This document shows, piece after piece, positions 1 to 54,859 of a stretch of DNA of 54,859 nt (positions within the stretch are counted from its first letter, which is position 1; each line of letters starts with the position of its first letter). The notes beneath the pieces are model-generated. The model made no database searches, was not told where the DNA came from, and worked only from the letters and a program-made list of their open reading frames with translations. The position numbers and the translations under genes were made by a program. The stretch comes from Salegentibacter salarius (lineage in GTDB: Bacteria; Bacteroidota; Bacteroidia; Flavobacteriales; Flavobacteriaceae), in the NCBI RefSeq assembly GCF_900168265.1, contig NZ_FVZF01000028.1, positions 1-54,859 on the forward strand, given 5' to 3'.

Positions 1-268
1 AGGCGTTTTTTAAAAAATCATTCTCCACTTTAAGCTCCCCAATGACTTTAAGAAGCTGGTCTTTCTTTTCCTCTGCTTCCGATTTTTTTGATTTTTCACC
101 CTTGGAAAAAACAGTATCGGCCTCCTTTAGGAAATCGCGTTTCCAGGTGCCTATTTGCTGAGGGGTGATTTCAAATTTTTGTGCAAGCTCCTTGACAGTT
201 TGCCGCTCCTTCAAGGCTTCAAGGACTACTTTCGTTTTAAACTTGGATGTGAATTTTCTTCGTGTCAT
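1..268 (-). CDS. IS3-family transposase OrfA (partial, runs off left edge)
   Basis: The minus strand opens with ATG at 268 and stays open for 89 codons to the window edge. The product begins MTRRKFTSKFKTKVVLEAL, and a helix-turn-helix of the HTH_Tnp_1 type follows (KELAQKFEITPQQIGTWKRD). A Lys/Glu/Leu-rich segment after it is consistent with the OrfA leucine zipper (KDQLLKVIGELKVENDFLKN). OrfA binds the IS ends and is joined to OrfB by programmed frameshifting in IS3 elements. OrfB should lie to the left, outside the window. The product is cut by the window edge, so intactness cannot be judged. Confidence 0.88.
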   Translation of the reverse strand, partial: MTRRKFTSKFKTKVVLEALKERQTVKELAQKFEITPQQIGTWKRDFLKEADTVFSKGEKSKKSEAEEKKDQLLKVIGELKVENDFLKNA

Positions 269-332
269 AATACAGTAAAATTAAGGTTATTTTTGAACTT
301 AACTTACTGTCCTAATTTTTGGGGGATGATCA
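1..332 (-). mobile_element. IS3-family element, left-hand part
   Basis: The orfA gene is followed outward by a non-coding end. Read from 332 leftwards it is TGATCAT and then CCCCCAAAAATTAGGACAGT, which resembles the terminal repeats of the IS3/IS150 group. The boundary near 332 is supported because a DUF892 coding frame resumes at 333. The other end and any target duplication lie outside the window. Confidence 0.7.
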
Positions 333-797
333 CATTTATTCGAATACCAGATAAAGGACATTTATAGTGCAGAGGAGCAATTAACTGATGCCCTGCCAAA
401 AATGCATGAAGAATCAGAGAGCAAAAACCTTCAAAAATTATTTTGGACTCATTTAGAGGAAACCAAAACACACAAGACTCGGATTGAACAGGTATCAGGT
501 AGATTAAACATTGAACCTACAGGTCAAACTTGTAAATCAATGTTAAGACTTGGTGAAGGTGTAAATTGCTTTATAAAAAAGGAGGCAATAAATGAAATAA
601 AGGATATTGGTCTTATTGATGAGGCTAAGAAAATAGAAAATTATAGAATTGCTTGCTATGAGGCCTTAATAAACTATTCGAAAAGTCTAGATTTAGAAAA
701 TCAAGCAGAGGAGTTGGAATTATCACTGAAAGAAGGTCAGAAAAGGTATAGAAATTTAAGTGATCTCTTAGAGGAAATCAATATTAAAAATGATTAA
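333..797 (+). pseudogene. DUF892 ferritin-like protein (YciE/YciF type), 5' end removed by IS insertion
   Basis: An in-frame reading from 333 gives HLFEYQIKDIYSAEEQLTDA and then LPKMHEESESKNLQKLFWTH, the usual N-terminal signature of DUF892 proteins, which form four-helix bundles related to ferritins and are linked to stress. About 154 codons remain of a family usually near 160-170 residues, so only about ten residues and the native start codon are missing. The first available ATG is at 402, which would yield a 131-residue product without helix 1. The IS3 end abuts the frame directly, so insertion is the simplest explanation. A shortened product could still be made, but normal function is doubtful. 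Confidence 0.75.
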
Positions 798-961
798 TAG
801 ATGAGGGTGATTAAAAAAGTTAAACTGATTTTATTCAAATTTATTCCCAAGTTCTAAAGAAGGATTTTTTAAATCAAAAAAAGGGTATTTAAATTTATTA
901 ATTCTGTGGATTAAAACTATTTAATACCTTCCGGATCCTGCTCTTGAAGATTAATAAAATT

Positions 962-1855
962 TCACATCTTAAATTTGCCAGGTATATTTTCGATTATTAT
1001 TTCTGCGTCAGACTGGTTCTCAATAACTTCATCGTCAACGTGCAGATTTGCATTTGAATTCAAAATTGACAAACTTCTTACCCGCCTGGTTTCGGTAAAA
1101 TGCCTTAAATCAATATCGTTATTTTTATTTTTGTTTAAATTATCAATATATTTTGAAAATTTCTTCCGGGAGTGCTCTCTTATTAGGACCAGGTCAAAAT
1201 AGGAATCATCAGGATTGGCATTTGGTGCCAGTTCAAGATTTGGCCCCAGGTATTTAATATTCATAACTTCCACCAGTAAAAAGGAATCTCTAATAATTTC
1301 TCCATCAATTTTGATGATGCTTTCGGTAGGTTTATAAGTTTCTATAAGATGTTTTAATACGGTGTGGGTATATTTTAATTTTTCAGAAGGAGTACGCTTA
1401 ATTTCTTCATTTTTCATTTTGAGAATTAACTTAGGGAAAATTCCCAAGCCTAAACTCTCTATAAAAAATCTTTCTTTTCCTAATCCGTTAATATTTCCAC
1501 AATCAAAAGCTTTAAATCTCGTACCTTCCTTAATAGTTTCAGGAATTTTATTATGGGCAATTCCTAAGGTTTTAGCGATATTATTCGCGGTTCCTAAGGG
1601 TAATATTCGTATCGGTACTTCCGTATTAACATCCTCGTTTTTTAGTAAGGCCTCGGTTACTTTATGAACCGTACCATCACCACCGGCTGCATAAATTATT
1701 TCTGGTTTTTCTATTAAAGAAGCTTCCCAATTTTCATCATCTGTTGAAACGAAATAAACCGTATAACCAGCATTTTTTAAAAGTTCAATTAATTGATCCT
1801 CATCGTGATCTTCATCTCCTGCAGTTGGGTTATAAACCAATTGTACCTTCTTCAT
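962..1855 (-). CDS. Diacylglycerol/lipid kinase family protein
   Basis: This 297-residue protein has the DAGK catalytic fold of YegS/DgkB-type lipid kinases, which phosphorylate lipid hydroxyls with ATP. The nucleotide-binding loop GGDGT is at residues 58-62 within AAGGDGTVHKV, and the family motif PLGTANNIAKTLG is at 86-98. The N-terminal strand KVQLVYNPTAG is typical. The length suits the soluble bacterial family. It stands alone, divergent from surE. The substrate (diacylglycerol, phosphatidylglycerol or a sphingoid lipid) cannot be told from sequence. Confidence 0.85.
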   Translation of the reverse strand: MKKVQLVYNPTAGDEDHDEDQLIELLKNAGYTVYFVSTDDENWEASLIEKPEIIYAAGGDGTVHKVTEALLKNEDVNTEVPIRILPLGTANNIAKTLGIAHNKIPETIKEGTRFKAFDCGNINGLGKERFFIESLGLGIFPKLILKMKNEEIKRTPSEKLKYTHTVLKHLIETYKPTESIIKIDGEIIRDSFLLVEVMNIKYLGPNLELAPNANPDDSYFDLVLIREHSRKKFSKYIDNLNKNKNNDIDLRHFTETRRVRSLSILNSNANLHVDDEVIENQSDAEIIIENIPGKFKM

Positions 1856-2073
1856 ATGGCCTAATTTATTTTAGAAAGAAATTAAATATAGGAGATAATG
1901 CTTGGTTTAAAATCTAATTTATTTAAAATTTAGAAAAATTTATTTCTTTCCGAGCCAATTGTTAAAATAAGAATAATATTAGCTTTCCCTGTCATTCTTC
2001 ACAAGCTTCCCTAATATAAATTTTGTAATTTAAGTCTTGACATAATTTTATTGTTGAATTTAAAAATTTAGGA

Positions 2074-2805
2074 ATGAAAATATTAGTGACAAATGATGAT
2101 GGTATTTACAGTCCTGGCCTTATGTGTCTAGCTCAAGTAGCTGCTGAATATGGAGAAGTAATTGTTATGGCGCCAGATATAGAACAATCTTCCATGGGCC
2201 AGGCGATTACCTCTCGAAAACCTATTACCTATAAAAAATCACCCATACATTTTGAGGGTATTGAAGCCTATCGTGTCACCGGAACCCCAGCCGATTGTGT
2301 GGCTTTGGGATCTCACTTATTTGAAGATATAGATCTGGTGTTATCAGGAGTTAATATAGGCTCAAATATTGGAAATTCTGCCTGGCACTCAGGTACGCTT
2401 TCGGCAGCAAGACAGGCTGTTCTATTTGATATTCGAGGAATAGCTTTTAGTGTGTCTACAGGGGATGATGAACCCGATTTTGAAATGTTGCGTCCTCATT
2501 TGGTTGATGCCTTAAAAGAGGTAATAAAAGAAAACGAATTAAAATTATTAAATATCAACCTACCTAGAAAACCAAATGGGGAGATTGTATGGACTTCTCA
2601 ATCTGTGAGGCATTATGATGGTAAAGTTATAGCAAATAAAGACCCTATGGGTAGACAGCATTATTGGTTTACTGTAATACCTTTAGAACCGGAGGAAGAA
2701 GGTTCTGACCGGTGGGCGGTAAAACATGGAAAAATTAGTATTACCCCTATGATCTTAGACCTTACTGATAAAGATTATCTTACTTCAAGAAATAAGGTGA
2801 ATTGA
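2074..2805 (+). CDS. surE: 5'/3'-nucleotidase SurE
   Basis: The 243-residue product starts MKILVTNDDGI, the SurE hallmark. Metal-site residues are visible: D8-D9, S39/S40 in APDIEQSSMGQ, and N94 in SGVN. GTPADCVALG and IGNSAWHSGTLSAARQA are also conserved. SurE removes phosphate from nucleoside 5'- and 3'-monophosphates and is tied to stationary-phase survival. The ATG at 2074 gives the standard N-terminus. It is not beside its frequent partners (pcm, lpxB), and it sits in what looks like an accessory region, so it may be a second copy. Confidence 0.93.
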   Translation: MKILVTNDDGIYSPGLMCLAQVAAEYGEVIVMAPDIEQSSMGQAITSRKPITYKKSPIHFEGIEAYRVTGTPADCVALGSHLFEDIDLVLSGVNIGSNIGNSAWHSGTLSAARQAVLFDIRGIAFSVSTGDDEPDFEMLRPHLVDALKEVIKENELKLLNINLPRKPNGEIVWTSQSVRHYDGKVIANKDPMGRQHYWFTVIPLEPEEEGSDRWAVKHGKISITPMILDLTDKDYLTSRNKVN

Positions 2806-2937
2806 CAATTATCTTTTCTAAAATAGAGGAATAATTGGGATCCTTTGTAGACTTTGTTCTATTCTTTACCAATTATTTGCACCCTAGGAAAAACTATTTC
2901 TTTTAGTTATGCGTATTTCAACCTTAAATTAATAATT

Positions 2938-3591
2938 ATGAAACTTAAAGCCTTATTCCTTAATTGTACATTAAAAAAGTCACCAGAAACTTCCAATACT
3001 GCAGCTTTTATAGAAAACACAGAAAAAGTTTTTAAGGAACTTAAGGTAGATACTGAGATTATTCGGGTAGTAGATCACGACATAAGTTTTGGTAATACTT
3101 CAAATGAAGGTGACAATGATGAATGGCCAGAAATTCTTAAAAAGGTAAAGGAGGCCGATATGCTAATTATCGCTACCCCTATCTGGAGAGGAGACCGTAG
3201 CGCTGTAGCCAAGATGATAAATGAACGCTTTGACGGAATTATGGAAGAAGGGAACGATGAGAATGGCCAATACCCTACTTACCACAAAGTGGGAGGTGTA
3301 ATGGTAGATGGGAATGAAGATGGAGCGAAAAAAGCGATCTCCAGTATTCTTTTTGATCTTTCAGAACAAGGATTTAGTATTCCTGTGAATGCTTTCTGCT
3401 ATTATGTAGGTAAAGCTGGTCCAGGCCCAAGCTACATAGAGGCTAAAGGGGGCAAGCACGAATTTACCAATAATATGATGCTACTGATGGTTCATAATAT
3501 GGTACATCTAGCAAAAACACTTAAGAATAACCCTTATACCACAAACATCAAACAGCTTGAACAAAGAGCAAAAAAAATGAGTGAAGAATAA
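2938..3591 (+). CDS. NADPH-dependent FMN reductase / flavodoxin-family protein
   Basis: This is a 217-residue flavodoxin-like fold protein. The N-terminus MKLKALFLNCTLKKSPETSN carries the flavin phosphate-binding loop, and IIATPIWRGDRSAVAKMINE matches the second flavin-contact segment of this family. An in-frame upstream extension exists to 2854, but the ATG at 2938 gives the family-typical N-terminus. The likely role is NAD(P)H-dependent flavin or quinone reduction in the cytoplasm. The substrate is unknown, and no operon partner is obvious. Confidence 0.8.
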   Translation: MKLKALFLNCTLKKSPETSNTAAFIENTEKVFKELKVDTEIIRVVDHDISFGNTSNEGDNDEWPEILKKVKEADMLIIATPIWRGDRSAVAKMINERFDGIMEEGNDENGQYPTYHKVGGVMVDGNEDGAKKAISSILFDLSEQGFSIPVNAFCYYVGKAGPGPSYIEAKGGKHEFTNNMMLLMVHNMVHLAKTLKNNPYTTNIKQLEQRAKKMSEE

Positions 3592-3738
3592 GAATGTGCT
3601 AAGGAAAACTCACCTTCGTAGGGAGAACTATTTGGTAAGAAGAGTTTGAAAATAAAGACTAAAATAAACATTGGAGAATAAGCAGGAATTTCTATTAATC
3701 ATCTAAACCTATTTTTCAGCCTTGTAAAAAGTTATCAT

Positions 3739-4146
3739 ATGAAATATGCAATTTGTCATGTCAGTAATGCTAGTAAGAACTTAAATCTCCAAAAAATTAA
3801 GATCCTTTTAGATCTCTGGGAGAAAAAAAATAATTCCTTAGAGATAAAAGGTATATTACTCTATTCTGAAGGAAATTTTTTCCAAATATTAGAGGGTGAA
3901 AAAGATATTGTTTTACCATTGTTTCATAAAATACAAAAAGACTCTCGTCATTATGGACTTATTCAAATAATTGGAAAAGATATTGCACACGGTTCATTTG
4001 ATGGCTATATAGCAGATTTATTAGATGAAAATTCCCCTGACAATTTTCGAGTACCCAAAGAATATATGGAAGCCTTAAATGGTATGTCTCCTGAAGTAAA
4101 AATTCCAATGGAAAGAATGCTAGAGAACTTTATTGCTACGCGATAA
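3739..4146 (+). CDS. BLUF-domain protein lacking the photoactive Tyr
   Basis: The 135-residue protein is a short BLUF (blue light using FAD) domain. Family landmarks are NN at 31-32, GILLYSEGNFFQILEGE with the flavin-contacting Gln at 49, and DSRH at 68-71. The Tyr that donates an electron to FAD in BLUF proteins, expected in YxS near residue 7, is His here (AICHVS; codon cat, one transition from tat). The usual W-x-M near the end is Y-x-A (residues 90-92). FAD may still bind, but the normal photocycle should not run. It is monocistronic, with A-rich sequence before the ATG. Confidence 0.8.
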   Translation: MKYAICHVSNASKNLNLQKIKILLDLWEKKNNSLEIKGILLYSEGNFFQILEGEKDIVLPLFHKIQKDSRHYGLIQIIGKDIAHGSFDGYIADLLDENSPDNFRVPKEYMEALNGMSPEVKIPMERMLENFIATR

Positions 4147-4404
4147 GTTCCATAAGATTTGGATATTTAGCTTGTGCATATAAAAATGCTATTCTAGCTA
4201 TTATTTCTAGCACTGAAACGGTAGAAGACGTGAATTTCAACTTTAACCGAATTAAACTGTAATTTGAGTTGCTAATACTTTACGAGATAGTTTCTTAGAT
4301 AAGAAAATTATAAATTCACTATAAAGCCTGCTAAAAATACGTTAAGCTAAAAAGCATTTTAATGTGTTTTCCATATTTTATAGATTAATTAAAAATCAAG
4401 TATT

Positions 4405-7071
4405 TTGGAAATTTTTTACCAAAAAGAAGTAGCCGAAGTAACCAAAAATTTTGAGGTAGACCCTGAAAAAGGTTTGAGCAAAGAAGAGGCTAAAAAAGTC
4501 TTGCAGGAACACGGGCGTAACAAACTAGAAGAACATGAGGGTAAAAGCGTTTGGGAAATTATTCTGGCGCAAATTAATAATCCTGTAGTTTATCTGTTAG
4601 TCGCCGCTGCTGTTTTGGCTTTTACTATGGGCGATTTTGCGGAGGGAATTGCCATTACCGTGGTACTTTTAGTAAATACCATTATTGGTTTTTGGATGGA
4701 ATATCAGGCCCAGCAATCTATGCAAGCCATTAAAGAAATAGACAAGGTAAAAGCAAATGTACTTCGGGAAGGGAAAGAAGAAGAAATAGATGCTGAAGAA
4801 GTAGTGCCGGGCGATATTCTAATCGTTACTGCAGGCGATTTAATAGCCGCCGATGCCCGCGTAATCGAAGCTACCGAATTTAAAGTAGATGAAGCTGCCT
4901 TAACCGGCGAGTCGGTGCCAGTAGATAAAAAACCTGAGGTAATTCAAGAAGAGAAACAGGTGGCCGATCGGAAAAATATGGTGTATAAAGGTACACCGGT
5001 TACGGGAGGAAAAGGTAAAGCCATCGTCGTTGCCACCGGAATGAATACCGAAATGGGAAGTATTTCCGCATTGGTGCAAGATCAGGAAGCTAGCCAAACG
5101 CCTTTAGATAAAAAGCTGAACAAACTTACCAAAGTACTTATTTACGTAATTCTGGGGCTGGCCGTAGCCTTTTTTGCCTTTGGCTATTTGGCAGGCAAAG
5201 ATGTGTATTTATTGGTGCAAACTGCCATTGCCTGGGCTATTGCCGCCATTCCGGAAGGTTTGCCTATTGTAGCGAGTATAGCTCTGGCACGAGGAATGTT
5301 GCGACTTTCCAAAAAAAATGTACTCATAAAACGCTTAAGCGCAGTAGAAACTCTGGGTGAAACTACTGTAATTTTCACCGATAAAACCGGAACACTTACC
5401 AAAAACGAGCTTACCGTAAAAGCTTTCTCCATTCCCGGCGATAACTATTGGAAGGTAAATTGGAAGGAATACCAACCAAAACTTTCTGATGCTGAAAATG
5501 CAGAAGATCAGGATAATTTTCAAGCTTTATTTAAAATAAGCGTTCTCGCCAACGACGCTTCTTTGCAGGAAGAAGACAACGATGCCAAAGGCGATCCGCT
5601 GGAAATTGCTTTACTAAATTTCACCAAAGCTTTCAACGAAGAAAAATTTCAGGAGCATCAAAAATTAGAGCGAAAATTACACGACCCGTTTGACTCTGAC
5701 GCTATGGTAATGGGTGCGGTTTACGAAGTGGAAGAAGGTTTTTATATGGCTGGAAAAGGTTCTGCAGATAAAATTTTGGAACGCTCTAAAAAGATTCTGG
5801 TCCACGGCGAAGAAAAAGAGTTTACCGAAGAAGATAAAAAAGAATGGCTCGAAAAAAACGATCAACTTTCTAAAGACGGTTTGCGCGTGTTAGGTTTTGG
5901 TTATAAAGAACTAAAAGAACTCCCTCAAGGTGAAGCAGAAGAGGATTTTCTTTACGAACTGGTCTTTGCGGGACTGGTTGGATTTATAGATCCACCGCGT
6001 AAAGAAGTGGAAAACAGCATGGATAACACCAAAAACGCCGGAATAAAAGTGGTTATGGTTACAGGAGATCATCCAGGAACGGCACAAAACGTAGCCAAAG
6101 AAGTTCATCTCGCTAGTGAAGAAGACGACCAGGAAAACGTAGTACACGGAAAAGATTTGGGTGAAAAATTAAATAAAGACGCCAAAAAATTATTAGCCAC
6201 CAAAGTATTTTCGCGAGTTACGCCCGAACAAAAATTAAAACTCATCGAATTTTACCAGGAACATGGCGAAATTGTAGGAATGACCGGCGACGGGGTTAAC
6301 GATGCACCTGCCTTAAAAAAAGCCGATATTGGGATCGCGATGGGAAAACGAGGCACGCAAGTAGCACAGGAGGTGGCCGATGTTGTATTAAAAGACGATG
6401 CCTTTCAATCTATCGAGTTAGCCATAGAGCAAGGAAGAATAATTTTTGAGAATATCCGTAAGTTTGTGGTATACCAACTTTCGTATCATTTAAGCGAAAT
6501 TATTATTATCGCTTTAATGAGTTTTACGCTGTTTGTGTTGCCAATTCTACCTTTGCAATTACTGTTTCTTAACTTACTTTCTGATGTTTTTCCGGCGCTG
6601 GCTTTGGGAATTGGACGCGGTAATCCTGGCGTGATGGATTTGCCGCCAAAAGACCCGGAAGAACCTATTATTACCAAAAAAAATTGGACACAAATTGCCG
6701 TTTACGGACTTATAATTGCAACAAGTGTGAGCGGCGCTTATCTTTATGCGCATTTCGTGTGGAACAGCCCCGAGGATATTACCAACAACATTGCCTTTTT
6801 TAGTTTGGCATTTTCTCAATTCCTACATGTTTTTAATATGCGGGATGGCACCGAACCGTTTTTTAATAATCAGGTTACGCGCAATAAATATGTGTGGATG
6901 GCAGTAGCTTTGTGTTTTGCAACAGTAATCGTTGCTTATTTTATCCCCGGCCTGGCCGATGTTTTTAACTTCCAGGATTTAGAAACGCGGGTTTGGGTAC
7001 TCATTGCAATAGCCAGTTTATTGCCGAGTGTCGTTATACAACTAATAAAATTTATAAAGAAGGATTTTTAA
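4405..7071 (+). CDS. P-type cation ATPase, Ca2+-transporting (PIIA-like) type
   Basis: An 888-residue P-type ATPase that couples ATP hydrolysis to cation export across the inner membrane. Landmarks are the N-terminal cation-ATPase domain, TGES at 167-170 (dephosphorylation), PEGLP at 283-287 in M4, DKTGT with phosphorylated D326, TGDGVNDAP in the P domain, and a C-terminal membrane bundle. M6 carries NLLSD, matching SERCA N-x-x-T-D. M5 reads SYHLSE, so the SERCA Asn ligand is His while the Glu is kept. The start is TTG at 4405, because no ATG fits the conserved N-terminus. Its codon use looks richer in G/C than the genes before it. Ca2+ is the best guess; Mn2+ or another ion is possible. Confidence 0.88.
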   Translation: MEIFYQKEVAEVTKNFEVDPEKGLSKEEAKKVLQEHGRNKLEEHEGKSVWEIILAQINNPVVYLLVAAAVLAFTMGDFAEGIAITVVLLVNTIIGFWMEYQAQQSMQAIKEIDKVKANVLREGKEEEIDAEEVVPGDILIVTAGDLIAADARVIEATEFKVDEAALTGESVPVDKKPEVIQEEKQVADRKNMVYKGTPVTGGKGKAIVVATGMNTEMGSISALVQDQEASQTPLDKKLNKLTKVLIYVILGLAVAFFAFGYLAGKDVYLLVQTAIAWAIAAIPEGLPIVASIALARGMLRLSKKNVLIKRLSAVETLGETTVIFTDKTGTLTKNELTVKAFSIPGDNYWKVNWKEYQPKLSDAENAEDQDNFQALFKISVLANDASLQEEDNDAKGDPLEIALLNFTKAFNEEKFQEHQKLERKLHDPFDSDAMVMGAVYEVEEGFYMAGKGSADKILERSKKILVHGEEKEFTEEDKKEWLEKNDQLSKDGLRVLGFGYKELKELPQGEAEEDFLYELVFAGLVGFIDPPRKEVENSMDNTKNAGIKVVMVTGDHPGTAQNVAKEVHLASEEDDQENVVHGKDLGEKLNKDAKKLLATKVFSRVTPEQKLKLIEFYQEHGEIVGMTGDGVNDAPALKKADIGIAMGKRGTQVAQEVADVVLKDDAFQSIELAIEQGRIIFENIRKFVVYQLSYHLSEIIIIALMSFTLFVLPILPLQLLFLNLLSDVFPALALGIGRGNPGVMDLPPKDPEEPIITKKNWTQIAVYGLIIATSVSGAYLYAHFVWNSPEDITNNIAFFSLAFSQFLHVFNMRDGTEPFFNNQVTRNKYVWMAVALCFATVIVAYFIPGLADVFNFQDLETRVWVLIAIASLLPSVVIQLIKFIKKDF

Positions 7072-7477
7072 CAGGTGTGATTGGGATCAGAAAGCATATT
7101 TAAATTAAATATGGAATCCAATTTGAGTAATTAAATGGAAAAACAAAACCTTAACACTTTGTGCGGAAAGAGTGAAATGGAAGATGACGGTTTTTCGCTT
7201 TTAATTAGCTGATTTGTGATTAAGCTTGAGGTAGGGTAGGCTATAATACGCAGAAGGTGATAGTAGATATTAGAAAATAAATAATATTCTTAGGTTATAA
7301 AAGCTTAAGAGCTAGTAAGCTTAAAAGAAAAAAAATATGAATTTGTTGTATGATAAAAAATGAAGCTGGTATCTCATTTGAGACCCAATGAAGTGTATAA
7401 AAGTTAAAATAACAGGGATGCGAACTCTGTTATTTTAACTTTATATTATTTACTAGATAGTCCTTACTAGAATAATT
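7072..7477. other. 406-nt gene-free stretch
   Basis: No convincing coding frame was found on either strand. The only recognisable structure is the strong terminator hairpin at 7400-7442 and a short inverted repeat TCTCATTTGAGA near 7374. A 25-codon ATG frame at 7135 lacks support. Confidence 0.6.
7400..7442 (-). terminator. Hairpin terminator after the integrase gene
   Basis: A perfect 16-bp inverted repeat, AAAGTTAAAATAACAG at 7400-7415 and its complement at 7427-7442, encloses an 11-nt loop. It lies just beyond the integrase stop (7478) on the minus strand. The A/T-rich stem base can supply a U-run in either direction. Confidence 0.7.
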
Positions 7478-8683
7478 CTAGGCGTTTAACTTTTTCCTCA
7501 AATTATCAATATCGCTAGATATTTTAGAGTCAATTACCCGAGCATAGATTTGTGTAGTTGATATTTTAGAATGCCTCAAAAGCTTTGATACCGTTTCTAT
7601 TGGAACTCCATTTGCCAAGGTTACGGTAGTAGCGAAAGTATGTCGGGCGGTATGAAAACTCAATTTCTTTTTTATTTTTAGTTTATCTGTAACCTCTCTT
7701 AAATATTCATTAGTTTTCTGATTGGAATAAACCGGTAATAATTTTTCTGTCCCATCAATTTTTGGATGCGCTTTATATCGGTCTAGAATTTTCTGAGCTT
7801 CTTTCAATATCGGAATACGAACGGCCGTATTAGTTTTACTTCTTCTGGTATAAATCCAATTTTTACCATCAATCCCAATTTGCAAATGATAATTTTTTAA
7901 TGCCTTGACATCTGCATATGTTAGGCCAGTATAGCAAGAAAAAATAAAAATATCTCTGTTAATAGATAATACAGGTTTTTCTAATATTTCATTTTTAATC
8001 TTTTCAAGCTCTGTTTTGTTTAGGTATACCATATCTACTTGCTCAAACCGTAGCTTGAATTTTTTACTAGGATTTTTTTCAATCCAATCTAAATCTCCGG
8101 CTAGGCCCATTAACTTTTTGAAACGCTCCATATGCTGCATTACTCCATTATTATGAAGACCTGGCAAGGCTCGTAAAAAACTTTCAAATCCAAGAGTAAA
8201 TTGATAATCAATCTGCTTTAAATAGATATCAGAGATATTTAAGTGTGTTTTTAGATATTTTTTTAAGTAAGATTCTGTAGTGTAGTAGTTTTTCATGGTT
8301 CCATACTTCAGAATTTTATCCATCTTTTCTTTATGATAATTAATTAAATAGGTTAGTGTAAAATGTTGTTGATCACTTTTTAAGTATCGCGACTTGATTT
8401 TCTGTGCATTTATAATCTGGTCTTCTTTAACGAGAGTATCATATGCATCATATAATAATGCTTTGGTTTCATCAATCTTTTTATTGATCTGCTGACTTTC
8501 TATACTATTCCCTTTTAATCTATTTGCAGCCTGATTCCACTTATCAATTGGAATAGTACGTTTTAAACTAATTTCAAGGAATTTACCGTTAACGGTAATT
8601 CGGGCATAAAGAAGGGCTAGATCTGATTGGTTTTTCTTTTTTCGGACAATAAAAGAAATAGAAAAGGTTTGACTGGTACGCAT
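7478..8683 (-). CDS. Tyrosine recombinase / integrase (Bacteroidota IntDOT-like)
   Basis: A 401-residue site-specific recombinase with an N-terminal arm-binding region, a SAM-like core-binding domain (about 110-210) and a C-terminal catalytic domain. Visible catalytic residues are H344 and R347 (HTARHTF), H371 (LLRHSKISTTQIY) and nucleophile Y380. At the position of Arg I the sequence is TGLTYADV, with Thr255 in place of Arg, as in IntDOT-type enzymes that lack that Arg. It faces away from tRNA-Pro, 247 nt from the tRNA 3' end, the usual layout of an element integrated in a tRNA gene. No excisionase or conjugation gene is seen in the window. Confidence 0.92.
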   Translation of the reverse strand: MRTSQTFSISFIVRKKKNQSDLALLYARITVNGKFLEISLKRTIPIDKWNQAANRLKGNSIESQQINKKIDETKALLYDAYDTLVKEDQIINAQKIKSRYLKSDQQHFTLTYLINYHKEKMDKILKYGTMKNYYTTESYLKKYLKTHLNISDIYLKQIDYQFTLGFESFLRALPGLHNNGVMQHMERFKKLMGLAGDLDWIEKNPSKKFKLRFEQVDMVYLNKTELEKIKNEILEKPVLSINRDIFIFSCYTGLTYADVKALKNYHLQIGIDGKNWIYTRRSKTNTAVRIPILKEAQKILDRYKAHPKIDGTEKLLPVYSNQKTNEYLREVTDKLKIKKKLSFHTARHTFATTVTLANGVPIETVSKLLRHSKISTTQIYARVIDSKISSDIDNLRKKLNA

Positions 8684-8779
8684 AGCTTAACAATTTAAAT
8701 TAAACAATCATTAAGAATACGAAGTCAAACTGCACATGTAATTATAAAAAATGAGACGTATAAAAATACAATAAAAAAG

Positions 8780-8827
8780 CTCACGATTAACTCACAGTTA
8801 TAGCCATGAACTCACGATTAACTCACA
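8780..8827. repeat. Paired 17-bp direct repeats, candidate integrase arm sites
   Basis: CTCACGATTAACTCACA occurs at 8780-8796 and again, identically, at 8811-8827. Each copy contains two CTCAC half-sites 11 bp apart, about one helical turn. They sit between the integrase start (8683) and the tRNA-Pro 3' end (8931), where arm-type integrase sites are expected. The repeats are seen directly; the function is inferred. Confidence 0.6.
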
Positions 8828-8926
8828 TTAAATTTGAAATGTTTTATTAAAGTTTGAGAAACAAAAAAGGGTAACTATATGAAAACCATACAATTACCCT
8901 TTATTTTTGATATTTTGAAATCTTAA

Positions 8927-9004
<78 letters not shown>

Positions 9005-9330
9005 ATTCAACATTCAATTTTAGTTTTCAGAATCCGTTTTATTTAAGTTTCTGGCTTTCCCTCTTAAACTGTAAGAAAACAATAGACACTGCCTAAAATC
9101 GAGATACAAATTAAAGTGCTTATTTGCTATTATCAAAACGAAAAGCCTATTTTTTAGATGCTTAATTTCGTGTCATCTTAAGGTGTTGATAGTCAGTTTT
9201 GAAATTTTATAAAATAAACTTTCAGTCTATTATTTTATAAGATGGAATTTGTGGGATTGGTTTTTACAACAAAAAAAGGTCGCTTGAAAAACTATTCAAA
9301 CAACCTTCTGCAATTTATATAATTAATTCT
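9005..9330. other. Gene-free stretch between tRNA-Pro and the next gene
   Basis: No coding frame was supported here. It must hold the tRNA-Pro promoter (minus strand, just above 9004) and the terminator of the gene ending at 9331, but no further structure was recognised. Confidence 0.5.
9271..9307 (-). terminator. Hairpin terminator for the surface-protein gene ending at 9331
   Basis: On the minus strand AAGGT-TGT-TTGAA pairs with TTCAA-GCG-ACCTT, with a mismatched centre and a short loop. Seven T residues follow (9277-9271). It lies 24 nt after the stop codon. Confidence 0.6.
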
Positions 9331-10593
9331 TTATTGGATATTTCTCTGAATTTTATCTATTGCGTTTTGTATAGACTTATCGGGTTCTATTATATTATTG
9401 CTTCCCCAGAATTGCAAATCAGTGAAACCAGAAATATCATCGCCCATCACAACTCTCTTATTCAGGAAATTTTCATTTTTCTTAATTCGGTCTTCTGTCT
9501 CAAGCTGCCAATTGGTTACAGCCATTTCAGAATTTACCTGGTATCTCGAATTAAACAGTTTTTTCTTCCAGTTTACTACAAAGAGAAGTTTGGCGTTGGA
9601 GTATCCAAAATACCATTTTCCGTTTTGCTGATGATAGTCTATATCATACATTACTTCAATGGGGTATACCTTGGTTCCACCCGGTTTTTTATTTACAAAC
9701 ATATTGGTAGCTGCCCGCCTGTTATCTACATTCATATTTAATTTCGCTCTTACCAGGCTTTGGGTTTCGGCATCTATATAAAGCTTTCCAAAAAACCAGG
9801 GCATTTCTTTATTCATATCTTTAAAGCTTACCACATATAATTGACGGTTGTCAATTCGAGTTGGCTCTTCAAAATTGAATTCATAATTGTCTAAGTTCTC
9901 TTCGTAAAATAGATAATCAGGATATTTCATGACATCAATAAAGAGCGTATTAAATGGCCCGCCACGTAATTTAAGTGCCAGGGTGTCTAAACGGTCATAA
10001 TCTGCCGTTTTACGGGCTTTTACTAATTCTATATCTTCCTCTCCATAATGACTATAAGGTTTTTTATGAATTTTCACCACGGCTTCGCTTAATGAAACGT
10101 TTCTATTGCCTTTACTAATACTTTCTCTATAGAAAGCAGTCATTTGGGTAGGATTATCAATATAATTATCCCCGCGATTATCCAACATTGATCGCACCAA
10201 TCTTCGCGCATCGCCTGCTTCATAAACTTTCACTTCAGAAAGTTCTTCTACCACCGGGTCCAGATAAATTAAAGTACCCTCGGGTTTAAAATAACTAAGA
10301 GGTAAATTTTTACTCTGGTAGCCCAGGTATGAAATGTTTACCGTGGCAGGGCTTATGTCTGTTGGGACTTTAAGAGAAAATTTTCCTTCGGAATTAGTAA
10401 CCGTAGAAATATTGGTTTCATTTACCGAGATATGGGCGTTCATAATTATATCCTCGCTATTGGAGTTAATTACTTCACCTTTATATTCTACATAATCCTG
10501 AGAGGTATTTTGTAAAATTATTGTCGCATTTAGGGGCGTATAGCTAACAAGTACACCCACTAAAAAAAGAATTAGGGTTTTTAAATTTTTCAC
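9331..10593 (-). CDS. Carboxypeptidase-regulatory-like domain protein, exported
   Basis: A 420-residue protein with a signal peptide (MKNLKTLILFLVGVLVSYTP, predicted cut after LNA). A carboxypeptidase D regulatory-like beta-sandwich follows at about 35-115 (YKGEVINSNSEDIIMNAHIS ... VNISYLGYQSK), as seen at the start of TonB-dependent receptors and DUF5686 proteins. The rest is a conserved Bacteroidota region (TAFYRESISKGNRNVSLSEA) with no TonB barrel. It probably acts in the periplasm or outer membrane. Function unknown; it is monocistronic with its own terminator. Confidence 0.7.
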   Translation of the reverse strand: MKNLKTLILFLVGVLVSYTPLNATIILQNTSQDYVEYKGEVINSNSEDIIMNAHISVNETNISTVTNSEGKFSLKVPTDISPATVNISYLGYQSKNLPLSYFKPEGTLIYLDPVVEELSEVKVYEAGDARRLVRSMLDNRGDNYIDNPTQMTAFYRESISKGNRNVSLSEAVVKIHKKPYSHYGEEDIELVKARKTADYDRLDTLALKLRGGPFNTLFIDVMKYPDYLFYEENLDNYEFNFEEPTRIDNRQLYVVSFKDMNKEMPWFFGKLYIDAETQSLVRAKLNMNVDNRRAATNMFVNKKPGGTKVYPIEVMYDIDYHQQNGKWYFGYSNAKLLFVVNWKKKLFNSRYQVNSEMAVTNWQLETEDRIKKNENFLNKRVVMGDDISGFTDLQFWGSNNIIEPDKSIQNAIDKIQRNIQ

Positions 10594-10765
10594 AGCTATA
10601 AAGTTTTGATATTCATTCTAATATACGAAATTTTAAGCAGAAATAATAGTGAGATTCCAGGCTTCAATAAATATAGTTTTCTGTGTATTAGCAGGGGGAA
10701 TTTAGCCATAGCCAAAAAAATGACTAATTTCGAAAGGAAAAGATAATGGACTTTTAGTATAAATT

Positions 10766-11641
10766 ATGGGTCACCAGCATCATCATCACTCTTCTGGAAA
10801 AAACCTTAAACTGGCTTTTTTCTTGAATCTTGGATTTACGATTCTTGAATTTATTGGTGGAATTTATGTGAATAGCATTGCTATAATTTCAGATGCGGTA
10901 CACGACCTGGGAGATAGCCTATCCCTTGGTACTTCCTGGTACCTGGATCACAAAGCACAACAAAAAAGCGATTCAAAATTTTCCTTTGGTTACAGAAGGT
11001 TTTCGCTGTTAGGAGCACTAATTAATAGTTTGGTACTTATTGGCGGTTCTGTGTATGTGATCTATGAAGCCGTTGGAAGATTAATGAATCCTGAGCATTC
11101 TGATGCACAGGGAATGATGATCTTCGCGATAATAGGGGTAGCCGTGAATGCTTATGCGGCCTGGAAATTGAGTGGCGGGAAAACCCTTAACGAAAAAGTG
11201 GTTTCCTGGCATCTAATGGAAGATGTTTTAGGTTGGGTTGCCGTGTTGGTGGTCTCCATTATTCTTCAATTTAAGGATATCCATTACCTGGATCCTGCTT
11301 TATCGCTGGCCATTACGTTATATATTCTTTGGAATGTATTTAAAAGATTAAAAGAGACGTTATTTATTTTTTTGCAGGGCACTCCGGCAGATATTAATTT
11401 GAAGGAAATAAAGAATAAAATTGAAAACATCCAGGGAGTAGCTTCTTCCCACCACGTACACATTTGGTCGCAGGAAGGAGAGCACCACGTTTTTACGGCT
11501 CACGTGAAGCTTGAACACGTTAATAAATTTGAAGAATATTTAAAGCTGAAAACCGAAGTGTTGAATACGCTTGAAACATACAATTTTGAACATTTCACCG
11601 TTCAGTTTGAGCTGGATTCAGAAACCTGTAGTTTAGAATAG
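10766..11641 (+). CDS. Cation diffusion facilitator, Zn-type (ZitB/CzcD-like)
   Basis: A 291-residue CDF exporter with six membrane helices and a C-terminal cytoplasmic metal-binding domain. The transport-site ligands are HxxxD in TM2 (H46, D50, with D43 nearby) and HxxxD in TM5 (H149, D153), the arrangement of Zn2+/Cd2+ exporters. The His-rich N-terminus (HQHHHH at 3-8) and HHVHIWSQEGEHHVFTAHVK in the C-domain are typical. It exchanges metal for protons at the inner membrane. It stands alone, so the metal is assigned from motifs only. Confidence 0.9.
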   Translation: MGHQHHHHSSGKNLKLAFFLNLGFTILEFIGGIYVNSIAIISDAVHDLGDSLSLGTSWYLDHKAQQKSDSKFSFGYRRFSLLGALINSLVLIGGSVYVIYEAVGRLMNPEHSDAQGMMIFAIIGVAVNAYAAWKLSGGKTLNEKVVSWHLMEDVLGWVAVLVVSIILQFKDIHYLDPALSLAITLYILWNVFKRLKETLFIFLQGTPADINLKEIKNKIENIQGVASSHHVHIWSQEGEHHVFTAHVKLEHVNKFEEYLKLKTEVLNTLETYNFEHFTVQFELDSETCSLE

Positions 11642-11815
11642 AAGTTTTTTCATCGCCTGTATACCGTTTAGTTTTTTATCTAGAATATTCAATTTAAATA
11701 TTTACTTGAATTTATTGCTATAGGTAGATTTCCCTAATAAATTAGCTGTCAGTGTTTCATCGATTAATCGTTTTTTCTTACAAGTTCTCATTATAATAGT
11801 TCCTAAAAATCTTTG

Positions 11816-11895
11816 TATTTTTGAGTAACTAATTAGCAAATCAATCTAAATTTCTTCAACATTACCCTACTGCGAAGAGATGGAGTTAGAACTCC
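11816..11895 (+). promoter_or_regulatory. Probable promoter and leader hairpin of the NusG-like gene
   Basis: TATTTTTG at 11816-11823 matches the Bacteroidota -7 consensus TAnnTTTG, with no clear -33 TTG upstream. It would give a leader of about 100 nt. The leader contains the perfect small hairpin GGAGTTAGAACTCC at 11882-11895. UpxY-type antiterminators act on RNA polymerase in the leaders of their own operons, so a structured leader is of interest. The role is inferred. Confidence 0.4.
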
Positions 11896-11926
11896 TGTAC
11901 GTAATACTTGCAGATAAATCTTAATT

Positions 11927-12400
11927 ATGTCGTGGTACGTTTTATACACCAAACCAAGAACTGAAAAAAGAGTGGCCGAAAGTTTGGAACAAATGGGGGT
12001 GAAGGTTTATTGTCCTTTAATTACCGAAATCAAACAGTGGAAAGATCGCAGGAAAAAACTAAAGACTCCTCTTTTTAAATCCTATGTTTTTATTAAGCTG
12101 GAAGAAAAGAATCGCAACCGGGTTTTTGATGTGCCAGGAGTAGTTAGGTATTTATTCTGGCTTGGGAAGCCGGCAATAGTAAGAAATGAAGAGATTGAAG
12201 TTATCCAGGAATGGCTTGATGGTGAAAAAGTTGACGATGCGAAAGTAGAGCACCTTAACGAAGGGGATAAAATAAGCATCAAAAACGGACTTTTTAAAGA
12301 CCAGGAAGCCATTATTCGTGAAGTCGGAAAAAGAAAAATGCGACTTATTCTCCCAAAATTAGGATGTACAGTTGAGGTTTTAACCAAAGAGGTGGTTTAA
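11927..12400 (+). CDS. NusG-like transcription antiterminator (UpxY/RfaH type)
   Basis: A 157-residue NusG paralog. The NGN domain starts SWYVLYTKPRTEKRVAESLE and continues through FKSYVFIKLEE and VPGVVRYLFWLGKPA. A KOW domain follows at about 108-145 (EGDKISIKNGLFKDQEAIIR). In Bacteroidota such proteins are usually the first gene of capsule or O-antigen operons, where they relieve early termination. Here no polysaccharide gene follows: the next gene is the convergent sbcC. It may be an orphan left by rearrangement, or it may act in trans. Confidence 0.88.
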   Translation: MSWYVLYTKPRTEKRVAESLEQMGVKVYCPLITEIKQWKDRRKKLKTPLFKSYVFIKLEEKNRNRVFDVPGVVRYLFWLGKPAIVRNEEIEVIQEWLDGEKVDDAKVEHLNEGDKISIKNGLFKDQEAIIREVGKRKMRLILPKLGCTVEVLTKEVV

Positions 12401-12461
12401 AAGTTTTTTCAATTATTTTGAAATTGCTAAGTACTAAGTAAGAATAGATTTTTTAATTTTC

Positions 12462-12517
12462 ACTCACAACTCACAACTCACAACTCACAACTCACAACTC
12501 ACAACTCACAACTCACA
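12462..12517. repeat. Heptanucleotide tandem array, (ACTCACA)x8
   Basis: Eight perfect, contiguous copies of ACTCACA occupy 56 nt. On the minus strand the unit reads GTTGTGA in register with the end of sbcC: the last codons are AAG TTG TGA, so the first unit supplies the stop codon. Copy-number changes would stay behind the stop and should not alter SbcC. The array also forms the whole 3' flank between convergent sbcC and the NusG-like gene. Confidence 0.9.
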
Positions 12518-15500
12518 ACTTCACCGTCAAACTACTATAACCCTGTCCGTTTCGGGTTAATTGAATTTGGGTGGCAATACGTTCCTTCAAAGATGCAACG
12601 TGGCTTATAATTCCAATTGTTTTACCAGATTCTGCCTGTAGTTTTTCTAAAGTGTCCAGGGTTTGATCTAAAGTTTCAGGATCTAAAGTCCCAAAACCTT
12701 CATCAATAAATAAACTGTTTATTTCAACGTTTCTTGACGCCAGATCAGATAAGGCCAGTGCCAATGACAAACTTAAAAGAAAGGTCTCGCCGCCAGAAAG
12801 TGTTTTAACCGATCGTCTTTGCCCGCCCATATCTTCATCAATAGCAACCAGGCCGTCGTCTTCATCTTCGTTTGCTTTGTCTATTCTATAACGTTGGCTT
12901 AGATCTTTTAACCTCACATTTGCCAGATGAATTAATTGCGAAAGGGTAAGATCTTGAGCAAAATCATTAAACTTTTTCCCCTGCCTGTCGCCAATTAGCG
13001 TATTTAAAAGTCGCCAGCGTTTGCTCTGTTTTTCTTTTTCAGCAATTTGTTTTTCCAGTTGCTTTAGTCGCGATAGATATTCTTTGTTATTTTCTAGTTT
13101 TCTTCCCAATTCTCTACAAGTAGACTGGGCTAGCTCAAATTCTTTCTGTTTTCCTGACTGTTCTGCTACTAAATCAGCTGCAGCGCGTTCACTTTCATTT
13201 TCTTTAAACTGTTTTAATTGCTTTTGTAAAGTAGAAATTTCAGTAGAGGCAATACTTCTTTGTTTTAAAATATTGTCTTTTTTGTCTTTTAATTCCAGGA
13301 ATTTGTTGCCTGGCAAGAGTGATCGGAATGCACTTTCAACAGATTCAAAACTTTGTTTTAAGATTTCGGGTCGAAGCTTTTCCAGCAGTTCCTCATATCT
13401 TTTTGATTGCTGACTCAACTGCTCTTTTTGCTCTTTTTCGTTTTGTTTTAAGTAATTCTTTTCGTGAATTAAAGCATTCCATTTATCCAGTAATTCCCGG
13501 CTGTCTTCCACAATATTATTTCCTGAATAACTTGATTGAAGTTGCTGCTGTAGTAATTTGCCTTGTTGCAGAATTTGATCTAATTCTTCCAGAATCGGTA
13601 ATCCAGTTGTTATTGCTCTTAATTTCTGTTGCGTAGTTACAAACGCGTCCAGGCTTTCAATTTTAGTATTTATTTTCGCGATATAAGTTTCCCAATCTAT
13701 CTTTTCAGCTAAATTTAAATCAGGATATTTTTCACTGAATATTTTCTCGTTTTCAGAAACCTGGTTTTCAATCTCAGTTAATTCCTTTTTAGCTTTTTGT
13801 AGCGATTCTTCTATATGTAAAAATTTGGATTGCGCCTGGGTAAGTTTTTTGTTTTGCTCCTCTATTTCATTACTTTTTGCTGAAATCTTTATTTCAAGCT
13901 CATCTTCAAATTCGGGAAGATGTTCAGAATAAGGATGCTCCTTAGAACCACAAAGCGGACAGGCTTCCCCGGTTTTTAGTGAGTTTCTAAGTTCTTCTAA
14001 TTCTGCTGTTACTAATTGATTATCTTTTTTAAGCTGAAGTATCTTTAAATCTTTTTTTAAGGAAACAATTAGATCTTTTTCCTTTTCAATAATTTTTGGG
14101 AGAGCTTCCAGTTCCGGTTGATGTGCCTGAATATCTTTAGTAAGTTTGGCACTATTATCCTCGAGCTGGAGTTTTTTTTCTGAAAACTGCTTGGCCTCAC
14201 GGGCCATTTCCAAATCGCTTTTTAAACGTGATTTTTCAGAAATCAGTTTTTCTAAATCGACTTCTTTCAGCTCAGTTTCGAGTTGATGTTTCTGCTGAAG
14301 TTGATCGGCCTGAAGTTCTTCCAGAAGTTTCTTTCCGGTCTTTAGATCATTCTCCGGAAAGTTCAGTCTTAATTCACGAATCTCGGTTTTGAATAATTGT
14401 AGCTTACTTTTATAATCACGACCCAAAGAAGTTTTTTCATCCTGAAGCCTGACTATTTTTTTGGTAAAAAGATTCAGTTTTTCTTTTAAATTTTCCGCAT
14501 TAACATCTTCCTGAACAAAACCTTTTACCTGCTGAATAAACCCGGAGGTATTCTCTTTATTTGCTTCAATTTTTTCTAAGGTCCTGCCCAGGTTTTCTTT
14601 TAAACTTTGCAATTCCTGCTGAAACCTGTTCCAGGATTGTAATTCTTCAGCAATAGGTTGTAGTTTCTCGTGTTGGCTGAGACTTTCACCATATTCGGCT
14701 TCAAATTCTTTAAGCTGTTGATTCAGTTTTGATTCTTCCTCCTGTAAACCGCTTATTTCTTTTTCCTGCTTTTGAATGTTCTCCTTTAACTCCAGCTGTT
14801 TTTCAATCAGTTTCAGATCCTTCTGCAAACTTTCAGTTTGAGTAGTTTTTTCTTCTAAATCTTTATTGAAAGTGTCAAGATCTTCTTTGGAAAGCAAATA
14901 AGATTCAAAGAGTTTTATTTCGTTTTGCTGGGATTCAATCTCTTTAGTTTCGGCTTTAAAACGTTCAAAAGCCATAATGCCTAATTGGCGATAAATGCCT
15001 GTACCGGTAATTTTTTCCAGTAATTCGCCGCGTTCTTCTTTTTTAGCCGAAAGAAATTTAGCAAAATCGCCCTGGGCCAGTAAAACCGATTTAATAAACT
15101 GATCGTAATTTAAACCGATCAATTCTTCATTTTTCCCCGGAACTTCAGATTTTTTAAGATCTAGTAACGAGTTATCCTGAAGATTGGCAATCTCCATATT
15201 ATAATCATTGAGATTTCCATTTCGATTCACCTCAATACTCCAGGAAGATGTGTAGCGACCTGAACCGGTCTCAAAAGTTACTTTGGCGTAAGCTTCCTTT
15301 TGGTTTCGGGTAAGAATGGCTCCTTTTTCCCTAATTTCTTTTTTACTGATTTTCCCCAGCCTTGGCACCTGATTAAAAAGCGCGAGTGAGATCACATCCA
15401 GAATACTGCTCTTACCACTTCCGGTTGGTCCGGTGATGGCAAAAAGAGTATTTCCCGAAAACGGAGCTGCTTCAAAATCTATAAAATTTTCACCTTTTAG

Positions 15501-15539
15501 GGAATTAATATTTTTAAAGGCTATGCTTAGAATCTTCAT
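12513..15539 (-). CDS. sbcC: Exonuclease SbcC, ATPase subunit
   Basis: A 1008-residue SMC/Rad50-like protein. The Walker A motif GPTGSGKSS is near residues 37-45. Two long coiled-coil arms flank a zinc hook CPLCG near residue 525. The C-terminal lobe has the ABC signature LSGGETFLLS (about 910) and Walker B SLFIDEGFGTLD. With SbcD it forms the nuclease that opens DNA hairpins and trims double-strand ends. It starts 3 nt after sbcD, so the two are surely co-transcribed. Its stop lies inside a heptamer repeat array. Confidence 0.96.
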   Translation of the reverse strand: MKILSIAFKNINSLKGENFIDFEAAPFSGNTLFAITGPTGSGKSSILDVISLALFNQVPRLGKISKKEIREKGAILTRNQKEAYAKVTFETGSGRYTSSWSIEVNRNGNLNDYNMEIANLQDNSLLDLKKSEVPGKNEELIGLNYDQFIKSVLLAQGDFAKFLSAKKEERGELLEKITGTGIYRQLGIMAFERFKAETKEIESQQNEIKLFESYLLSKEDLDTFNKDLEEKTTQTESLQKDLKLIEKQLELKENIQKQEKEISGLQEEESKLNQQLKEFEAEYGESLSQHEKLQPIAEELQSWNRFQQELQSLKENLGRTLEKIEANKENTSGFIQQVKGFVQEDVNAENLKEKLNLFTKKIVRLQDEKTSLGRDYKSKLQLFKTEIRELRLNFPENDLKTGKKLLEELQADQLQQKHQLETELKEVDLEKLISEKSRLKSDLEMAREAKQFSEKKLQLEDNSAKLTKDIQAHQPELEALPKIIEKEKDLIVSLKKDLKILQLKKDNQLVTAELEELRNSLKTGEACPLCGSKEHPYSEHLPEFEDELEIKISAKSNEIEEQNKKLTQAQSKFLHIEESLQKAKKELTEIENQVSENEKIFSEKYPDLNLAEKIDWETYIAKINTKIESLDAFVTTQQKLRAITTGLPILEELDQILQQGKLLQQQLQSSYSGNNIVEDSRELLDKWNALIHEKNYLKQNEKEQKEQLSQQSKRYEELLEKLRPEILKQSFESVESAFRSLLPGNKFLELKDKKDNILKQRSIASTEISTLQKQLKQFKENESERAAADLVAEQSGKQKEFELAQSTCRELGRKLENNKEYLSRLKQLEKQIAEKEKQSKRWRLLNTLIGDRQGKKFNDFAQDLTLSQLIHLANVRLKDLSQRYRIDKANEDEDDGLVAIDEDMGGQRRSVKTLSGGETFLLSLSLALALSDLASRNVEINSLFIDEGFGTLDPETLDQTLDTLEKLQAESGKTIGIISHVASLKERIATQIQLTRNGQGYSSLTVKL

Positions 15540-15542
15540 TAT

Positions 15543-16760
15543 TTAAGCTTTTTTAGATTGATGCACTTCTTCAAGAATTTCATTAAAAGCGCTCATTAAT
15601 TCCTTGCGGGTTTCCTCATCTTCTTCCTGTTTGTCTACCAATTTTTGAAAAACATCTAAAGGTTGCAGATCTTCCAATTGTTGTTTTTCTTCATAAAGTT
15701 CGCCGCTACCACTAATCTTATTTTCAAAACTGGCGCGATGTTTTACAATCTGGTAACCTTCCACCTTAAAATTATCGACTAACTGATCGAGTTCATAGAT
15801 TTTATTAGCATCAAAATTTTCTTCCAGCAATTCAATTTCAATTAAAGAAGCTAGTCCTTCCCGATCTTGCAGCTCTATTAATTTCTGCTGAAGTTTTTCC
15901 AGGTTTCCAGTAATTTTCAATAATTCTCTAAAGCCTGGAATTTCTATACTTTTTGGTTCCCAACCGGTCTCGGTATCCAAAAGTAGGATTCTATTAATAT
16001 TGCTGCGCTCACTAAACGAAAGTGGAATAGGAGAACCGCTATAAAAAGTAGGAGTAGCTGCATTTACCCTTTGTGGTTTGTGAATGTGGCCAAGGGCGAT
16101 ATAATTATAATAATCTCCAAACTGAAGCGCATTAAAAGCTGCCTGGTTGCCAATTTGAATGTCGCGCTCACTTTCTGAGGTTTCTGCGCCGGCAGCAAAT
16201 AGATGCCCCATAGCAATGGTAGGAATTTCAGGGAATTCAGATTTACAAATTTCAGCAGTATCTAAAAATGTTTGCTGAATTCCTTTTCGCAAAGCTTCCA
16301 GCCGGTCTTCGTAAGAATTTCCCTGGCTGGCAGTTCTTAAATCTGCATCCCGAAGATAGGGGAGTGCGGCAATAAGAAGTTCGGTTTCATTTTTATCATT
16401 TTTAATAGGAACAATACATTCTGAAAGTTCATCTGGCAAACCTCCAATAATATGAATATCTAATTCCCGTAGCACTTCCTGCGGGGCATTTAGCATAGTT
16501 GGAGAATCGTGATTTCCACCGGTAAGAATTATTTTGCAGTCTAGTCGCTTCAGTTTCATCAAAGCTTTAAAATATTGCTGCCTTGCTTCCGAAGAAGGAT
16601 TTGCGAGATCAAAAACATCTCCCGACACCAATAAAACCTTTACTGTATTTTCAGAAATACAATTGCAAAGCCAATCTATAAAAAGATCAAAATCGGGTTG
16701 TAAACTATGTTTATGCAGTTTTTTACCAATATGCCAGTCGGCAGTATGCAGAATTTTCAT
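15543..16760 (-). CDS. sbcD: Exonuclease SbcD, nuclease subunit
   Basis: A 405-residue Mre11-type calcineurin-like phosphoesterase. Metal-binding motifs appear in order: ADWHIGK (D7, H9), SGDVFD, GGNHDSP, GHLF and GHIHKPQ. The C-terminal part (about 280 on) is the capping and coiled-coil-contact region. It supplies Mn2+-dependent nuclease activity to the SbcCD complex. It is the first gene of the sbcDC pair, transcribed away from the hemolysin III gene. The ATG at 16760 gives the canonical MKILHTADWHIG start. Confidence 0.96.
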   Translation of the reverse strand: MKILHTADWHIGKKLHKHSLQPDFDLFIDWLCNCISENTVKVLLVSGDVFDLANPSSEARQQYFKALMKLKRLDCKIILTGGNHDSPTMLNAPQEVLRELDIHIIGGLPDELSECIVPIKNDKNETELLIAALPYLRDADLRTASQGNSYEDRLEALRKGIQQTFLDTAEICKSEFPEIPTIAMGHLFAAGAETSESERDIQIGNQAAFNALQFGDYYNYIALGHIHKPQRVNAATPTFYSGSPIPLSFSERSNINRILLLDTETGWEPKSIEIPGFRELLKITGNLEKLQQKLIELQDREGLASLIEIELLEENFDANKIYELDQLVDNFKVEGYQIVKHRASFENKISGSGELYEEKQQLEDLQPLDVFQKLVDKQEEDEETRKELMSAFNEILEEVHQSKKA

Positions 16761-16877
16761 AAGAATCGGTTAAGAATTTGTGCCGGTGTGAAAGCCCGAA
16801 AATAATAAAAATTGGGCGTTTAAAATATTCCGTTTAAGCCTGAATATTTTTAATTTTATAGATTCAATTAAACACCT

Positions 16878-17528
16878 GTGAAAAACGTACCTCACCAAAA
16901 ATATGATGACCTGGAAGAGAAATTAAATGTGCTCTCCCACGGATTTGGTTTAGTTTTAAGCATTTTAGGTCTCGTTTTGCTAATATCAAGGGCGAACGAA
17001 CTTGGTGAAACGGTACACCTTGTAAGTTTTAGCATTTTTGGCGCAAGTATGATCTTGCTATACGCGGCTTCAACTTTTTACCATAGCGCGACCAATAAAA
17101 GTTTGCGTTATAAATTAAATATTCTGGACCACGCTTCAATTTACGTGCTTATCGCAGGAAGCTACACGCCCTTTGCCCTAGTAACATTAGACGGGTGGAT
17201 TGGGTGGACCATTTTTGGTGTGGTTTGGGGTATTGCACTAACCGGGATTATTCTTAAACTTTTCTTTATCGGGAAATACCAAACCCTGTCTACTATTATG
17301 TATGTACTTATGGGTTGGATCATCGTTTTTGCCATTAAACCTTTATACGATAATTTAAGCACAGAAGGTTTGTGGTGGCTGTTTGCCGGCGGGATTTCGT
17401 ATACTATTGGTGCGGTGTTATTTAGTTTTGATAAAGTGAAATTCAATCACGCTATTTTCCATATTTTCGTGCTTTTCGGGTCGTTTTGCCATTATCTTTC
17501 TATTTATTTTTATGTGTTGCCGGGCTAG
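16878..17528 (+). CDS. Hemolysin III family (PAQR-like) membrane protein
   Basis: A 216-residue integral membrane protein with about seven helices. The family motifs are present: EEKLNVLSHGFG near the N-terminus, FYHSATN and DHASIYVLIAGSYTPF in the middle, and a C-terminal HAIFHIFVLFGSFCHY. These His and Asp residues correspond to the metal site of PAQR/hydrolase-like proteins. Start is GTG at 16878; no ATG lies before the conserved N-terminus. Function is unknown despite the historical name. Confidence 0.9.
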   Translation: MKNVPHQKYDDLEEKLNVLSHGFGLVLSILGLVLLISRANELGETVHLVSFSIFGASMILLYAASTFYHSATNKSLRYKLNILDHASIYVLIAGSYTPFALVTLDGWIGWTIFGVVWGIALTGIILKLFFIGKYQTLSTIMYVLMGWIIVFAIKPLYDNLSTEGLWWLFAGGISYTIGAVLFSFDKVKFNHAIFHIFVLFGSFCHYLSIYFYVLPG

Positions 17529-17591
17529 ACTTTCGGTTAAAAACACAAGCAATTCTCAATTTAAATACTAATTTTAGTTTCTGAAAAAGAA

Positions 17592-18260
17592 ATGTTTTCA
17601 GAATTAATAAATAGCACAGCAATATATATGTTACAGGAATTAAAAGAAGCCTACGGTTTTATTTTTGAAGATGAACTTATTGAAGAGATAAACAAGGTAG
17701 GCCAACTTCAGTTTAAAGCGCAGGGCGAAAAAATTATTGAGATTGGCGATTATGTGAAAATGATGCCTTTACTAATTGAAGGCGCTATTAAAATTATGCG
17801 TGAGGATAAAGATGGAGATGAATTATTATTGTATTTCCTGGAACGTGGCGATACCTGTGCCATGACTCTTTCCTGTTGTCTTGGCCAAACCAAAAGTGAA
17901 ATTAGGGCTGTGGCAGAGCGAGACACAAAGTTAGTGATGATCCCTATTGAAAAAATGGAAGAATGGACTTCGAAATATAAATCCTGGCGAGATTTCGTCT
18001 TTGCGAGTTACCAGGCCCGTCTTACCGAAATGCTGGATACCATAGATACCATTGCTTTTATGAATATGGATCAGCGTTTAATGAAATACCTTGAAGATAA
18101 AGCGAAGATTAATCAAAATGAGGTGATTGCGGTTACACACCAGCAAATTGCATACGATTTACATACTTCACGAGTGGTAATTTCCAGGTTGTTGAAAAAA
18201 CTTGAACTGGACGGAAAGATAAAACTACAACGCAACAGCATAGAAGTAATGGCACTTTAG
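17592..18260 (+). CDS. Crp/Fnr-family transcription regulator, candidate sulfur/redox sensor
   Basis: A 222-residue regulator: cyclic-nucleotide-fold domain (about 30-130), dimer helix, and C-terminal HTH_Crp (THQQIAYDLHTSRVVISRLL). The pocket segment reads GDTCAMTLSCCLGQTKSEIR, so the cAMP phosphate cassette is absent and all three cysteines of the protein (89, 95, 96) sit there. No N-terminal Fe-S cysteine cluster is seen, so it is not a classical Fnr. In the recognition helix the CRP Arg180 and Arg185 positions look kept but Glu181 is Val, fitting a non-CRP target. It lies upstream of the TauE/SafE-cyd operon, whose promoter carries GTAAC-N4-GTTAC. I infer a thiol-based sulfur or redox sensor. 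M13 is an alternative start. Confidence 0.85.
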   Translation: MFSELINSTAIYMLQELKEAYGFIFEDELIEEINKVGQLQFKAQGEKIIEIGDYVKMMPLLIEGAIKIMREDKDGDELLLYFLERGDTCAMTLSCCLGQTKSEIRAVAERDTKLVMIPIEKMEEWTSKYKSWRDFVFASYQARLTEMLDTIDTIAFMNMDQRLMKYLEDKAKINQNEVIAVTHQQIAYDLHTSRVVISRLLKKLELDGKIKLQRNSIEVMAL

Positions 18261-18266
18261 ACCTAT

Positions 18267-18310
18267 GTAACCCTTGTTACTGTACGAGCCCCATATTGCA
18301 AGTACTTTTG
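18267..18310 (+). promoter_or_regulatory. Operator A and promoter of the TauE/SafE-cyd operon
   Basis: The palindrome GTAAC-CCTT-GTTAC is at 18267-18280, followed by TG. The -7 box TACTTTTG (a perfect TAnnTTTG) is at 18303-18310. Exactly 30 nt run from the palindrome end to the last G of the -7 box, the same distance as at operators B, C and D. The palindrome centre would lie near -41.5, replacing the -33 element as at class II Crp/Fnr promoters. Binding by the adjacent regulator is inferred. Confidence 0.75.
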
Positions 18311-18330
18311 CACCGAAATAATATTTAGAT

Positions 18331-19128
18331 ATGGAAATACTAGAAATACTGGGTTACTTTGGAGCATTAATAATTGGAGTTGTCTTAGGTCTTATTGGCG
18401 GCGGTGGTTCTATATTAACGGTTCCCGTGCTTGTTTATTTACTGGCAATTAATCCTGTAACAGCTACGGCTTATTCCCTTTTCGTAGTTGGTGCTTCTGC
18501 TTTAGTGGGTGCGTTTAAAAATATGCAGAAGAAACTGGTAGATTTTAGAACCGCTATCGTGTTTTCTATTCCGGCTTTTATAGCTGTTTATGCCACTCGA
18601 AAATATATGGTGCCCGCCATTCCCGAATCACTTTTTAGTATAGGTGGTTTTGAAATCACGAAAAATATCGGGATTATGCTGTTTTTTGCGATCATTATGA
18701 TTTTGGCTTCGGTCTCCATGATTAGGGAAAATGGCAAGAAAAAAGCAGAAGCAGAAAAAATAAGTTATAACTACCCATTAATTATTATTGAAGGGATTGT
18801 AGTTGGTGTCTTAACCGGGATTGTTGGTGCCGGCGGAGGGTTTTTAATTATCCCAGCCCTGGTGCTTCTGGCTAAGCTCCCCATGAAAAAAGCCGTGGCT
18901 ACATCTTTATTAATTATTGCAATTAAATCGCTTATAGGATTTATTGGGGATGTTCAGAATATGAATATAGATTGGATATTTTTAGCCATCTTCACCGGTC
19001 TTTCGGTAGTAGGAATGTTTGTAGGTATCTATCTCAATAAATTTATAGATGGAAAAAAACTTAAAAAAGGTTTTGGTTGGTTCGTCTTGCTAATGGGTGT
19101 GTATATTATTTGGGCCGAAATCTCATAA
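18331..19128 (+). CDS. TauE/SafE-family sulfite/anion exporter
   Basis: A 265-residue permease with about eight helices in two related halves. Each half begins with a glycine-rich motif: GVVLGLIGGGGSILTVPVL near residue 20 and VGVLTGIVGAGGGFLIIPAL near 155. The family exports sulfite, sulfoacetate and related C1/sulfur anions. It is the first gene behind operator A, right after the Crp/Fnr regulator and upstream of the cyd genes. In this setting sulfite export, the product expected from the persulfide dioxygenase at 31919, is the best guess. Confidence 0.88.
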   Translation: MEILEILGYFGALIIGVVLGLIGGGGSILTVPVLVYLLAINPVTATAYSLFVVGASALVGAFKNMQKKLVDFRTAIVFSIPAFIAVYATRKYMVPAIPESLFSIGGFEITKNIGIMLFFAIIMILASVSMIRENGKKKAEAEKISYNYPLIIIEGIVVGVLTGIVGAGGGFLIIPALVLLAKLPMKKAVATSLLIIAIKSLIGFIGDVQNMNIDWIFLAIFTGLSVVGMFVGIYLNKFIDGKKLKKGFGWFVLLMGVYIIWAEIS

Positions 19129-19166
19129 AATTGAGAACTATTAGAATAGATTAAAAACTGAAATAA

Positions 19167-19619
19167 ATGCATTATAAAAACTACATTTTTGTTGGGATAC
19201 AACTTGTACTTTTTATTGCTTTTATTTTTGAAATAGATACTTTAAAATTTAACCGGCTGGAAGGGCTCCAACCGGTTTTTTTAGTTTTAAGTGGGCTGGG
19301 TTTCTTATTTATACTTATAGCTTTGCTGCAATTAAATACCAATCTGTCACCTTTCCCGAAGCCGAAGAATAATGCTATTTTAATTACTTCTGGGGTTTAT
19401 AAATATGTTCGGCATCCCATTTATTCAGGAATCCTCTTTGCGCTATTTTTTCTGGCCCTGTATTTTAATTCGTTTTATAAGCTTGGCATCGTGCTCTTGT
19501 TAGTTTTACTTTTTAGGTATAAATCAAATTACGAAGAAGAACAATTATGTTTAAAGTATCCAAATTATCGTGATTACCGGCAGAACACCGGTAGATTTTT
19601 CCCTAAATTTATTTGTTGA
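19167..19619 (+). CDS. Isoprenylcysteine carboxyl methyltransferase-like membrane protein
   Basis: A 150-residue protein with about four or five membrane helices and the ICMT/PEMT C-terminal signature: GVYKYVRHPIYSGIL near residue 80, then KSNYEEEQLCLKYPNYRDYR and GRFFP. The family uses SAM to methylate lipid or thiol-linked substrates at the membrane. It lies between the exporter (38-nt gap) and cydA (56-nt gap), so it is probably in one operon with them. Its substrate is unknown. Association with sulfur genes raises the possibility of thiol methylation, which is speculation. Confidence 0.78.
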   Translation: MHYKNYIFVGIQLVLFIAFIFEIDTLKFNRLEGLQPVFLVLSGLGFLFILIALLQLNTNLSPFPKPKNNAILITSGVYKYVRHPIYSGILFALFFLALYFNSFYKLGIVLLLVLLFRYKSNYEEEQLCLKYPNYRDYRQNTGRFFPKFIC

Positions 19620-19675
19620 AAATTATATTGATAAGTCCATATTTAATGGTTTTAAAATCAATAAACTAGAAGTTG

Positions 19676-21073
19676 ATGGAGAATTTAGATTATGCTCGCC
19701 TACAAATGGCCTTTACTTTAGGCTTCCACATTATTTTTGCCTGTATTGGTATGGTAATGCCTTTCTTTATGGTGGTAGCGCACCATAAATGGTTAAAAAC
19801 ACGAAATCCCGTTTATAAAAGATTAAGTATGGCCTGGCTAAAAGGAGTGGCCATTTTTTTTGTAACCGGTGCGGTTTCAGGTACTGCTCTTTCTTTTGAA
19901 CTGGGAATGCTTTGGCCCGAATTTATGAAACACGCAGGGCCAATAATTGGAATGCCCTTTTCGCTGGAAGGCGCTGCATTTTTTGTAGAAGCCATCGCCC
20001 TTGGATTCTATCTCTACGGCTGGAATAAGCTCCCGGAAAAATTTCACTGGTTTACTGGAGTCATTATAGGTGTTTCAGGTGTAGCTTCAGGAATACTAGT
20101 AGTTTCAGCAAATGGATGGATGAATGCTCCCTCAGGCTTCGATTATATTAATGGGGAATTTACTAATATAGATCCTGTTGCCGCCTTATTGAATCCTGCC
20201 TGGTTTACACAAGCTTTGCATATGACGTTAGCTGCCTTTGTAGCCACTAGTTTTGGAGTTGCAGGAATTCATGCTTTTCAAATTTTCCGGAAAAGAAATG
20301 TAGAATTACATACTAAAGCTTTTAAAATCGCAATCATTTTTGGAGCAGTTGCCGCATTTTTGCAGCCAATAAGCGGCGATCTTTCGGCAAAAGATGTAGC
20401 CGAACGCCAACCGGTAAAGTTGGCTGCTATGGAAGCACATTATGAGACCGAAAAAGGTGCTCCGCTCTATATTGGAGGCATTGTAGATGAAGAAAACCGA
20501 ACGGTAACCAATAAAATTGAAATTCCTAATGCTTTATCTTTCCTGGCTTTTGGGGATTTTGATGCCGAAGTAAAAGGATTAAATGATTTCCCTGAAGATG
20601 AACTTCCTCCGGTTGCGATTGTGCATTATGCCTTTCAAATTATGGTGGGGATCGGGACATTATTGATGTTTGCCGGGCTCATTTATTTTATCAGTTTAAA
20701 GAAGAAAAAATTGCTTAATAATAAATATTACTGGCTATTATTTATAGTTGTTGCTCCGCTTGGTTTTGTAGCCATAGAAGCAGGTTGGGTTGTTACCGAA
20801 GTTGGACGCCAGCCCTGGATAATTCACCAGATAATGCGCACCAAAGATGCCGTAACTCCTATGCCTGGAATGAAGTATAGTTTCTTTTTCTACCTGTTTT
20901 TATATACGGTGCTGGGAATAACCGTTACCTGGTTAATGAACCGACAGATAAAATCTCTTAATCAAGAACCCAACGAGGACGGTTCTAAGGAAAATTCCTC
21001 TCAGAAATCTTTTGATCGTGAAAGAGCGCGTAAAAACAATCCTATTAACATGAAGAATAAAAGCAAAGATTAG
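19676..21073 (+). CDS. cydA: Cytochrome bd-type ubiquinol oxidase subunit I (short Q-loop)
   Basis: A 465-residue CydA-type subunit of a terminal oxidase in the inner membrane. Heme ligands visible are H18 (FTLGFHIIF) and H182 (ALHMTLAAF). E98 and E105 in SLEGAAFFVEAIALG match the conserved acidic pair near the oxygen-reducing site, and GRQPW is kept. Its shortness points to the short Q-loop (CIO-like) class. The ATG at 19676 is preferred to the TTG just before it. It is followed after 2 nt by cydB. bd oxidases resist sulfide, which suits the sulfur genes around it. Confidence 0.92.
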   Translation: MENLDYARLQMAFTLGFHIIFACIGMVMPFFMVVAHHKWLKTRNPVYKRLSMAWLKGVAIFFVTGAVSGTALSFELGMLWPEFMKHAGPIIGMPFSLEGAAFFVEAIALGFYLYGWNKLPEKFHWFTGVIIGVSGVASGILVVSANGWMNAPSGFDYINGEFTNIDPVAALLNPAWFTQALHMTLAAFVATSFGVAGIHAFQIFRKRNVELHTKAFKIAIIFGAVAAFLQPISGDLSAKDVAERQPVKLAAMEAHYETEKGAPLYIGGIVDEENRTVTNKIEIPNALSFLAFGDFDAEVKGLNDFPEDELPPVAIVHYAFQIMVGIGTLLMFAGLIYFISLKKKKLLNNKYYWLLFIVVAPLGFVAIEAGWVVTEVGRQPWIIHQIMRTKDAVTPMPGMKYSFFFYLFLYTVLGITVTWLMNRQIKSLNQEPNEDGSKENSSQKSFDRERARKNNPINMKNKSKD

Positions 21074-21075
21074 TT

Positions 21076-22113
21076 ATGTTGTATATAGTGTTATTTTTTC
21101 TGCTGTTTTCATTGCTTTTATATGTGCTACTCGGTGGTGCCGATTTTGGTGCTGGAATTGTAGAATTGTTTTCTTCTGCAAAAAATAAGGAGCATACCAG
21201 AGATACAATTTATAGGGTAATGGGCCCCATTTGGGAGGCAAATCATATCTGGCTTATTATTATGCTTGTAATTTTGTGGGTGGCTTTTCCCGCTTACTTT
21301 AATATCATGATAATCTATTTGCATATTCCTTTAACTTTAGTTTTGCTGGGGATTACCCTGCGAGGTGTGGCTTTTGTTTTTAGGCATTATGATGCGGTGG
21401 TAGATAAATCTCAATTCTGGTATAACTGGCTTTTTAGAATAGGAAGTTTTGTTACACCAGTTTTTCTGGGAATGTCTTTCGGGGCACTTATTGGTGGTAA
21501 AATTATTATTACCGAAGATTATGAAAATTACGGCTTTTATGATCTTTTTATGCAACACTGGCTCAATATTTTTAGCCTGTTGGTTGGTTTATTTTACGCG
21601 GCTCTTTGCGCATTTTTAGCATCCACACTTCTAATTGGTGAAGCCGAAGGTAAAGCCCGAAAGCACTATGCTAGAAACTCGGCATTCTTTACTTCGGTTT
21701 TGGTGGTGCTTGGATTTATTTTAATCAGTTTTGGATATTTCAGCGATGTAAAATTTGCCGAAGATTTTATACATAATCCGGTTTCCCTGGCCTGTGTGGC
21801 TTTTTCCGGAATCTTATTATTTCCGTTGTGGAAATTCATTAAGAAGGAATACCGAATAGCCAGTAGATATTTAGCTGTTTTCCAGGTGATTTTAGTTCTG
21901 TTTGCAGCACTTTACGCTCATTTTCCGTATATAATTATTACTGCAGACAAAGAAGTAAGTTTGCTGGCAAACCTGGCCCCAGAGGCTACGATTAGTAATC
22001 TGGCCATCATGCTTCTTATTGGAGGATTTATAATTTTACCCGGACTTTTTCATTTGATGCGTTCTTTTAATATGATTAAGGTTTTAGAGAAAAATGAGAA
22101 AAAATATGAGTAA
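21076..22113 (+). CDS. cydB: Cytochrome bd-type ubiquinol oxidase subunit II
   Basis: A 345-residue CydB-like integral membrane protein of about nine helices. It starts with the family segment LYVLLGGADFGAGIVELF and continues with GPIWEANHIWLIIMLVILWV. It pairs with CydA to form the quinol oxidase that reduces oxygen to water. The start is 2 nt after cydA, indicating tight co-expression. No cydX-like small ORF or cydDC genes are seen beside it. The 132-nt gap to the next gene may hold an extra promoter, but no clear one was found. Confidence 0.92.
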   Translation: MLYIVLFFLLFSLLLYVLLGGADFGAGIVELFSSAKNKEHTRDTIYRVMGPIWEANHIWLIIMLVILWVAFPAYFNIMIIYLHIPLTLVLLGITLRGVAFVFRHYDAVVDKSQFWYNWLFRIGSFVTPVFLGMSFGALIGGKIIITEDYENYGFYDLFMQHWLNIFSLLVGLFYAALCAFLASTLLIGEAEGKARKHYARNSAFFTSVLVVLGFILISFGYFSDVKFAEDFIHNPVSLACVAFSGILLFPLWKFIKKEYRIASRYLAVFQVILVLFAALYAHFPYIIITADKEVSLLANLAPEATISNLAIMLLIGGFIILPGLFHLMRSFNMIKVLEKNEKKYE

Positions 22114-22245
22114 GTTGTTGTACGGTGTAGATTTATGATTATAAAACAACTGATTATAAAGCCTGTTTTTTATCCTGAGTCCAGGAAATTTTTCGGGTAA
22201 AAATTGATCACAAATTATTTTGCAAATTCAGAGGAAATAAAGATT

Positions 22246-22860
22246 ATGAAAGAGATGAAAGCACATTGGGAAGAAGTATATGCAAAGAAGTCTTATCCTG
22301 AAACAAGTTGGTATCAGGAAAAACCTGAGATTTCATTAAATTTTATTCAACAATTAGAATTGCCCTATACCTCGAAGATTATAGACATTGGTGGTGGAGA
22401 TTCTAATCTTGTAGATTTTTTAATGAAAGAAGGTTATCGCGATATTTCGGTTCTGGATATTTCTAAAGAGGCTTTGGAAAAAGCTGAAGCCCGATTGGGC
22501 GCCGAAGCGGAAAAGGTAACCTGGATAAACGCTGATGTTTCAAGCTTTGAAGCAACCCAAACCTATCACCTTTGGCACGATAGAGCGGCGTTTCATTTTT
22601 TAACTGAAGATCAGCAAATTGAAAATTATATACGTACACTGGAAAATTCGGTTATTCCCGGTGGGTTTGTAATTATTGCAACTTTTTCAAAGAATGGACC
22701 TACAAAATGTAGCGGCCGTACGGTTAAGCAATATGATAAAGAAGATCTTGAAAATTTACTTGAAGCCAAATTTAATCTTGTTGAAAGTAAAAACATAGAT
22801 CACACAACCCCAACGGGAGCTATTCAGAATTTTACGTTTTGTTGTTTCAGAAAAAAATAG
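22246..22860 (+). CDS. Class I SAM-dependent methyltransferase
   Basis: A 204-residue methyltransferase with SAM motif I IIDIGGGDSNLVDFL near residue 45, an acidic residue ending strand 2 (VLDIS), INADVSSFE and HLWHDRAAFHFLTE. The ATG at 22246, preceded by GAGGAAATAAAG, gives the proper N-terminus; an upstream TTG frame to 22204 is less likely. It is followed after 7 nt by a second methyltransferase, so the two form a pair at the end of the operon driven from operator A. The substrate is unknown. Small thiol or chalcogen methylation is possible. Confidence 0.82.
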   Translation: MKEMKAHWEEVYAKKSYPETSWYQEKPEISLNFIQQLELPYTSKIIDIGGGDSNLVDFLMKEGYRDISVLDISKEALEKAEARLGAEAEKVTWINADVSSFEATQTYHLWHDRAAFHFLTEDQQIENYIRTLENSVIPGGFVIIATFSKNGPTKCSGRTVKQYDKEDLENLLEAKFNLVESKNIDHTTPTGAIQNFTFCCFRKK

Positions 22861-22867
22861 AAATTTT

Positions 22868-23479
22868 ATGAAAGAGTTTTGGGATGAACGCTACGCCGAA
22901 CCGGATTATGTTTACGGAAAAGCTCCCAACAAGTATTTCAAAAGGAAACTTGATGAAATACAGCCAGGGAAAATTTTGTTCCCGGCAGAAGGGGAAGGCC
23001 GTAATGCAGTTTACGCAGCCAAAAGAGCTTGGAAGGTTTCTGCTTTTGACATTAGTAAAGAAGGAAGGGAGAAAGCCCTTAAGTTGGCAAATTCAGAAGA
23101 TGTAGAAATTGATTACCAAGTTGGGAAATTGGCCGATATGGATTATAAAGCGGAACAGTTTGATGTTATAGCTTTAATCTTCGCCCATTTTTCACCGGAG
23201 GACAAACAAAGCTATTTTGCAGAATTTAGAAATCTATTGAAACCTGGCGGAGTTATTATTTTTGAAGCTTTCAGCAAAGAGCAGATAGATGTTCAGAAAG
23301 AGAATCCAAAATCAGGCGGACCTAAGAATGCTGAAATGTTATTTTCAAAAGAAGAATTACAAACCAGCTTTAGCGGATTTAAATTCGAGGAATTTGAAGA
23401 TAAATTAATAGAACTTTCTGAAGGAAAATACCATAATGGCAAAGCAGCGGTAATTCGTTTTGTAGCTACGAAGCCGTGA
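22868..23479 (+). CDS. SAM-dependent methyltransferase, TehB-like
   Basis: A 203-residue class I methyltransferase starting MKEFWDERYAEPDYVYGKAP, with motif I ILFPAEGEGRNAVYAA, AFDIS at the end of strand 2, and a C-terminal LKPGGVIIFEAFS. The layout resembles the tellurite-resistance TehB and thiol/chalcogen methyltransferase group. It is the last gene before the terminator at 23491-23522. In a sulfur operon, methylation of toxic thiols or selenium/tellurium species is a reasonable but untested idea. Confidence 0.82.
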   Translation: MKEFWDERYAEPDYVYGKAPNKYFKRKLDEIQPGKILFPAEGEGRNAVYAAKRAWKVSAFDISKEGREKALKLANSEDVEIDYQVGKLADMDYKAEQFDVIALIFAHFSPEDKQSYFAEFRNLLKPGGVIIFEAFSKEQIDVQKENPKSGGPKNAEMLFSKEELQTSFSGFKFEEFEDKLIELSEGKYHNGKAAVIRFVATKP

Positions 23480-23490
23480 TTTATAAAAAA

Positions 23491-23522
23491 ACCTCACAAG
23501 CTATTCTCTTCACCTGTGAGGT
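23491..23522. terminator. Bidirectional terminator between convergent operons
   Basis: ACCTCACA at 23491-23498 pairs with TGTGAGGT at 23515-23522, with an A-run before and T-rich sequence after. It serves the methyltransferase operon (+) and the SoxB-like operon (-). The same CCTCACA/TGTGAGG stem recurs after trxB at 41686. Confidence 0.75.
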
Positions 23523-23531
23523 TTGTTTTAT

Positions 23532-25181
23532 CTAGTGGAATTCATAATCGGTTCCGGGAACCGTTGAAAAAGATTTTTCACCTAAATATTCGCAATAAGA
23601 ACGCCCATCCAGTCTTGGGGAAACCGGGGAGTGCTTTTGCAGGTATTCTTCTACTACTTCGTGAATAGTATAGTCTTGTACCTCAACATTTTTAACGTTC
23701 GGCATTCGGCAAAGATTATCAATGGGGTCACCGGGCCGCACACAGGCTGAAATAGTGTAATACTCATCATCCTGGATTTTCTCGCCATTTACCTTAACCG
23801 ATTTTATACGTTCCCCTTTTTCATTCTGAGAATTAAAATCTACTTCCATTCCAGAGAATCTAACCATCCAGCCGCCAAAACGCTCGGTAGGAGTTTGGGC
23901 AAAGGCATTGTGCATCTCACTTTCCAGCCAGTCTTTTATCTGCTTTCCGGTAGCCTTCCCGGTTTTTACTTTTTCATTTACCGGGAGCACGTTCCATAAA
24001 TTAGCCCGGGTTATAGGCGCAGGTTTTCCGTTCTCGGGAACTATGGGATTTCCAAAACGAAATCCGTTAGAGATAGAAATATCGGCACCGGTTTTCCACC
24101 TTGCTGCATCTGTGATCATATTATCCATTGGGTTTTCCACCGTTAAATATCGGTAAAGTGGCGTTTCGGTATAACCAATTACGGTCTCCAAATGCTCTTT
24201 ATAAGGTTCCTTTGCCTTGCTGACTAGTTTAGCAATTTTAGGATTGGCCGGGTATTTTTTCGGATCAACTTCTAATAACTCATATTCCTCATCTACAATC
24301 TCGCCATTTTTAAAATAAAGATTTAATTTTCCTACAAAAGAGCCAAAAGCTCCGGGTTCGGTAACTTTCGCATATTTCCCTTTAATAGGCTCCCGAACGC
24401 GTTCGTGAGTGTCGTTTCCGAAGATATAATCTACATCTTTAGCAATTGGATTGTTAGCTAATTCTACCTGCTTAAAAATTCCGAAGTGGGTTACCAAAAA
24501 CAGCGCGTCAACTTTCTCTTCTTTTTTTACTTTCTGAATTAGTTCTTCCACGCCCTCGTCTAATCCGCTAAAGTCAATACCTTCACTAAAAATCGGATTT
24601 TGCCTTACAGGAACATCAGGATCGTTTATCCCGATAAACCCAAGTTTTACATCTTCAATTTCTTTAGTCCAGTAGGGTGGAAAAAGCTCTTTTTTATCTT
24701 CCTGGTGAAACATATTCTGAACAATTACAGGAGTTTCAAAACCCTGTAAAACATCCATCATTACTTTCTTGCCATAGACTACTTCCCAGTTACCCGGCAC
24801 TAGAAGGTCGTAATCCATATTCTTTATAATTTCAGGAAAAATTTTTCCTTCAGAAAGTGCGGCATAGCCACTTCCCTGGATAAGATCACCGCCATCAAAA
24901 ATTATGGTATTAGGGTTTTTGGCTCTTTCTTCTTCAAAGAGGGTTTGAATGTGTGCGAGGCCGCCACGTTCTTTAAATACTATTTCTTCATCTTCCCAAA
25001 ATAATTCGGGGTGAGAATCAAGTTGCCCGTGAATATCGGCCGTTTGTAAAATGGTGATTTTAGTGGTTTCATCTATATTTTTCTCCGGGTTTTTACCATT
25101 TGCATTGTTGCAAGAGGTATATAAACCAATGGTAGCAATGCCTGAAAACAGGATCATTGCTGTCTTTAAACTAATTTTCAT
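23532..25181 (-). CDS. SoxB-like metallophosphatase/5'-nucleotidase lipoprotein
   Basis: A 549-residue exported lipoprotein (lipobox LYTSC, Cys24). The metallophosphatase domain has QTADIHGQLD (D49, H51), DGGDLIQGSG (D99) and FGNDTHERV, and a 5'-nucleotidase C-terminal domain follows. Where 5'-nucleotidases have GNHE, this protein has GNWEVVYG (130-137), so the catalytic His is Trp. SoxB thiosulfohydrolases also have W-E-F there (GHWEFTYG). SNGFRFG and RFGGWMVRFSGM also recall SoxB. It is the last gene of an operon with two DsrE-like proteins and DoxX, supporting a sulfur role. No soxXA or soxYZ is nearby. A plain nucleotidase is the alternative. Confidence 0.8.
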   Translation of the reverse strand: MKISLKTAMILFSGIATIGLYTSCNNANGKNPEKNIDETTKITILQTADIHGQLDSHPELFWEDEEIVFKERGGLAHIQTLFEEERAKNPNTIIFDGGDLIQGSGYAALSEGKIFPEIIKNMDYDLLVPGNWEVVYGKKVMMDVLQGFETPVIVQNMFHQEDKKELFPPYWTKEIEDVKLGFIGINDPDVPVRQNPIFSEGIDFSGLDEGVEELIQKVKKEEKVDALFLVTHFGIFKQVELANNPIAKDVDYIFGNDTHERVREPIKGKYAKVTEPGAFGSFVGKLNLYFKNGEIVDEEYELLEVDPKKYPANPKIAKLVSKAKEPYKEHLETVIGYTETPLYRYLTVENPMDNMITDAARWKTGADISISNGFRFGNPIVPENGKPAPITRANLWNVLPVNEKVKTGKATGKQIKDWLESEMHNAFAQTPTERFGGWMVRFSGMEVDFNSQNEKGERIKSVKVNGEKIQDDEYYTISACVRPGDPIDNLCRMPNVKNVEVQDYTIHEVVEEYLQKHSPVSPRLDGRSYCEYLGEKSFSTVPGTDYEFH

Positions 25182-25192
25182 AAATTATCTTT

Positions 25193-25612
25193 TTATAGCT
25201 CTATACTGTAATAGTTCTTATTCTTTTGTAATTGTAAAAGATGCGTAAAGGCGTGGTCTACTACTTTTATGTAGGGATGTAAATCTTTTTTATCAATTTT
25301 TAAATAGTTTATTGAGAGTTTACAAACCTTGATCTCTACGCCCGCAGCTTTAGCTTTTTTTACGTAGTTGTTCATCTTCTCTTTATCTGTAAGCTCCTTA
25401 ACATTTCGTCCATAAAGGACTATCTGAAAATCACCAAATTTGTGACCATCTTCTTGTTTCAGTGCTTCAGCAGTAAGGATTATTGGCTCTAACTGTGGAA
25501 TTTTGGAAGTAGAGACTACATAATTATTCTTCTCAATTCCTGTTTTTGTTTGGGCAAAACCTGAAACGCCTAGCATAAAGACTAAGATTAGAATTCCTAT
25601 TTTTTTCATCAT
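25193..25612 (-). CDS. Exported DsrE-like protein 1
   Basis: A 139-residue protein with a signal peptide (MMKKIGILILVFMLGVSGFA, cut before QTKTG) and a DsrE/DsrF-like fold. The family pattern is FQIVLYGRNVKELTD followed by AAGVEIKVCKLSINYLKID, with one Cys at the position where DsrE-like proteins carry the sulfur-binding cysteine. It would act in the periplasm as a sulfane-sulfur carrier. It is a tandem paralog of the next gene upstream, ends 11 nt before the SoxB-like gene, and shares the C-terminal YYSIEL/YFSIEL. Confidence 0.78.
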   Translation of the reverse strand: MMKKIGILILVFMLGVSGFAQTKTGIEKNNYVVSTSKIPQLEPIILTAEALKQEDGHKFGDFQIVLYGRNVKELTDKEKMNNYVKKAKAAGVEIKVCKLSINYLKIDKKDLHPYIKVVDHAFTHLLQLQKNKNYYSIEL

Positions 25613-25644
25613 CTTGATATTTTATATGATTTAGAATACTTTTT

Positions 25645-26061
25645 TTAAAGCTCTATACTGAAATATCCTTTTTTCTGAAGTTGAAAATCATATAGAATTC
25701 CATTCTCAACAACTTCCATTTCAGATGGAATTTCTTTAGGATCTACACCAAATTTTTTGAGGGAAAATCCACAGGCTTTAAGCGCCACATTAGCTTTTTT
25801 GGCTCGCTGGATAAACTTTTGCATTTGTTCTTTATCGGTTAAGCCTTTTACGGTCTGGCCGCAAACAATAACCTGGAAATCACCAAAATGATGTGCATCT
25901 TCTGCCTGTAATTCTTCCGCAGTAATTAGAATGGGTTGTAACTGCGGAATTTTCTTGGTTAAAACCACATAATTATTCTTTTCAGGATTGTGATTTTGTG
26001 AATTTGTTGTTATTGAAAACAGCATAAAAAAAGCTGTAAAGATTAAAATTGATTTTTTCAT
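25645..26061 (-). CDS. Exported DsrE-like protein 2
   Basis: A 138-residue paralog of the 25193-25612 product with its own signal peptide (MKKSILIFTAFFMLFSITTN). It keeps FQVIVCGQTVKGLTD and ANVALKACGFSLKKFGVD, with Cys in the classical DsrE position plus a second Cys in the IVCG strand that paralog 1 lacks (LYG). The pair probably arose by tandem duplication and could form a heteromer, as DsrE/DsrF do. It sits 30 nt after DoxX and 32 nt before paralog 1 in one operon. Confidence 0.8.
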   Translation of the reverse strand: MKKSILIFTAFFMLFSITTNSQNHNPEKNNYVVLTKKIPQLQPILITAEELQAEDAHHFGDFQVIVCGQTVKGLTDKEQMQKFIQRAKKANVALKACGFSLKKFGVDPKEIPSEMEVVENGILYDFQLQKKGYFSIEL

Positions 26062-26091
26062 TTTTTGAATTTTGATGGCTGAAACAGCCGA

Positions 26092-26499
26092 TTATATTTT
26101 TGTTGTTTGTTGATCTTTAAAATCGTTGAGGATAAAAAACAGGAGTCCGCCGGCTATTGCAATATTTTTAAAAAGCGGCCCCAGTGTTGTAATTTGTCCT
26201 ACCTGCACGGTAAGGGTAATGGGAATTAAAACTGCCAGTAGAATTATGGCTGTCCAGCGAGTTTTGAAACCTATAAGAAGGCCAAGACCCGCAGTAAGCA
26301 TAATCACGCCAGAGAGAATTACCAGTAATTCCGGATTTCCGAAAAAATAGGCGATTCCTTTGAAACTGGCCTGGTCAATTCTATTTACCGTTTTTTCAAT
26401 ATTGAATAAATGGTGTAAACTGGCTACGAGAAATATCCCGCTGAGCATCACCCGTAACAATTGTATAGAGCGACGACTCACTAAAATTTGTGAATTCAT
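26092..26499 (-). CDS. DoxX-family membrane protein
   Basis: A 135-residue protein with four membrane helices and the DoxX layout (RVMLSGIFLVASLHHLFN near the N-terminus, then MLTAGLGLLIGFKTRW). The family includes DoxD-like subunits of thiosulfate:quinone oxidoreductase and many quinone- or redox-linked proteins. As first gene of the DoxX-DsrE-DsrE-SoxB-like operon it could pass electrons from sulfur oxidation to quinone. That is inferred from context. The stem TTCCGAA-N6-TTCGGAA just upstream separates it from the hypothetical gene. Confidence 0.8.
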   Translation of the reverse strand: MNSQILVSRRSIQLLRVMLSGIFLVASLHHLFNIEKTVNRIDQASFKGIAYFFGNPELLVILSGVIMLTAGLGLLIGFKTRWTAIILLAVLIPITLTVQVGQITTLGPLFKNIAIAGGLLFFILNDFKDQQTTKI

Positions 26500-26529
26500 T
26501 TTGATTAAGAATTAGTGAATAAAAATATC

Positions 26530-26549
26530 TTCCGAAGTTATATTCGGAA
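26530..26549 (-). terminator. Inverted repeat, probable terminator of the 118-aa gene
   Basis: TTCCGAA and TTCGGAA form a perfect 7-bp inverted repeat with a 6-nt spacer. On the minus strand it is followed by GATATTTTT, which fits a weak intrinsic terminator between the hypothetical gene and doxX. It could instead be an operator for the DoxX operon. Confidence 0.45.
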
Positions 26550-26559
26550 TTATATATGT

Positions 26560-26916
26560 TTATGCCACTAATGCCTTTGGAGGCGGATAATCTTTAGAAA
26601 AGTAAATGGAAATTATAGCCGGATTCAAATAATTGAAGTCGTGAAAATTGTCTTCAACCTCATTTTCCTGGAATTCTGGATTTGTAATAAAAAAGAAAGA
26701 ATTACATATTGCATCACTACTTATAACCAAAACAGAAGAATCCTGGCTTAAAATATTATCACCGGCTGTTTGCTGATCATTTTTCTTACAAAACGGATTT
26801 ACCAGCGCAATGCCTTCAGAATTCAAAACACTATTAAGCACTTTTGCGTCTAGCATTAGGAATTTTCCGAAGAAAACTACAGTGAATAAAATTGCTATGT
26901 AAGTTTTGAATCTCAC
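26560..26916 (-). CDS. Small exported or anchored protein of unknown function
   Basis: This gene is not recognised. The 118-residue product has an N-terminal hydrophobic segment (YIAILFTVVFFGKFLMLDA) that could be a signal or anchor, an acidic middle with two separated cysteines (NPFCKKND and DAICNSFF), and a C-terminal YPPPKALVA. Small Bacteroidota proteins with such PPP tails are often encoded next to outer-membrane transport genes, and this one is divergent from a porin gene. No homologous family can be named with confidence. Confidence 0.5.
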   Translation of the reverse strand: MRFKTYIAILFTVVFFGKFLMLDAKVLNSVLNSEGIALVNPFCKKNDQQTAGDNILSQDSSVLVISSDAICNSFFFITNPEFQENEVEDNFHDFNYLNPAIISIYFSKDYPPPKALVA

Positions 26917-27018
26917 TATTATAAGAGAAGGGCAAGTTTAGGTTCTTAAAACATGGGCGAAGATAATTAGAAGATTTTGGAATGGAAGTGACTTATGTTA
27001 CAAAGCTTAATTTTAAAA

Positions 27019-27062
27019 GTAATCCTTGTTACTGCGGCTGCCTTTATTATTCAGGAATTTTG
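27019..27062 (+). promoter_or_regulatory. Operator D and promoter of the porin-MFS operon
   Basis: GTAAT-CCTT-GTTAC at 27019-27032, with one mismatch to the palindrome, is followed by TG. The -7-like GAATTTTG is at 27055-27062, followed by CAC as at operators A and C. The distance from palindrome end to the last G is again exactly 30 nt. It implies a transcription start near 27066, so the upstream ATG at 26995 cannot be the porin start. Confidence 0.68.
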
Positions 27063-27087
27063 CACTCCAAACCTGAAAAATTTTGTT

Positions 27088-28217
27088 TTGCAAGACCTCG
27101 ATAAACTTTCTTTTCTCATTGTTTTAATGTTGAGCTTAAATCTTAATGCTCAAATTAATGAGCAACCAGAAGAAGAACGTTTTCACCTGCAAGATATTTT
27201 TTACAACGCAGCACTTAGTGGGAATATTAGAAATTTCTATATGAACACAATAAATAGGGGAGATCTAAAAGACTATTATAGCAATGCAACAGGTGCCACA
27301 GTTGGTCTTACTACCGGAAATTATTATGGTTTTCAACTTGGAGCAAAAGGGAGTTTCACCTACAAAAGCTTTGGGAGCGATTTGGGTAGGGAAGACCCAG
27401 TAACGGGAAAATATGCTAAGTGGTTGCCCCTCGTTCTACGATTAAATGGTTTGCTTTGGATGATGCACTCGGTCTTTTTTATAACGGCTATCAACCCAAC
27501 GGAGAAAAGGCCAACTACCATAATTTTTATCCTTCTTCTGGAATTGGGATCATAAACTATAATTTAAGTAAAAAGGATTTCCAACTTAATTTGTATGATT
27601 TTTACCAGGATAAAGTAATGAATACAATTTGGGCGCAAGTTGCGTATAATCCTGCTGGTTTTAACTTTGGCGTTCAATATGTTTATCAAACTCCTTTTGC
27701 CTACAATGAAGATCTAAATTATAGGAATAGATATGTACAACCCGGAGAAAACGGGCAGGTACTAAGCTCGCAATTGGGTTGGGACCAAGCCGGATTTAAA
27801 TTGGCTTTTGCCTATACCCACGCTTTTGATACCGGCCGGTTTTTATTTCCGAAGGAATTAGGGAGAGATCGCTTTTATACTTCAATTTCACGATCCCGAT
27901 TGGAAGAAATGGGAGATGTTGATGTTTTTGTTTTAAAAACCGAATACCGGTTACCTGGAGATGATTTTAATATTGGAATAGAAATGCAGCAAGTTAGGGG
28001 CGCCAAAGTTGATGACTTTGAATTCAATAAATATAATGTTGATGAGTCTTTTCAGGTAAATAGTCACTTAAATTACCAGGCAAAGGGTTTTTTTGAAGGA
28101 TTGAGTTTTGATATCTTATGGGTTTATAGGAGAAATCAAAACCATACCGATGCAGAAAGTATATTTAACAGAAGTAATTTTAACCAGTTAAACTTTGTTA
28201 CCAATTTCAGTTTTTAA
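27088..28217 (+). pseudogene. Outer-membrane porin, internal deletion plus frameshift
   Basis: Frame 1 from about TTG 27088 encodes a signal peptide (LSFLIVLMLSLNLNAQ) and the start of a beta-barrel porin (FHLQDIFYNAALSGNIRNFY ... GREDPVTGKYAKW). At about 27420 it loses sense and would stop at 27555. A second frame carries on from 27420 with APRSTIKWFALDDALGLFYN through a barrel ending in the aromatic NFVTNFSF. In flavobacterial porins of this kind a strand and loop region of some 60-90 residues normally separates these blocks, so both a deletion and a frame change occurred. The C-terminal part may still be produced. The same operon holds an MFS transporter. Confidence 0.7.
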
Positions 28218-28232
28218 AGTTATAAAACACGA

Positions 28233-29471
28233 ATGAAAAATATAAAATTAGGATTAAAAGAGAACTGGAAGCAATTTAGTTTATTGGTATTGGTGAATGC
28301 CTTTGTTGGCGGGATGGTAGGGCTGGAACGTAGTATTTTGCCCGAAATTGCTGAGAAGGAATTCGGTATTGCCGCCACCAGTGCTATTTTGTCATTTATC
28401 GTAGTTTTTGGAGTGGTAAAGGCTATTTCTAATTATTACGCCGGCGCATTGGCCAACAGGTTTGGAAGGAAAAACTTGTTGGTTTTAGGATGGATTTTTG
28501 CCATTCCAATTCCGTTTATCCTGATTTATGCTGAAAACTGGAACTGGATAATCGCCGCCAATGTTTTACTTGGAATAAACCAGGGATTGGCCTGGAGTAG
28601 TACCGTAGTGATGAAGATTGACCTGGTGGGTGAAAAGCAGCGGGGTTTTGCCATGGGATTAAATGAATTTGCCGGATATTTTGCAGTAGCTGTTGTAGCT
28701 TTTCTTACGGGTTGGGTCGCTTCAGAATATGGCATTAGGCCATATCCTTTCTACCTGGGAATTGGACTTATGATTCTGGGTTTACTCTTTAGTATATTCC
28801 TAATTAAAGATACGCGACACCACGTTGCAAAAGAGGAGGGAAGCAGCGATATGTTGCGATTGAAAAATATTTTCTGGGATACAACCTGGAAAGATAAAAA
28901 CCTTGGTTCCGTTAGTCAGGCTGGGCTAATCAATAATTTGAATGATGGAATGGCCTGGGGCCTATTTCCAATTTTACTTTCTGGAAAAGGTTTTAACCTT
29001 GAAGAAATAGGAATTGTTACCGCACTTTATCCTGCAGTTTGGGGAATAGGCCAACTGTTTACCGGAAGAATGGCCGATATTTTCAGCAAAAAAGATATGC
29101 TGTTTATAGGAATGCTTTTACAGGCCATAGTTCTGATAATTTTAGTTTGGGCTGAATCAATGACTCATTTTGTGATACTTTCTTTTTTACTGGGTTGGGG
29201 AACCGCAATGGTTTATCCGACATTTCTCGCAACCATCGCCGATAGTACCCATCCTCAGGATCGTGCAAAGAGTATTGGTGTTTTTAGACTTTGGCGTGAC
29301 CTGGGATACGCGATAGGAGCTATCTTAACAGGGGTAATTGCGGATTTGGTAAGTATTGAAGCGGCGATTATGTTAATTGGGATTCTAACTTTAATTTCAG
29401 CCGGAATTATTTTTCTTCGAATGGGTTATAATGATAATAAAGCTATTAAATTACTTAAAATGAAAAAATAA
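28233..29471 (+). CDS. MFS transporter
   Basis: A 412-residue major facilitator with about twelve helices. The cytoplasmic loop motif ANRFGRKNLLVLG lies between TM2 and TM3, its counterpart GRMADIFSKKDMLF is in the second half, and LRLKNIFWDTTW marks the central loop. It follows the porin by 15 nt, so both are under operator D. A porin plus inner-membrane carrier suggests uptake or export of a small anion. The substrate is not evident; sulfur anions are possible from context. Confidence 0.85.
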   Translation: MKNIKLGLKENWKQFSLLVLVNAFVGGMVGLERSILPEIAEKEFGIAATSAILSFIVVFGVVKAISNYYAGALANRFGRKNLLVLGWIFAIPIPFILIYAENWNWIIAANVLLGINQGLAWSSTVVMKIDLVGEKQRGFAMGLNEFAGYFAVAVVAFLTGWVASEYGIRPYPFYLGIGLMILGLLFSIFLIKDTRHHVAKEEGSSDMLRLKNIFWDTTWKDKNLGSVSQAGLINNLNDGMAWGLFPILLSGKGFNLEEIGIVTALYPAVWGIGQLFTGRMADIFSKKDMLFIGMLLQAIVLIILVWAESMTHFVILSFLLGWGTAMVYPTFLATIADSTHPQDRAKSIGVFRLWRDLGYAIGAILTGVIADLVSIEAAIMLIGILTLISAGIIFLRMGYNDNKAIKLLKMKK

Positions 29472-29660
29472 TATTAATATAGGGTAGATTAATTATAATG
29501 TTATCCGATGATAAATAGCGATGAACCTCATTTTAATGAAAGAAGGCTTTCCCCCCGGCCATAATTTTAAAAAATGATCGTAAGAAATATTATGCAGCAT
29601 TAAATGCTGCCACAAAAAGTAATTTTTCAAAATTGCCTCTCTGAGACTATAAATTAATAA

Positions 29661-29702
29661 GCCACGAATTCACGAAAAATAAATAATTCGTGAATTCGTG
29701 GC
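29661..29702. terminator. Strong bidirectional hairpin terminator
   Basis: A perfect 16-bp stem, GCCACGAATTCACGAA at 29661-29676 and its complement at 29687-29702, encloses a 10-nt AT loop and is followed by TTTTATTTTTT. It separates the convergent MFS and aldo/keto reductase genes. A smaller hairpin GCAGCATTAAATGCTGC lies near 29594. Confidence 0.8.
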
Positions 29703-29711
29703 TTTTATTTT

Positions 29712-30704
29712 TTAAGCTGGTACTTCTGCTTTTTGTTCAATTAAGTTTTCCTGTTTTAAATCAGACCAGAATTCAGCAGGAATTTTTTCTTCCAGGGCTT
29801 TTATATTTTCCTGAACCTGTTCGGGTTTACTTGCACCCGCCAGCACGGTATCTGCCGCTTTTGGTGCTAAAGAAAACTGTAATGATGCCGCTACAAGGTT
29901 TACATTATGCTTTTCAGCAACTTTCAAAATCTTTTTATAACGATCGCTAATATCTTCAGGCATTTCCCCGCCATAATTATAACGTTCTTGGCCCGTAAGA
30001 AGTCCGGCGTTAAAAGGAGCGGCATTTATTAAAGTAGCATCGCTTTGTTTAATAGCCGGCAATAAACGCTCTAAGGCATCTTTATGATGTACTAAAGAAT
30101 ACTGTATAGCTGAAAGGAATACATCTGGTTTGGCAACCTCCAGGGTTTTTAAAATAGGATCTATGGTATTTACTCCAAGTCCCCAGGCTTTGATCAAGCC
30201 TTCTTCTTTCATCTTTTCAAGCTCTGGCATAGCGCCATTTTTTGCCACTTCAAAATGATCTTCCCAGGTTACTCCATCTTCGTATTCTCCATTATGATCT
30301 GGAGAAAGGTCGTGGATAAAGGCATAGTCTAAATAAGCTACTCCTAATCTCTGTAAACTATCTTCTACAGAACGTCTCACGGCTTCTGCAGAATAGTCGT
30401 ATTTATAATCAAAAGGGGAAGGCTTTTGCCACATTACTTCGGGGATGTTTTTAGTTGCTTTTAAAACCCTGCCTACTTTAGTAGAAAGAACATAATCCTC
30501 CCTTTTTTTACTGCTTAAAAAGTGGCCAAACCGTCTTTCACTTAAGCCAAGCCCGTACCAGGGAGAAGTATCGTAATATCTTACACCTGCCTCCCAGGCA
30601 GCTTTTAATGTTGATTCTGCCTGCTCATTACTTATAGGTTTAAAGCCGTGACCTATGGCCACACCGCCTAAACCATACTTGTATTTCAATTTCATCTTAC
30701 TCAT
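29712..30704 (-). CDS. Aldo/keto reductase
   Basis: A 330-residue NAD(P)H-dependent oxidoreductase with the (alpha/beta)8 fold. The catalytic tetrad is visible as D45 (YYDTSPWYG), Y50, K76 (STKVGR) and H131 (FIHDLSPDH). The sequence resembles the L-fucose dehydrogenase / pyridoxal dehydrogenase branch (SERRFGHFL, AEAVRRSVEDSLQRLG). It acts on sugar or aldehyde substrates in the cytoplasm. It is monocistronic and unrelated in arrangement to the sulfur operons on either side. Confidence 0.9.
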   Translation of the reverse strand: MSKMKLKYKYGLGGVAIGHGFKPISNEQAESTLKAAWEAGVRYYDTSPWYGLGLSERRFGHFLSSKKREDYVLSTKVGRVLKATKNIPEVMWQKPSPFDYKYDYSAEAVRRSVEDSLQRLGVAYLDYAFIHDLSPDHNGEYEDGVTWEDHFEVAKNGAMPELEKMKEEGLIKAWGLGVNTIDPILKTLEVAKPDVFLSAIQYSLVHHKDALERLLPAIKQSDATLINAAPFNAGLLTGQERYNYGGEMPEDISDRYKKILKVAEKHNVNLVAASLQFSLAPKAADTVLAGASKPEQVQENIKALEEKIPAEFWSDLKQENLIEQKAEVPA

Positions 30705-30830
30705 AATCGTCTTTTTTGGTTCTTTATTCTGAATTAAAATTAAGCAGAAATGACTGAAATATTGAGTATTTAACGTAAGCTAACACTACATCGTTTAAGA
30801 ATGTTAAGGTCTACTAAAAATATTTTTTTA

Positions 30831-30890
30831 CTCGATAATCGAGATTAAATGTTCCAAAGCTTTCCTCGAAATCAAATAATATTTTTCAAT
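30831..30890. repeat. Dispersed palindromic repeat, copy 1
   Basis: The core CTCGATAATCGAG at 30831-30843 is followed by GATTAAAT, a CC-rich step and TTTCCTCGAAATCAAA. The same arrangement, in either orientation, occurs at 35940-36003, 40428-40490 and 47234-47310. It lies in the intergenic space upstream of operator B. Confidence 0.75.
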
Positions 30891-30943
30891 AATGCTGCGT
30901 GAGCTTGTTCCGAAGTTTTTTACTAATTTGCTAATTAGCAACT

Positions 30944-30987
30944 GTAACAAAAGTTACTGCCTGAAGTGCAGGATTATTATATTTTTG
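30944..30987 (+). promoter_or_regulatory. Operator B and promoter of the hydroxylase / persulfide dioxygenase operon
   Basis: The perfect palindrome GTAAC-AAAA-GTTAC at 30944-30957 is followed by TG. The -7 box TATTTTTG at 30980-30987 matches TAnnTTTG. The distance is exactly 30 nt, as at A, C and D. The transcription start should fall near 30991, about 17 nt ahead of the CTG proposed as the hydroxylase start. Confidence 0.75.
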
Positions 30988-31007
30988 CCTCAAGAAATTA
31001 AAACAGT

Positions 31008-31898
31008 CTGGAAAAGTACTTTAACATAATAGCCAATTCCTTTACCGGGTACTTCAATTACCTGGTAAATGAAATTAGCAATCCTTCGTGGACCAATTAT
31101 TTTTATTGGCTTATAGGATTGTCGCTGTTAGTTTGGGTATTGGAGATTGTAATTCCCTGGAGGAAAGATCAAAAGATTTTTCGGAAAGGATTCTGGTTGG
31201 ATACATTCTATATTTTATTTAATTTTTTCCTGTTTTCGCTAGTTGGTTATAATGCGATCTCTAATGTTGCCGTAGAACTATTTAATGATTTCCTGGGCCT
31301 TTTTGGAGTTACTAATATTGTAGCCATAGAAGTGCAAAATTTCCCGGTTTGGGTGCAGCTGCTCATTATGTTTGTGATCGCAGATTTTATACAGTGGAAT
31401 GTTCATCGCCAATTGCACAAGCAGCCCTGGCTTTGGGAATTTCATAAAGTACATCACAGTGTTAAAGAAATGGGGTTTGCTGCGCAGTTTAGGTTTCATT
31501 TTATGGAAACTGTAATCTATAAATCGGTGCAGTATATTCCTCTTGCAATGATAGGTTTTGGGATTCAGCAATTTTTTGTGGTACATATGTTCGCAGTGTT
31601 TATTGGACATTTAAACCACGCCAATGTGGGCTGGAATTACGGTATTTTTGGTTATCTTATTAATAATCCAAAAATGCATATCTGGCATCACTCTAAAGCG
31701 CTTCCGGAAAATAGACCATACGGGATGAATTTTGGCTTAAGCCTTAGTCTTTGGGATTATTTGTTTGGTACGGCATATATTCCGCAGGAAGGAAAAAATA
31801 TAGAACTTGGTTTTGAAGGAGATGAGGAATTTCCTGAAGATTTTAAAAGTCAGATGACTTTTCCATTTAAAAAGAAGAACATACAGAAATCAACTTAA
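31008..31898 (+). CDS. Fatty acid hydroxylase / sterol desaturase family protein
   Basis: A membrane di-iron enzyme of about 296 residues. The His clusters are HRQLHKQ, HKVHHS, HLNHAN and HIWHHSK. An open frame continues upstream of TTG 31119 back to 31002 and encodes LEKYFNIIANSFTGYFNYLV, a family-like N-terminus. No ATG, GTG or TTG precedes it, so CTG at 31008 is the likely start; if not, TTG 31119 would give 259 residues. It is first in the operon with the persulfide dioxygenase (20-nt gap). Its part in sulfur metabolism is unknown. Confidence 0.8.
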   Translation: MEKYFNIIANSFTGYFNYLVNEISNPSWTNYFYWLIGLSLLVWVLEIVIPWRKDQKIFRKGFWLDTFYILFNFFLFSLVGYNAISNVAVELFNDFLGLFGVTNIVAIEVQNFPVWVQLLIMFVIADFIQWNVHRQLHKQPWLWEFHKVHHSVKEMGFAAQFRFHFMETVIYKSVQYIPLAMIGFGIQQFFVVHMFAVFIGHLNHANVGWNYGIFGYLINNPKMHIWHHSKALPENRPYGMNFGLSLSLWDYLFGTAYIPQEGKNIELGFEGDEEFPEDFKSQMTFPFKKKNIQKST

Positions 31899-31918
31899 TA
31901 ATTAAAAAGAGACATAAA

Positions 31919-33265
31919 ATGAAAATAAAACAATTTAAAGACGAACCCCTGGCGCATTATTCTTATGCCTTTGTAAGTAATGGAGAAATGGCAGTGGTAG
32001 ATCCCAGCCGTAATCCTATGCAGTATTACAAATATGCTGAAGATAACGACGCAAAGATTGTTGCAGTTTTTGAAACGCACCCACACGCCGATTTTGTAAG
32101 TGGACATTTACAAATTCAGGAAGAAACAGGTGCTAAAATCTATATTAGTGAAAAAGTTGGGGTAGATTACCCGCACACTCCTTTTGATGAAGGTGATGAG
32201 GTGAAAATAGGAAGTATAAGTGTAAAAGCTTTACATACACCTGGTCACTCGCCAGACAGTTTAACTTTTATTGCTGAAGAAAAAGGAGAAACGGCTATGT
32301 TTAGTGGAGATACCCTTTTTATAGGAAATGTGGGTAGACCAGATTTACGTGAAAAAGCCGGTAATATGAAGGCAAAACGTGTAGAACTTGCAAAGCAAAT
32401 GTATAACACGATGCAGACCAAATTCAACGATTTGCCAGACGATACAATAATTTATCCAGCTCACGGGGCAGGTTCGCTTTGTGGGAAGAATATGAGTGAT
32501 GCTTCTTCCAGCACACTTGGAAATGAGCGCCAGGGAAACTGGGCATTTAAAGATCAGACCGAAGAAGAGTTTGTGGAAGAGATCTTAAAAGATCAGCCTT
32601 TTATTCCTGCTTATTTCGGTTTCAATGTAGACCTAAATAGAAATGGAGCTCTAAACGTGCAGAAAGCGAAATATGAAGTGCCAGTAAAGCTTTATGTAGA
32701 TGCAGCACCAGAAGAAGGAAAGACCATAGTAGATGCTCGAGATGGTGATGCTTATAAAAATGGACATTTGCCAAACAGTATCAATATTATGGCTAGATCA
32801 GAAAGTGATAAATATGAAACCTGGTTGGGAGCTATCATCAAACCAAACGAAGAGTTTTACCTGGTAGTTAATAGCGTAGATCAAATTGATGAGCTGTTGG
32901 AAAGAACAGCAAAAGTAGGCTACGAAAAGCAAATGAAAGGTGTTCTTACTTTATCTGAAAAAGTTTCTAAATCTTCAGATGATTTTGATCTAAAGGATTT
33001 CAAAGAAAACAAGGATAAATATACTATTGTAGATATTAGAAATGCAGGAGAACTTGCTGAAGGTAAAATATTTGAAAATGCTGAGACAATTCCTTTAAAC
33101 GAGCTAAGAGACCGTGCCGATGAGTTACCGGAAGATAAGCCATTTATGGTGCACTGTGCCGGTGGATATCGCTCTGCGGCTGGAAGCAGTATTCTTGAAA
33201 ATAAATTTAAGAATACCAAAGTGTACGATCTAAGCGAAGCGATTAAAGAATTTAACGACAAGTAA
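31919..33265 (+). CDS. MBL-fold persulfide dioxygenase (ETHE1-like) with two rhodanese domains
   Basis: A 448-residue fusion. Residues 1-240 are a metallo-beta-lactamase fold with THPHADFVSGH (H54, H56, D58, H63), HTPGHSPDSL and SGDTLFIGNVGRPDL, the ETHE1/Blh pattern that oxidises glutathione-type persulfide to sulfite. A first rhodanese domain (about 255-345) lacks the active Cys (FYLVVNSVDQ). The second (about 355-445) has the loop HCAGGYRS with Cys near residue 412. The protein would link sulfane transfer to oxidation in the cytoplasm. Sulfite made here could leave by the TauE/SafE exporter. Confidence 0.92.
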   Translation: MKIKQFKDEPLAHYSYAFVSNGEMAVVDPSRNPMQYYKYAEDNDAKIVAVFETHPHADFVSGHLQIQEETGAKIYISEKVGVDYPHTPFDEGDEVKIGSISVKALHTPGHSPDSLTFIAEEKGETAMFSGDTLFIGNVGRPDLREKAGNMKAKRVELAKQMYNTMQTKFNDLPDDTIIYPAHGAGSLCGKNMSDASSSTLGNERQGNWAFKDQTEEEFVEEILKDQPFIPAYFGFNVDLNRNGALNVQKAKYEVPVKLYVDAAPEEGKTIVDARDGDAYKNGHLPNSINIMARSESDKYETWLGAIIKPNEEFYLVVNSVDQIDELLERTAKVGYEKQMKGVLTLSEKVSKSSDDFDLKDFKENKDKYTIVDIRNAGELAEGKIFENAETIPLNELRDRADELPEDKPFMVHCAGGYRSAAGSSILENKFKNTKVYDLSEAIKEFNDK

Positions 33266-33289
33266 TTTTTAGGTACTTATTTAATCAAA

Positions 33290-33318
33290 AATCCCCGTAG
33301 AATATCTCTACGGGGATT
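33290..33318 (+). terminator. Terminator after the persulfide dioxygenase gene
   Basis: AATCCCCGTAGA at 33290-33301 pairs with TCTACGGGGATT at 33307-33318, followed by a T-run. This strong GC-cored stem lies 25 nt after the stop codon and also faces the end of the convergent PepSY-like gene. Confidence 0.85.
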
Positions 33319-33342
33319 TTTTAATTTAATAGGAAAAACCTG

Positions 33343-33756
33343 TTAATCCAGTTTTACAAAATTTCCTTCTGAATCAAATTCTAGTTCATCTCCATTTTCC
33401 AGTTCAACTTCGTGTCCTTCTTCATCCATTTCATATTCTACAATTTTAATATTAGGATGGTTTTTAGTCACGTAACCCGCAATATTAAGCGGTAATGCTG
33501 ATGCGGGAATTCCGTTTTTACATTTTATCTCAGTAGGCTGGTTATTCTGGTCGAAACTAAGTTCGGTGCCTCCAGACATTTTAACTTCATAAGTTTCCCA
33601 ATTGTCTTCTTTATCAACTTCTACTGTTTTAATTTTTTCATTCGGAAAAAGTTGCGAAACATAGGCCGATACCATTTCGGGTAATTCAGATTTTTGAGCA
33701 TGCCCAAAAGTGAATCCGAAAAACATTAATAAGCCTGTTATAAATAATTTTTTCAT
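33343..33756 (-). CDS. Exported PepSY-like domain protein
   Basis: A 137-residue periplasmic protein with a signal peptide (MKKLFITGLLMFFGFTFGHA) and two PepSY-like repeats: LPEMVSAYVSQLFPNEKIKT...YEVKMSGGTELSFD, and LPLNIAGYVTKNHPNIKIVE...HEVELENGDELEFDSEGN. This family is common in Bacteroidota and may act as a ligand-binding or inhibitor-like domain. No partner gene is adjacent, and the function is unknown. Confidence 0.75.
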   Translation of the reverse strand: MKKLFITGLLMFFGFTFGHAQKSELPEMVSAYVSQLFPNEKIKTVEVDKEDNWETYEVKMSGGTELSFDQNNQPTEIKCKNGIPASALPLNIAGYVTKNHPNIKIVEYEMDEEGHEVELENGDELEFDSEGNFVKLD

Positions 33757-33922
33757 AATTCTTAGTTTTTTGGTTTAAATCTAAAATAAGAAATGTAATT
33801 CAGGTTTATTTTAATTTTTTGTGAATTTATATCCCGTAATTCTGATTTATCTTAAAACTAATTTCAAACGATTTTCTATATTTACAAAACAAGCTTCAAA
33901 TTAGATTTGAAAACAACGAAAT

Positions 33923-34408
33923 ATGGAAAAAAAATATAAGGTTAAGGTTAATGATTCTTATGAATTTGAATTTACCAAAGACCAAATTACTTCTTTAGAT
34001 ACTCAGGAAATTGGAGATAAGCATTACCACCTACTAAAGGAAAATCGCAGTTTTAAAGCTGAGGTTTTTACCGAAAATTTTCTTCAGCGACAATATGATA
34101 TTAAGATCAACTCCAATACTTATAAAGTAGCTATTTCTAACGAGCTGGATTTGCTTATTGAAGAGATGGGACTTTCCCTTGGCAGTGCACAAATGATCAA
34201 TGACATTAAAGCACCAATGCCGGGACTTATTCTGGAAGTTAACGTAGAAGAAGGTGCTGAAGTGCAGGAAGGTGACTACTTGCTCGTTTTAGAAGCGATG
34301 AAAATGGAGAACACACTTACTGCCCCCAGGGACGGTGTGGTTAAATCTGTTTCGATCAAAAAAGGGGAAACGGTAGAAAAGAATCAGTTGTTAATTGAAA
34401 TGGAATAA
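33923..34408 (+). CDS. Biotin carboxyl carrier protein of an acyl-CoA carboxylase
   Basis: A 161-residue protein with a C-terminal biotinyl domain. The biotin-accepting lysine is K127 in EAMKMEN, preceded by the conserved APMPGLILEV. The N-terminal half is a linker domain like those of propionyl/methylmalonyl-type carriers. It carries carboxybiotin between the carboxylase at 34444 and the carboxyltransferase at 36018. The three genes run in the same direction with gaps of 35 and 131 nt. Confidence 0.88.
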   Translation: MEKKYKVKVNDSYEFEFTKDQITSLDTQEIGDKHYHLLKENRSFKAEVFTENFLQRQYDIKINSNTYKVAISNELDLLIEEMGLSLGSAQMINDIKAPMPGLILEVNVEEGAEVQEGDYLLVLEAMKMENTLTAPRDGVVKSVSIKKGETVEKNQLLIEME

Positions 34409-34443
34409 TTCAATTAACAGAATCCAAATTCAAAATCATTAAA

Positions 34444-35886
34444 ATGAAAAAAATATTAGTAGCCAATAGGGGAGAGATTGCGCTTCGGGTAATGAAAACC
34501 ATTCAAAAGATGGGAATTAAAACCGTGGCCGTTTTTTCTAAAGCGGATAGGAATGCACCTCACGTAAAATTTGCCGACGAGGCGGTTTGCATAGGAGAAG
34601 CTCCTTCTAACGAATCTTATCTAAAAGGCGATAAAATAATTGAAGTAGCAAAAGAATTAGGCGTAGACGGGATTCATCCCGGTTATGGTTTTTTAAGTGA
34701 AAATGCCGGTTTCGCAGAAAATGTAGAGAAAAATGGCATTACCTGGATTGGCCCAGGTTCTAAGGCTATTAAGATTATGGGAAGCAAACTTGCAGCAAAA
34801 GATGCAGTTAAAGCCTACGATATCCCAATGGTTCCCGGAATAGACGAAGCCATCACCGATCCTGAAAAAGCTAAAAAAATTGCTAAAGAGATCGGTTTTC
34901 CAATTCTAATAAAAGCCTCTGCCGGTGGTGGAGGAAAAGGAATGCGTATTGTTGAAAAAGAAAAAGATCTTGAAGATCAAATGAAGCGCGCTATTAGCGA
35001 GGCTGAATCGGCTTTTGGAGATGGTTCGGTTTTTATTGAGAAATACGTTTCGTCCCCAAGGCATATAGAAATCCAGGTTTTAGCAGATTCTCACGGAAAT
35101 TATTTTCATCTTTTTGAGCGAGAATGTAGCATTCAGCGTAGGCATCAAAAGGTGGTAGAAGAAGCTCCTTCGGTTGTTCTTGATGACAAACTGAGGAAGC
35201 AAATGGGAAAAGCTGCGGTAAAAGTAGCCAAGGCTTGTGATTATGTTGGTGCCGGTACAGTAGAATTTTTATTCGATGAAAATAAGAATTTCTATTTCTT
35301 GGAAATGAATACACGTTTGCAGGTAGAACATCCCGTAACCGAATATATCACCGGGATAGACCTGGTAGAACAACAAATTAAAATTGCCAGGGGTGAAAAA
35401 CTAAAGTTGCTTCAGGAAGATTTAAAGATTAAAGGGCACGCGGTAGAACTTCGGGTTTATGCTGAAGATCCTATGGATAACTTTATGCCAAGTGTTGGAA
35501 AGCTTGAAAAATACACTATTCCTAAAGGAGAAAATATTCGGGTAGACAATGGTTTTGAAGAAGGGATGGAAGTTCCTATTTATTACGACCCGATGTTGGC
35601 GAAGTTAATTACTTACGGGAAAACGCGTGAAGAAGCGATTCAATTAATGATTAAAGCCATAAAGGAATATGAAGTTGAAGGGGTAATGACCACGCTTCCC
35701 TTTGGTAAGTTTGTTTTTGAACACGAAGCCTTTAGAAGCGGAAACTTTGATACACATTTTGTAAAAAAGTATTATTCCGCCGAAAAACTTGAAGATGAAA
35801 TTCAGGAAGAAGCAAAACTTGCCGCCCTGGTAGCCTTAAAAAAATATCTGGAAGACAAACAACAATTGCGTATACCTCAAAACTAA
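34444..35886 (+). CDS. Biotin carboxylase subunit of acyl-CoA carboxylase
   Basis: A 480-residue ATP-grasp enzyme. It starts KKILVANRGEIALRVMKTIQ, has the glycine-rich ATP loop KASAGGGGKGMRIV, and the catalytic segment EMNTRLQVEHPVTE. It carboxylates biotin on the carrier protein encoded just upstream. Pairing with a single-chain PccB-like carboxyltransferase points to propionyl-CoA (or a branched acyl-CoA) carboxylase rather than the four-subunit acetyl-CoA enzyme. Confidence 0.93.
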   Translation: MKKILVANRGEIALRVMKTIQKMGIKTVAVFSKADRNAPHVKFADEAVCIGEAPSNESYLKGDKIIEVAKELGVDGIHPGYGFLSENAGFAENVEKNGITWIGPGSKAIKIMGSKLAAKDAVKAYDIPMVPGIDEAITDPEKAKKIAKEIGFPILIKASAGGGGKGMRIVEKEKDLEDQMKRAISEAESAFGDGSVFIEKYVSSPRHIEIQVLADSHGNYFHLFERECSIQRRHQKVVEEAPSVVLDDKLRKQMGKAAVKVAKACDYVGAGTVEFLFDENKNFYFLEMNTRLQVEHPVTEYITGIDLVEQQIKIARGEKLKLLQEDLKIKGHAVELRVYAEDPMDNFMPSVGKLEKYTIPKGENIRVDNGFEEGMEVPIYYDPMLAKLITYGKTREEAIQLMIKAIKEYEVEGVMTTLPFGKFVFEHEAFRSGNFDTHFVKKYYSAEKLEDEIQEEAKLAALVALKKYLEDKQQLRIPQN

Positions 35887-35939
35887 TGTTCCAATCTTTT
35901 TAAGTTGAAGTAAATTACCTTGAGGCATATCTACGAGGA

Positions 35940-36003
35940 ATTAAATGGAAAAATTTTTGAATTTCGAGGCTTGCCTCGGAGTATTTAAATCTCGATTATC
36001 GAG
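35940..36003. repeat. Dispersed palindromic repeat, copy 2 (inverted)
   Basis: In the opposite orientation to copy 1: AATTTCGAGGC-TTG-CCTCGGAG and then the core CTCGATTATCGAG at 35991-36003. It fills most of the gap inside the carboxylase operon, ending 14 nt before the carboxyltransferase ATG, so it should be transcribed and could fold in the mRNA. Confidence 0.75.
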
Positions 36004-36017
36004 TTAAAAAAATATTG

Positions 36018-37559
36018 ATGAGTCAGAATATAGAAAAGTTACAGGATAAAATTAAGCAGGCGCACCTTGGTGGTGGGGAAAAACGAATAGCTAAACAGCA
36101 CGAAAAAAAGAAACTTACCGCCCGCGAACGTATTGATTATTTATTAGATGAAGGTTCTTTTGAAGAAATCGGAATTCTGGTAACCCATAGAACTACCGGG
36201 TTTGGCATGGAAGATCAGAAATTTTATGGCGATGGTGTGGTAACCGGTTATGGGACCATCAACGGAAAATTGGTTTATATTTTCGCCCAGGATTTTACCG
36301 TATTTGGAGGTTCCTTATCTGAAACCCACGCAGAGAAGATTTGTAAAGTAATGGATCTCGCGGTAAAAGTTGGGGCGCCAATGATTGGTTTAAACGATTC
36401 AGGTGGAGCCCGAATTCAGGAAGGCGTAAAATCGCTTGGTGGTTATGCCGATATCTTCCATAGAAATGTAAAGGCATCTGGGGTAATTCCGCAGATTTCA
36501 GCGATAATGGGTCCTTGTGCCGGTGGAGCTGTTTATTCTCCGGCAATGACAGATTTTACACTTATGGTTCAGGATACCAGTTATATGTTCGTTACCGGGC
36601 CAAATGTGGTGAAAACAGTGACTAACGAGGAAGTAACTTCAGAAGAACTTGGTGGCGCTTCTACCCACGCAACAAAATCAGGAGTAACGCATATCACTTC
36701 TTTCAACGATATCGCCTGCCTGGAAGATATCAAGAAACTGGTGAGTTATATGCCCCAGAACAACAAAAAGGCACCGGAAAAACTTCCGTATAAATTAGGA
36801 GATGAAATAAGGGAAGAGCTTGACAGTATTGTACCCGATAGCTCTACAAAACCTTATGACATGCACGAGGTGATTAAAGGAATAATCGATGAAGATTCAT
36901 TTTTTGAAATTCATAAAGATTATGCCGATAATATTATTGTTGGTTTTGCTCGCTTAGGCGGAAGAAGTATTGGGATCGTTGCCAATCAACCAATGAGTTT
37001 GGCTGGGGTTTTAGATGTGGATTCTTCGAAAAAAGCCGCTCGTTTCACCCGATATTGTGATTGTTTCAATATTCCGTTGTTAGTATTGGTAGATGTGCCA
37101 GGATTTTTACCCGGTACAGACCAGGAGTGGAATGGGATTATTCTAAACGGGGCTAAATTACTTTATGCGCTAAGTGAAGCCACTGTGCCAAAAGTAACCG
37201 TAATTACCCGAAAAGCTTATGGCGGGGCTTACGATGTGATGAATTCCAAGCATATTGGCGCCGATCTTAATTTTGCCTGGCCAACTGCCGAAATTGCGGT
37301 GATGGGAGCCAAAGGTGCCAGTGAAATAATCTTTAGGAAAGAAATTAAAGAAGCCGAAGATAGTGAAGCAAAATTAGCAGAGAAAGAAGCTGAATATGCA
37401 GAAACTTTTGCTAATCCTTTTGAAGCCGCCCAACGCGGATTTATCGATGAAGTGATTATGCCTAAAGAAACCCGTAGAAAATTATTAAAAGGTTTTAGTA
37501 TGTTGGAAAATAAAGAAGTACTGAGACCTGAGCGAAAACATGGAAATATTCCTTTGTAG
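36018..37559 (+). CDS. Acyl-CoA carboxylase carboxyltransferase (PccB-like)
   Basis: A 513-residue carboxyltransferase of the propionyl/methylmalonyl-CoA family with two crotonase-like halves. Motifs include [49 protein letters not shown] in the first half and [15 protein letters not shown] with [11 protein letters not shown] in the second. It transfers carboxyl from biotin to an acyl-CoA; propionyl-CoA is most likely, giving methylmalonyl-CoA. ATG 36018 is chosen over the TTG just before it. Confidence 0.92.
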
Positions 37560-37607
37560 AATATCTTGTTTTTAATCATATTTAACATACTAAACCTAAA
37601 AAAATTA

Positions 37608-37754
37608 ATGAGCGTGTCTGAAACTACTGCATCAAATATAAAATTCGAAAGAAAAAAGTTAGAACTGGAATTTGAAATTTCCAGAAAGATTCGTGAAGAT
37701 GGCATTTTACTGAACCAGGTTTACGATGAAACTATACTACCGGAATGGGAGTAA
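37608..37754 (+). CDS. Small conserved-looking protein, 48 aa
   Basis: A 48-residue hydrophilic, charged protein (MSVSETTASNIKFERKKLEL... ending ETILPEWE). Its stop overlaps the ATG of the dehydrogenase at 37745 by 10 nt, and the start has a purine-rich lead (AAAAAAATTA), so it looks like a real, translationally coupled small gene. No family is recognised. A predicted helix covers most of its length. Confidence 0.5.
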   Translation: MSVSETTASNIKFERKKLELEFEISRKIREDGILLNQVYDETILPEWE

Positions 37755-38647
37755 AATTTAATAAGATTGTATGTGTAGATCATACTAAATTAGAAGACTG
37801 GGCTATTGAAGAACTCCAGCAGTACAGTGAAGCTGAGGTTGAGGTTTTTAAAGACAGTCCAGATTCAGAAAAGGAACTTTTAGAACGAATAGGAGAGGCG
37901 GAAGCTATAATTGTTTCCTGGAAAACCCAGATTCCAAGAAGTGTTATTGAAAAATGTAGTCATCTTAAATACATCGGGATGGCTTGCAGCCTTTACGACG
38001 ATGAATCGGCAAATGTGGCCGTAGATTTTGCAAGTGAGAAAGGAATTAGCGTTAAAGGTATTTTTGACTATGGTGATCCCGGAGTGATAGAATTTATAAT
38101 TTCAGAATTAATTCAATTGCTCCACGGTTTTGGTGAAAACCAGTGGCGAAAAATGCCGGTAGAACTCACCGATAAAAAGATTGGAATTATAGGTTTGGGA
38201 ACTACTGGTCAACTGTTAGCAGAAGCGCTATTGCCACTTGGGGCGGATGTTTATTATTTTAGCAGAAGTAGAAAGAAAGATTTTGAGGCAAAAGGACTTC
38301 AATATTTGCCACTAAACGAATTACTGAAAACTTCAGAAATCATCTCACTTCACCTGCCAAAGAACACTAAATTGCTGGAAGAACAGGAATTTGAAAGCTT
38401 GGGTTCAGGAAAAATTTTGATCAACACCTCCTTAGGGCTTGCTTTTGAGGAAAAAGCTTTTGTAAACTGGATAAAAGCCGAAGGTAACTTTGCGATTTTT
38501 GATGGCGATGGTGGAGCTTCACTTTCCGAGAATACAAAAAGGTTAAATCGAGTTATTTCTCATGAGAAAAGTGCAGGCTGGAGCGCCGAAACCCAACGAA
38601 GACTATCAGAAAAAGTGTTCGAGAATTTAAAAGCTTATTGCAATTAG
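37745..38647 (+). CDS. D-isomer-specific 2-hydroxyacid dehydrogenase family protein
   Basis: A 300-residue NAD-dependent dehydrogenase. The substrate domain starts KFNKIVCVDHTKLEDWAIEE. The Rossmann NAD-binding motif GIIGLGTTGQLLAEAL is near residue 143, and ISLHLPKNTKLLEEQEFESL with ILINTSLGLAFEEKAF is as in this family. It overlaps the 48-aa gene by 10 nt. The substrate is not clear; the usual catalytic His segment is weakly conserved, so activity is uncertain. Confidence 0.8.
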   Translation: MGVKFNKIVCVDHTKLEDWAIEELQQYSEAEVEVFKDSPDSEKELLERIGEAEAIIVSWKTQIPRSVIEKCSHLKYIGMACSLYDDESANVAVDFASEKGISVKGIFDYGDPGVIEFIISELIQLLHGFGENQWRKMPVELTDKKIGIIGLGTTGQLLAEALLPLGADVYYFSRSRKKDFEAKGLQYLPLNELLKTSEIISLHLPKNTKLLEEQEFESLGSGKILINTSLGLAFEEKAFVNWIKAEGNFAIFDGDGGASLSENTKRLNRVISHEKSAGWSAETQRRLSEKVFENLKAYCN

Positions 38648-38676
38648 TTAGAAAAAATCTTTATTTATATTGTTTG

Positions 38677-38702
38677 AAACCCTGAATTTATTTTCAGGGT
38701 TT
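38677..38702 (+). terminator. Terminator after the hydroxyacid dehydrogenase gene
   Basis: AAACCCTGAA at 38677-38686 pairs perfectly with TTCAGGGTTT at 38693-38702, followed by TTATTATT. It insulates the next promoter, operator C. Confidence 0.7.
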
Positions 38703-38721
38703 ATTATTATAGTTTCAGGCT

Positions 38722-38765
38722 GTAACAATTGTTACTGTCTTACTGGAAAAATTCTAGTTAATTTG
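38722..38765 (+). promoter_or_regulatory. Operator C and promoter of the YeeE/YedE pair
   Basis: The perfect palindrome GTAAC-AATT-GTTAC at 38722-38735 is followed by TG. The -7-like box TTAATTTG at 38758-38765 is followed by CAC. The distance from palindrome end to last G is again exactly 30 nt. The start codon of the first YeeE gene is 22 nt further on. Confidence 0.75.
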
Positions 38766-38787
38766 CACTTCGAAAAAAATAAGAACT

Positions 38788-39345
38788 ATGGAATGGATTT
38801 TTGAGCCGTGGCCCTGGTATGTATCGGGCCCGCTAATAGCTTTAATAATGTTTTTACTCATCTTTATCGGTAAAGGTTTTGGAATGTCTTCCAACCTAAG
38901 AACGATGTGTACGCTTTGTGGTGCAGATTCTAAAGCCGATTTTTTTGATTTTGACTGGAAATCACAACGCTGGAATCTTATTGTTGTAACCGGCGCTATT
39001 ATTGGCGGATTTATAGGAGCAAACTTCTTAAGTAACGATCTATCGGTAGCTATTAATCCTGATACGATTAATACCCTCGAAGAACTGGGCTTTAGCAGTG
39101 CGGGAGAAGCTTATCTTCCTACCGAACTTTATAGCTGGGAAGCCGTAGGCGGGATTAAAGCATTAATTATTCTATTAGTTGGCGGAATCTTAATTGGTTT
39201 TGGAGCGCGTTATGCCGGAGGTTGTACTTCAGGACACGCAATTTCAGGACTAAGTAATTTGCAATTACCCTCTTTAATAGCTGTAGTAGGCTTTTTTATT
39301 GGTGGTTTGGTAATGGTGCATTTATTATTTCCGTTAATATTTTAA
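38788..39345 (+). CDS. YeeE/YedE-family sulfur-compound permease, first half
   Basis: A 185-residue membrane protein of the YeeE/YedE (TsuA-like) family, which imports thiosulfate or sulfane sulfur. The key motif with the conserved Cys is ARYAGGCTSGHAISGLS near residue 145. A second MCTLCG pair of cysteines lies near residues 40-45 after the first helix. It is followed after 9 nt by a second YeeE-type protein. The two together make one permease of the usual bipartite form in Bacteroidota. Confidence 0.9.
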   Translation: MEWIFEPWPWYVSGPLIALIMFLLIFIGKGFGMSSNLRTMCTLCGADSKADFFDFDWKSQRWNLIVVTGAIIGGFIGANFLSNDLSVAINPDTINTLEELGFSSAGEAYLPTELYSWEAVGGIKALIILLVGGILIGFGARYAGGCTSGHAISGLSNLQLPSLIAVVGFFIGGLVMVHLLFPLIF

Positions 39346-39354
39346 ATTGAAATT

Positions 39355-39768
39355 ATGAGAAGTATAGGATATTTATTGATAGGTATATTTTTTGGAATCG
39401 TAATGTTTAAATCTGAAGCTGCTTCCTGGTTTAGGATCTATGAGATGTTCCAGTTCCAGTCATTTCATATGTATGGAATTATTGGTTCAGCCCTGGTTTT
39501 AGGAGTTATAGGCGTTCAAATTATAAAACGGAAAAACCTGAAATCTTTTTTCGGGCAGCGAATAACATTTATTCCGAAGGAAAAAAGTTTTAGCCGTTAT
39601 ATGTATGGTGGGATTATCTTTGGATTAGGTTGGGCGCTTGCAGGAGCCTGTCCGGGACCTATTTTTACTTTAATTGGCGCAGGATTTATGCCAATATTAA
39701 TTGTATTTGCAGGATCACTTTTAGGTACTTTTTTGTACGGATTGCTTCGGAAGAAACTTCCGCATTAA
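39355..39768 (+). CDS. YeeE/YedE-family (DUF6691) permease, second half
   Basis: A 137-residue membrane protein with four helices and the counterpart motif FGLGWALAGACPGPIFTLIG near residue 95, again with a central Cys. It completes the YeeE/YedE permease with the 38788 gene; both are under operator C. In E. coli-type homologs the two Cys-containing half-motifs form the thiosulfate path. Placement here suggests import of thiosulfate or transfer of sulfane sulfur. Confidence 0.88.
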   Translation: MRSIGYLLIGIFFGIVMFKSEAASWFRIYEMFQFQSFHMYGIIGSALVLGVIGVQIIKRKNLKSFFGQRITFIPKEKSFSRYMYGGIIFGLGWALAGACPGPIFTLIGAGFMPILIVFAGSLLGTFLYGLLRKKLPH

Positions 39769-39794
39769 TTTTAGCATAATTCAGAAGTAGAAAT

Positions 39795-40424
39795 CTAATT
39801 TTTACTTTCCGAAGAAATATAGAAATAGGGGAGTGAGATATGATATTTTACTACAACTAGCCTAATTGATATCACAATTAGCGAGGTGGTAAGGTAAATA
39901 ATATCCTGGTTAACACCCAGATCGTGCATAATTACAAAAACGAGTCCGCCAAAAATACAAGCAGTTGCGTAGATTTCCTTTCTAAAGATAACGGGAATTT
40001 CATTACAAAGGATATCACGTATGGCTCCTCCAAAAGTACCGGTCATCGCACCTAGGGCTATGCAAATTATGGGATCGAGATCGTTTCTAATTCCTATTTC
40101 AACGCCGGTTATAGTGAAAATTCCCAAACCAATGGTATCAAAGAGGAAGAGGGATTTTTTAAGGTAATTAATTTTATTTCTAAAAACGATGGCAAGAATA
40201 GTCACGACACCAATTAGGTAAATATATATGGTATTTTCCATCCATGTAACAGGCGTGTTGCCAATTAAAGTATCCCGTAATGTACCGCCACCAATGGCAG
40301 TTACAAAACCAATAATAAAGATACCGAAGAGATCAAGACGGCGGTCCATAGCCGCCAATGCACCGGAGATAGCAAAGGCGATGGTTCCTAAAATATCAAG
40401 TATATTGAATAAAGTAAGTTCCAT
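39795..40424 (-). CDS. UPF0126/TRIC-like membrane channel protein
   Basis: A 209-residue integral membrane protein with two repeats of the UPF0126 (prokaryotic TRIC) domain: DILGTIAFAISGALAAMDRR ... GGGTLRD, and LFDTIGLGIFTITGVEIG ... GGAIRDI. Members form trimeric cation channels. It is monocistronic and convergent with the YeeE/YedE pair. Confidence 0.87.
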   Translation of the reverse strand: MELTLFNILDILGTIAFAISGALAAMDRRLDLFGIFIIGFVTAIGGGTLRDTLIGNTPVTWMENTIYIYLIGVVTILAIVFRNKINYLKKSLFLFDTIGLGIFTITGVEIGIRNDLDPIICIALGAMTGTFGGAIRDILCNEIPVIFRKEIYATACIFGGLVFVIMHDLGVNQDIIYLTTSLIVISIRLVVVKYHISLPYFYISSESKN

Positions 40425-40427
40425 TTA

Positions 40428-40490
40428 CTCGATAATCGAGATTTTAAAATTTTTGGGGACTCCCCGAAATAAAAAATTTATCCTGAAAAT
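40428..40490. repeat. Dispersed palindromic repeat, copy 3
   Basis: The core CTCGATAATCGAG at 40428-40440 is followed by ATTTTAAAATTTTTGGGGAC and CCCCGAAATAAAAAATTT. It sits directly upstream of the TRIC-like gene (start 40424) and would lie in its promoter or 5' leader. Confidence 0.72.
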
Positions 40491-40672
40491 CTAAGGGTTT
40501 CACGATAGAGAATTTTAAGACAAAGGTATAGTTAATTATGAGAAGCCGGTAATTTTTATTTTAGGAATGAAGGCTATACCCTGGAATTATTACTAAATAG
40601 TAAATCTTAATAAGATTCATGTAAGTTTATAACGAAAGTTACTACTTTTGTAAGACAGAAAAACAAGATAAA

Positions 40673-41665
40673 ATGAGTGATAAAATAGAAAGAATAAAAA
40701 CTTTAATCATAGGTTCTGGTCCTGCGGGATATACCGCGGCAATTTATGCATCCAGAGCCGATCTTAAACCTGTAATGTATACCGGGCTTGAGCCGGGCGG
40801 GCAATTAACCACAACTACCGAGGTTGATAACTTTCCAGGTTATGCTGATGGTGTTGACGGGCCAAAAATGATGATGGACTTGCAAAAGCAAGCTGAACGT
40901 TTTGGAACCGAAGTACGTATGGGAATGGTGACCGAAGTTGAATTTAGCGATAAAGCAGGTGGAATCCATAAGGCTTGTGTAGATAATTCTAAATGGGTTG
41001 AAGCGGAAACTATTATTATTTCTACTGGCGCTACAGCAAAATATCTTGGTTTACCTAGTGAGCAACGTTTACGTGGCGGGGGAGTTTCAGCTTGTGCCGT
41101 TTGTGACGGATTTTTCTATAAAGGTCAGGATGTTGCCATAGTTGGTGGTGGAGATACGGCTGCTGAAGAAGCAACATATTTGGCTAATATTTGTAATAAA
41201 GTAACTATGTTGGTTCGTGGTGACCAGATGCGTGCTTCTAAAGCTATGCAGCACCGCGTAACAAGTACTAAAAATATAGATCTTCGGTATAATACAGAAG
41301 TAGATGAAGTAATTGGCGAACAAGTGGTAGAAGGCCTTAGAATGCTGAATAAGGAAACTGGTGAAAAAGAGCAAATCGATATTACCGGATTATTTATAGC
41401 GATTGGTCACAAACCAAATACCGATATCTTCAAAGATAAATTAACGATGGACGATACCGGATATTTAATTACCGAAGGTAAATCTACTAAAACCAATATC
41501 CCGGGAGTTTTTGCTTCTGGAGATGTACAGGATAAGATTTATCGCCAGGCAGTAACTGCAGCAGGAACCGGTTGTATGGCCGCTTTAGATGCTGAGCGTT
41601 ATTTGGCCGTAGTTGAAAGTGAAGAAGGAGAAGAAGTGAAAACTACAAAGAAGGTAGAAGCTTAA
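40673..41665 (+). CDS. trxB: Thioredoxin-disulfide reductase
   Basis: A 330-residue FAD/NADPH enzyme. The FAD loop GSGPAGYTAAIYASRA is near residue 14, the redox-active CAVC is at 141-144, the NADPH motif GGGDTAAEEA follows, and the C-terminal FAD segment is GVFASGDVQDKIYRQAVTAA. It reduces thioredoxin in the cytoplasm. The promoter has a perfect -7 box TACTTTTG at 40643-40650. Overlapping it is ATAAC-GAAA-GTTAC (40629-40642), a weak relative of the sulfur operators. Confidence 0.96.
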   Translation: MSDKIERIKTLIIGSGPAGYTAAIYASRADLKPVMYTGLEPGGQLTTTTEVDNFPGYADGVDGPKMMMDLQKQAERFGTEVRMGMVTEVEFSDKAGGIHKACVDNSKWVEAETIIISTGATAKYLGLPSEQRLRGGGVSACAVCDGFFYKGQDVAIVGGGDTAAEEATYLANICNKVTMLVRGDQMRASKAMQHRVTSTKNIDLRYNTEVDEVIGEQVVEGLRMLNKETGEKEQIDITGLFIAIGHKPNTDIFKDKLTMDDTGYLITEGKSTKTNIPGVFASGDVQDKIYRQAVTAAGTGCMAALDAERYLAVVESEEGEEVKTTKKVEA

Positions 41666-41685
41666 TTTCTAAGACTTTATATAAA

Positions 41686-41720
41686 AAAACCTCACAGGTC
41701 TTTTAGATTTGTGAGGTTTT
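41686..41720 (+). terminator. Terminator after trxB
   Basis: AAAACCTCACA at 41686-41696 pairs with TGTGAGGTTTT at 41710-41720, followed by TTGTTTTT. It lies 20 nt after the trxB stop. The stem core matches the terminator at 23491. Confidence 0.85.
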
Positions 41721-41821
41721 TTGTTTTTGGTTGAAATTTATGGTCAGCCTTGTTTCAGAGCCTGCTCCGATTTCTATCGGAGGTCTAAGACGAGCTAAAT
41801 ATGAATTGCAGAGCTATGAAT

Positions 41822-42790
41822 TTAATATTCCAAACCAATTTGATCTCTAACTTTGTCCAGTAACTCAATTAACTGCAAACTTTTTTCGAAGGTCATTTGG
41901 GTGCTTTCGGTTTTACCTTCCAGCAGCATTTTTTGAACGTGTTCAGCTTCAAAATTATATCCGTTGGAATTCACTTTAAACTCTTTGGTTTTTTCACCTT
42001 CCGGAGTTTGAATACTTACGCTGGTAGGTTCATGAAACCTGGTGTTTAGTGTAATTGTAGCTTTTTCAAACTGAATAATAGCCGCAGTAGGGGTTTGCTT
42101 TATAATAGAACTTCCCAGCTCAGCTTCAACACCGTTTTTATATTCAAAAACCATATCACATTCGGTATCGATACCGGTTTCACTAAACTTAGCACTTGCC
42201 TGAATATTTTCAGGAGTTCCCAGGGCACTCATCGCCATGAAAATAGGATAGATTCCAATATCTAGCAAACTGCCGCCACCCAGGTTCTTGTTGTAAAGTC
42301 GCTTATCCAGATCTACCGGCGCCGGAAAGCCAAAATCGGCTTTCAGGTTTTTGATCTTACCATATTTCTCTGACTCTATTAGGTCAAGTACGAAATTAAA
42401 ATGCGGAAGAAATTTTGTCCACATCGCCTCCATAATAAACACTTTTTCTTTTTTGGCCTTGGCGATCATTTCTTCAACTTGTTTCTTATTAATCGCGAAA
42501 GGTTTTTCGCATAAAACCGCCTTTTTATGATCTAAACAGAGTAAGGTTTGTTGATGATGAAAAACGTGTGGTGTGGCGATATACACGACATCTAATTCAT
42601 CATCTTTTAACATCGCTTCGTAGCTGGAAAACGATTTTGTGGCGCTATATTCTTTGACAAAATCCACTGCTTTAGATTTAGATCGGCTTGCTACAGCATA
42701 TAGTTCTGCTCCTTCCACATCTTTTAATCCAGTTGCGAATTTTCCGGCTATTTTACCAAGGCCAAGAATGCCCCATTTTATTGTTTTCAT
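41822..42790 (-). CDS. Gfo/Idh/MocA-family oxidoreductase
   Basis: A 322-residue NAD(P)-dependent dehydrogenase. The N-terminal Rossmann motif is GILGLGKIAGKFATGL, the family EKP motif appears in CEKPFAIN, and GGGSLLDIGIYPIFMAM is typical of the C-terminal domain of glucose-fructose oxidoreductase and dihydrodiol dehydrogenase relatives. The substrate is probably a sugar or polyol. Transcribed in the same direction as the symporter ahead of it, but with its own 76-nt spacer. Confidence 0.9.
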   Translation of the reverse strand: MKTIKWGILGLGKIAGKFATGLKDVEGAELYAVASRSKSKAVDFVKEYSATKSFSSYEAMLKDDELDVVYIATPHVFHHQQTLLCLDHKKAVLCEKPFAINKKQVEEMIAKAKKEKVFIMEAMWTKFLPHFNFVLDLIESEKYGKIKNLKADFGFPAPVDLDKRLYNKNLGGGSLLDIGIYPIFMAMSALGTPENIQASAKFSETGIDTECDMVFEYKNGVEAELGSSIIKQTPTAAIIQFEKATITLNTRFHEPTSVSIQTPEGEKTKEFKVNSNGYNFEAEHVQKMLLEGKTESTQMTFEKSLQLIELLDKVRDQIGLEY

Positions 42791-42866
42791 CTCAAATAGA
42801 TTTTATTCCCGAGTTATAGATATTGGTTCTTATTGATCTAACAATTTACGAAATAACCATTATTGG

Positions 42867-44570
42867 CTATGTCCTTTTAATTTTGTGTTCTGGTGTTTTT
42901 ATAAATAATTCCAGGATTAAAGCAAGTGCTATAACTAGCAAGCATCCCGCTAAATTGAGCCATAAATAAGGCATAACATCAAATGTAAAAATGATAATAA
43001 TTAAAATTTGTGTGATTATTGCTGCGATAAACACCGAATTACTATTTACGATTTTTATAAAAAAGGCGAGTAAAAATATACCCAGCACATTTCCGTAGAA
43101 AATAGAGCCTATGATATTTACCAGCTGAATAAGATTATCAAACAAATTGGCAAAGCTCGCAAAAGCAATGGCTATAAGTCCCCAAAGCAGTGTAAACCAC
43201 TTCGAAGCTTTTACGTAATGTTGATCAGATTGTTCTGTTCGCCGGCTTCTTTTGTAAAGATCTATAGAAGTAGTGGAGGATAATGCGTTTAATTCTGAGG
43301 CGGTAGAAGACATCGCGGCAGAAAGGATTACTGCCAGAAGTAAACCAATTAATCCTCGTGGGAGATTATTCAGTATAAAATGGATGAAAACATAATCTTT
43401 GTCGTTGCTTTCGGCGTCTTTATCGGAAGCATCAATTAAGTCTCTTGCTTTTTGCCTGGTTTCTCTTTCAGAAGCATTTAAAGAAGCTAGGTTTTCACGG
43501 TAAGATGAATTATTGGCAGGGGTAAAATCGTTGTTTTCTGCAAATTGGAAATGTAGATTCTGTTTTTTCTGCTGAAGCGCATCGTGCTCCTGCATTAAAT
43601 CTTCATATTGATTGCCATAATCTGAATTCAGAACGGTTTCAGTCGCGGCGGGATTAAAATTGAGTGGTGCATTGTTGAATTGATAAAATACAAAAACCAT
43701 GACACCAACCAGCAAAATAAAGAACTGTAACGGCACTTTTAGCATTCCGTTCATAATCATTCCCATTCTGCTTTCTTTGACTGATCTTCCGCTTAAATAG
43801 CGTTGCACCTGGCTTTGATCTGTTCCAAAATAAGAAAGTGCTAGAAAGCCACCACCAATAATCCCACTCCAAAAAGTATAACGGTTTTCAAAATCGAAAG
43901 AGAAATCGAGGATATCCATTTTACCGCTGGCACCCGCGATTTCCAGGGCATTATTAAAATTAATATTTTCGGGTAAATAGCTTAAAATAATAAAAAACGC
44001 GGCAAACATCCCGGTAAGGATTACAGCCATTTGCTGTTTATGGGTCACACTAACCGCTGTGGTACCGCCAGCAACGGTATAAATAATTACCAGGGAACCT
44101 ATAAGAACAGTAAGTCCAGAAAGATTCCAACCTAAAACCGCCGATAAGATTATGGCCGGTGCGAAAATGGTAAGCCCGGCGGCGAGACCTCGCTGTATTA
44201 AGAATAAAATTGCGGTTAAAGTTCTCGTTTTTCTGTCGAAACGGGATTCTAAATATTCGTAAGCTGTGTATACATTAAGCCTTTTATAAATTGGAATAAA
44301 AAACATACAAACCACCACCATCGCCAGTGGCAACCCAAAATAAAATTGTACAAAACCCATCCCATCGTGAAAGGCCTGTCCAGGTGTAGAAAGGAAAGTG
44401 ATCGCACTAGCTTGTGTGGCCATAGTAGAAAGTCCGATGGTCCACCAACGGGTTTCGCTACCACCACGAATATAATCCTGGGCGCCTTTATTATTTCGGG
44501 TTTTATAAACCCCGTAGGTTACAATAAAAGCCAGGGTACCAAGAAGAATTATCCAGTCTATTAATTGCAT
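42867..44570 (-). CDS. Sodium:solute symporter (SSS family)
   Basis: A 567-residue symporter with about thirteen or fourteen membrane helices, using the Na+ gradient for solute uptake. SSS signatures include GGSETRWWTIGLSTMATQAS, GGFLALSYFGTDQSQVQRYL and AVILSAAMSSTASELNALSS. A hydrophilic insert (about 300-380) rich in Gln, Glu and Asn separates two helices. It starts 1 nt after a 35-aa membrane protein and follows a PIG-L deacetylase, so a sugar or amino-sugar derivative is a likely substrate. Confidence 0.9.
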   Translation of the reverse strand: MQLIDWIILLGTLAFIVTYGVYKTRNNKGAQDYIRGGSETRWWTIGLSTMATQASAITFLSTPGQAFHDGMGFVQFYFGLPLAMVVVCMFFIPIYKRLNVYTAYEYLESRFDRKTRTLTAILFLIQRGLAAGLTIFAPAIILSAVLGWNLSGLTVLIGSLVIIYTVAGGTTAVSVTHKQQMAVILTGMFAAFFIILSYLPENINFNNALEIAGASGKMDILDFSFDFENRYTFWSGIIGGGFLALSYFGTDQSQVQRYLSGRSVKESRMGMIMNGMLKVPLQFFILLVGVMVFVFYQFNNAPLNFNPAATETVLNSDYGNQYEDLMQEHDALQQKKQNLHFQFAENNDFTPANNSSYRENLASLNASERETRQKARDLIDASDKDAESNDKDYVFIHFILNNLPRGLIGLLLAVILSAAMSSTASELNALSSTTSIDLYKRSRRTEQSDQHYVKASKWFTLLWGLIAIAFASFANLFDNLIQLVNIIGSIFYGNVLGIFLLAFFIKIVNSNSVFIAAIITQILIIIIFTFDVMPYLWLNLAGCLLVIALALILELFIKTPEHKIKRT

Positions 44571-44571
44571 A

Positions 44572-44679
44572 TTATGAGAATAGGGACATTATGAGGTAAA
44601 AGATTATGATGTAAGCGGCGTTGGCCAAAAGAACGTAGGTGTATGAGTTACTCCAGGTAAATTTTTCGGGCTTTTTCAT
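44572..44679 (-). CDS. 35-aa single-helix membrane protein linked to the symporter
   Basis: A tiny gene too short for standard ORF cut-offs. The 35-residue product starts MKKPEKFTWSNSYTYVLLAN and ends in a hydrophobic helix (AAYIIIFYLIMSLFS). Its ATG overlaps the TGA of the PIG-L gene (ATGA), and its stop lies 1 nt before the symporter ATG. Coupling on both sides and a clear membrane helix argue it is real. It may be a small partner or assembly subunit of the symporter; this is inferred. Confidence 0.7.
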   Translation of the reverse strand: MKKPEKFTWSNSYTYVLLANAAYIIIFYLIMSLFS

Positions 44680-47165
44680 TCTTTTCCTATTGAAATCATA
44701 TTTGCAAAAAGTCTATAAGCACCCGGAACGCCCGCAGGAAACTGCCTGAAAAAACTAAGCCCGGTATAAATAAAATAGCCTTCTCCGTACTGGGCGACAA
44801 GCAAACTTCCATTTTTGGGAGTTTCATTTTTATCGTTCATAGAGAGAATTGGTGTAAATTCTTCACTCCACGAATCCGGGAAATAAAGTCCGCGTTCCTG
44901 TACCCAATTCTCAAAATCATTTTTAGTGATTTTGTTCGGGGAATTTAAAACGGGATGGTTTTCAGCTAGAAATCTAACTTCAGCAGTTTCGTCGGTCACG
45001 CGGTCACGTGATAATTCCAGCGGTAATGGAGATATATTTTCGGTCACTAAACCTCGATTAGTATTGTATTGCACAATTAAATTCCCACCGTTATTTACGT
45101 AATCAAAAAGTATCTGTTGTTTGTATTTTAATGCTTCAACCGTATTTAAAGCACGAATTCCCAGTACTACAGCATCATATTTTTGCAAAGAAGACCTGGA
45201 AATTGTCGCAGCATTTAATTTATTTACACGATAACCGATTTGTTCCAAACTTTCGGGAACAACATCGCCGGCACCTTCAATATAGCCAATGAGTTCTCCT
45301 TTTTTCTCAATCTCTAAGCGTGCAACCTTTAATTTTGAAGGAACTACCAGGTTTTGTTTCGGGATATGAGTATAATCTATGGAGATAAGTTTTTCTGAAA
45401 ATTCCCTGCCGTCTATTGTTGCCGTTGGAATGATAAAGCTTTCATCCTGATCTTTTGGAGGCGTGACTTCAAAAGAAAGGTTTGTGTTACTTCCTTTTTG
45501 CTGAAGCTTAAACATATGAGTTTCGGGCTTTATTATCCAGCCTTCTTCGGCTGAAAGGCTCACTTCACCCTGTACATTTGCCTTTCCTGAAGTGAGTTTT
45601 ACTGAAATGTTTTTGGGTTCATCGTTTTCAAAAATTATCATTTCGTCTTCAAAGGAGAGCGAAACTTCGGGGATAATCTCAAATGGCTGATAAGTTTCCC
45701 CCAGCACAGGGTCGTTGTATTTGTAGACTATGGGTTTTTCGAAACTTAGCGTAACTCCATTGAAATCAAGGTGAAAAAGGCTTTTTGTAAGCGTGGGTGT
45801 TTCGGGAAGACCTATTAATTGTTGATCTTCTACTTTATACATTCCATTATTAGCGGCCTCTTTTAGCCAATAGGGAGTTGTGTATGCTGTATTTTCCGGA
45901 ACTTTCAGCGTGATATCATTTTGCCAATTTTCGTTATTTCCCAGTGTAATTTCTGGTTTAATTTTAGCATTATTCGGATTTAATTCAACCGAACTCAAAG
46001 TAACCTGGAAATCACTGCGATTAATAGCTTCCAGGTTTATCTGAACGCTATCCCTTGCTGTAGCCGAAGCTTGATTTGCCACAGCCTCCAAAAATAAACC
46101 TGAGCTGGCATAAATGATGTTCTTAATTTCTTTGGTTTTTAGTTCACGCCAGTGCTCATTGGGTAATTCGCGAATCAATTTATAAGCTTCTACCAGTTTT
46201 GGTAAACTAGCAGCAGGATCTTTAAAATTATAATTCTTTTCAACTTGAGTCAGGATTTCGCCAATTTCTGCGCCGCCCTCTAACTTTTCCCAGGAAGTAT
46301 CAATGCCTTTAAAAACGTTTTGTGAGCGAATGGTATCTCCTTTAATTGGCTCCAAGTATTCCATTTGACTTCCCCGGGAACCTGTACTGCCAAAGCCCTG
46401 AGATTGGTGCTGGCTTCTGCTTAAAGAGGAAATTTCGGGATTTGAAAGTCCAAGGAGTGGAAAATAAACTCCGGTATCAAAGCTTACAAATTGGTTTTTA
46501 TTAGCTTCTTCAAAAGCTTCCTGCCCCCCATAAAACCAGGGAGAAGTATTAAAATACGCTCGCCTGGCTTGATGTGTTTCGGTAAATTCTAATTGGTCAG
46601 GGAATTTATCAGGATTTGCCGCAGCTTCAAAAGCTTCAAGGCTTAGGATGGCAGAGGAGGTGTGGTGACCGTGAGTGCTGCCGGGAGTGCGATGATCAAA
46701 CCGGTTGATAATAACATCGGGTTTAAAATTTCTAATGATCCAAACCACGTCACTAAGTACTTTTTCTTTATTCCAGATTTCCAAGGTTTCCTCTGGAGTT
46801 TTTGAATAACCGAAATCGTTGGCACGAGTAAAAAATTGTTCTCCACCATCTATACCTCTTGCCGCAAGTAGTTCCTGAGTTCTAATTAGGCCTAATTGCT
46901 CTCGTAATTCAGGGCCAATAAGGTTTTGTCCACCATCGCCACGAGTTAAAGAGAGATAAGCAGTTCGAGCATTTTTTTCGTTTGAAAAATAAGAGATCAA
47001 CCGGGTGTTTTCGTCATCTGGATGGGCGCCAATGTATAACACAGAGCCAAGGAAATTAAGTTTTTTTATTTCCTGAAATATTTCAGCAGCGTTTAATTTT
47101 TCAGGCTTCTGTGCGTGTAAATTCAACAGAAAAAAACAGAAAAGGAAACTAAGTAGTTTGCGCAT
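44676..47165 (-). CDS. PIG-L family deacetylase, large exported form
   Basis: An exported protein of about 829 residues (signal peptide MRKLLSFLFCFFLLNLHAQ; the ATG at 47165 is preferred to a TTG three codons earlier). The N-terminal domain (about 35-270) is a GlcNAc-PI/LmbE-like de-N-acetylase with zinc motif GAHPDDENTRLI and HGHHTSSA. The rest is beta-rich with a C-terminal glutamine-amidotransferase-like region (YDAVVLGIRALNTVEALKYK). It likely removes acetyl groups from amino-sugar substrates outside the inner membrane. It is first gene of the operon with the 35-aa protein and the symporter. Confidence 0.87.
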   Translation of the reverse strand: MRKLLSFLFCFFLLNLHAQKPEKLNAAEIFQEIKKLNFLGSVLYIGAHPDDENTRLISYFSNEKNARTAYLSLTRGDGGQNLIGPELREQLGLIRTQELLAARGIDGGEQFFTRANDFGYSKTPEETLEIWNKEKVLSDVVWIIRNFKPDVIINRFDHRTPGSTHGHHTSSAILSLEAFEAAANPDKFPDQLEFTETHQARRAYFNTSPWFYGGQEAFEEANKNQFVSFDTGVYFPLLGLSNPEISSLSRSQHQSQGFGSTGSRGSQMEYLEPIKGDTIRSQNVFKGIDTSWEKLEGGAEIGEILTQVEKNYNFKDPAASLPKLVEAYKLIRELPNEHWRELKTKEIKNIIYASSGLFLEAVANQASATARDSVQINLEAINRSDFQVTLSSVELNPNNAKIKPEITLGNNENWQNDITLKVPENTAYTTPYWLKEAANNGMYKVEDQQLIGLPETPTLTKSLFHLDFNGVTLSFEKPIVYKYNDPVLGETYQPFEIIPEVSLSFEDEMIIFENDEPKNISVKLTSGKANVQGEVSLSAEEGWIIKPETHMFKLQQKGSNTNLSFEVTPPKDQDESFIIPTATIDGREFSEKLISIDYTHIPKQNLVVPSKLKVARLEIEKKGELIGYIEGAGDVVPESLEQIGYRVNKLNAATISRSSLQKYDAVVLGIRALNTVEALKYKQQILFDYVNNGGNLIVQYNTNRGLVTENISPLPLELSRDRVTDETAEVRFLAENHPVLNSPNKITKNDFENWVQERGLYFPDSWSEEFTPILSMNDKNETPKNGSLLVAQYGEGYFIYTGLSFFRQFPAGVPGAYRLFANMISIGKE

Positions 47166-47233
47166 AGATCTCAAGGCGATTAAATAAAGATGACCAAATA
47201 TAAAAACTTTAGCCGCCTGAAGATAAGAATTTA

Positions 47234-47310
47234 CTCGATAATCGAAGTTATATGATCCGGAGCTAGTGGCAAATTAAAATATTGTTCTTAATTAAATCCT
47301 CGAAGAATCT
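47234..47310. repeat. Dispersed palindromic repeat, copy 4 (diverged)
   Basis: The core reads CTCGATAATCGAA at 47234-47246, one change from the other copies, followed by a CC/GG step and, further on, AATCCTCGAAGAAT. It lies between the MscS-like gene and the PIG-L gene, upstream of the latter. Confidence 0.55.
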
Positions 47311-47325
47311 TCTAATGTGATTTAC

Positions 47326-47865
47326 TTAGAGGCTACTTTTATCCTCATCTAGGTAAACATCTTTTTCTACCAAAGAGACTGCTTTTTGTAGAATAAGATT
47401 ATTTGGATAAGTGATTAATTCGCCCTCTAAAGTCCTGAGGTGTAAGTGGAAGGCCTTTATGTCTTCAATAATAGCTTCAATAGGAAGATCTTTATCATGA
47501 ATCTTGATCTTGTCGCCTATTTTATAGGGAAAAGAAAAGAAAAGAATAACCCCGGAAGTAATATTGCTTAGAATAGACCAGATGGCGAATAACGCAACCC
47601 CAAGTACCGCGAAAACAGAAGAAAATATAAGTGAAAGTTCTGTAAGCCCCATTCCCCAGGCGATAGCTAAAAGGAAAAAAGCAATAAACAGAATAAGAAT
47701 ATTAATGTATTTAAACATTAATTTAGTTCGGGTGAAGTTTATTTCACTGCGTTTACCAACTCTATGTGCGGCTTTCTTTAGTAGAAACTGAACAATTAAT
47801 AAGGCGAAAACTGTTACTACCGTGTAGGAGATTTCAGTTCTATACAATGAAAAGATTTCATACAT
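47326..47865 (-). CDS. Small mechanosensitive channel (MscS family)
   Basis: A 179-residue MscS-type channel with three membrane helices and a short beta domain. The pore helix and following domain read LIFSSVFAVLGVALFAIWSI, then SNITSGVILFFSFPYKIGDK, and YPNNLILQKAV. It lacks the long C-terminal cage of E. coli MscS, which is common in the short Bacteroidota forms. It opens under membrane tension to release osmolytes. The ATG at 47865 gives MYEIFSLYR; a TTG frame four codons earlier is less likely. Confidence 0.88.
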   Translation of the reverse strand: MYEIFSLYRTEISYTVVTVFALLIVQFLLKKAAHRVGKRSEINFTRTKLMFKYINILILFIAFFLLAIAWGMGLTELSLIFSSVFAVLGVALFAIWSILSNITSGVILFFSFPYKIGDKIKIHDKDLPIEAIIEDIKAFHLHLRTLEGELITYPNNLILQKAVSLVEKDVYLDEDKSSL

Positions 47866-48014
47866 ATCTACTCTCAAATTTTATATAAAGGTAATTCCAA
47901 AAAGATGTTTTTTAACGAATAAATATAAGCTGTTTTAGGTTTTTTATTTGTAAGCTTTTAATTAATTAAAAACTTTATACGGGGTGTTTTAACATGCTTA
48001 AAATTAAATAGTTA

Positions 48015-48608
48015 TTATTGAATAGAAGCAAGATTAATCAGTTCGTTGTAAACCAGGTGGGTGGGAAGACCAACTACATTAAAGTAACTTCCTTCCAGAT
48101 TAGTTATCCCGATAAGGCCAATCCATTCCTGGATAGCATACCCGCCTGCTTTATCAAAAGGTTTAAAGTTTTCTACGTAATAATCAATTTCACCGGTGGT
48201 AAGTTCTTTGAAGCTTACCCGGGTTTCACAATTTACTGTAGACTGGTGATTGTGCGTTGTAAAACAAACCGATGTAAAGACACTATGGGTTTTGCTTGAA
48301 AGTGATCTAAGCATTTCTTTGGCTTCAGGTGCCGTTTCCGGTTTTCCCATTGCGTTTCCTTCATTATAAACAATGGTATCGCTGGTAATTAAAATTTGAT
48401 CTTTTTTTAATTCTTTCTGAAAAGCTTCGGCTTTCAATTGCGCTAAAAAATCGGTTATTTCTTCTTTCTGAAGGTAATCTGGATGAACTTCTTTAACCGG
48501 TCTAACATCTGCTTTAAAAGGAATGTCTAGATCTTTAAAGAATTGATGTCTCCTTGGAGAGCCTGATGCAAGAATAATTTCTTTATTTTTTAAAAGTTCT
48601 TTCAACAT
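48015..48608 (-). CDS. Maf-like nucleotide pyrophosphatase
   Basis: A 197-residue Maf/HAM1-like house-cleaning enzyme that hydrolyses non-canonical NTPs. The N-terminal loop is LASGSPRRHQFF, the catalytic SDTIVY is present, and KPFDKAGGYAIQEW matches the conserved C-terminal segment. It is the last gene of a five-gene minus-strand operon, 6 nt after the UbiA-like gene. Confidence 0.93.
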   Translation of the reverse strand: MLKELLKNKEIILASGSPRRHQFFKDLDIPFKADVRPVKEVHPDYLQKEEITDFLAQLKAEAFQKELKKDQILITSDTIVYNEGNAMGKPETAPEAKEMLRSLSSKTHSVFTSVCFTTHNHQSTVNCETRVSFKELTTGEIDYYVENFKPFDKAGGYAIQEWIGLIGITNLEGSYFNVVGLPTHLVYNELINLASIQ

Positions 48609-48614
48609 AATACA

Positions 48615-49526
48615 TTAGAGTAAAAATTGATAAAATCCGATAGAGATGAGTCCGAAAAATAAAATAATTTTCAGCATTAAACTTAAGTGCGTGTAATCTT
48701 TTTTCTTTTTAGCCTCCCAGAGACGAACCTGAAAATAGAGCAGGGGCGCAAGAATAAAAAGTAGCGAGTAAATTACCAGAAAAGTATTCTCAAAAAGATA
48801 ATTATAAATATAATAGACCATTGCGGCTATAGGTAAAATACCAATCGCAAAAATTATTTTGTTAGTACGACTTTGACCAAGCACAATAGGCAAGGTTTTG
48901 ATGCCTGCGTTGTAATCGCCTTTTATATCTTCGTGGTCTTTTACCATTTCTCTCAATAAATTCAATAAAAATGCAAACACAACATAATCCAGTAGAATAG
49001 AAAATAGTAAAGACTGAATTTTTTTATTTTGAGGGGAAATAGCAGGAAAAAGATCGAAAACTGCTGGTAATAGCACTACAAAAGCTACGAGGAAACTTAT
49101 TAAAACATTCCCTAAAACCGGAATTTGCTTCAGGTAACTCGCGTACAAATAAAGTAAAGCTGAAGAAAAGATAAAAATCGCTACAAAAGCAGGTTTTTCC
49201 AACAAATTCGCCAGGTAAAAACCTATTGCCACTCCGATAACATTTAGAGTGATAAACAAATTATTAGCATTTTTCTCTGAAATCTTATTTCCAACGATCA
49301 GCTTTTCGGGTTTATTAATTTTGTCTGCCTGGATATCATAAATATCATTAATTACATATCCCGAAGCCGCGATACATAGCGTAGCCAGAATTAATAGGGC
49401 ATAGCCAAAAGCATTAAGCGTAATTGCGGCACCAAATTCTTCAAAAAATGAAAACTTTATTAGAATTAGGGTAAGGGCTATAAAAATAAGATTAGGCCAT
49501 CTTAGTAGCTTTAAGTATGCGATCAT
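48615..49526 (-). CDS. UbiA-family prenyltransferase
   Basis: A 303-residue membrane prenyltransferase with about nine helices. The two Asp-rich motifs are NDIYDIQADKINKPEK (near residue 60) and DHEDIKGDYNAG (near 200). Bacteroidota members at this position are often labelled geranylgeranylglycerol-phosphate geranylgeranyltransferases. The substrate is uncertain, and a quinone-pathway role cannot be excluded. It lies between the SMR gene (8-nt gap) and maf. Confidence 0.88.
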   Translation of the reverse strand: MIAYLKLLRWPNLIFIALTLILIKFSFFEEFGAAITLNAFGYALLILATLCIAASGYVINDIYDIQADKINKPEKLIVGNKISEKNANNLFITLNVIGVAIGFYLANLLEKPAFVAIFIFSSALLYLYASYLKQIPVLGNVLISFLVAFVVLLPAVFDLFPAISPQNKKIQSLLFSILLDYVVFAFLLNLLREMVKDHEDIKGDYNAGIKTLPIVLGQSRTNKIIFAIGILPIAAMVYYIYNYLFENTFLVIYSLLFILAPLLYFQVRLWEAKKKKDYTHLSLMLKIILFFGLISIGFYQFLL

Positions 49527-49534
49527 ATGCTAGT

Positions 49535-49861
49535 TTATTCTGAAACAAATTTTAAACCTACACTTGAAATTATTAGTGTGCTTAGAAAGAAAATACGCCA
49601 AAAATTAGCAGGTTCTTTAAAAATGAAAATTCCTAATAGAACAGTGCCTACTGCGCCAATTCCTGTCCAAACGGCATAGGCTGTACCAATAGGTAATGTT
49701 TGTGTGGCTTTATAAAGCAAAAGCATACTTATGCTTAGCGAAATTAAAAACCCGGCAAACCAAAGGTTTGAATTGAGACCGGTGGTCACCTTGGTTTTGC
49801 CAAGGCAAAATGCAAAACCAACTTCAAAAAGTCCGGCGAGAATAAGTAGAATCCAGTTCAT
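49535..49861 (-). CDS. Small multidrug resistance transporter (SugE/EmrE type)
   Basis: A 108-residue SMR protein of four helices with the essential Glu at position 13 (LAGLFEVGFAFCLG), and YAVWTGIGAVGTVLLG as in TM3 of guanidinium or drug exporters. It acts as a dual-topology dimer in the inner membrane. The Trp-containing MNWILLILAGLFE start resembles the SugE/Gdx side of the family. Its start overlaps the KdsC-like stop by 1 nt, so it belongs to that operon. Confidence 0.9.
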   Translation of the reverse strand: MNWILLILAGLFEVGFAFCLGKTKVTTGLNSNLWFAGFLISLSISMLLLYKATQTLPIGTAYAVWTGIGAVGTVLLGIFIFKEPANFWRIFFLSTLIISSVGLKFVSE

Positions 49862-50373
49862 TAGGCTTTATCAATCCATTTTCCCTGCACCTTCATCACT
49901 TGTTCTATAACATCACGAACGCAGCCTTTCCCGCCTTTTCTGTGAGAAACATATTTACTGATCTCTTTAACTTCAGCGGCAGCATCCTGTGGGCAGCAAG
50001 GTAAACCCACTAATTTCATTGGATAATAATCCGGAATATCATCGCCCATATAGAGTACGTTTTCTGCATTGATTTCATAAATATCGAAGAATTCATCCAT
50101 TTGTTCCACTTTATCGTGAATGCCCAGGTAGATATCGTTAATCCCAAGATCTCTTAGCCTTTTTCTAACGCCTTCATTTTTTCCTCCGGAAATAACGCAA
50201 ACCGTGTAACCAGCCGTTTTTGCTGCTTTAAGCGCATAACCATCTTTAATGTTCATAGTACGCAGAAGTTCTCCTGCGGTACTAATTTGTATGCTACCAT
50301 CGGTGAGTACACCATCTACATCAAATACAAAGGTGTTGATTTGGTTTAGGTATTCTTTATAATTTTTTTCCAT
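49861..50373 (-). CDS. KdsC-like HAD phosphatase
   Basis: A 170-residue HAD-superfamily phosphatase of the C0/KdsC type, which removes phosphate from 3-deoxy-D-manno-octulosonate 8-phosphate in LPS inner-core synthesis. Motif I is FVFDVDGVLTDG, motif II VISGGKN, and motif IV YMGDDIPDYYPM. It overlaps the DUF2520 gene by 17 nt and the SMR gene by 1 nt. Confidence 0.9.
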   Translation of the reverse strand: MEKNYKEYLNQINTFVFDVDGVLTDGSIQISTAGELLRTMNIKDGYALKAAKTAGYTVCVISGGKNEGVRKRLRDLGINDIYLGIHDKVEQMDEFFDIYEINAENVLYMGDDIPDYYPMKLVGLPCCPQDAAAEVKEISKYVSHRKGGKGCVRDVIEQVMKVQGKWIDKA

Positions 50374-51118
50374 GTAAATCTTGAATAGATTGGGTTAAAA
50401 GGCTGTAAATATCCTTATGTTTTTTAGATAAAAATGCTAAATGTGTTTCAATTGTTTTTTGATCATTCCTTAAAGCCGGGCCTGTTTGGGCTTCCTGTGG
50501 TCTTAAAATCTCAATTTTCGAGGTAGTTTCTGCTATAAGTGGCTTTAAAATGCTGAAGTCTATTTTATTCTCGGCACAAATTTCAGCTCCAATTGAATAT
50601 AAATGATTGCTGAAATTATTCACAAAAACTGCTGCAACGTGTAAAGCTTTGCGTTGTTCAGAATCAATCTCCCGTACATCTTTTGTGATTCCTGAAGCCA
50701 GACTTCTTATTTTTTCTAAATTTTCGGCTGAATTTGCTTCAATACAAACCGGTATTTCGGCAAAATCTACTGCTTTGTTTTTCGAAAAGGTCTGTAATGG
50801 ATAAAACACGCCAAAATTAGTTGCGCCCTCCAGTGCATTCAAACCAACGGCGCCCGATGTATGTAAAATGATACCGTCATAACTTCTAAGTTGTTTGGCT
50901 ATTTCAGGAATAACATCATCTTTTAAAGCAAGTAAATAAAAATGAGCAGGTTTTAAGTCATTGATATTAGTGGTGGTAGCTGTAACATTTGGGAAATACT
51001 TCAGGCTTTCCTGCTTATGATTATAAACCTGGATCACGCGGATATTTTCCGCTTCAGAAAAGGCTTTGAACAAATGAAAAGCTACGTTCCCGGTGCCTAA
51101 AATTACCACTTCTATCAT
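50357..51118 (-). CDS. DUF2520 / Rossmann-like domain protein
   Basis: A 253-residue protein with an N-terminal NAD(P)-binding Rossmann motif VILGTGNVAFHLFKAF and a C-terminal helical DUF2520 domain (EQRKALHVAAVFVNNFSNHL). It resembles pyrroline-5-carboxylate reductase and other short dehydrogenases. The substrate is unknown. It is first gene of the operon with kdsC, SMR, ubiA-like and maf, and is divergent from ccsBA with a 123-nt spacer. Confidence 0.85.
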   Translation of the reverse strand: MIEVVILGTGNVAFHLFKAFSEAENIRVIQVYNHKQESLKYFPNVTATTTNINDLKPAHFYLLALKDDVIPEIAKQLRSYDGIILHTSGAVGLNALEGATNFGVFYPLQTFSKNKAVDFAEIPVCIEANSAENLEKIRSLASGITKDVREIDSEQRKALHVAAVFVNNFSNHLYSIGAEICAENKIDFSILKPLIAETTSKIEILRPQEAQTGPALRNDQKTIETHLAFLSKKHKDIYSLLTQSIQDLHGKKL

Positions 51119-51241
51119 TCGGCTAAATTATTAAAAATAATCAGGCAATAAAATTAACATTCGTGTAGGAGATTGTCTTTGTTTTTACCTTCCCAAACCG
51201 TTAAAAATCCTTAAATTTGCAGCCGTAAAAAGAGTTACTTC

Positions 51242-54200
51242 ATGCAGAATAAAATAGCGTCTGTCATATTTTCTACACGTATAATGGCAGTCTTGTTTGT
51301 GGTTTTCGCAGTGGCCATGGCGTTCGGGACATTTATTGAAAGTTGGTATAGTATTGAAACAGCGAGAGTGTTAATCTACAACACCTGGTGGTTTGAAGCT
51401 ATTATGGTATTTTTTGTGATTAATTTCGCCGGAAATATTAAGCGTTACAACCTCCATAAACGCGAAAAATGGTCTTCCCTTTTAATTCACTTATCTTTTG
51501 TGCTAATCCTGGTTGGGGCGTTTATTACGCGTTATATTAGTTACGAAGGGGTTATGCCAATACGTGAAGGCGAAACTACCAATGTTATGCTTTCCCAAAA
51601 AACTTTTCTCACCACTTTTATTGACGGCGAAATTAATGGCGAGCCTAGGCGTAGGGTTTTGCAGGAACCGGTGCTTTTTGCTCCAGAGACTGAAAACGAG
51701 TATGTGCTGAACACCGACTATAATGGCCAACCGGTTACTATTGAAGCGACTAATTTTATTTACGGTGCTAAAGAAGAATTAGTGCCGGCTGAAGATGGGA
51801 TAAATCATCTTAAAATTGTTGAAGCAGGAGGCGGGGAGCGTCACGATCATTATTTGAAGGAAGGCGAAGTTCAAAATATTCATAATGTTTTATTCTCATT
51901 GAACGAACCTACCGAAGGCGCAATTAATATAACCTACGATGAAGCTAGCGGGAAATACACCATAGATTCTCCTTTTGAGGGAGATTATATGCGAATGGCA
52001 GACCAGAAGCGTGGAGATTTAGTAAAAGATTCTACCCAAAACCTGATGCTTCGGTCTTTATACAATATTGGGAATATGCAGTTTGTAATTCCTGAACCGG
52101 TGGTGAAAGGGAAATACGATATTGTAAGAACCCCAGAAAAAGCCGATGGTCAATCTGATGCATTAACCTTAAGGGTTTCTTCTGAAGGCGAATCTAAAAC
52201 TGTCACCTTAATGGGTGGACAGGGAATTACCAGCGAACCTCAAAAGGTAGAACTTGCCGGACTAGAATTTTACCTGGATTACGGCAGTAAAGAAATAGAA
52301 TTGCCATTTGCCATAAAGCTTAATGATTTTATAGCTGACAAATATCCCGGTACAGAAAATAGTTACTCGGCTTTTAAAAGTAAGGTAGAGATAGTTGAGG
52401 AAGGAAAAGAGAATAGACCTTATGAAATTTATATGAACCACGTCTTAGATCACAAAGGATTTAGGTTTTTTCAAGCTAGTTTTATGCCAGATGAAAAAGG
52501 AACTATACTTTCTGTAAACCACGATTTCTGGGGAACCTGGGTTACTTACATTGGGTATTTTCTGCTTTATTTAGGCTTAATGCTTATCCTTTTTGATAAA
52601 GGCTCTCGATTTGGAAATCTTAAGGAAATGCTGGAAAAAGTAAAAGACAAAAAGAAAAAGTTAACTACGGTACTTATTTTCTTTATGGCTGCAGGTTCTA
52701 TGTTTGCCCAGGTGCCTGAAGATGATCACCAACACGCTCAATCGGCTAAAAAGGAAGTAGATTCCATTCTTAAAAGTAACGCTGTAAGTGAAGAACACGC
52801 AGCTAAATTTGGTAGACTGGTAATTCAGGATGCCAGTGGTAGGATGAAACCGGCCAATACGTATTCTTCTGAATTACTTCGGAAATTAAGTAAGTCTGAT
52901 GAATATGAAGGTTTAAGCTCAGATCAGGTTCTGGTGTCGCTAACCCAAAATCCAATGATCTGGTACAATGTGCCTATTATTTATGTTGAAAAACATAATG
53001 ATAGCTTGCATAATATTTTAGGAGTAGATGAAGGAAAAAAGTATTTAACGCTAAGTAGTTTCTTTGATGAAACTGGAAGTTATAAACTCTCGCCATTACT
53101 GGAAGATGCCTACCAGGCAGCGGTTCCCAATAAATTTCAAAAGGATTTTATCAATACCGATAAAAAAGTGAATTTATTGTATCGTGCGCTTCAGGGTAAA
53201 ATACTTCGCATTTTCCCAATTCCGGGAGATGATAATAATAAGTGGGTTTCTTATCCTGAATTAGAGGATGAAGGTGTAGTTTTTAAAGGAATGGATTCGG
53301 TGTACACTAAACAGATTCTTCCCTTGTATATGACCTCACTTTCTGAGGCCAGTGAAACCGGAGATTATACAAAAGCGAATCAATTTCTGGAAAGTATAAA
53401 AGGATTTCAGAAGAAATTCGGAGAAGAAGTAATGCCTTCAGAAGATAAGATCAATGCTGAGATCGCTTATAACAAATACGATATTTTTAAGAACTTATTC
53501 TGGATGTATATGACAGCCGGACTACTTATGTTGGTGTTTGTTATTGTTAAGATCTTTAAGGAAAATAGTGTAACAAAATGGCTGGTGAAGATTAGTGGCG
53601 GTGTTATTGTAGTTCTTTTTATACTGCATACTTTGGGACTAATTGCCCGGTGGTATATTTCTGGACACGCTCCCTGGAGTGATGCTTATGAATCTATGAT
53701 CTATGTAGGTTGGGCCACTATGTTCTTTGGTTTAGCTTTCGGAAGAAAAAGTAGCTTAACTGTTGCATCTACGGCTTTTGTAACTTCAATGATTCTAATG
53801 ATCGCACATTGGAACTGGATGGATCCTTCTATAGCTAATTTACAGCCCGTGCTTGATTCTTATTGGTTAATGATTCACGTGTCGGTAATTGTAGGAAGTT
53901 ATGGTCCTTTTACCCTGGGAATGATCCTTGGTGCTGTGGCCTTACTATTAATGATTTTCACCACAGAAAGCAATAAGAAAAAAATGGATCTCAATATAAA
54001 GGAGATCACCATTATTACTGAAATGGCTTTAACGGTAGGCCTTGTAATGCTAACCATTGGAAACTTCCTTGGAGGACAATGGGCCAACGAAAGCTGGGGA
54101 CGTTATTGGGGCTGGGATCCAAAAGAAACCTGGGCTTTAATAAGTATTATGGTATATGCATTTGTAATCCATATGCGTTTAGTTCCAGGGCTTAGAAGTA

Positions 54201-54430
54201 GATGGTTCTTTAATTTTATGGCTATTGTAGCTTTTGCCAGTATTATGATGACTTATTTTGGGGTGAACTTCTACCTGGCCGGATTACACTCTTATGCTAG
54301 CGGAGACAAAGTAATCACACCTACTTTTATTTACTATGCAATAGCAATAGTTGCATTATTGGGAGCTGTATCTTACTGGAGATTTCAGAAGTTTTATGCG
54401 AAAAAGCCTAAGAAGAAAATTGAAAAGTAA
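51242..54430 (+). CDS. ccsBA: Cytochrome c biogenesis ResB-CcsA fusion
   Basis: A 1062-residue membrane protein that joins ResB/CcsB (N-terminal: helices around 15-100 and a large periplasmic domain) to CcsA (C-terminal). The heme-handling WWD motif is seen in WGRYWGWDPKETWALIS near residue 960, with flanking His residues in the CcsA helices (HAPWSDAYES, MIHVSVIVG). It delivers heme and ligates it to CXXCH of c-type cytochromes (system II). The -7 box TAAATTTG lies at 51212-51219. A terminator-like stem follows at 54552. Confidence 0.95.
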   Translation: MQNKIASVIFSTRIMAVLFVVFAVAMAFGTFIESWYSIETARVLIYNTWWFEAIMVFFVINFAGNIKRYNLHKREKWSSLLIHLSFVLILVGAFITRYISYEGVMPIREGETTNVMLSQKTFLTTFIDGEINGEPRRRVLQEPVLFAPETENEYVLNTDYNGQPVTIEATNFIYGAKEELVPAEDGINHLKIVEAGGGERHDHYLKEGEVQNIHNVLFSLNEPTEGAINITYDEASGKYTIDSPFEGDYMRMADQKRGDLVKDSTQNLMLRSLYNIGNMQFVIPEPVVKGKYDIVRTPEKADGQSDALTLRVSSEGESKTVTLMGGQGITSEPQKVELAGLEFYLDYGSKEIELPFAIKLNDFIADKYPGTENSYSAFKSKVEIVEEGKENRPYEIYMNHVLDHKGFRFFQASFMPDEKGTILSVNHDFWGTWVTYIGYFLLYLGLMLILFDKGSRFGNLKEMLEKVKDKKKKLTTVLIFFMAAGSMFAQVPEDDHQHAQSAKKEVDSILKSNAVSEEHAAKFGRLVIQDASGRMKPANTYSSELLRKLSKSDEYEGLSSDQVLVSLTQNPMIWYNVPIIYVEKHNDSLHNILGVDEGKKYLTLSSFFDETGSYKLSPLLEDAYQAAVPNKFQKDFINTDKKVNLLYRALQGKILRIFPIPGDDNNKWVSYPELEDEGVVFKGMDSVYTKQILPLYMTSLSEASETGDYTKANQFLESIKGFQKKFGEEVMPSEDKINAEIAYNKYDIFKNLFWMYMTAGLLMLVFVIVKIFKENSVTKWLVKISGGVIVVLFILHTLGLIARWYISGHAPWSDAYESMIYVGWATMFFGLAFGRKSSLTVASTAFVTSMILMIAHWNWMDPSIANLQPVLDSYWLMIHVSVIVGSYGPFTLGMILGAVALLLMIFTTESNKKKMDLNIKEITIITEMALTVGLVMLTIGNFLGGQWANESWGRYWGWDPKETWALISIMVYAFVIHMRLVPGLRSRWFFNFMAIVAFASIMMTYFGVNFYLAGLHSYASGDKVITPTFIYYAIAIVALLGAVSYWRFQKFYAKKPKKKIEK

Positions 54431-54551
54431 TTAGAAAATTACGGACTGAAAAGTCTAGTGTTTAAAGGAACTTGGTTAGGCTTCTAATATGTTTAGATTC
54501 ATAACAACTTAGATCCTGAAACAAGTTCAGGATGACGAATAATAACAAAGA

Positions 54552-54584
54552 GGCCGTCTAAAAAGTATTTAGATGGCCTTTTTT
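54552..54584 (+). terminator. Hairpin near the end of ccsBA, possibly also the IS end
   Basis: GGCCGTCTAAA at 54552-54562 pairs with TTTAGATGGCC at 54568-54578 (one G-U pair), followed by TTTTTT. It can terminate ccsBA. The sequence also looks like a transposon terminal repeat. An unrelated small inverted repeat ATCCTGAA-N5-TTCAGGAT lies near 54513. Confidence 0.6.
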
Positions 54585-54664
54585 ATTGATAAAAGTTTTT
54601 GTGAGAGAAGCGCTTCTTCTTTTGTAGATATTCTTAATGATAAAAAAGGAAGGAAGCCCCCTTC

Positions 54665-54859
54665 CTATGCTATACTGAATTTTCTTAAGTTGTGCGCCAT
54701 AGCGATTAACCCTATTTCAGTAGTTACTTTCTCCATTCCCCGAAGCATAAATCGCTTGAAGCCCATGTTTTGCTTGATATTCCCAAAAACGGCTTCCACA
54801 TCCCAGCACCGACGTTTACGATGTGCTATTCCCGCTTCACTTAATAGTAGGTTCCTAGC
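54665..54859 (-). CDS. IS1182-family DDE transposase, C-terminal end (partial)
   Basis: The last 64 residues of a transposase are in frame from the right edge to TAG at 54665-54667. They carry the DDE-family tail HRKRRCWDVEAVFGNIKQNM and then GFKRFMLRGMEKVTTEIGLI and AMAHNLRKFSIA, where the Glu of VEAVFG corresponds to the final catalytic acid. The rest of the gene lies outside the window. Confidence 0.88.
   Translation of the reverse strand, partial: ARNLLLSEAGIAHRKRRCWDVEAVFGNIKQNMGFKRFMLRGMEKVTTEIGLIAMAHNLRKFSIA

Follow-up and report, generated by a model that had tools for sequence, protein, structure and literature searches.

Introduction

Marine habitats exposed to sulfide commonly harbour Bacteroidota. 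The hallmark of the Fe-S protein FNR is an N-terminal cysteine cluster, and the ligands of HcpR and FNR are heme or Fe-S. FisR, CstR/YrkD, SqrR/BigR and NreBC belong to protein families other than Crp/Fnr. According to the parts of the reports on which we draw (PMC9918477, PMC8148161), the latter group controls the same kinds of enzymes that are considered here, i.e., SQR, PDO, rhodanese and DsrE/TusA, and CstR and YrkD use cysteines. The ligand of CprK is chloroaromatic according to the available part of PMC12937710, and in Acinetobacter the PDO, SQR, TauE and cytochrome bd genes are induced by sulfide, as described in the part of PMC8148161 used here. A search of the open literature, in which the term "Crp/Fnr" is poorly searchable, found no sulfur-stress regulator of Bacteroidota.

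In the window (the whole stretch of DNA that was analysed, 54,859 nt), a Crp/Fnr-type regulator gene stands beside operons with sulfur genes. Comparison with many relatives suggests that the adjoining regulator probably switches on these sulfur operons when reactive sulfur appears.

Results and Discussion

The Regulator

The gene at 17592..18260 (+ strand, 222 aa as listed) was assigned by Pfam and by an alignment of 81 orthologs, and the scores of 38.1 bits for PF00027 (cut-off 27.5) and 31.9 bits for PF13545 (cut-off 27) place its product in the Crp/Fnr superfamily. Met13 (at 17628), conserved in 90% of the 81 rows, may be the real start. The only cysteines of the protein are Cys89, Cys95 and Cys96, all within the cyclic-nucleotide cassette, and the sequence has no FNR-type N-terminal cysteine cluster. 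The three are invariant in 81/81 close orthologs, with the Cys89 column biased because the 80 named loci were found partly via the peptide ERGDTCAM, which includes this residue. In farther relatives the cysteines are less fixed: L233 (Val at position 195, i.e., V-type, 54% identity) is without Cys95 and Cys96, and GTAAC sites are also found next to V-type regulators that lack this CC pair (3/18), so it is conservation on which the idea of a sensor is based. The AlphaFold monomer model is mediocre (mean pLDDT 77.6, residues 92-97 under 50) and supports no claim about the geometry of the cysteines; compared with known structures, it matched CAP, NtcA and FNR with TM 0.4-0.6, and the foldseek matches include FNR, HcpR and CprK. 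The structure-model alignment contained 27 rows of 33 (out were a stop-codon row, L049, L077, L082, L095 and L096).

Operators, Promoters and Target Operons

The sequence-only reading had located exact GTAAC-N4-GTTAC palindromes at 18267, 30944 and 38722, plus one with a single mismatch at 27019, and had described a TG after each site and 30 nt from the site end to the last G of a TTTG box. All of these are present, and in all four cases the TG is followed by exactly N26, TTTG and then C. A fifth site on the minus strand (26988-27001) had been overlooked, and the TTTG, correctly recognised, belongs to a longer -7 box, TAnnTTTG. At up to two mismatches, the window holds 29 palindrome matches, a number that 0/100 shuffles equalled (mean 16.5, largest 28).

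Operator 1 (18267..18280, + strand, exact, GTAACCCTTGTTAC) is followed by the box TACTTTTG (18303..18310, +), with a predicted start near 18315 when the box is positioned as in the part of PMC9723704 used here. It precedes operon 1 (18331..22113, +), which was delimited by Pfam matches and by co-directional genes with short gaps, and comprises TauE/SafE (18331-19128), an ICMT-like gene (19167-19619), cydA (19673-21073) and cydB (21076-22113), all on the + strand. Operator 2 (27019..27032, +, GTAATCCTTGTTAC) has one mismatch, with exact copies in the relatives L039 and L040, and its box GAATTTTG (27055..27062, +) also has one mismatch to TAnnTTTG. Operon 2 behind it (27088..29471, +) consists of a PorN/PorC protein of unknown family in two frames, apparently broken when compared with the 456 aa version in L039/L040, and an MFS transporter (28233-29471, +); the former had been named a porin, a name that finds no match in a Pfam search of the gene.

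Operator 3 (30944..30957, +, exact, GTAACAAAAGTTAC) with the box TATTTTTG (30980..30987, +) precedes operon 3 (31119..33265, +), which encodes a fatty-acid-hydroxylase-family protein (PF04116) and a persulfide-dioxygenase-like protein with a metallo-beta-lactamase fold and rhodanese (PF00753 + PF00581), the latter scoring 57.3 bits on the NCBIfam sulfur transferase/dioxygenase model, below its cut-off of 625. Operator 4 (38722..38735, +, exact, GTAACAATTGTTAC) with the box TTAATTTG (38758..38765, +, one mismatch) precedes operon 4 (38788..39768, +), composed of two YeeE/YedE-type sulfur transporter halves (PF04143, DUF6691). Operator 5 (26988..27001, − strand, GTAACATAAGTCAC, one mismatch) is followed after N22 by TATCTTCG (26958..26965, −, one mismatch) and faces operon 5 (23532..26916, −), in which Pfam and NCBIfam denote a 118 aa protein, a DoxX-like protein, two DsrE-like proteins and a 5'-nucleotidase/SoxB-related protein (23532-25181; 256 bits on the SoxB model TIGR04486, below the cut-off of 550). 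A counterpart of operator 5 (at most one mismatch, correspondingly placed upstream of the 118 aa gene) was found in 10/12 named loci having that gene, and the box behind it is TAnnTTTG in seven and TAnnTTCG in three of these ten relatives. For genes of unknown function such as that of the 118 aa protein, the regulon suggests a link to sulfur. A one-mismatch palindrome at 40629 before a reductase gene was not counted; it has no TTTG at N26, and TACTTTTG stands directly behind it.

The TG was rejected as a part of the operator. The base preceding the site is T in 86% (named-loci comparison), a symmetric operator would thus need A after the site, and T is found there (78%), so that the TG presumably represents a -33 element. 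In the promoter map of Flavobacterium psychrophilum, in the part of PMC9723704 used here, the box lies at -12 to -5, and therefore the operator centre would be at -41.5. Promoters mapped in a related genus in this way lend support to the class II placement put forward from the sequence, and the predicted position would be that of a class II activator.

Whole-Genome Scan and Conservation

In the 3.33 Mb Salegentibacter-like genome, GTAAC-N4-GTTAC occurs exactly seven times, versus four for the pattern read backwards. Three of the seven lie in the window with TTTG exactly 26 nt downstream, and the other four are inside ORFs (Nramp-like, SulP-like, gldM-like and topoisomerase-like, names read from the translations without a family search) and on neither strand have TTTG at this distance. 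A scan of the genome had been proposed by the sequence-only reading, according to which its regulon would be contradicted if neither this genome nor its relatives showed an enrichment of the motif ahead of sulfur genes; the outcome did not contradict it. When operator and TAnnTTTG were combined (16 specified bases, up to two mismatches), eight sites were obtained versus four for the reversed pattern, five within the window and three elsewhere, and a gene with a sulfur link follows 7/8, with the porin-like/MFS operon tied by position only. Genes behind these sites include a type III SQR (after C20:83706; 654.7 bits on NF049943, cut-off 525) and a double rhodanese; the gene after C12:66284 reached 184.5 bits on the same model, below the level for a type III SQR.

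Among 199 genomes of the same family, the exact composite is present in 131/155 genomes with a close regulator ortholog (E<1e-50) and absent from the other 24, versus 5/44 with a weak ortholog or none (Fisher 1.9e-19, where kinship among the genomes makes p-values optimistic). This sample yielded 328 composite matches and 35 for the reversed control, about nine-fold fewer. The exact site with TTTG occurs in 72 of the 80 named loci and is missing from eight, and TTTG stands at N26 in 120/351 site orientations and at most eight times at any other of 77 offsets. Eight other palindromes served as a weak control, four being absent and the rest having 2-10 occurrences. Neither chance nor composition explains the pattern, judging from the shuffles and from comparisons with reversed patterns, with other palindromes and with other offsets. 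The exact site with TTTG, when looked for in named relatives, precedes TauE in 49/66 cases, the hydroxylase gene leading the PDO operon in 17/17 and YeeE in 8/10, and it was not found before ICMT (0/22), cydB (0/32) or methyltransferase (0/29) genes. The downstream-gene survey covered 40 loci, and L189 and L208 gave no downstream ORF.

The Recognition Helix and the Operator Base

The recognition helix of the regulator reads S193-R194-V195-V196-I197-S198-R199, and the operator base covaries with residue 195. Among 59 single-type loci, those with V195 have GTAAC sites in 10/29 and GTGAn in 0/29, while loci of E195 relatives have GTGAn in 8/30 and GTAAC in 0/30, GTGAn having been widened from GTGAC after the data were seen. 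Of 11 spacings compared, N26 gave the highest counts. GTGAC-N4-GTCAC, predicted beforehand for the E-type, gave 10 matches in 7/22 genomes versus one for the reversed control; in G256 one of these matches directly follows the E-type gene, and in G310 another directly follows the E-type paralog. The 3.6 kb E-type loci showed no convincing palindrome with a box, and the sites came from wider loci and whole genomes. In one genus, G306 (V-type) has three composite matches, and the eight genomes with only an E-type matched regulator have one in total. The regulator tree (78 sequences) needs five E/V changes, four of them forced by supported branches. The system provides a naturally occurring case in which operator specificity shifts along with a single residue of the helix. 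Genome-wide, the code has exceptions, since 6/27 phylum-sample genomes with an E-type matched regulator hold GTAAC composites (seven matches by hand count, two in G379; reversed control, two matches). One GTGAC-type match was also seen for L101 (V-type).

Proposed Mechanism and Alternatives

The 17592 gene product would be an activator of the Crp/Fnr fold. Its dimer would occupy GTAAC-N4-GTTAC, with the centre at -41.5, and act in the class II manner, bringing RNA polymerase to sigma-A promoters with TG at -34/-33 and TAnnTTTG at -12 to -5. The regulon would be a sulfide/persulfide detoxification and oxidation set, with SQR, PDO-rhodanese, rhodaneses, TauE sulfite export and YeeE sulfur transporters, together with a sulfide-tolerant cytochrome bd and the DsrE/SoxB-like operon. 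Operator specificity would arise from R194 and V195; the valine, found where E is usual, would favour A rather than G at position 3 of the half-site. We infer binding and activation, and hold this explanation of regulator, operator and regulon as a whole with good confidence. The leading candidate for the signal would be sulfane sulfur (polysulfide/persulfide), detected through Cys89, Cys95 and Cys96, which are located at the place where Crp binds the cyclic nucleotide; on the identity of the signal, our judgement is evenly balanced.

As the sites lie close together in the window and the relatives are of common descent, the spacing could be a coincidence or be inherited with copied promoters. 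This is hardly credible, given that operator-box spacers differ among target genes and genera, that the N26 peak survives the removal of copies more than 70% identical (80/267), and that 35 reversed-control matches stand against 328. The site could also be read by one or more other Crp/Fnr paralogs, with the adjoining regulator as a bystander: seven proteins of the genome (G000) have a cNMP-binding match, and the paralog L153, whose helix S-T-R-A-V-V-N-R has R-A at the specificity positions, might conceivably recognise a site of this kind. However, at E<=1e-10 only the 17592 gene matches in its own genome, and L148, L149 and L151 read S-E, V-E and P-E at the specificity positions, residues that we take to be FNR-like. 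Site presence across genomes follows the 17592 ortholog, the site often lies directly behind its gene in relatives, and operator and helix vary together, all of which makes other readers improbable.

Repressors as a rule bind at varying positions and overlap the core promoter. Here, the operator ends at -35 beside the TG (-34/-33) and keeps one fixed distance to the box across genera, the layout of a class II activator, so we give little credence to a repressor that sulfur releases from these sites, even if CstR and SqrR, which are known to regulate in response to sulfane sulfur, are repressors according to the part of PMC9918477 used here. A different signal for the same regulator and sites, such as redox, O2 or NO via a cysteine-held metal or Fe-S, or an organic effector, would make the sulfur genes one branch of a wider regulon. 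It is suggested by cydAB in the first operon, the Cys-rich loop, the structural matches to FNR, HcpR and CprK, the sensing of O2/NO by FNR and HcpR relatives, and targets in other genomes that are not plainly sulfur genes. We consider it rather unlikely, as sulfur genes are the recurrent targets across many genera, the FNR-like cysteine cluster is missing, and in Acinetobacter cytochrome bd is among the genes induced by sulfide itself, along with PDO/SQR/TauE (PMC8148161, in the part used here).

The sulfur-responsive activator may belong to something broader, and we suggest tentatively, leaning a little to the side of doubt, a Bacteroidota-wide Crp/Fnr clade in which a three-cysteine sensor of sulfane sulfur (C-A-M-T/S-x-x-C-C) replaces the cyclic-nucleotide cassette. 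Within the phylum, it would be the principal activator of sulfide/persulfide oxidation, and it would be the first Crp/Fnr persulfide sensor; one E/V exchange in the recognition helix would, on several occasions, have switched its operator between GTGAY and GTAAC. What can now be scanned for in any genome is a defined operator with its promoter position, the regulator and the list of targets.

Comparison with Known Systems

The protein fold is common to E. coli CRP/CAP and the system described here, and the layout predicted here, with the site at -41.5, would be that of the class II promoters of CRP/CAP. The Arg180-equivalent of CAP is presumably kept in the regulator and the cAMP-binding cassette residues of CRP presumably are not. 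CAP mutants with Glu181 changed to Val accept A:T for G:C at the same base pair. Unlike E. coli CRP, the regulator has a natural V195 and a half-site GTAAC instead of TGTGA, and it scores 50.8 bits on the cAMP-CRP equivalog model PRK11753 (cut-off 266). Cyanobacterial NtcA has R-V in its recognition helix and a GTA-N8-TAC site, both of which we take to match the regulator and its operator, and its model TIGR03697 is the second-best NCBIfam model of the regulator (43.2 bits, below the cut-off of 244.95). NtcA is not known to have the Cys cassette, and it controls nitrogen, whereas the regulon here concerns sulfur. HcpR of Porphyromonas, FNR and CprK share the Crp/Fnr fold (foldseek matches), with operators that differ from GTAAC-N4-GTTAC. 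As far as the parts of the sources used here describe them, FisR is a sigma-54 activator and the regulators FisR, CstR/YrkD, SqrR/BigR and NreBC are mostly repressors, unlike the regulator at 17592, which we propose to be an activator.

Operator Sites and Target Genes

The sequence-only reading had placed four operators at 18267 (TauE-cydAB), 27019 (porin-like/MFS, one mismatch), 30944 (hydroxylase-persulfide dioxygenase, PDO) and 38722 (YeeE/YedE), and inspection confirmed them all with the same geometry, namely GTAAC-N4-GTTAC, TG, exactly 26 nt, TTTG and C; the list was incomplete, since a fifth window site on the minus strand (27001->26988) had been overlooked. A genome-wide scan for operator plus TAnnTTTG (16 bases, up to two mismatches) gave eight composite matches, against four for the reversed pattern, and five of them are these window sites. 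The minus-strand site faces an operon of 118-aa, DoxX, two DsrE and SoxB-related genes, while the other three lie upstream of two rhodaneses and a small protein (C12:74096), a type III sulfide:quinone reductase (C20:83706; 654.7 bits, cut-off 525) and a flavoprotein resembling this enzyme (C12:66284), whose 184.5 bits fall below the same cut-off of 525. Thus, sulfur-linked genes are faced by seven of the eight sites; for the porin-like/MFS operon, the link is one of position only. The porin-like gene (within 26995-28217) occupies two reading frames and looks broken, or mis-assembled, because the segment between residues 112 and 193 of a 456 aa relative (in locus L039) is absent near 27423, while residues 1-112 and 193-456 align.

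The palindrome with up to two mismatches occurs 29 times in the window, a number attained by 0 of 100 dinucleotide shuffles. Exact palindromes number seven in the 3.33 Mb genome (backwards control four); three are window sites, and the remaining four (L001-L004) lie within ORFs and have no TTTG at the N26 offset on either strand. Upstream of a pyridine-nucleotide reductase gene there is also a one-mismatch site (40629-40672; ATAACGAAAGTTAC followed immediately by TACTTTTG), which, if functional, would overlap the core promoter and cause repression.

A study on Flavobacterium psychrophilum places TAnnTTTG, the sigma-A box, between -12 and -5 (PMC9723704); therefore, the operator would end at -35 and be centred at -41.5, with the conserved TG at -34/-33, which supports the earlier placement at about -41.5. 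Class II activators have their sites arranged in this way, and from this position we infer activation by the regulator.

Conservation in Relatives

Among 80 loci around regulator orthologs (the best 80 of 284), exact palindromes in 351 orientations had TTTG at N26 in 120 cases and at any other of 77 offsets in at most 8; once near-copies were removed, the count was 80/267. In 72/80 loci, exact sites with TTTG were present once or more. Such sites precede TauE in 49/66 cases (one-mismatch in 6 more), the hydroxylase gene in 17/17 and YeeE in 8/10, so the enrichment before sulfur genes that had been named as a test was indeed found, and they also precede the porin-like gene (3/5) and PDO (10/49, one-mismatch in 3 more); many PDO genes may be second in their operon, which would lower the latter figure. 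None was found in these loci before ICMT (0/22), cydB (0/32), HlyIII (0/10), cydA (0/35, one-mismatch in 3), two methyltransferase genes (0/29 and 0/13), accC (0/10) or MFS (0/5). In 10/12 loci, the 118 aa gene is preceded by a site that has no more than one mismatch and is followed by a box at N26 (one site exact; box TAnnTTTG in seven, TAnnTTCG in three). In L042, no site was found within 300 nt of this gene, and in L041 (Salegentibacter salinarum) an inserted gene for an alpha-acetolactate-decarboxylase-like secreted protein (L041:18814-19518) separates it from a perfect operator on the minus strand.

A wider survey of forty sites in other genomes, mostly chosen distant from the regulator, and of further sites in relatives added a TsdA/SoxA-type cytochrome, a molybdenum sulfite-oxidase-type protein, and thioredoxin, peroxiredoxin, SulP, rhodanese and YgaP-like genes, together with targets of unclear sulfur link (outer membrane efflux proteins, aldehyde dehydrogenase, Tll0287-like and heavy-metal-associated proteins). 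The efflux gene is a repeated target in other Flavobacteriaceae (L185 by Pfam OEP; L186, L187, L188, L191 and L197 by sequence similarity).

The exact composite was present in 136/199 family genomes (own genome included), with 328 matches in total versus 35 for the reversed pattern. It occurred in 131/155 genomes with a regulator match at E<1e-50, 3/12 with a weaker match only and 2/32 without a match at E<=1e-10; regulator-less genomes are often smaller, and the Fisher value of strong-match genomes versus the rest (1.9e-19) is optimistic given relatedness. A hand count in 198 genomes of the phylum gave 17/29 (E<=1e-50) versus 8/169 others.

Proposed Recognition Code

In the recognition helix T-S-R-V-V-x-S-R of the regulator (gene 17592..18260, plus strand), R194, V195, V196, S198 and R199 are invariant in an 81-row alignment, and in more distant relatives residue 195 is E, as in CRP, where E181 is responsible for recognizing the G:C pair in TGTGA. 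Because of this code, GTGAC-N4-GTCAC was predicted for E-type regulators before searching. Ten matches were found in 7/22 chosen genomes (reversed control one); the 10 E-type genomes account for seven of them, and two immediately follow the gene of an E-type regulator (in G256, and for the second paralog of G310).

Sixty loci were compared with the box taken as TT[TA][GA]. In the 59 with a single type, GTAAC occurred in 10/29 V-type and 0/30 E-type loci (p 3e-4), and GTGAn, a widening made after GTGAT copies were seen, in 0/29 and 8/30 (p 5e-3); ten alternative spacings gave at most four each. The remaining locus (L317, G310:C2:432220-442795) holds V-type and E-type paralogs with GTAAC and GTGAC promoters together, the latter, as read from the sequence, upstream of a YgaP-like membrane protein gene. 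The regulator tree (78 rows) requires five E/V changes, four forced by supported branches. Against this code stand GTAAC composites elsewhere in 6/27 E-type genomes (hand count; seven matches, reversed control two) and a GTGAC-type match in 1/80 V-type loci (L101).

On comparative sequence evidence, the regulon and its operator are strongly supported, and co-occurrence and covariation make the identity of the regulator well supported, while that of the inducer is an educated guess. No prior description of the regulon was found in the literature searched, which had blind spots.

Cysteines and Known Regulators

The only cysteines of the regulator, 89, 95 and 96, lie in what we take to be the counterpart of CRP's cAMP-binding cassette; for this reason, cAMP is unlikely as its ligand and thiol chemistry is a likely signal mode. 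All 81 close orthologs retain these cysteines, but not all more distant ones do; the predicted structure, of modest quality, contributes the fold only. Several members of a sister clade (L316-L340) keep Cys89 and have lost Cys95/96 (ESCIMSFLGG); two of them (L332, L340) still adjoin GTAAC sites, upstream of thioredoxin-like and TauE genes, and the signal of this clade may differ. Published sulfane-sulfur regulators also use cysteines (PMC9918477), although their protein families differ.
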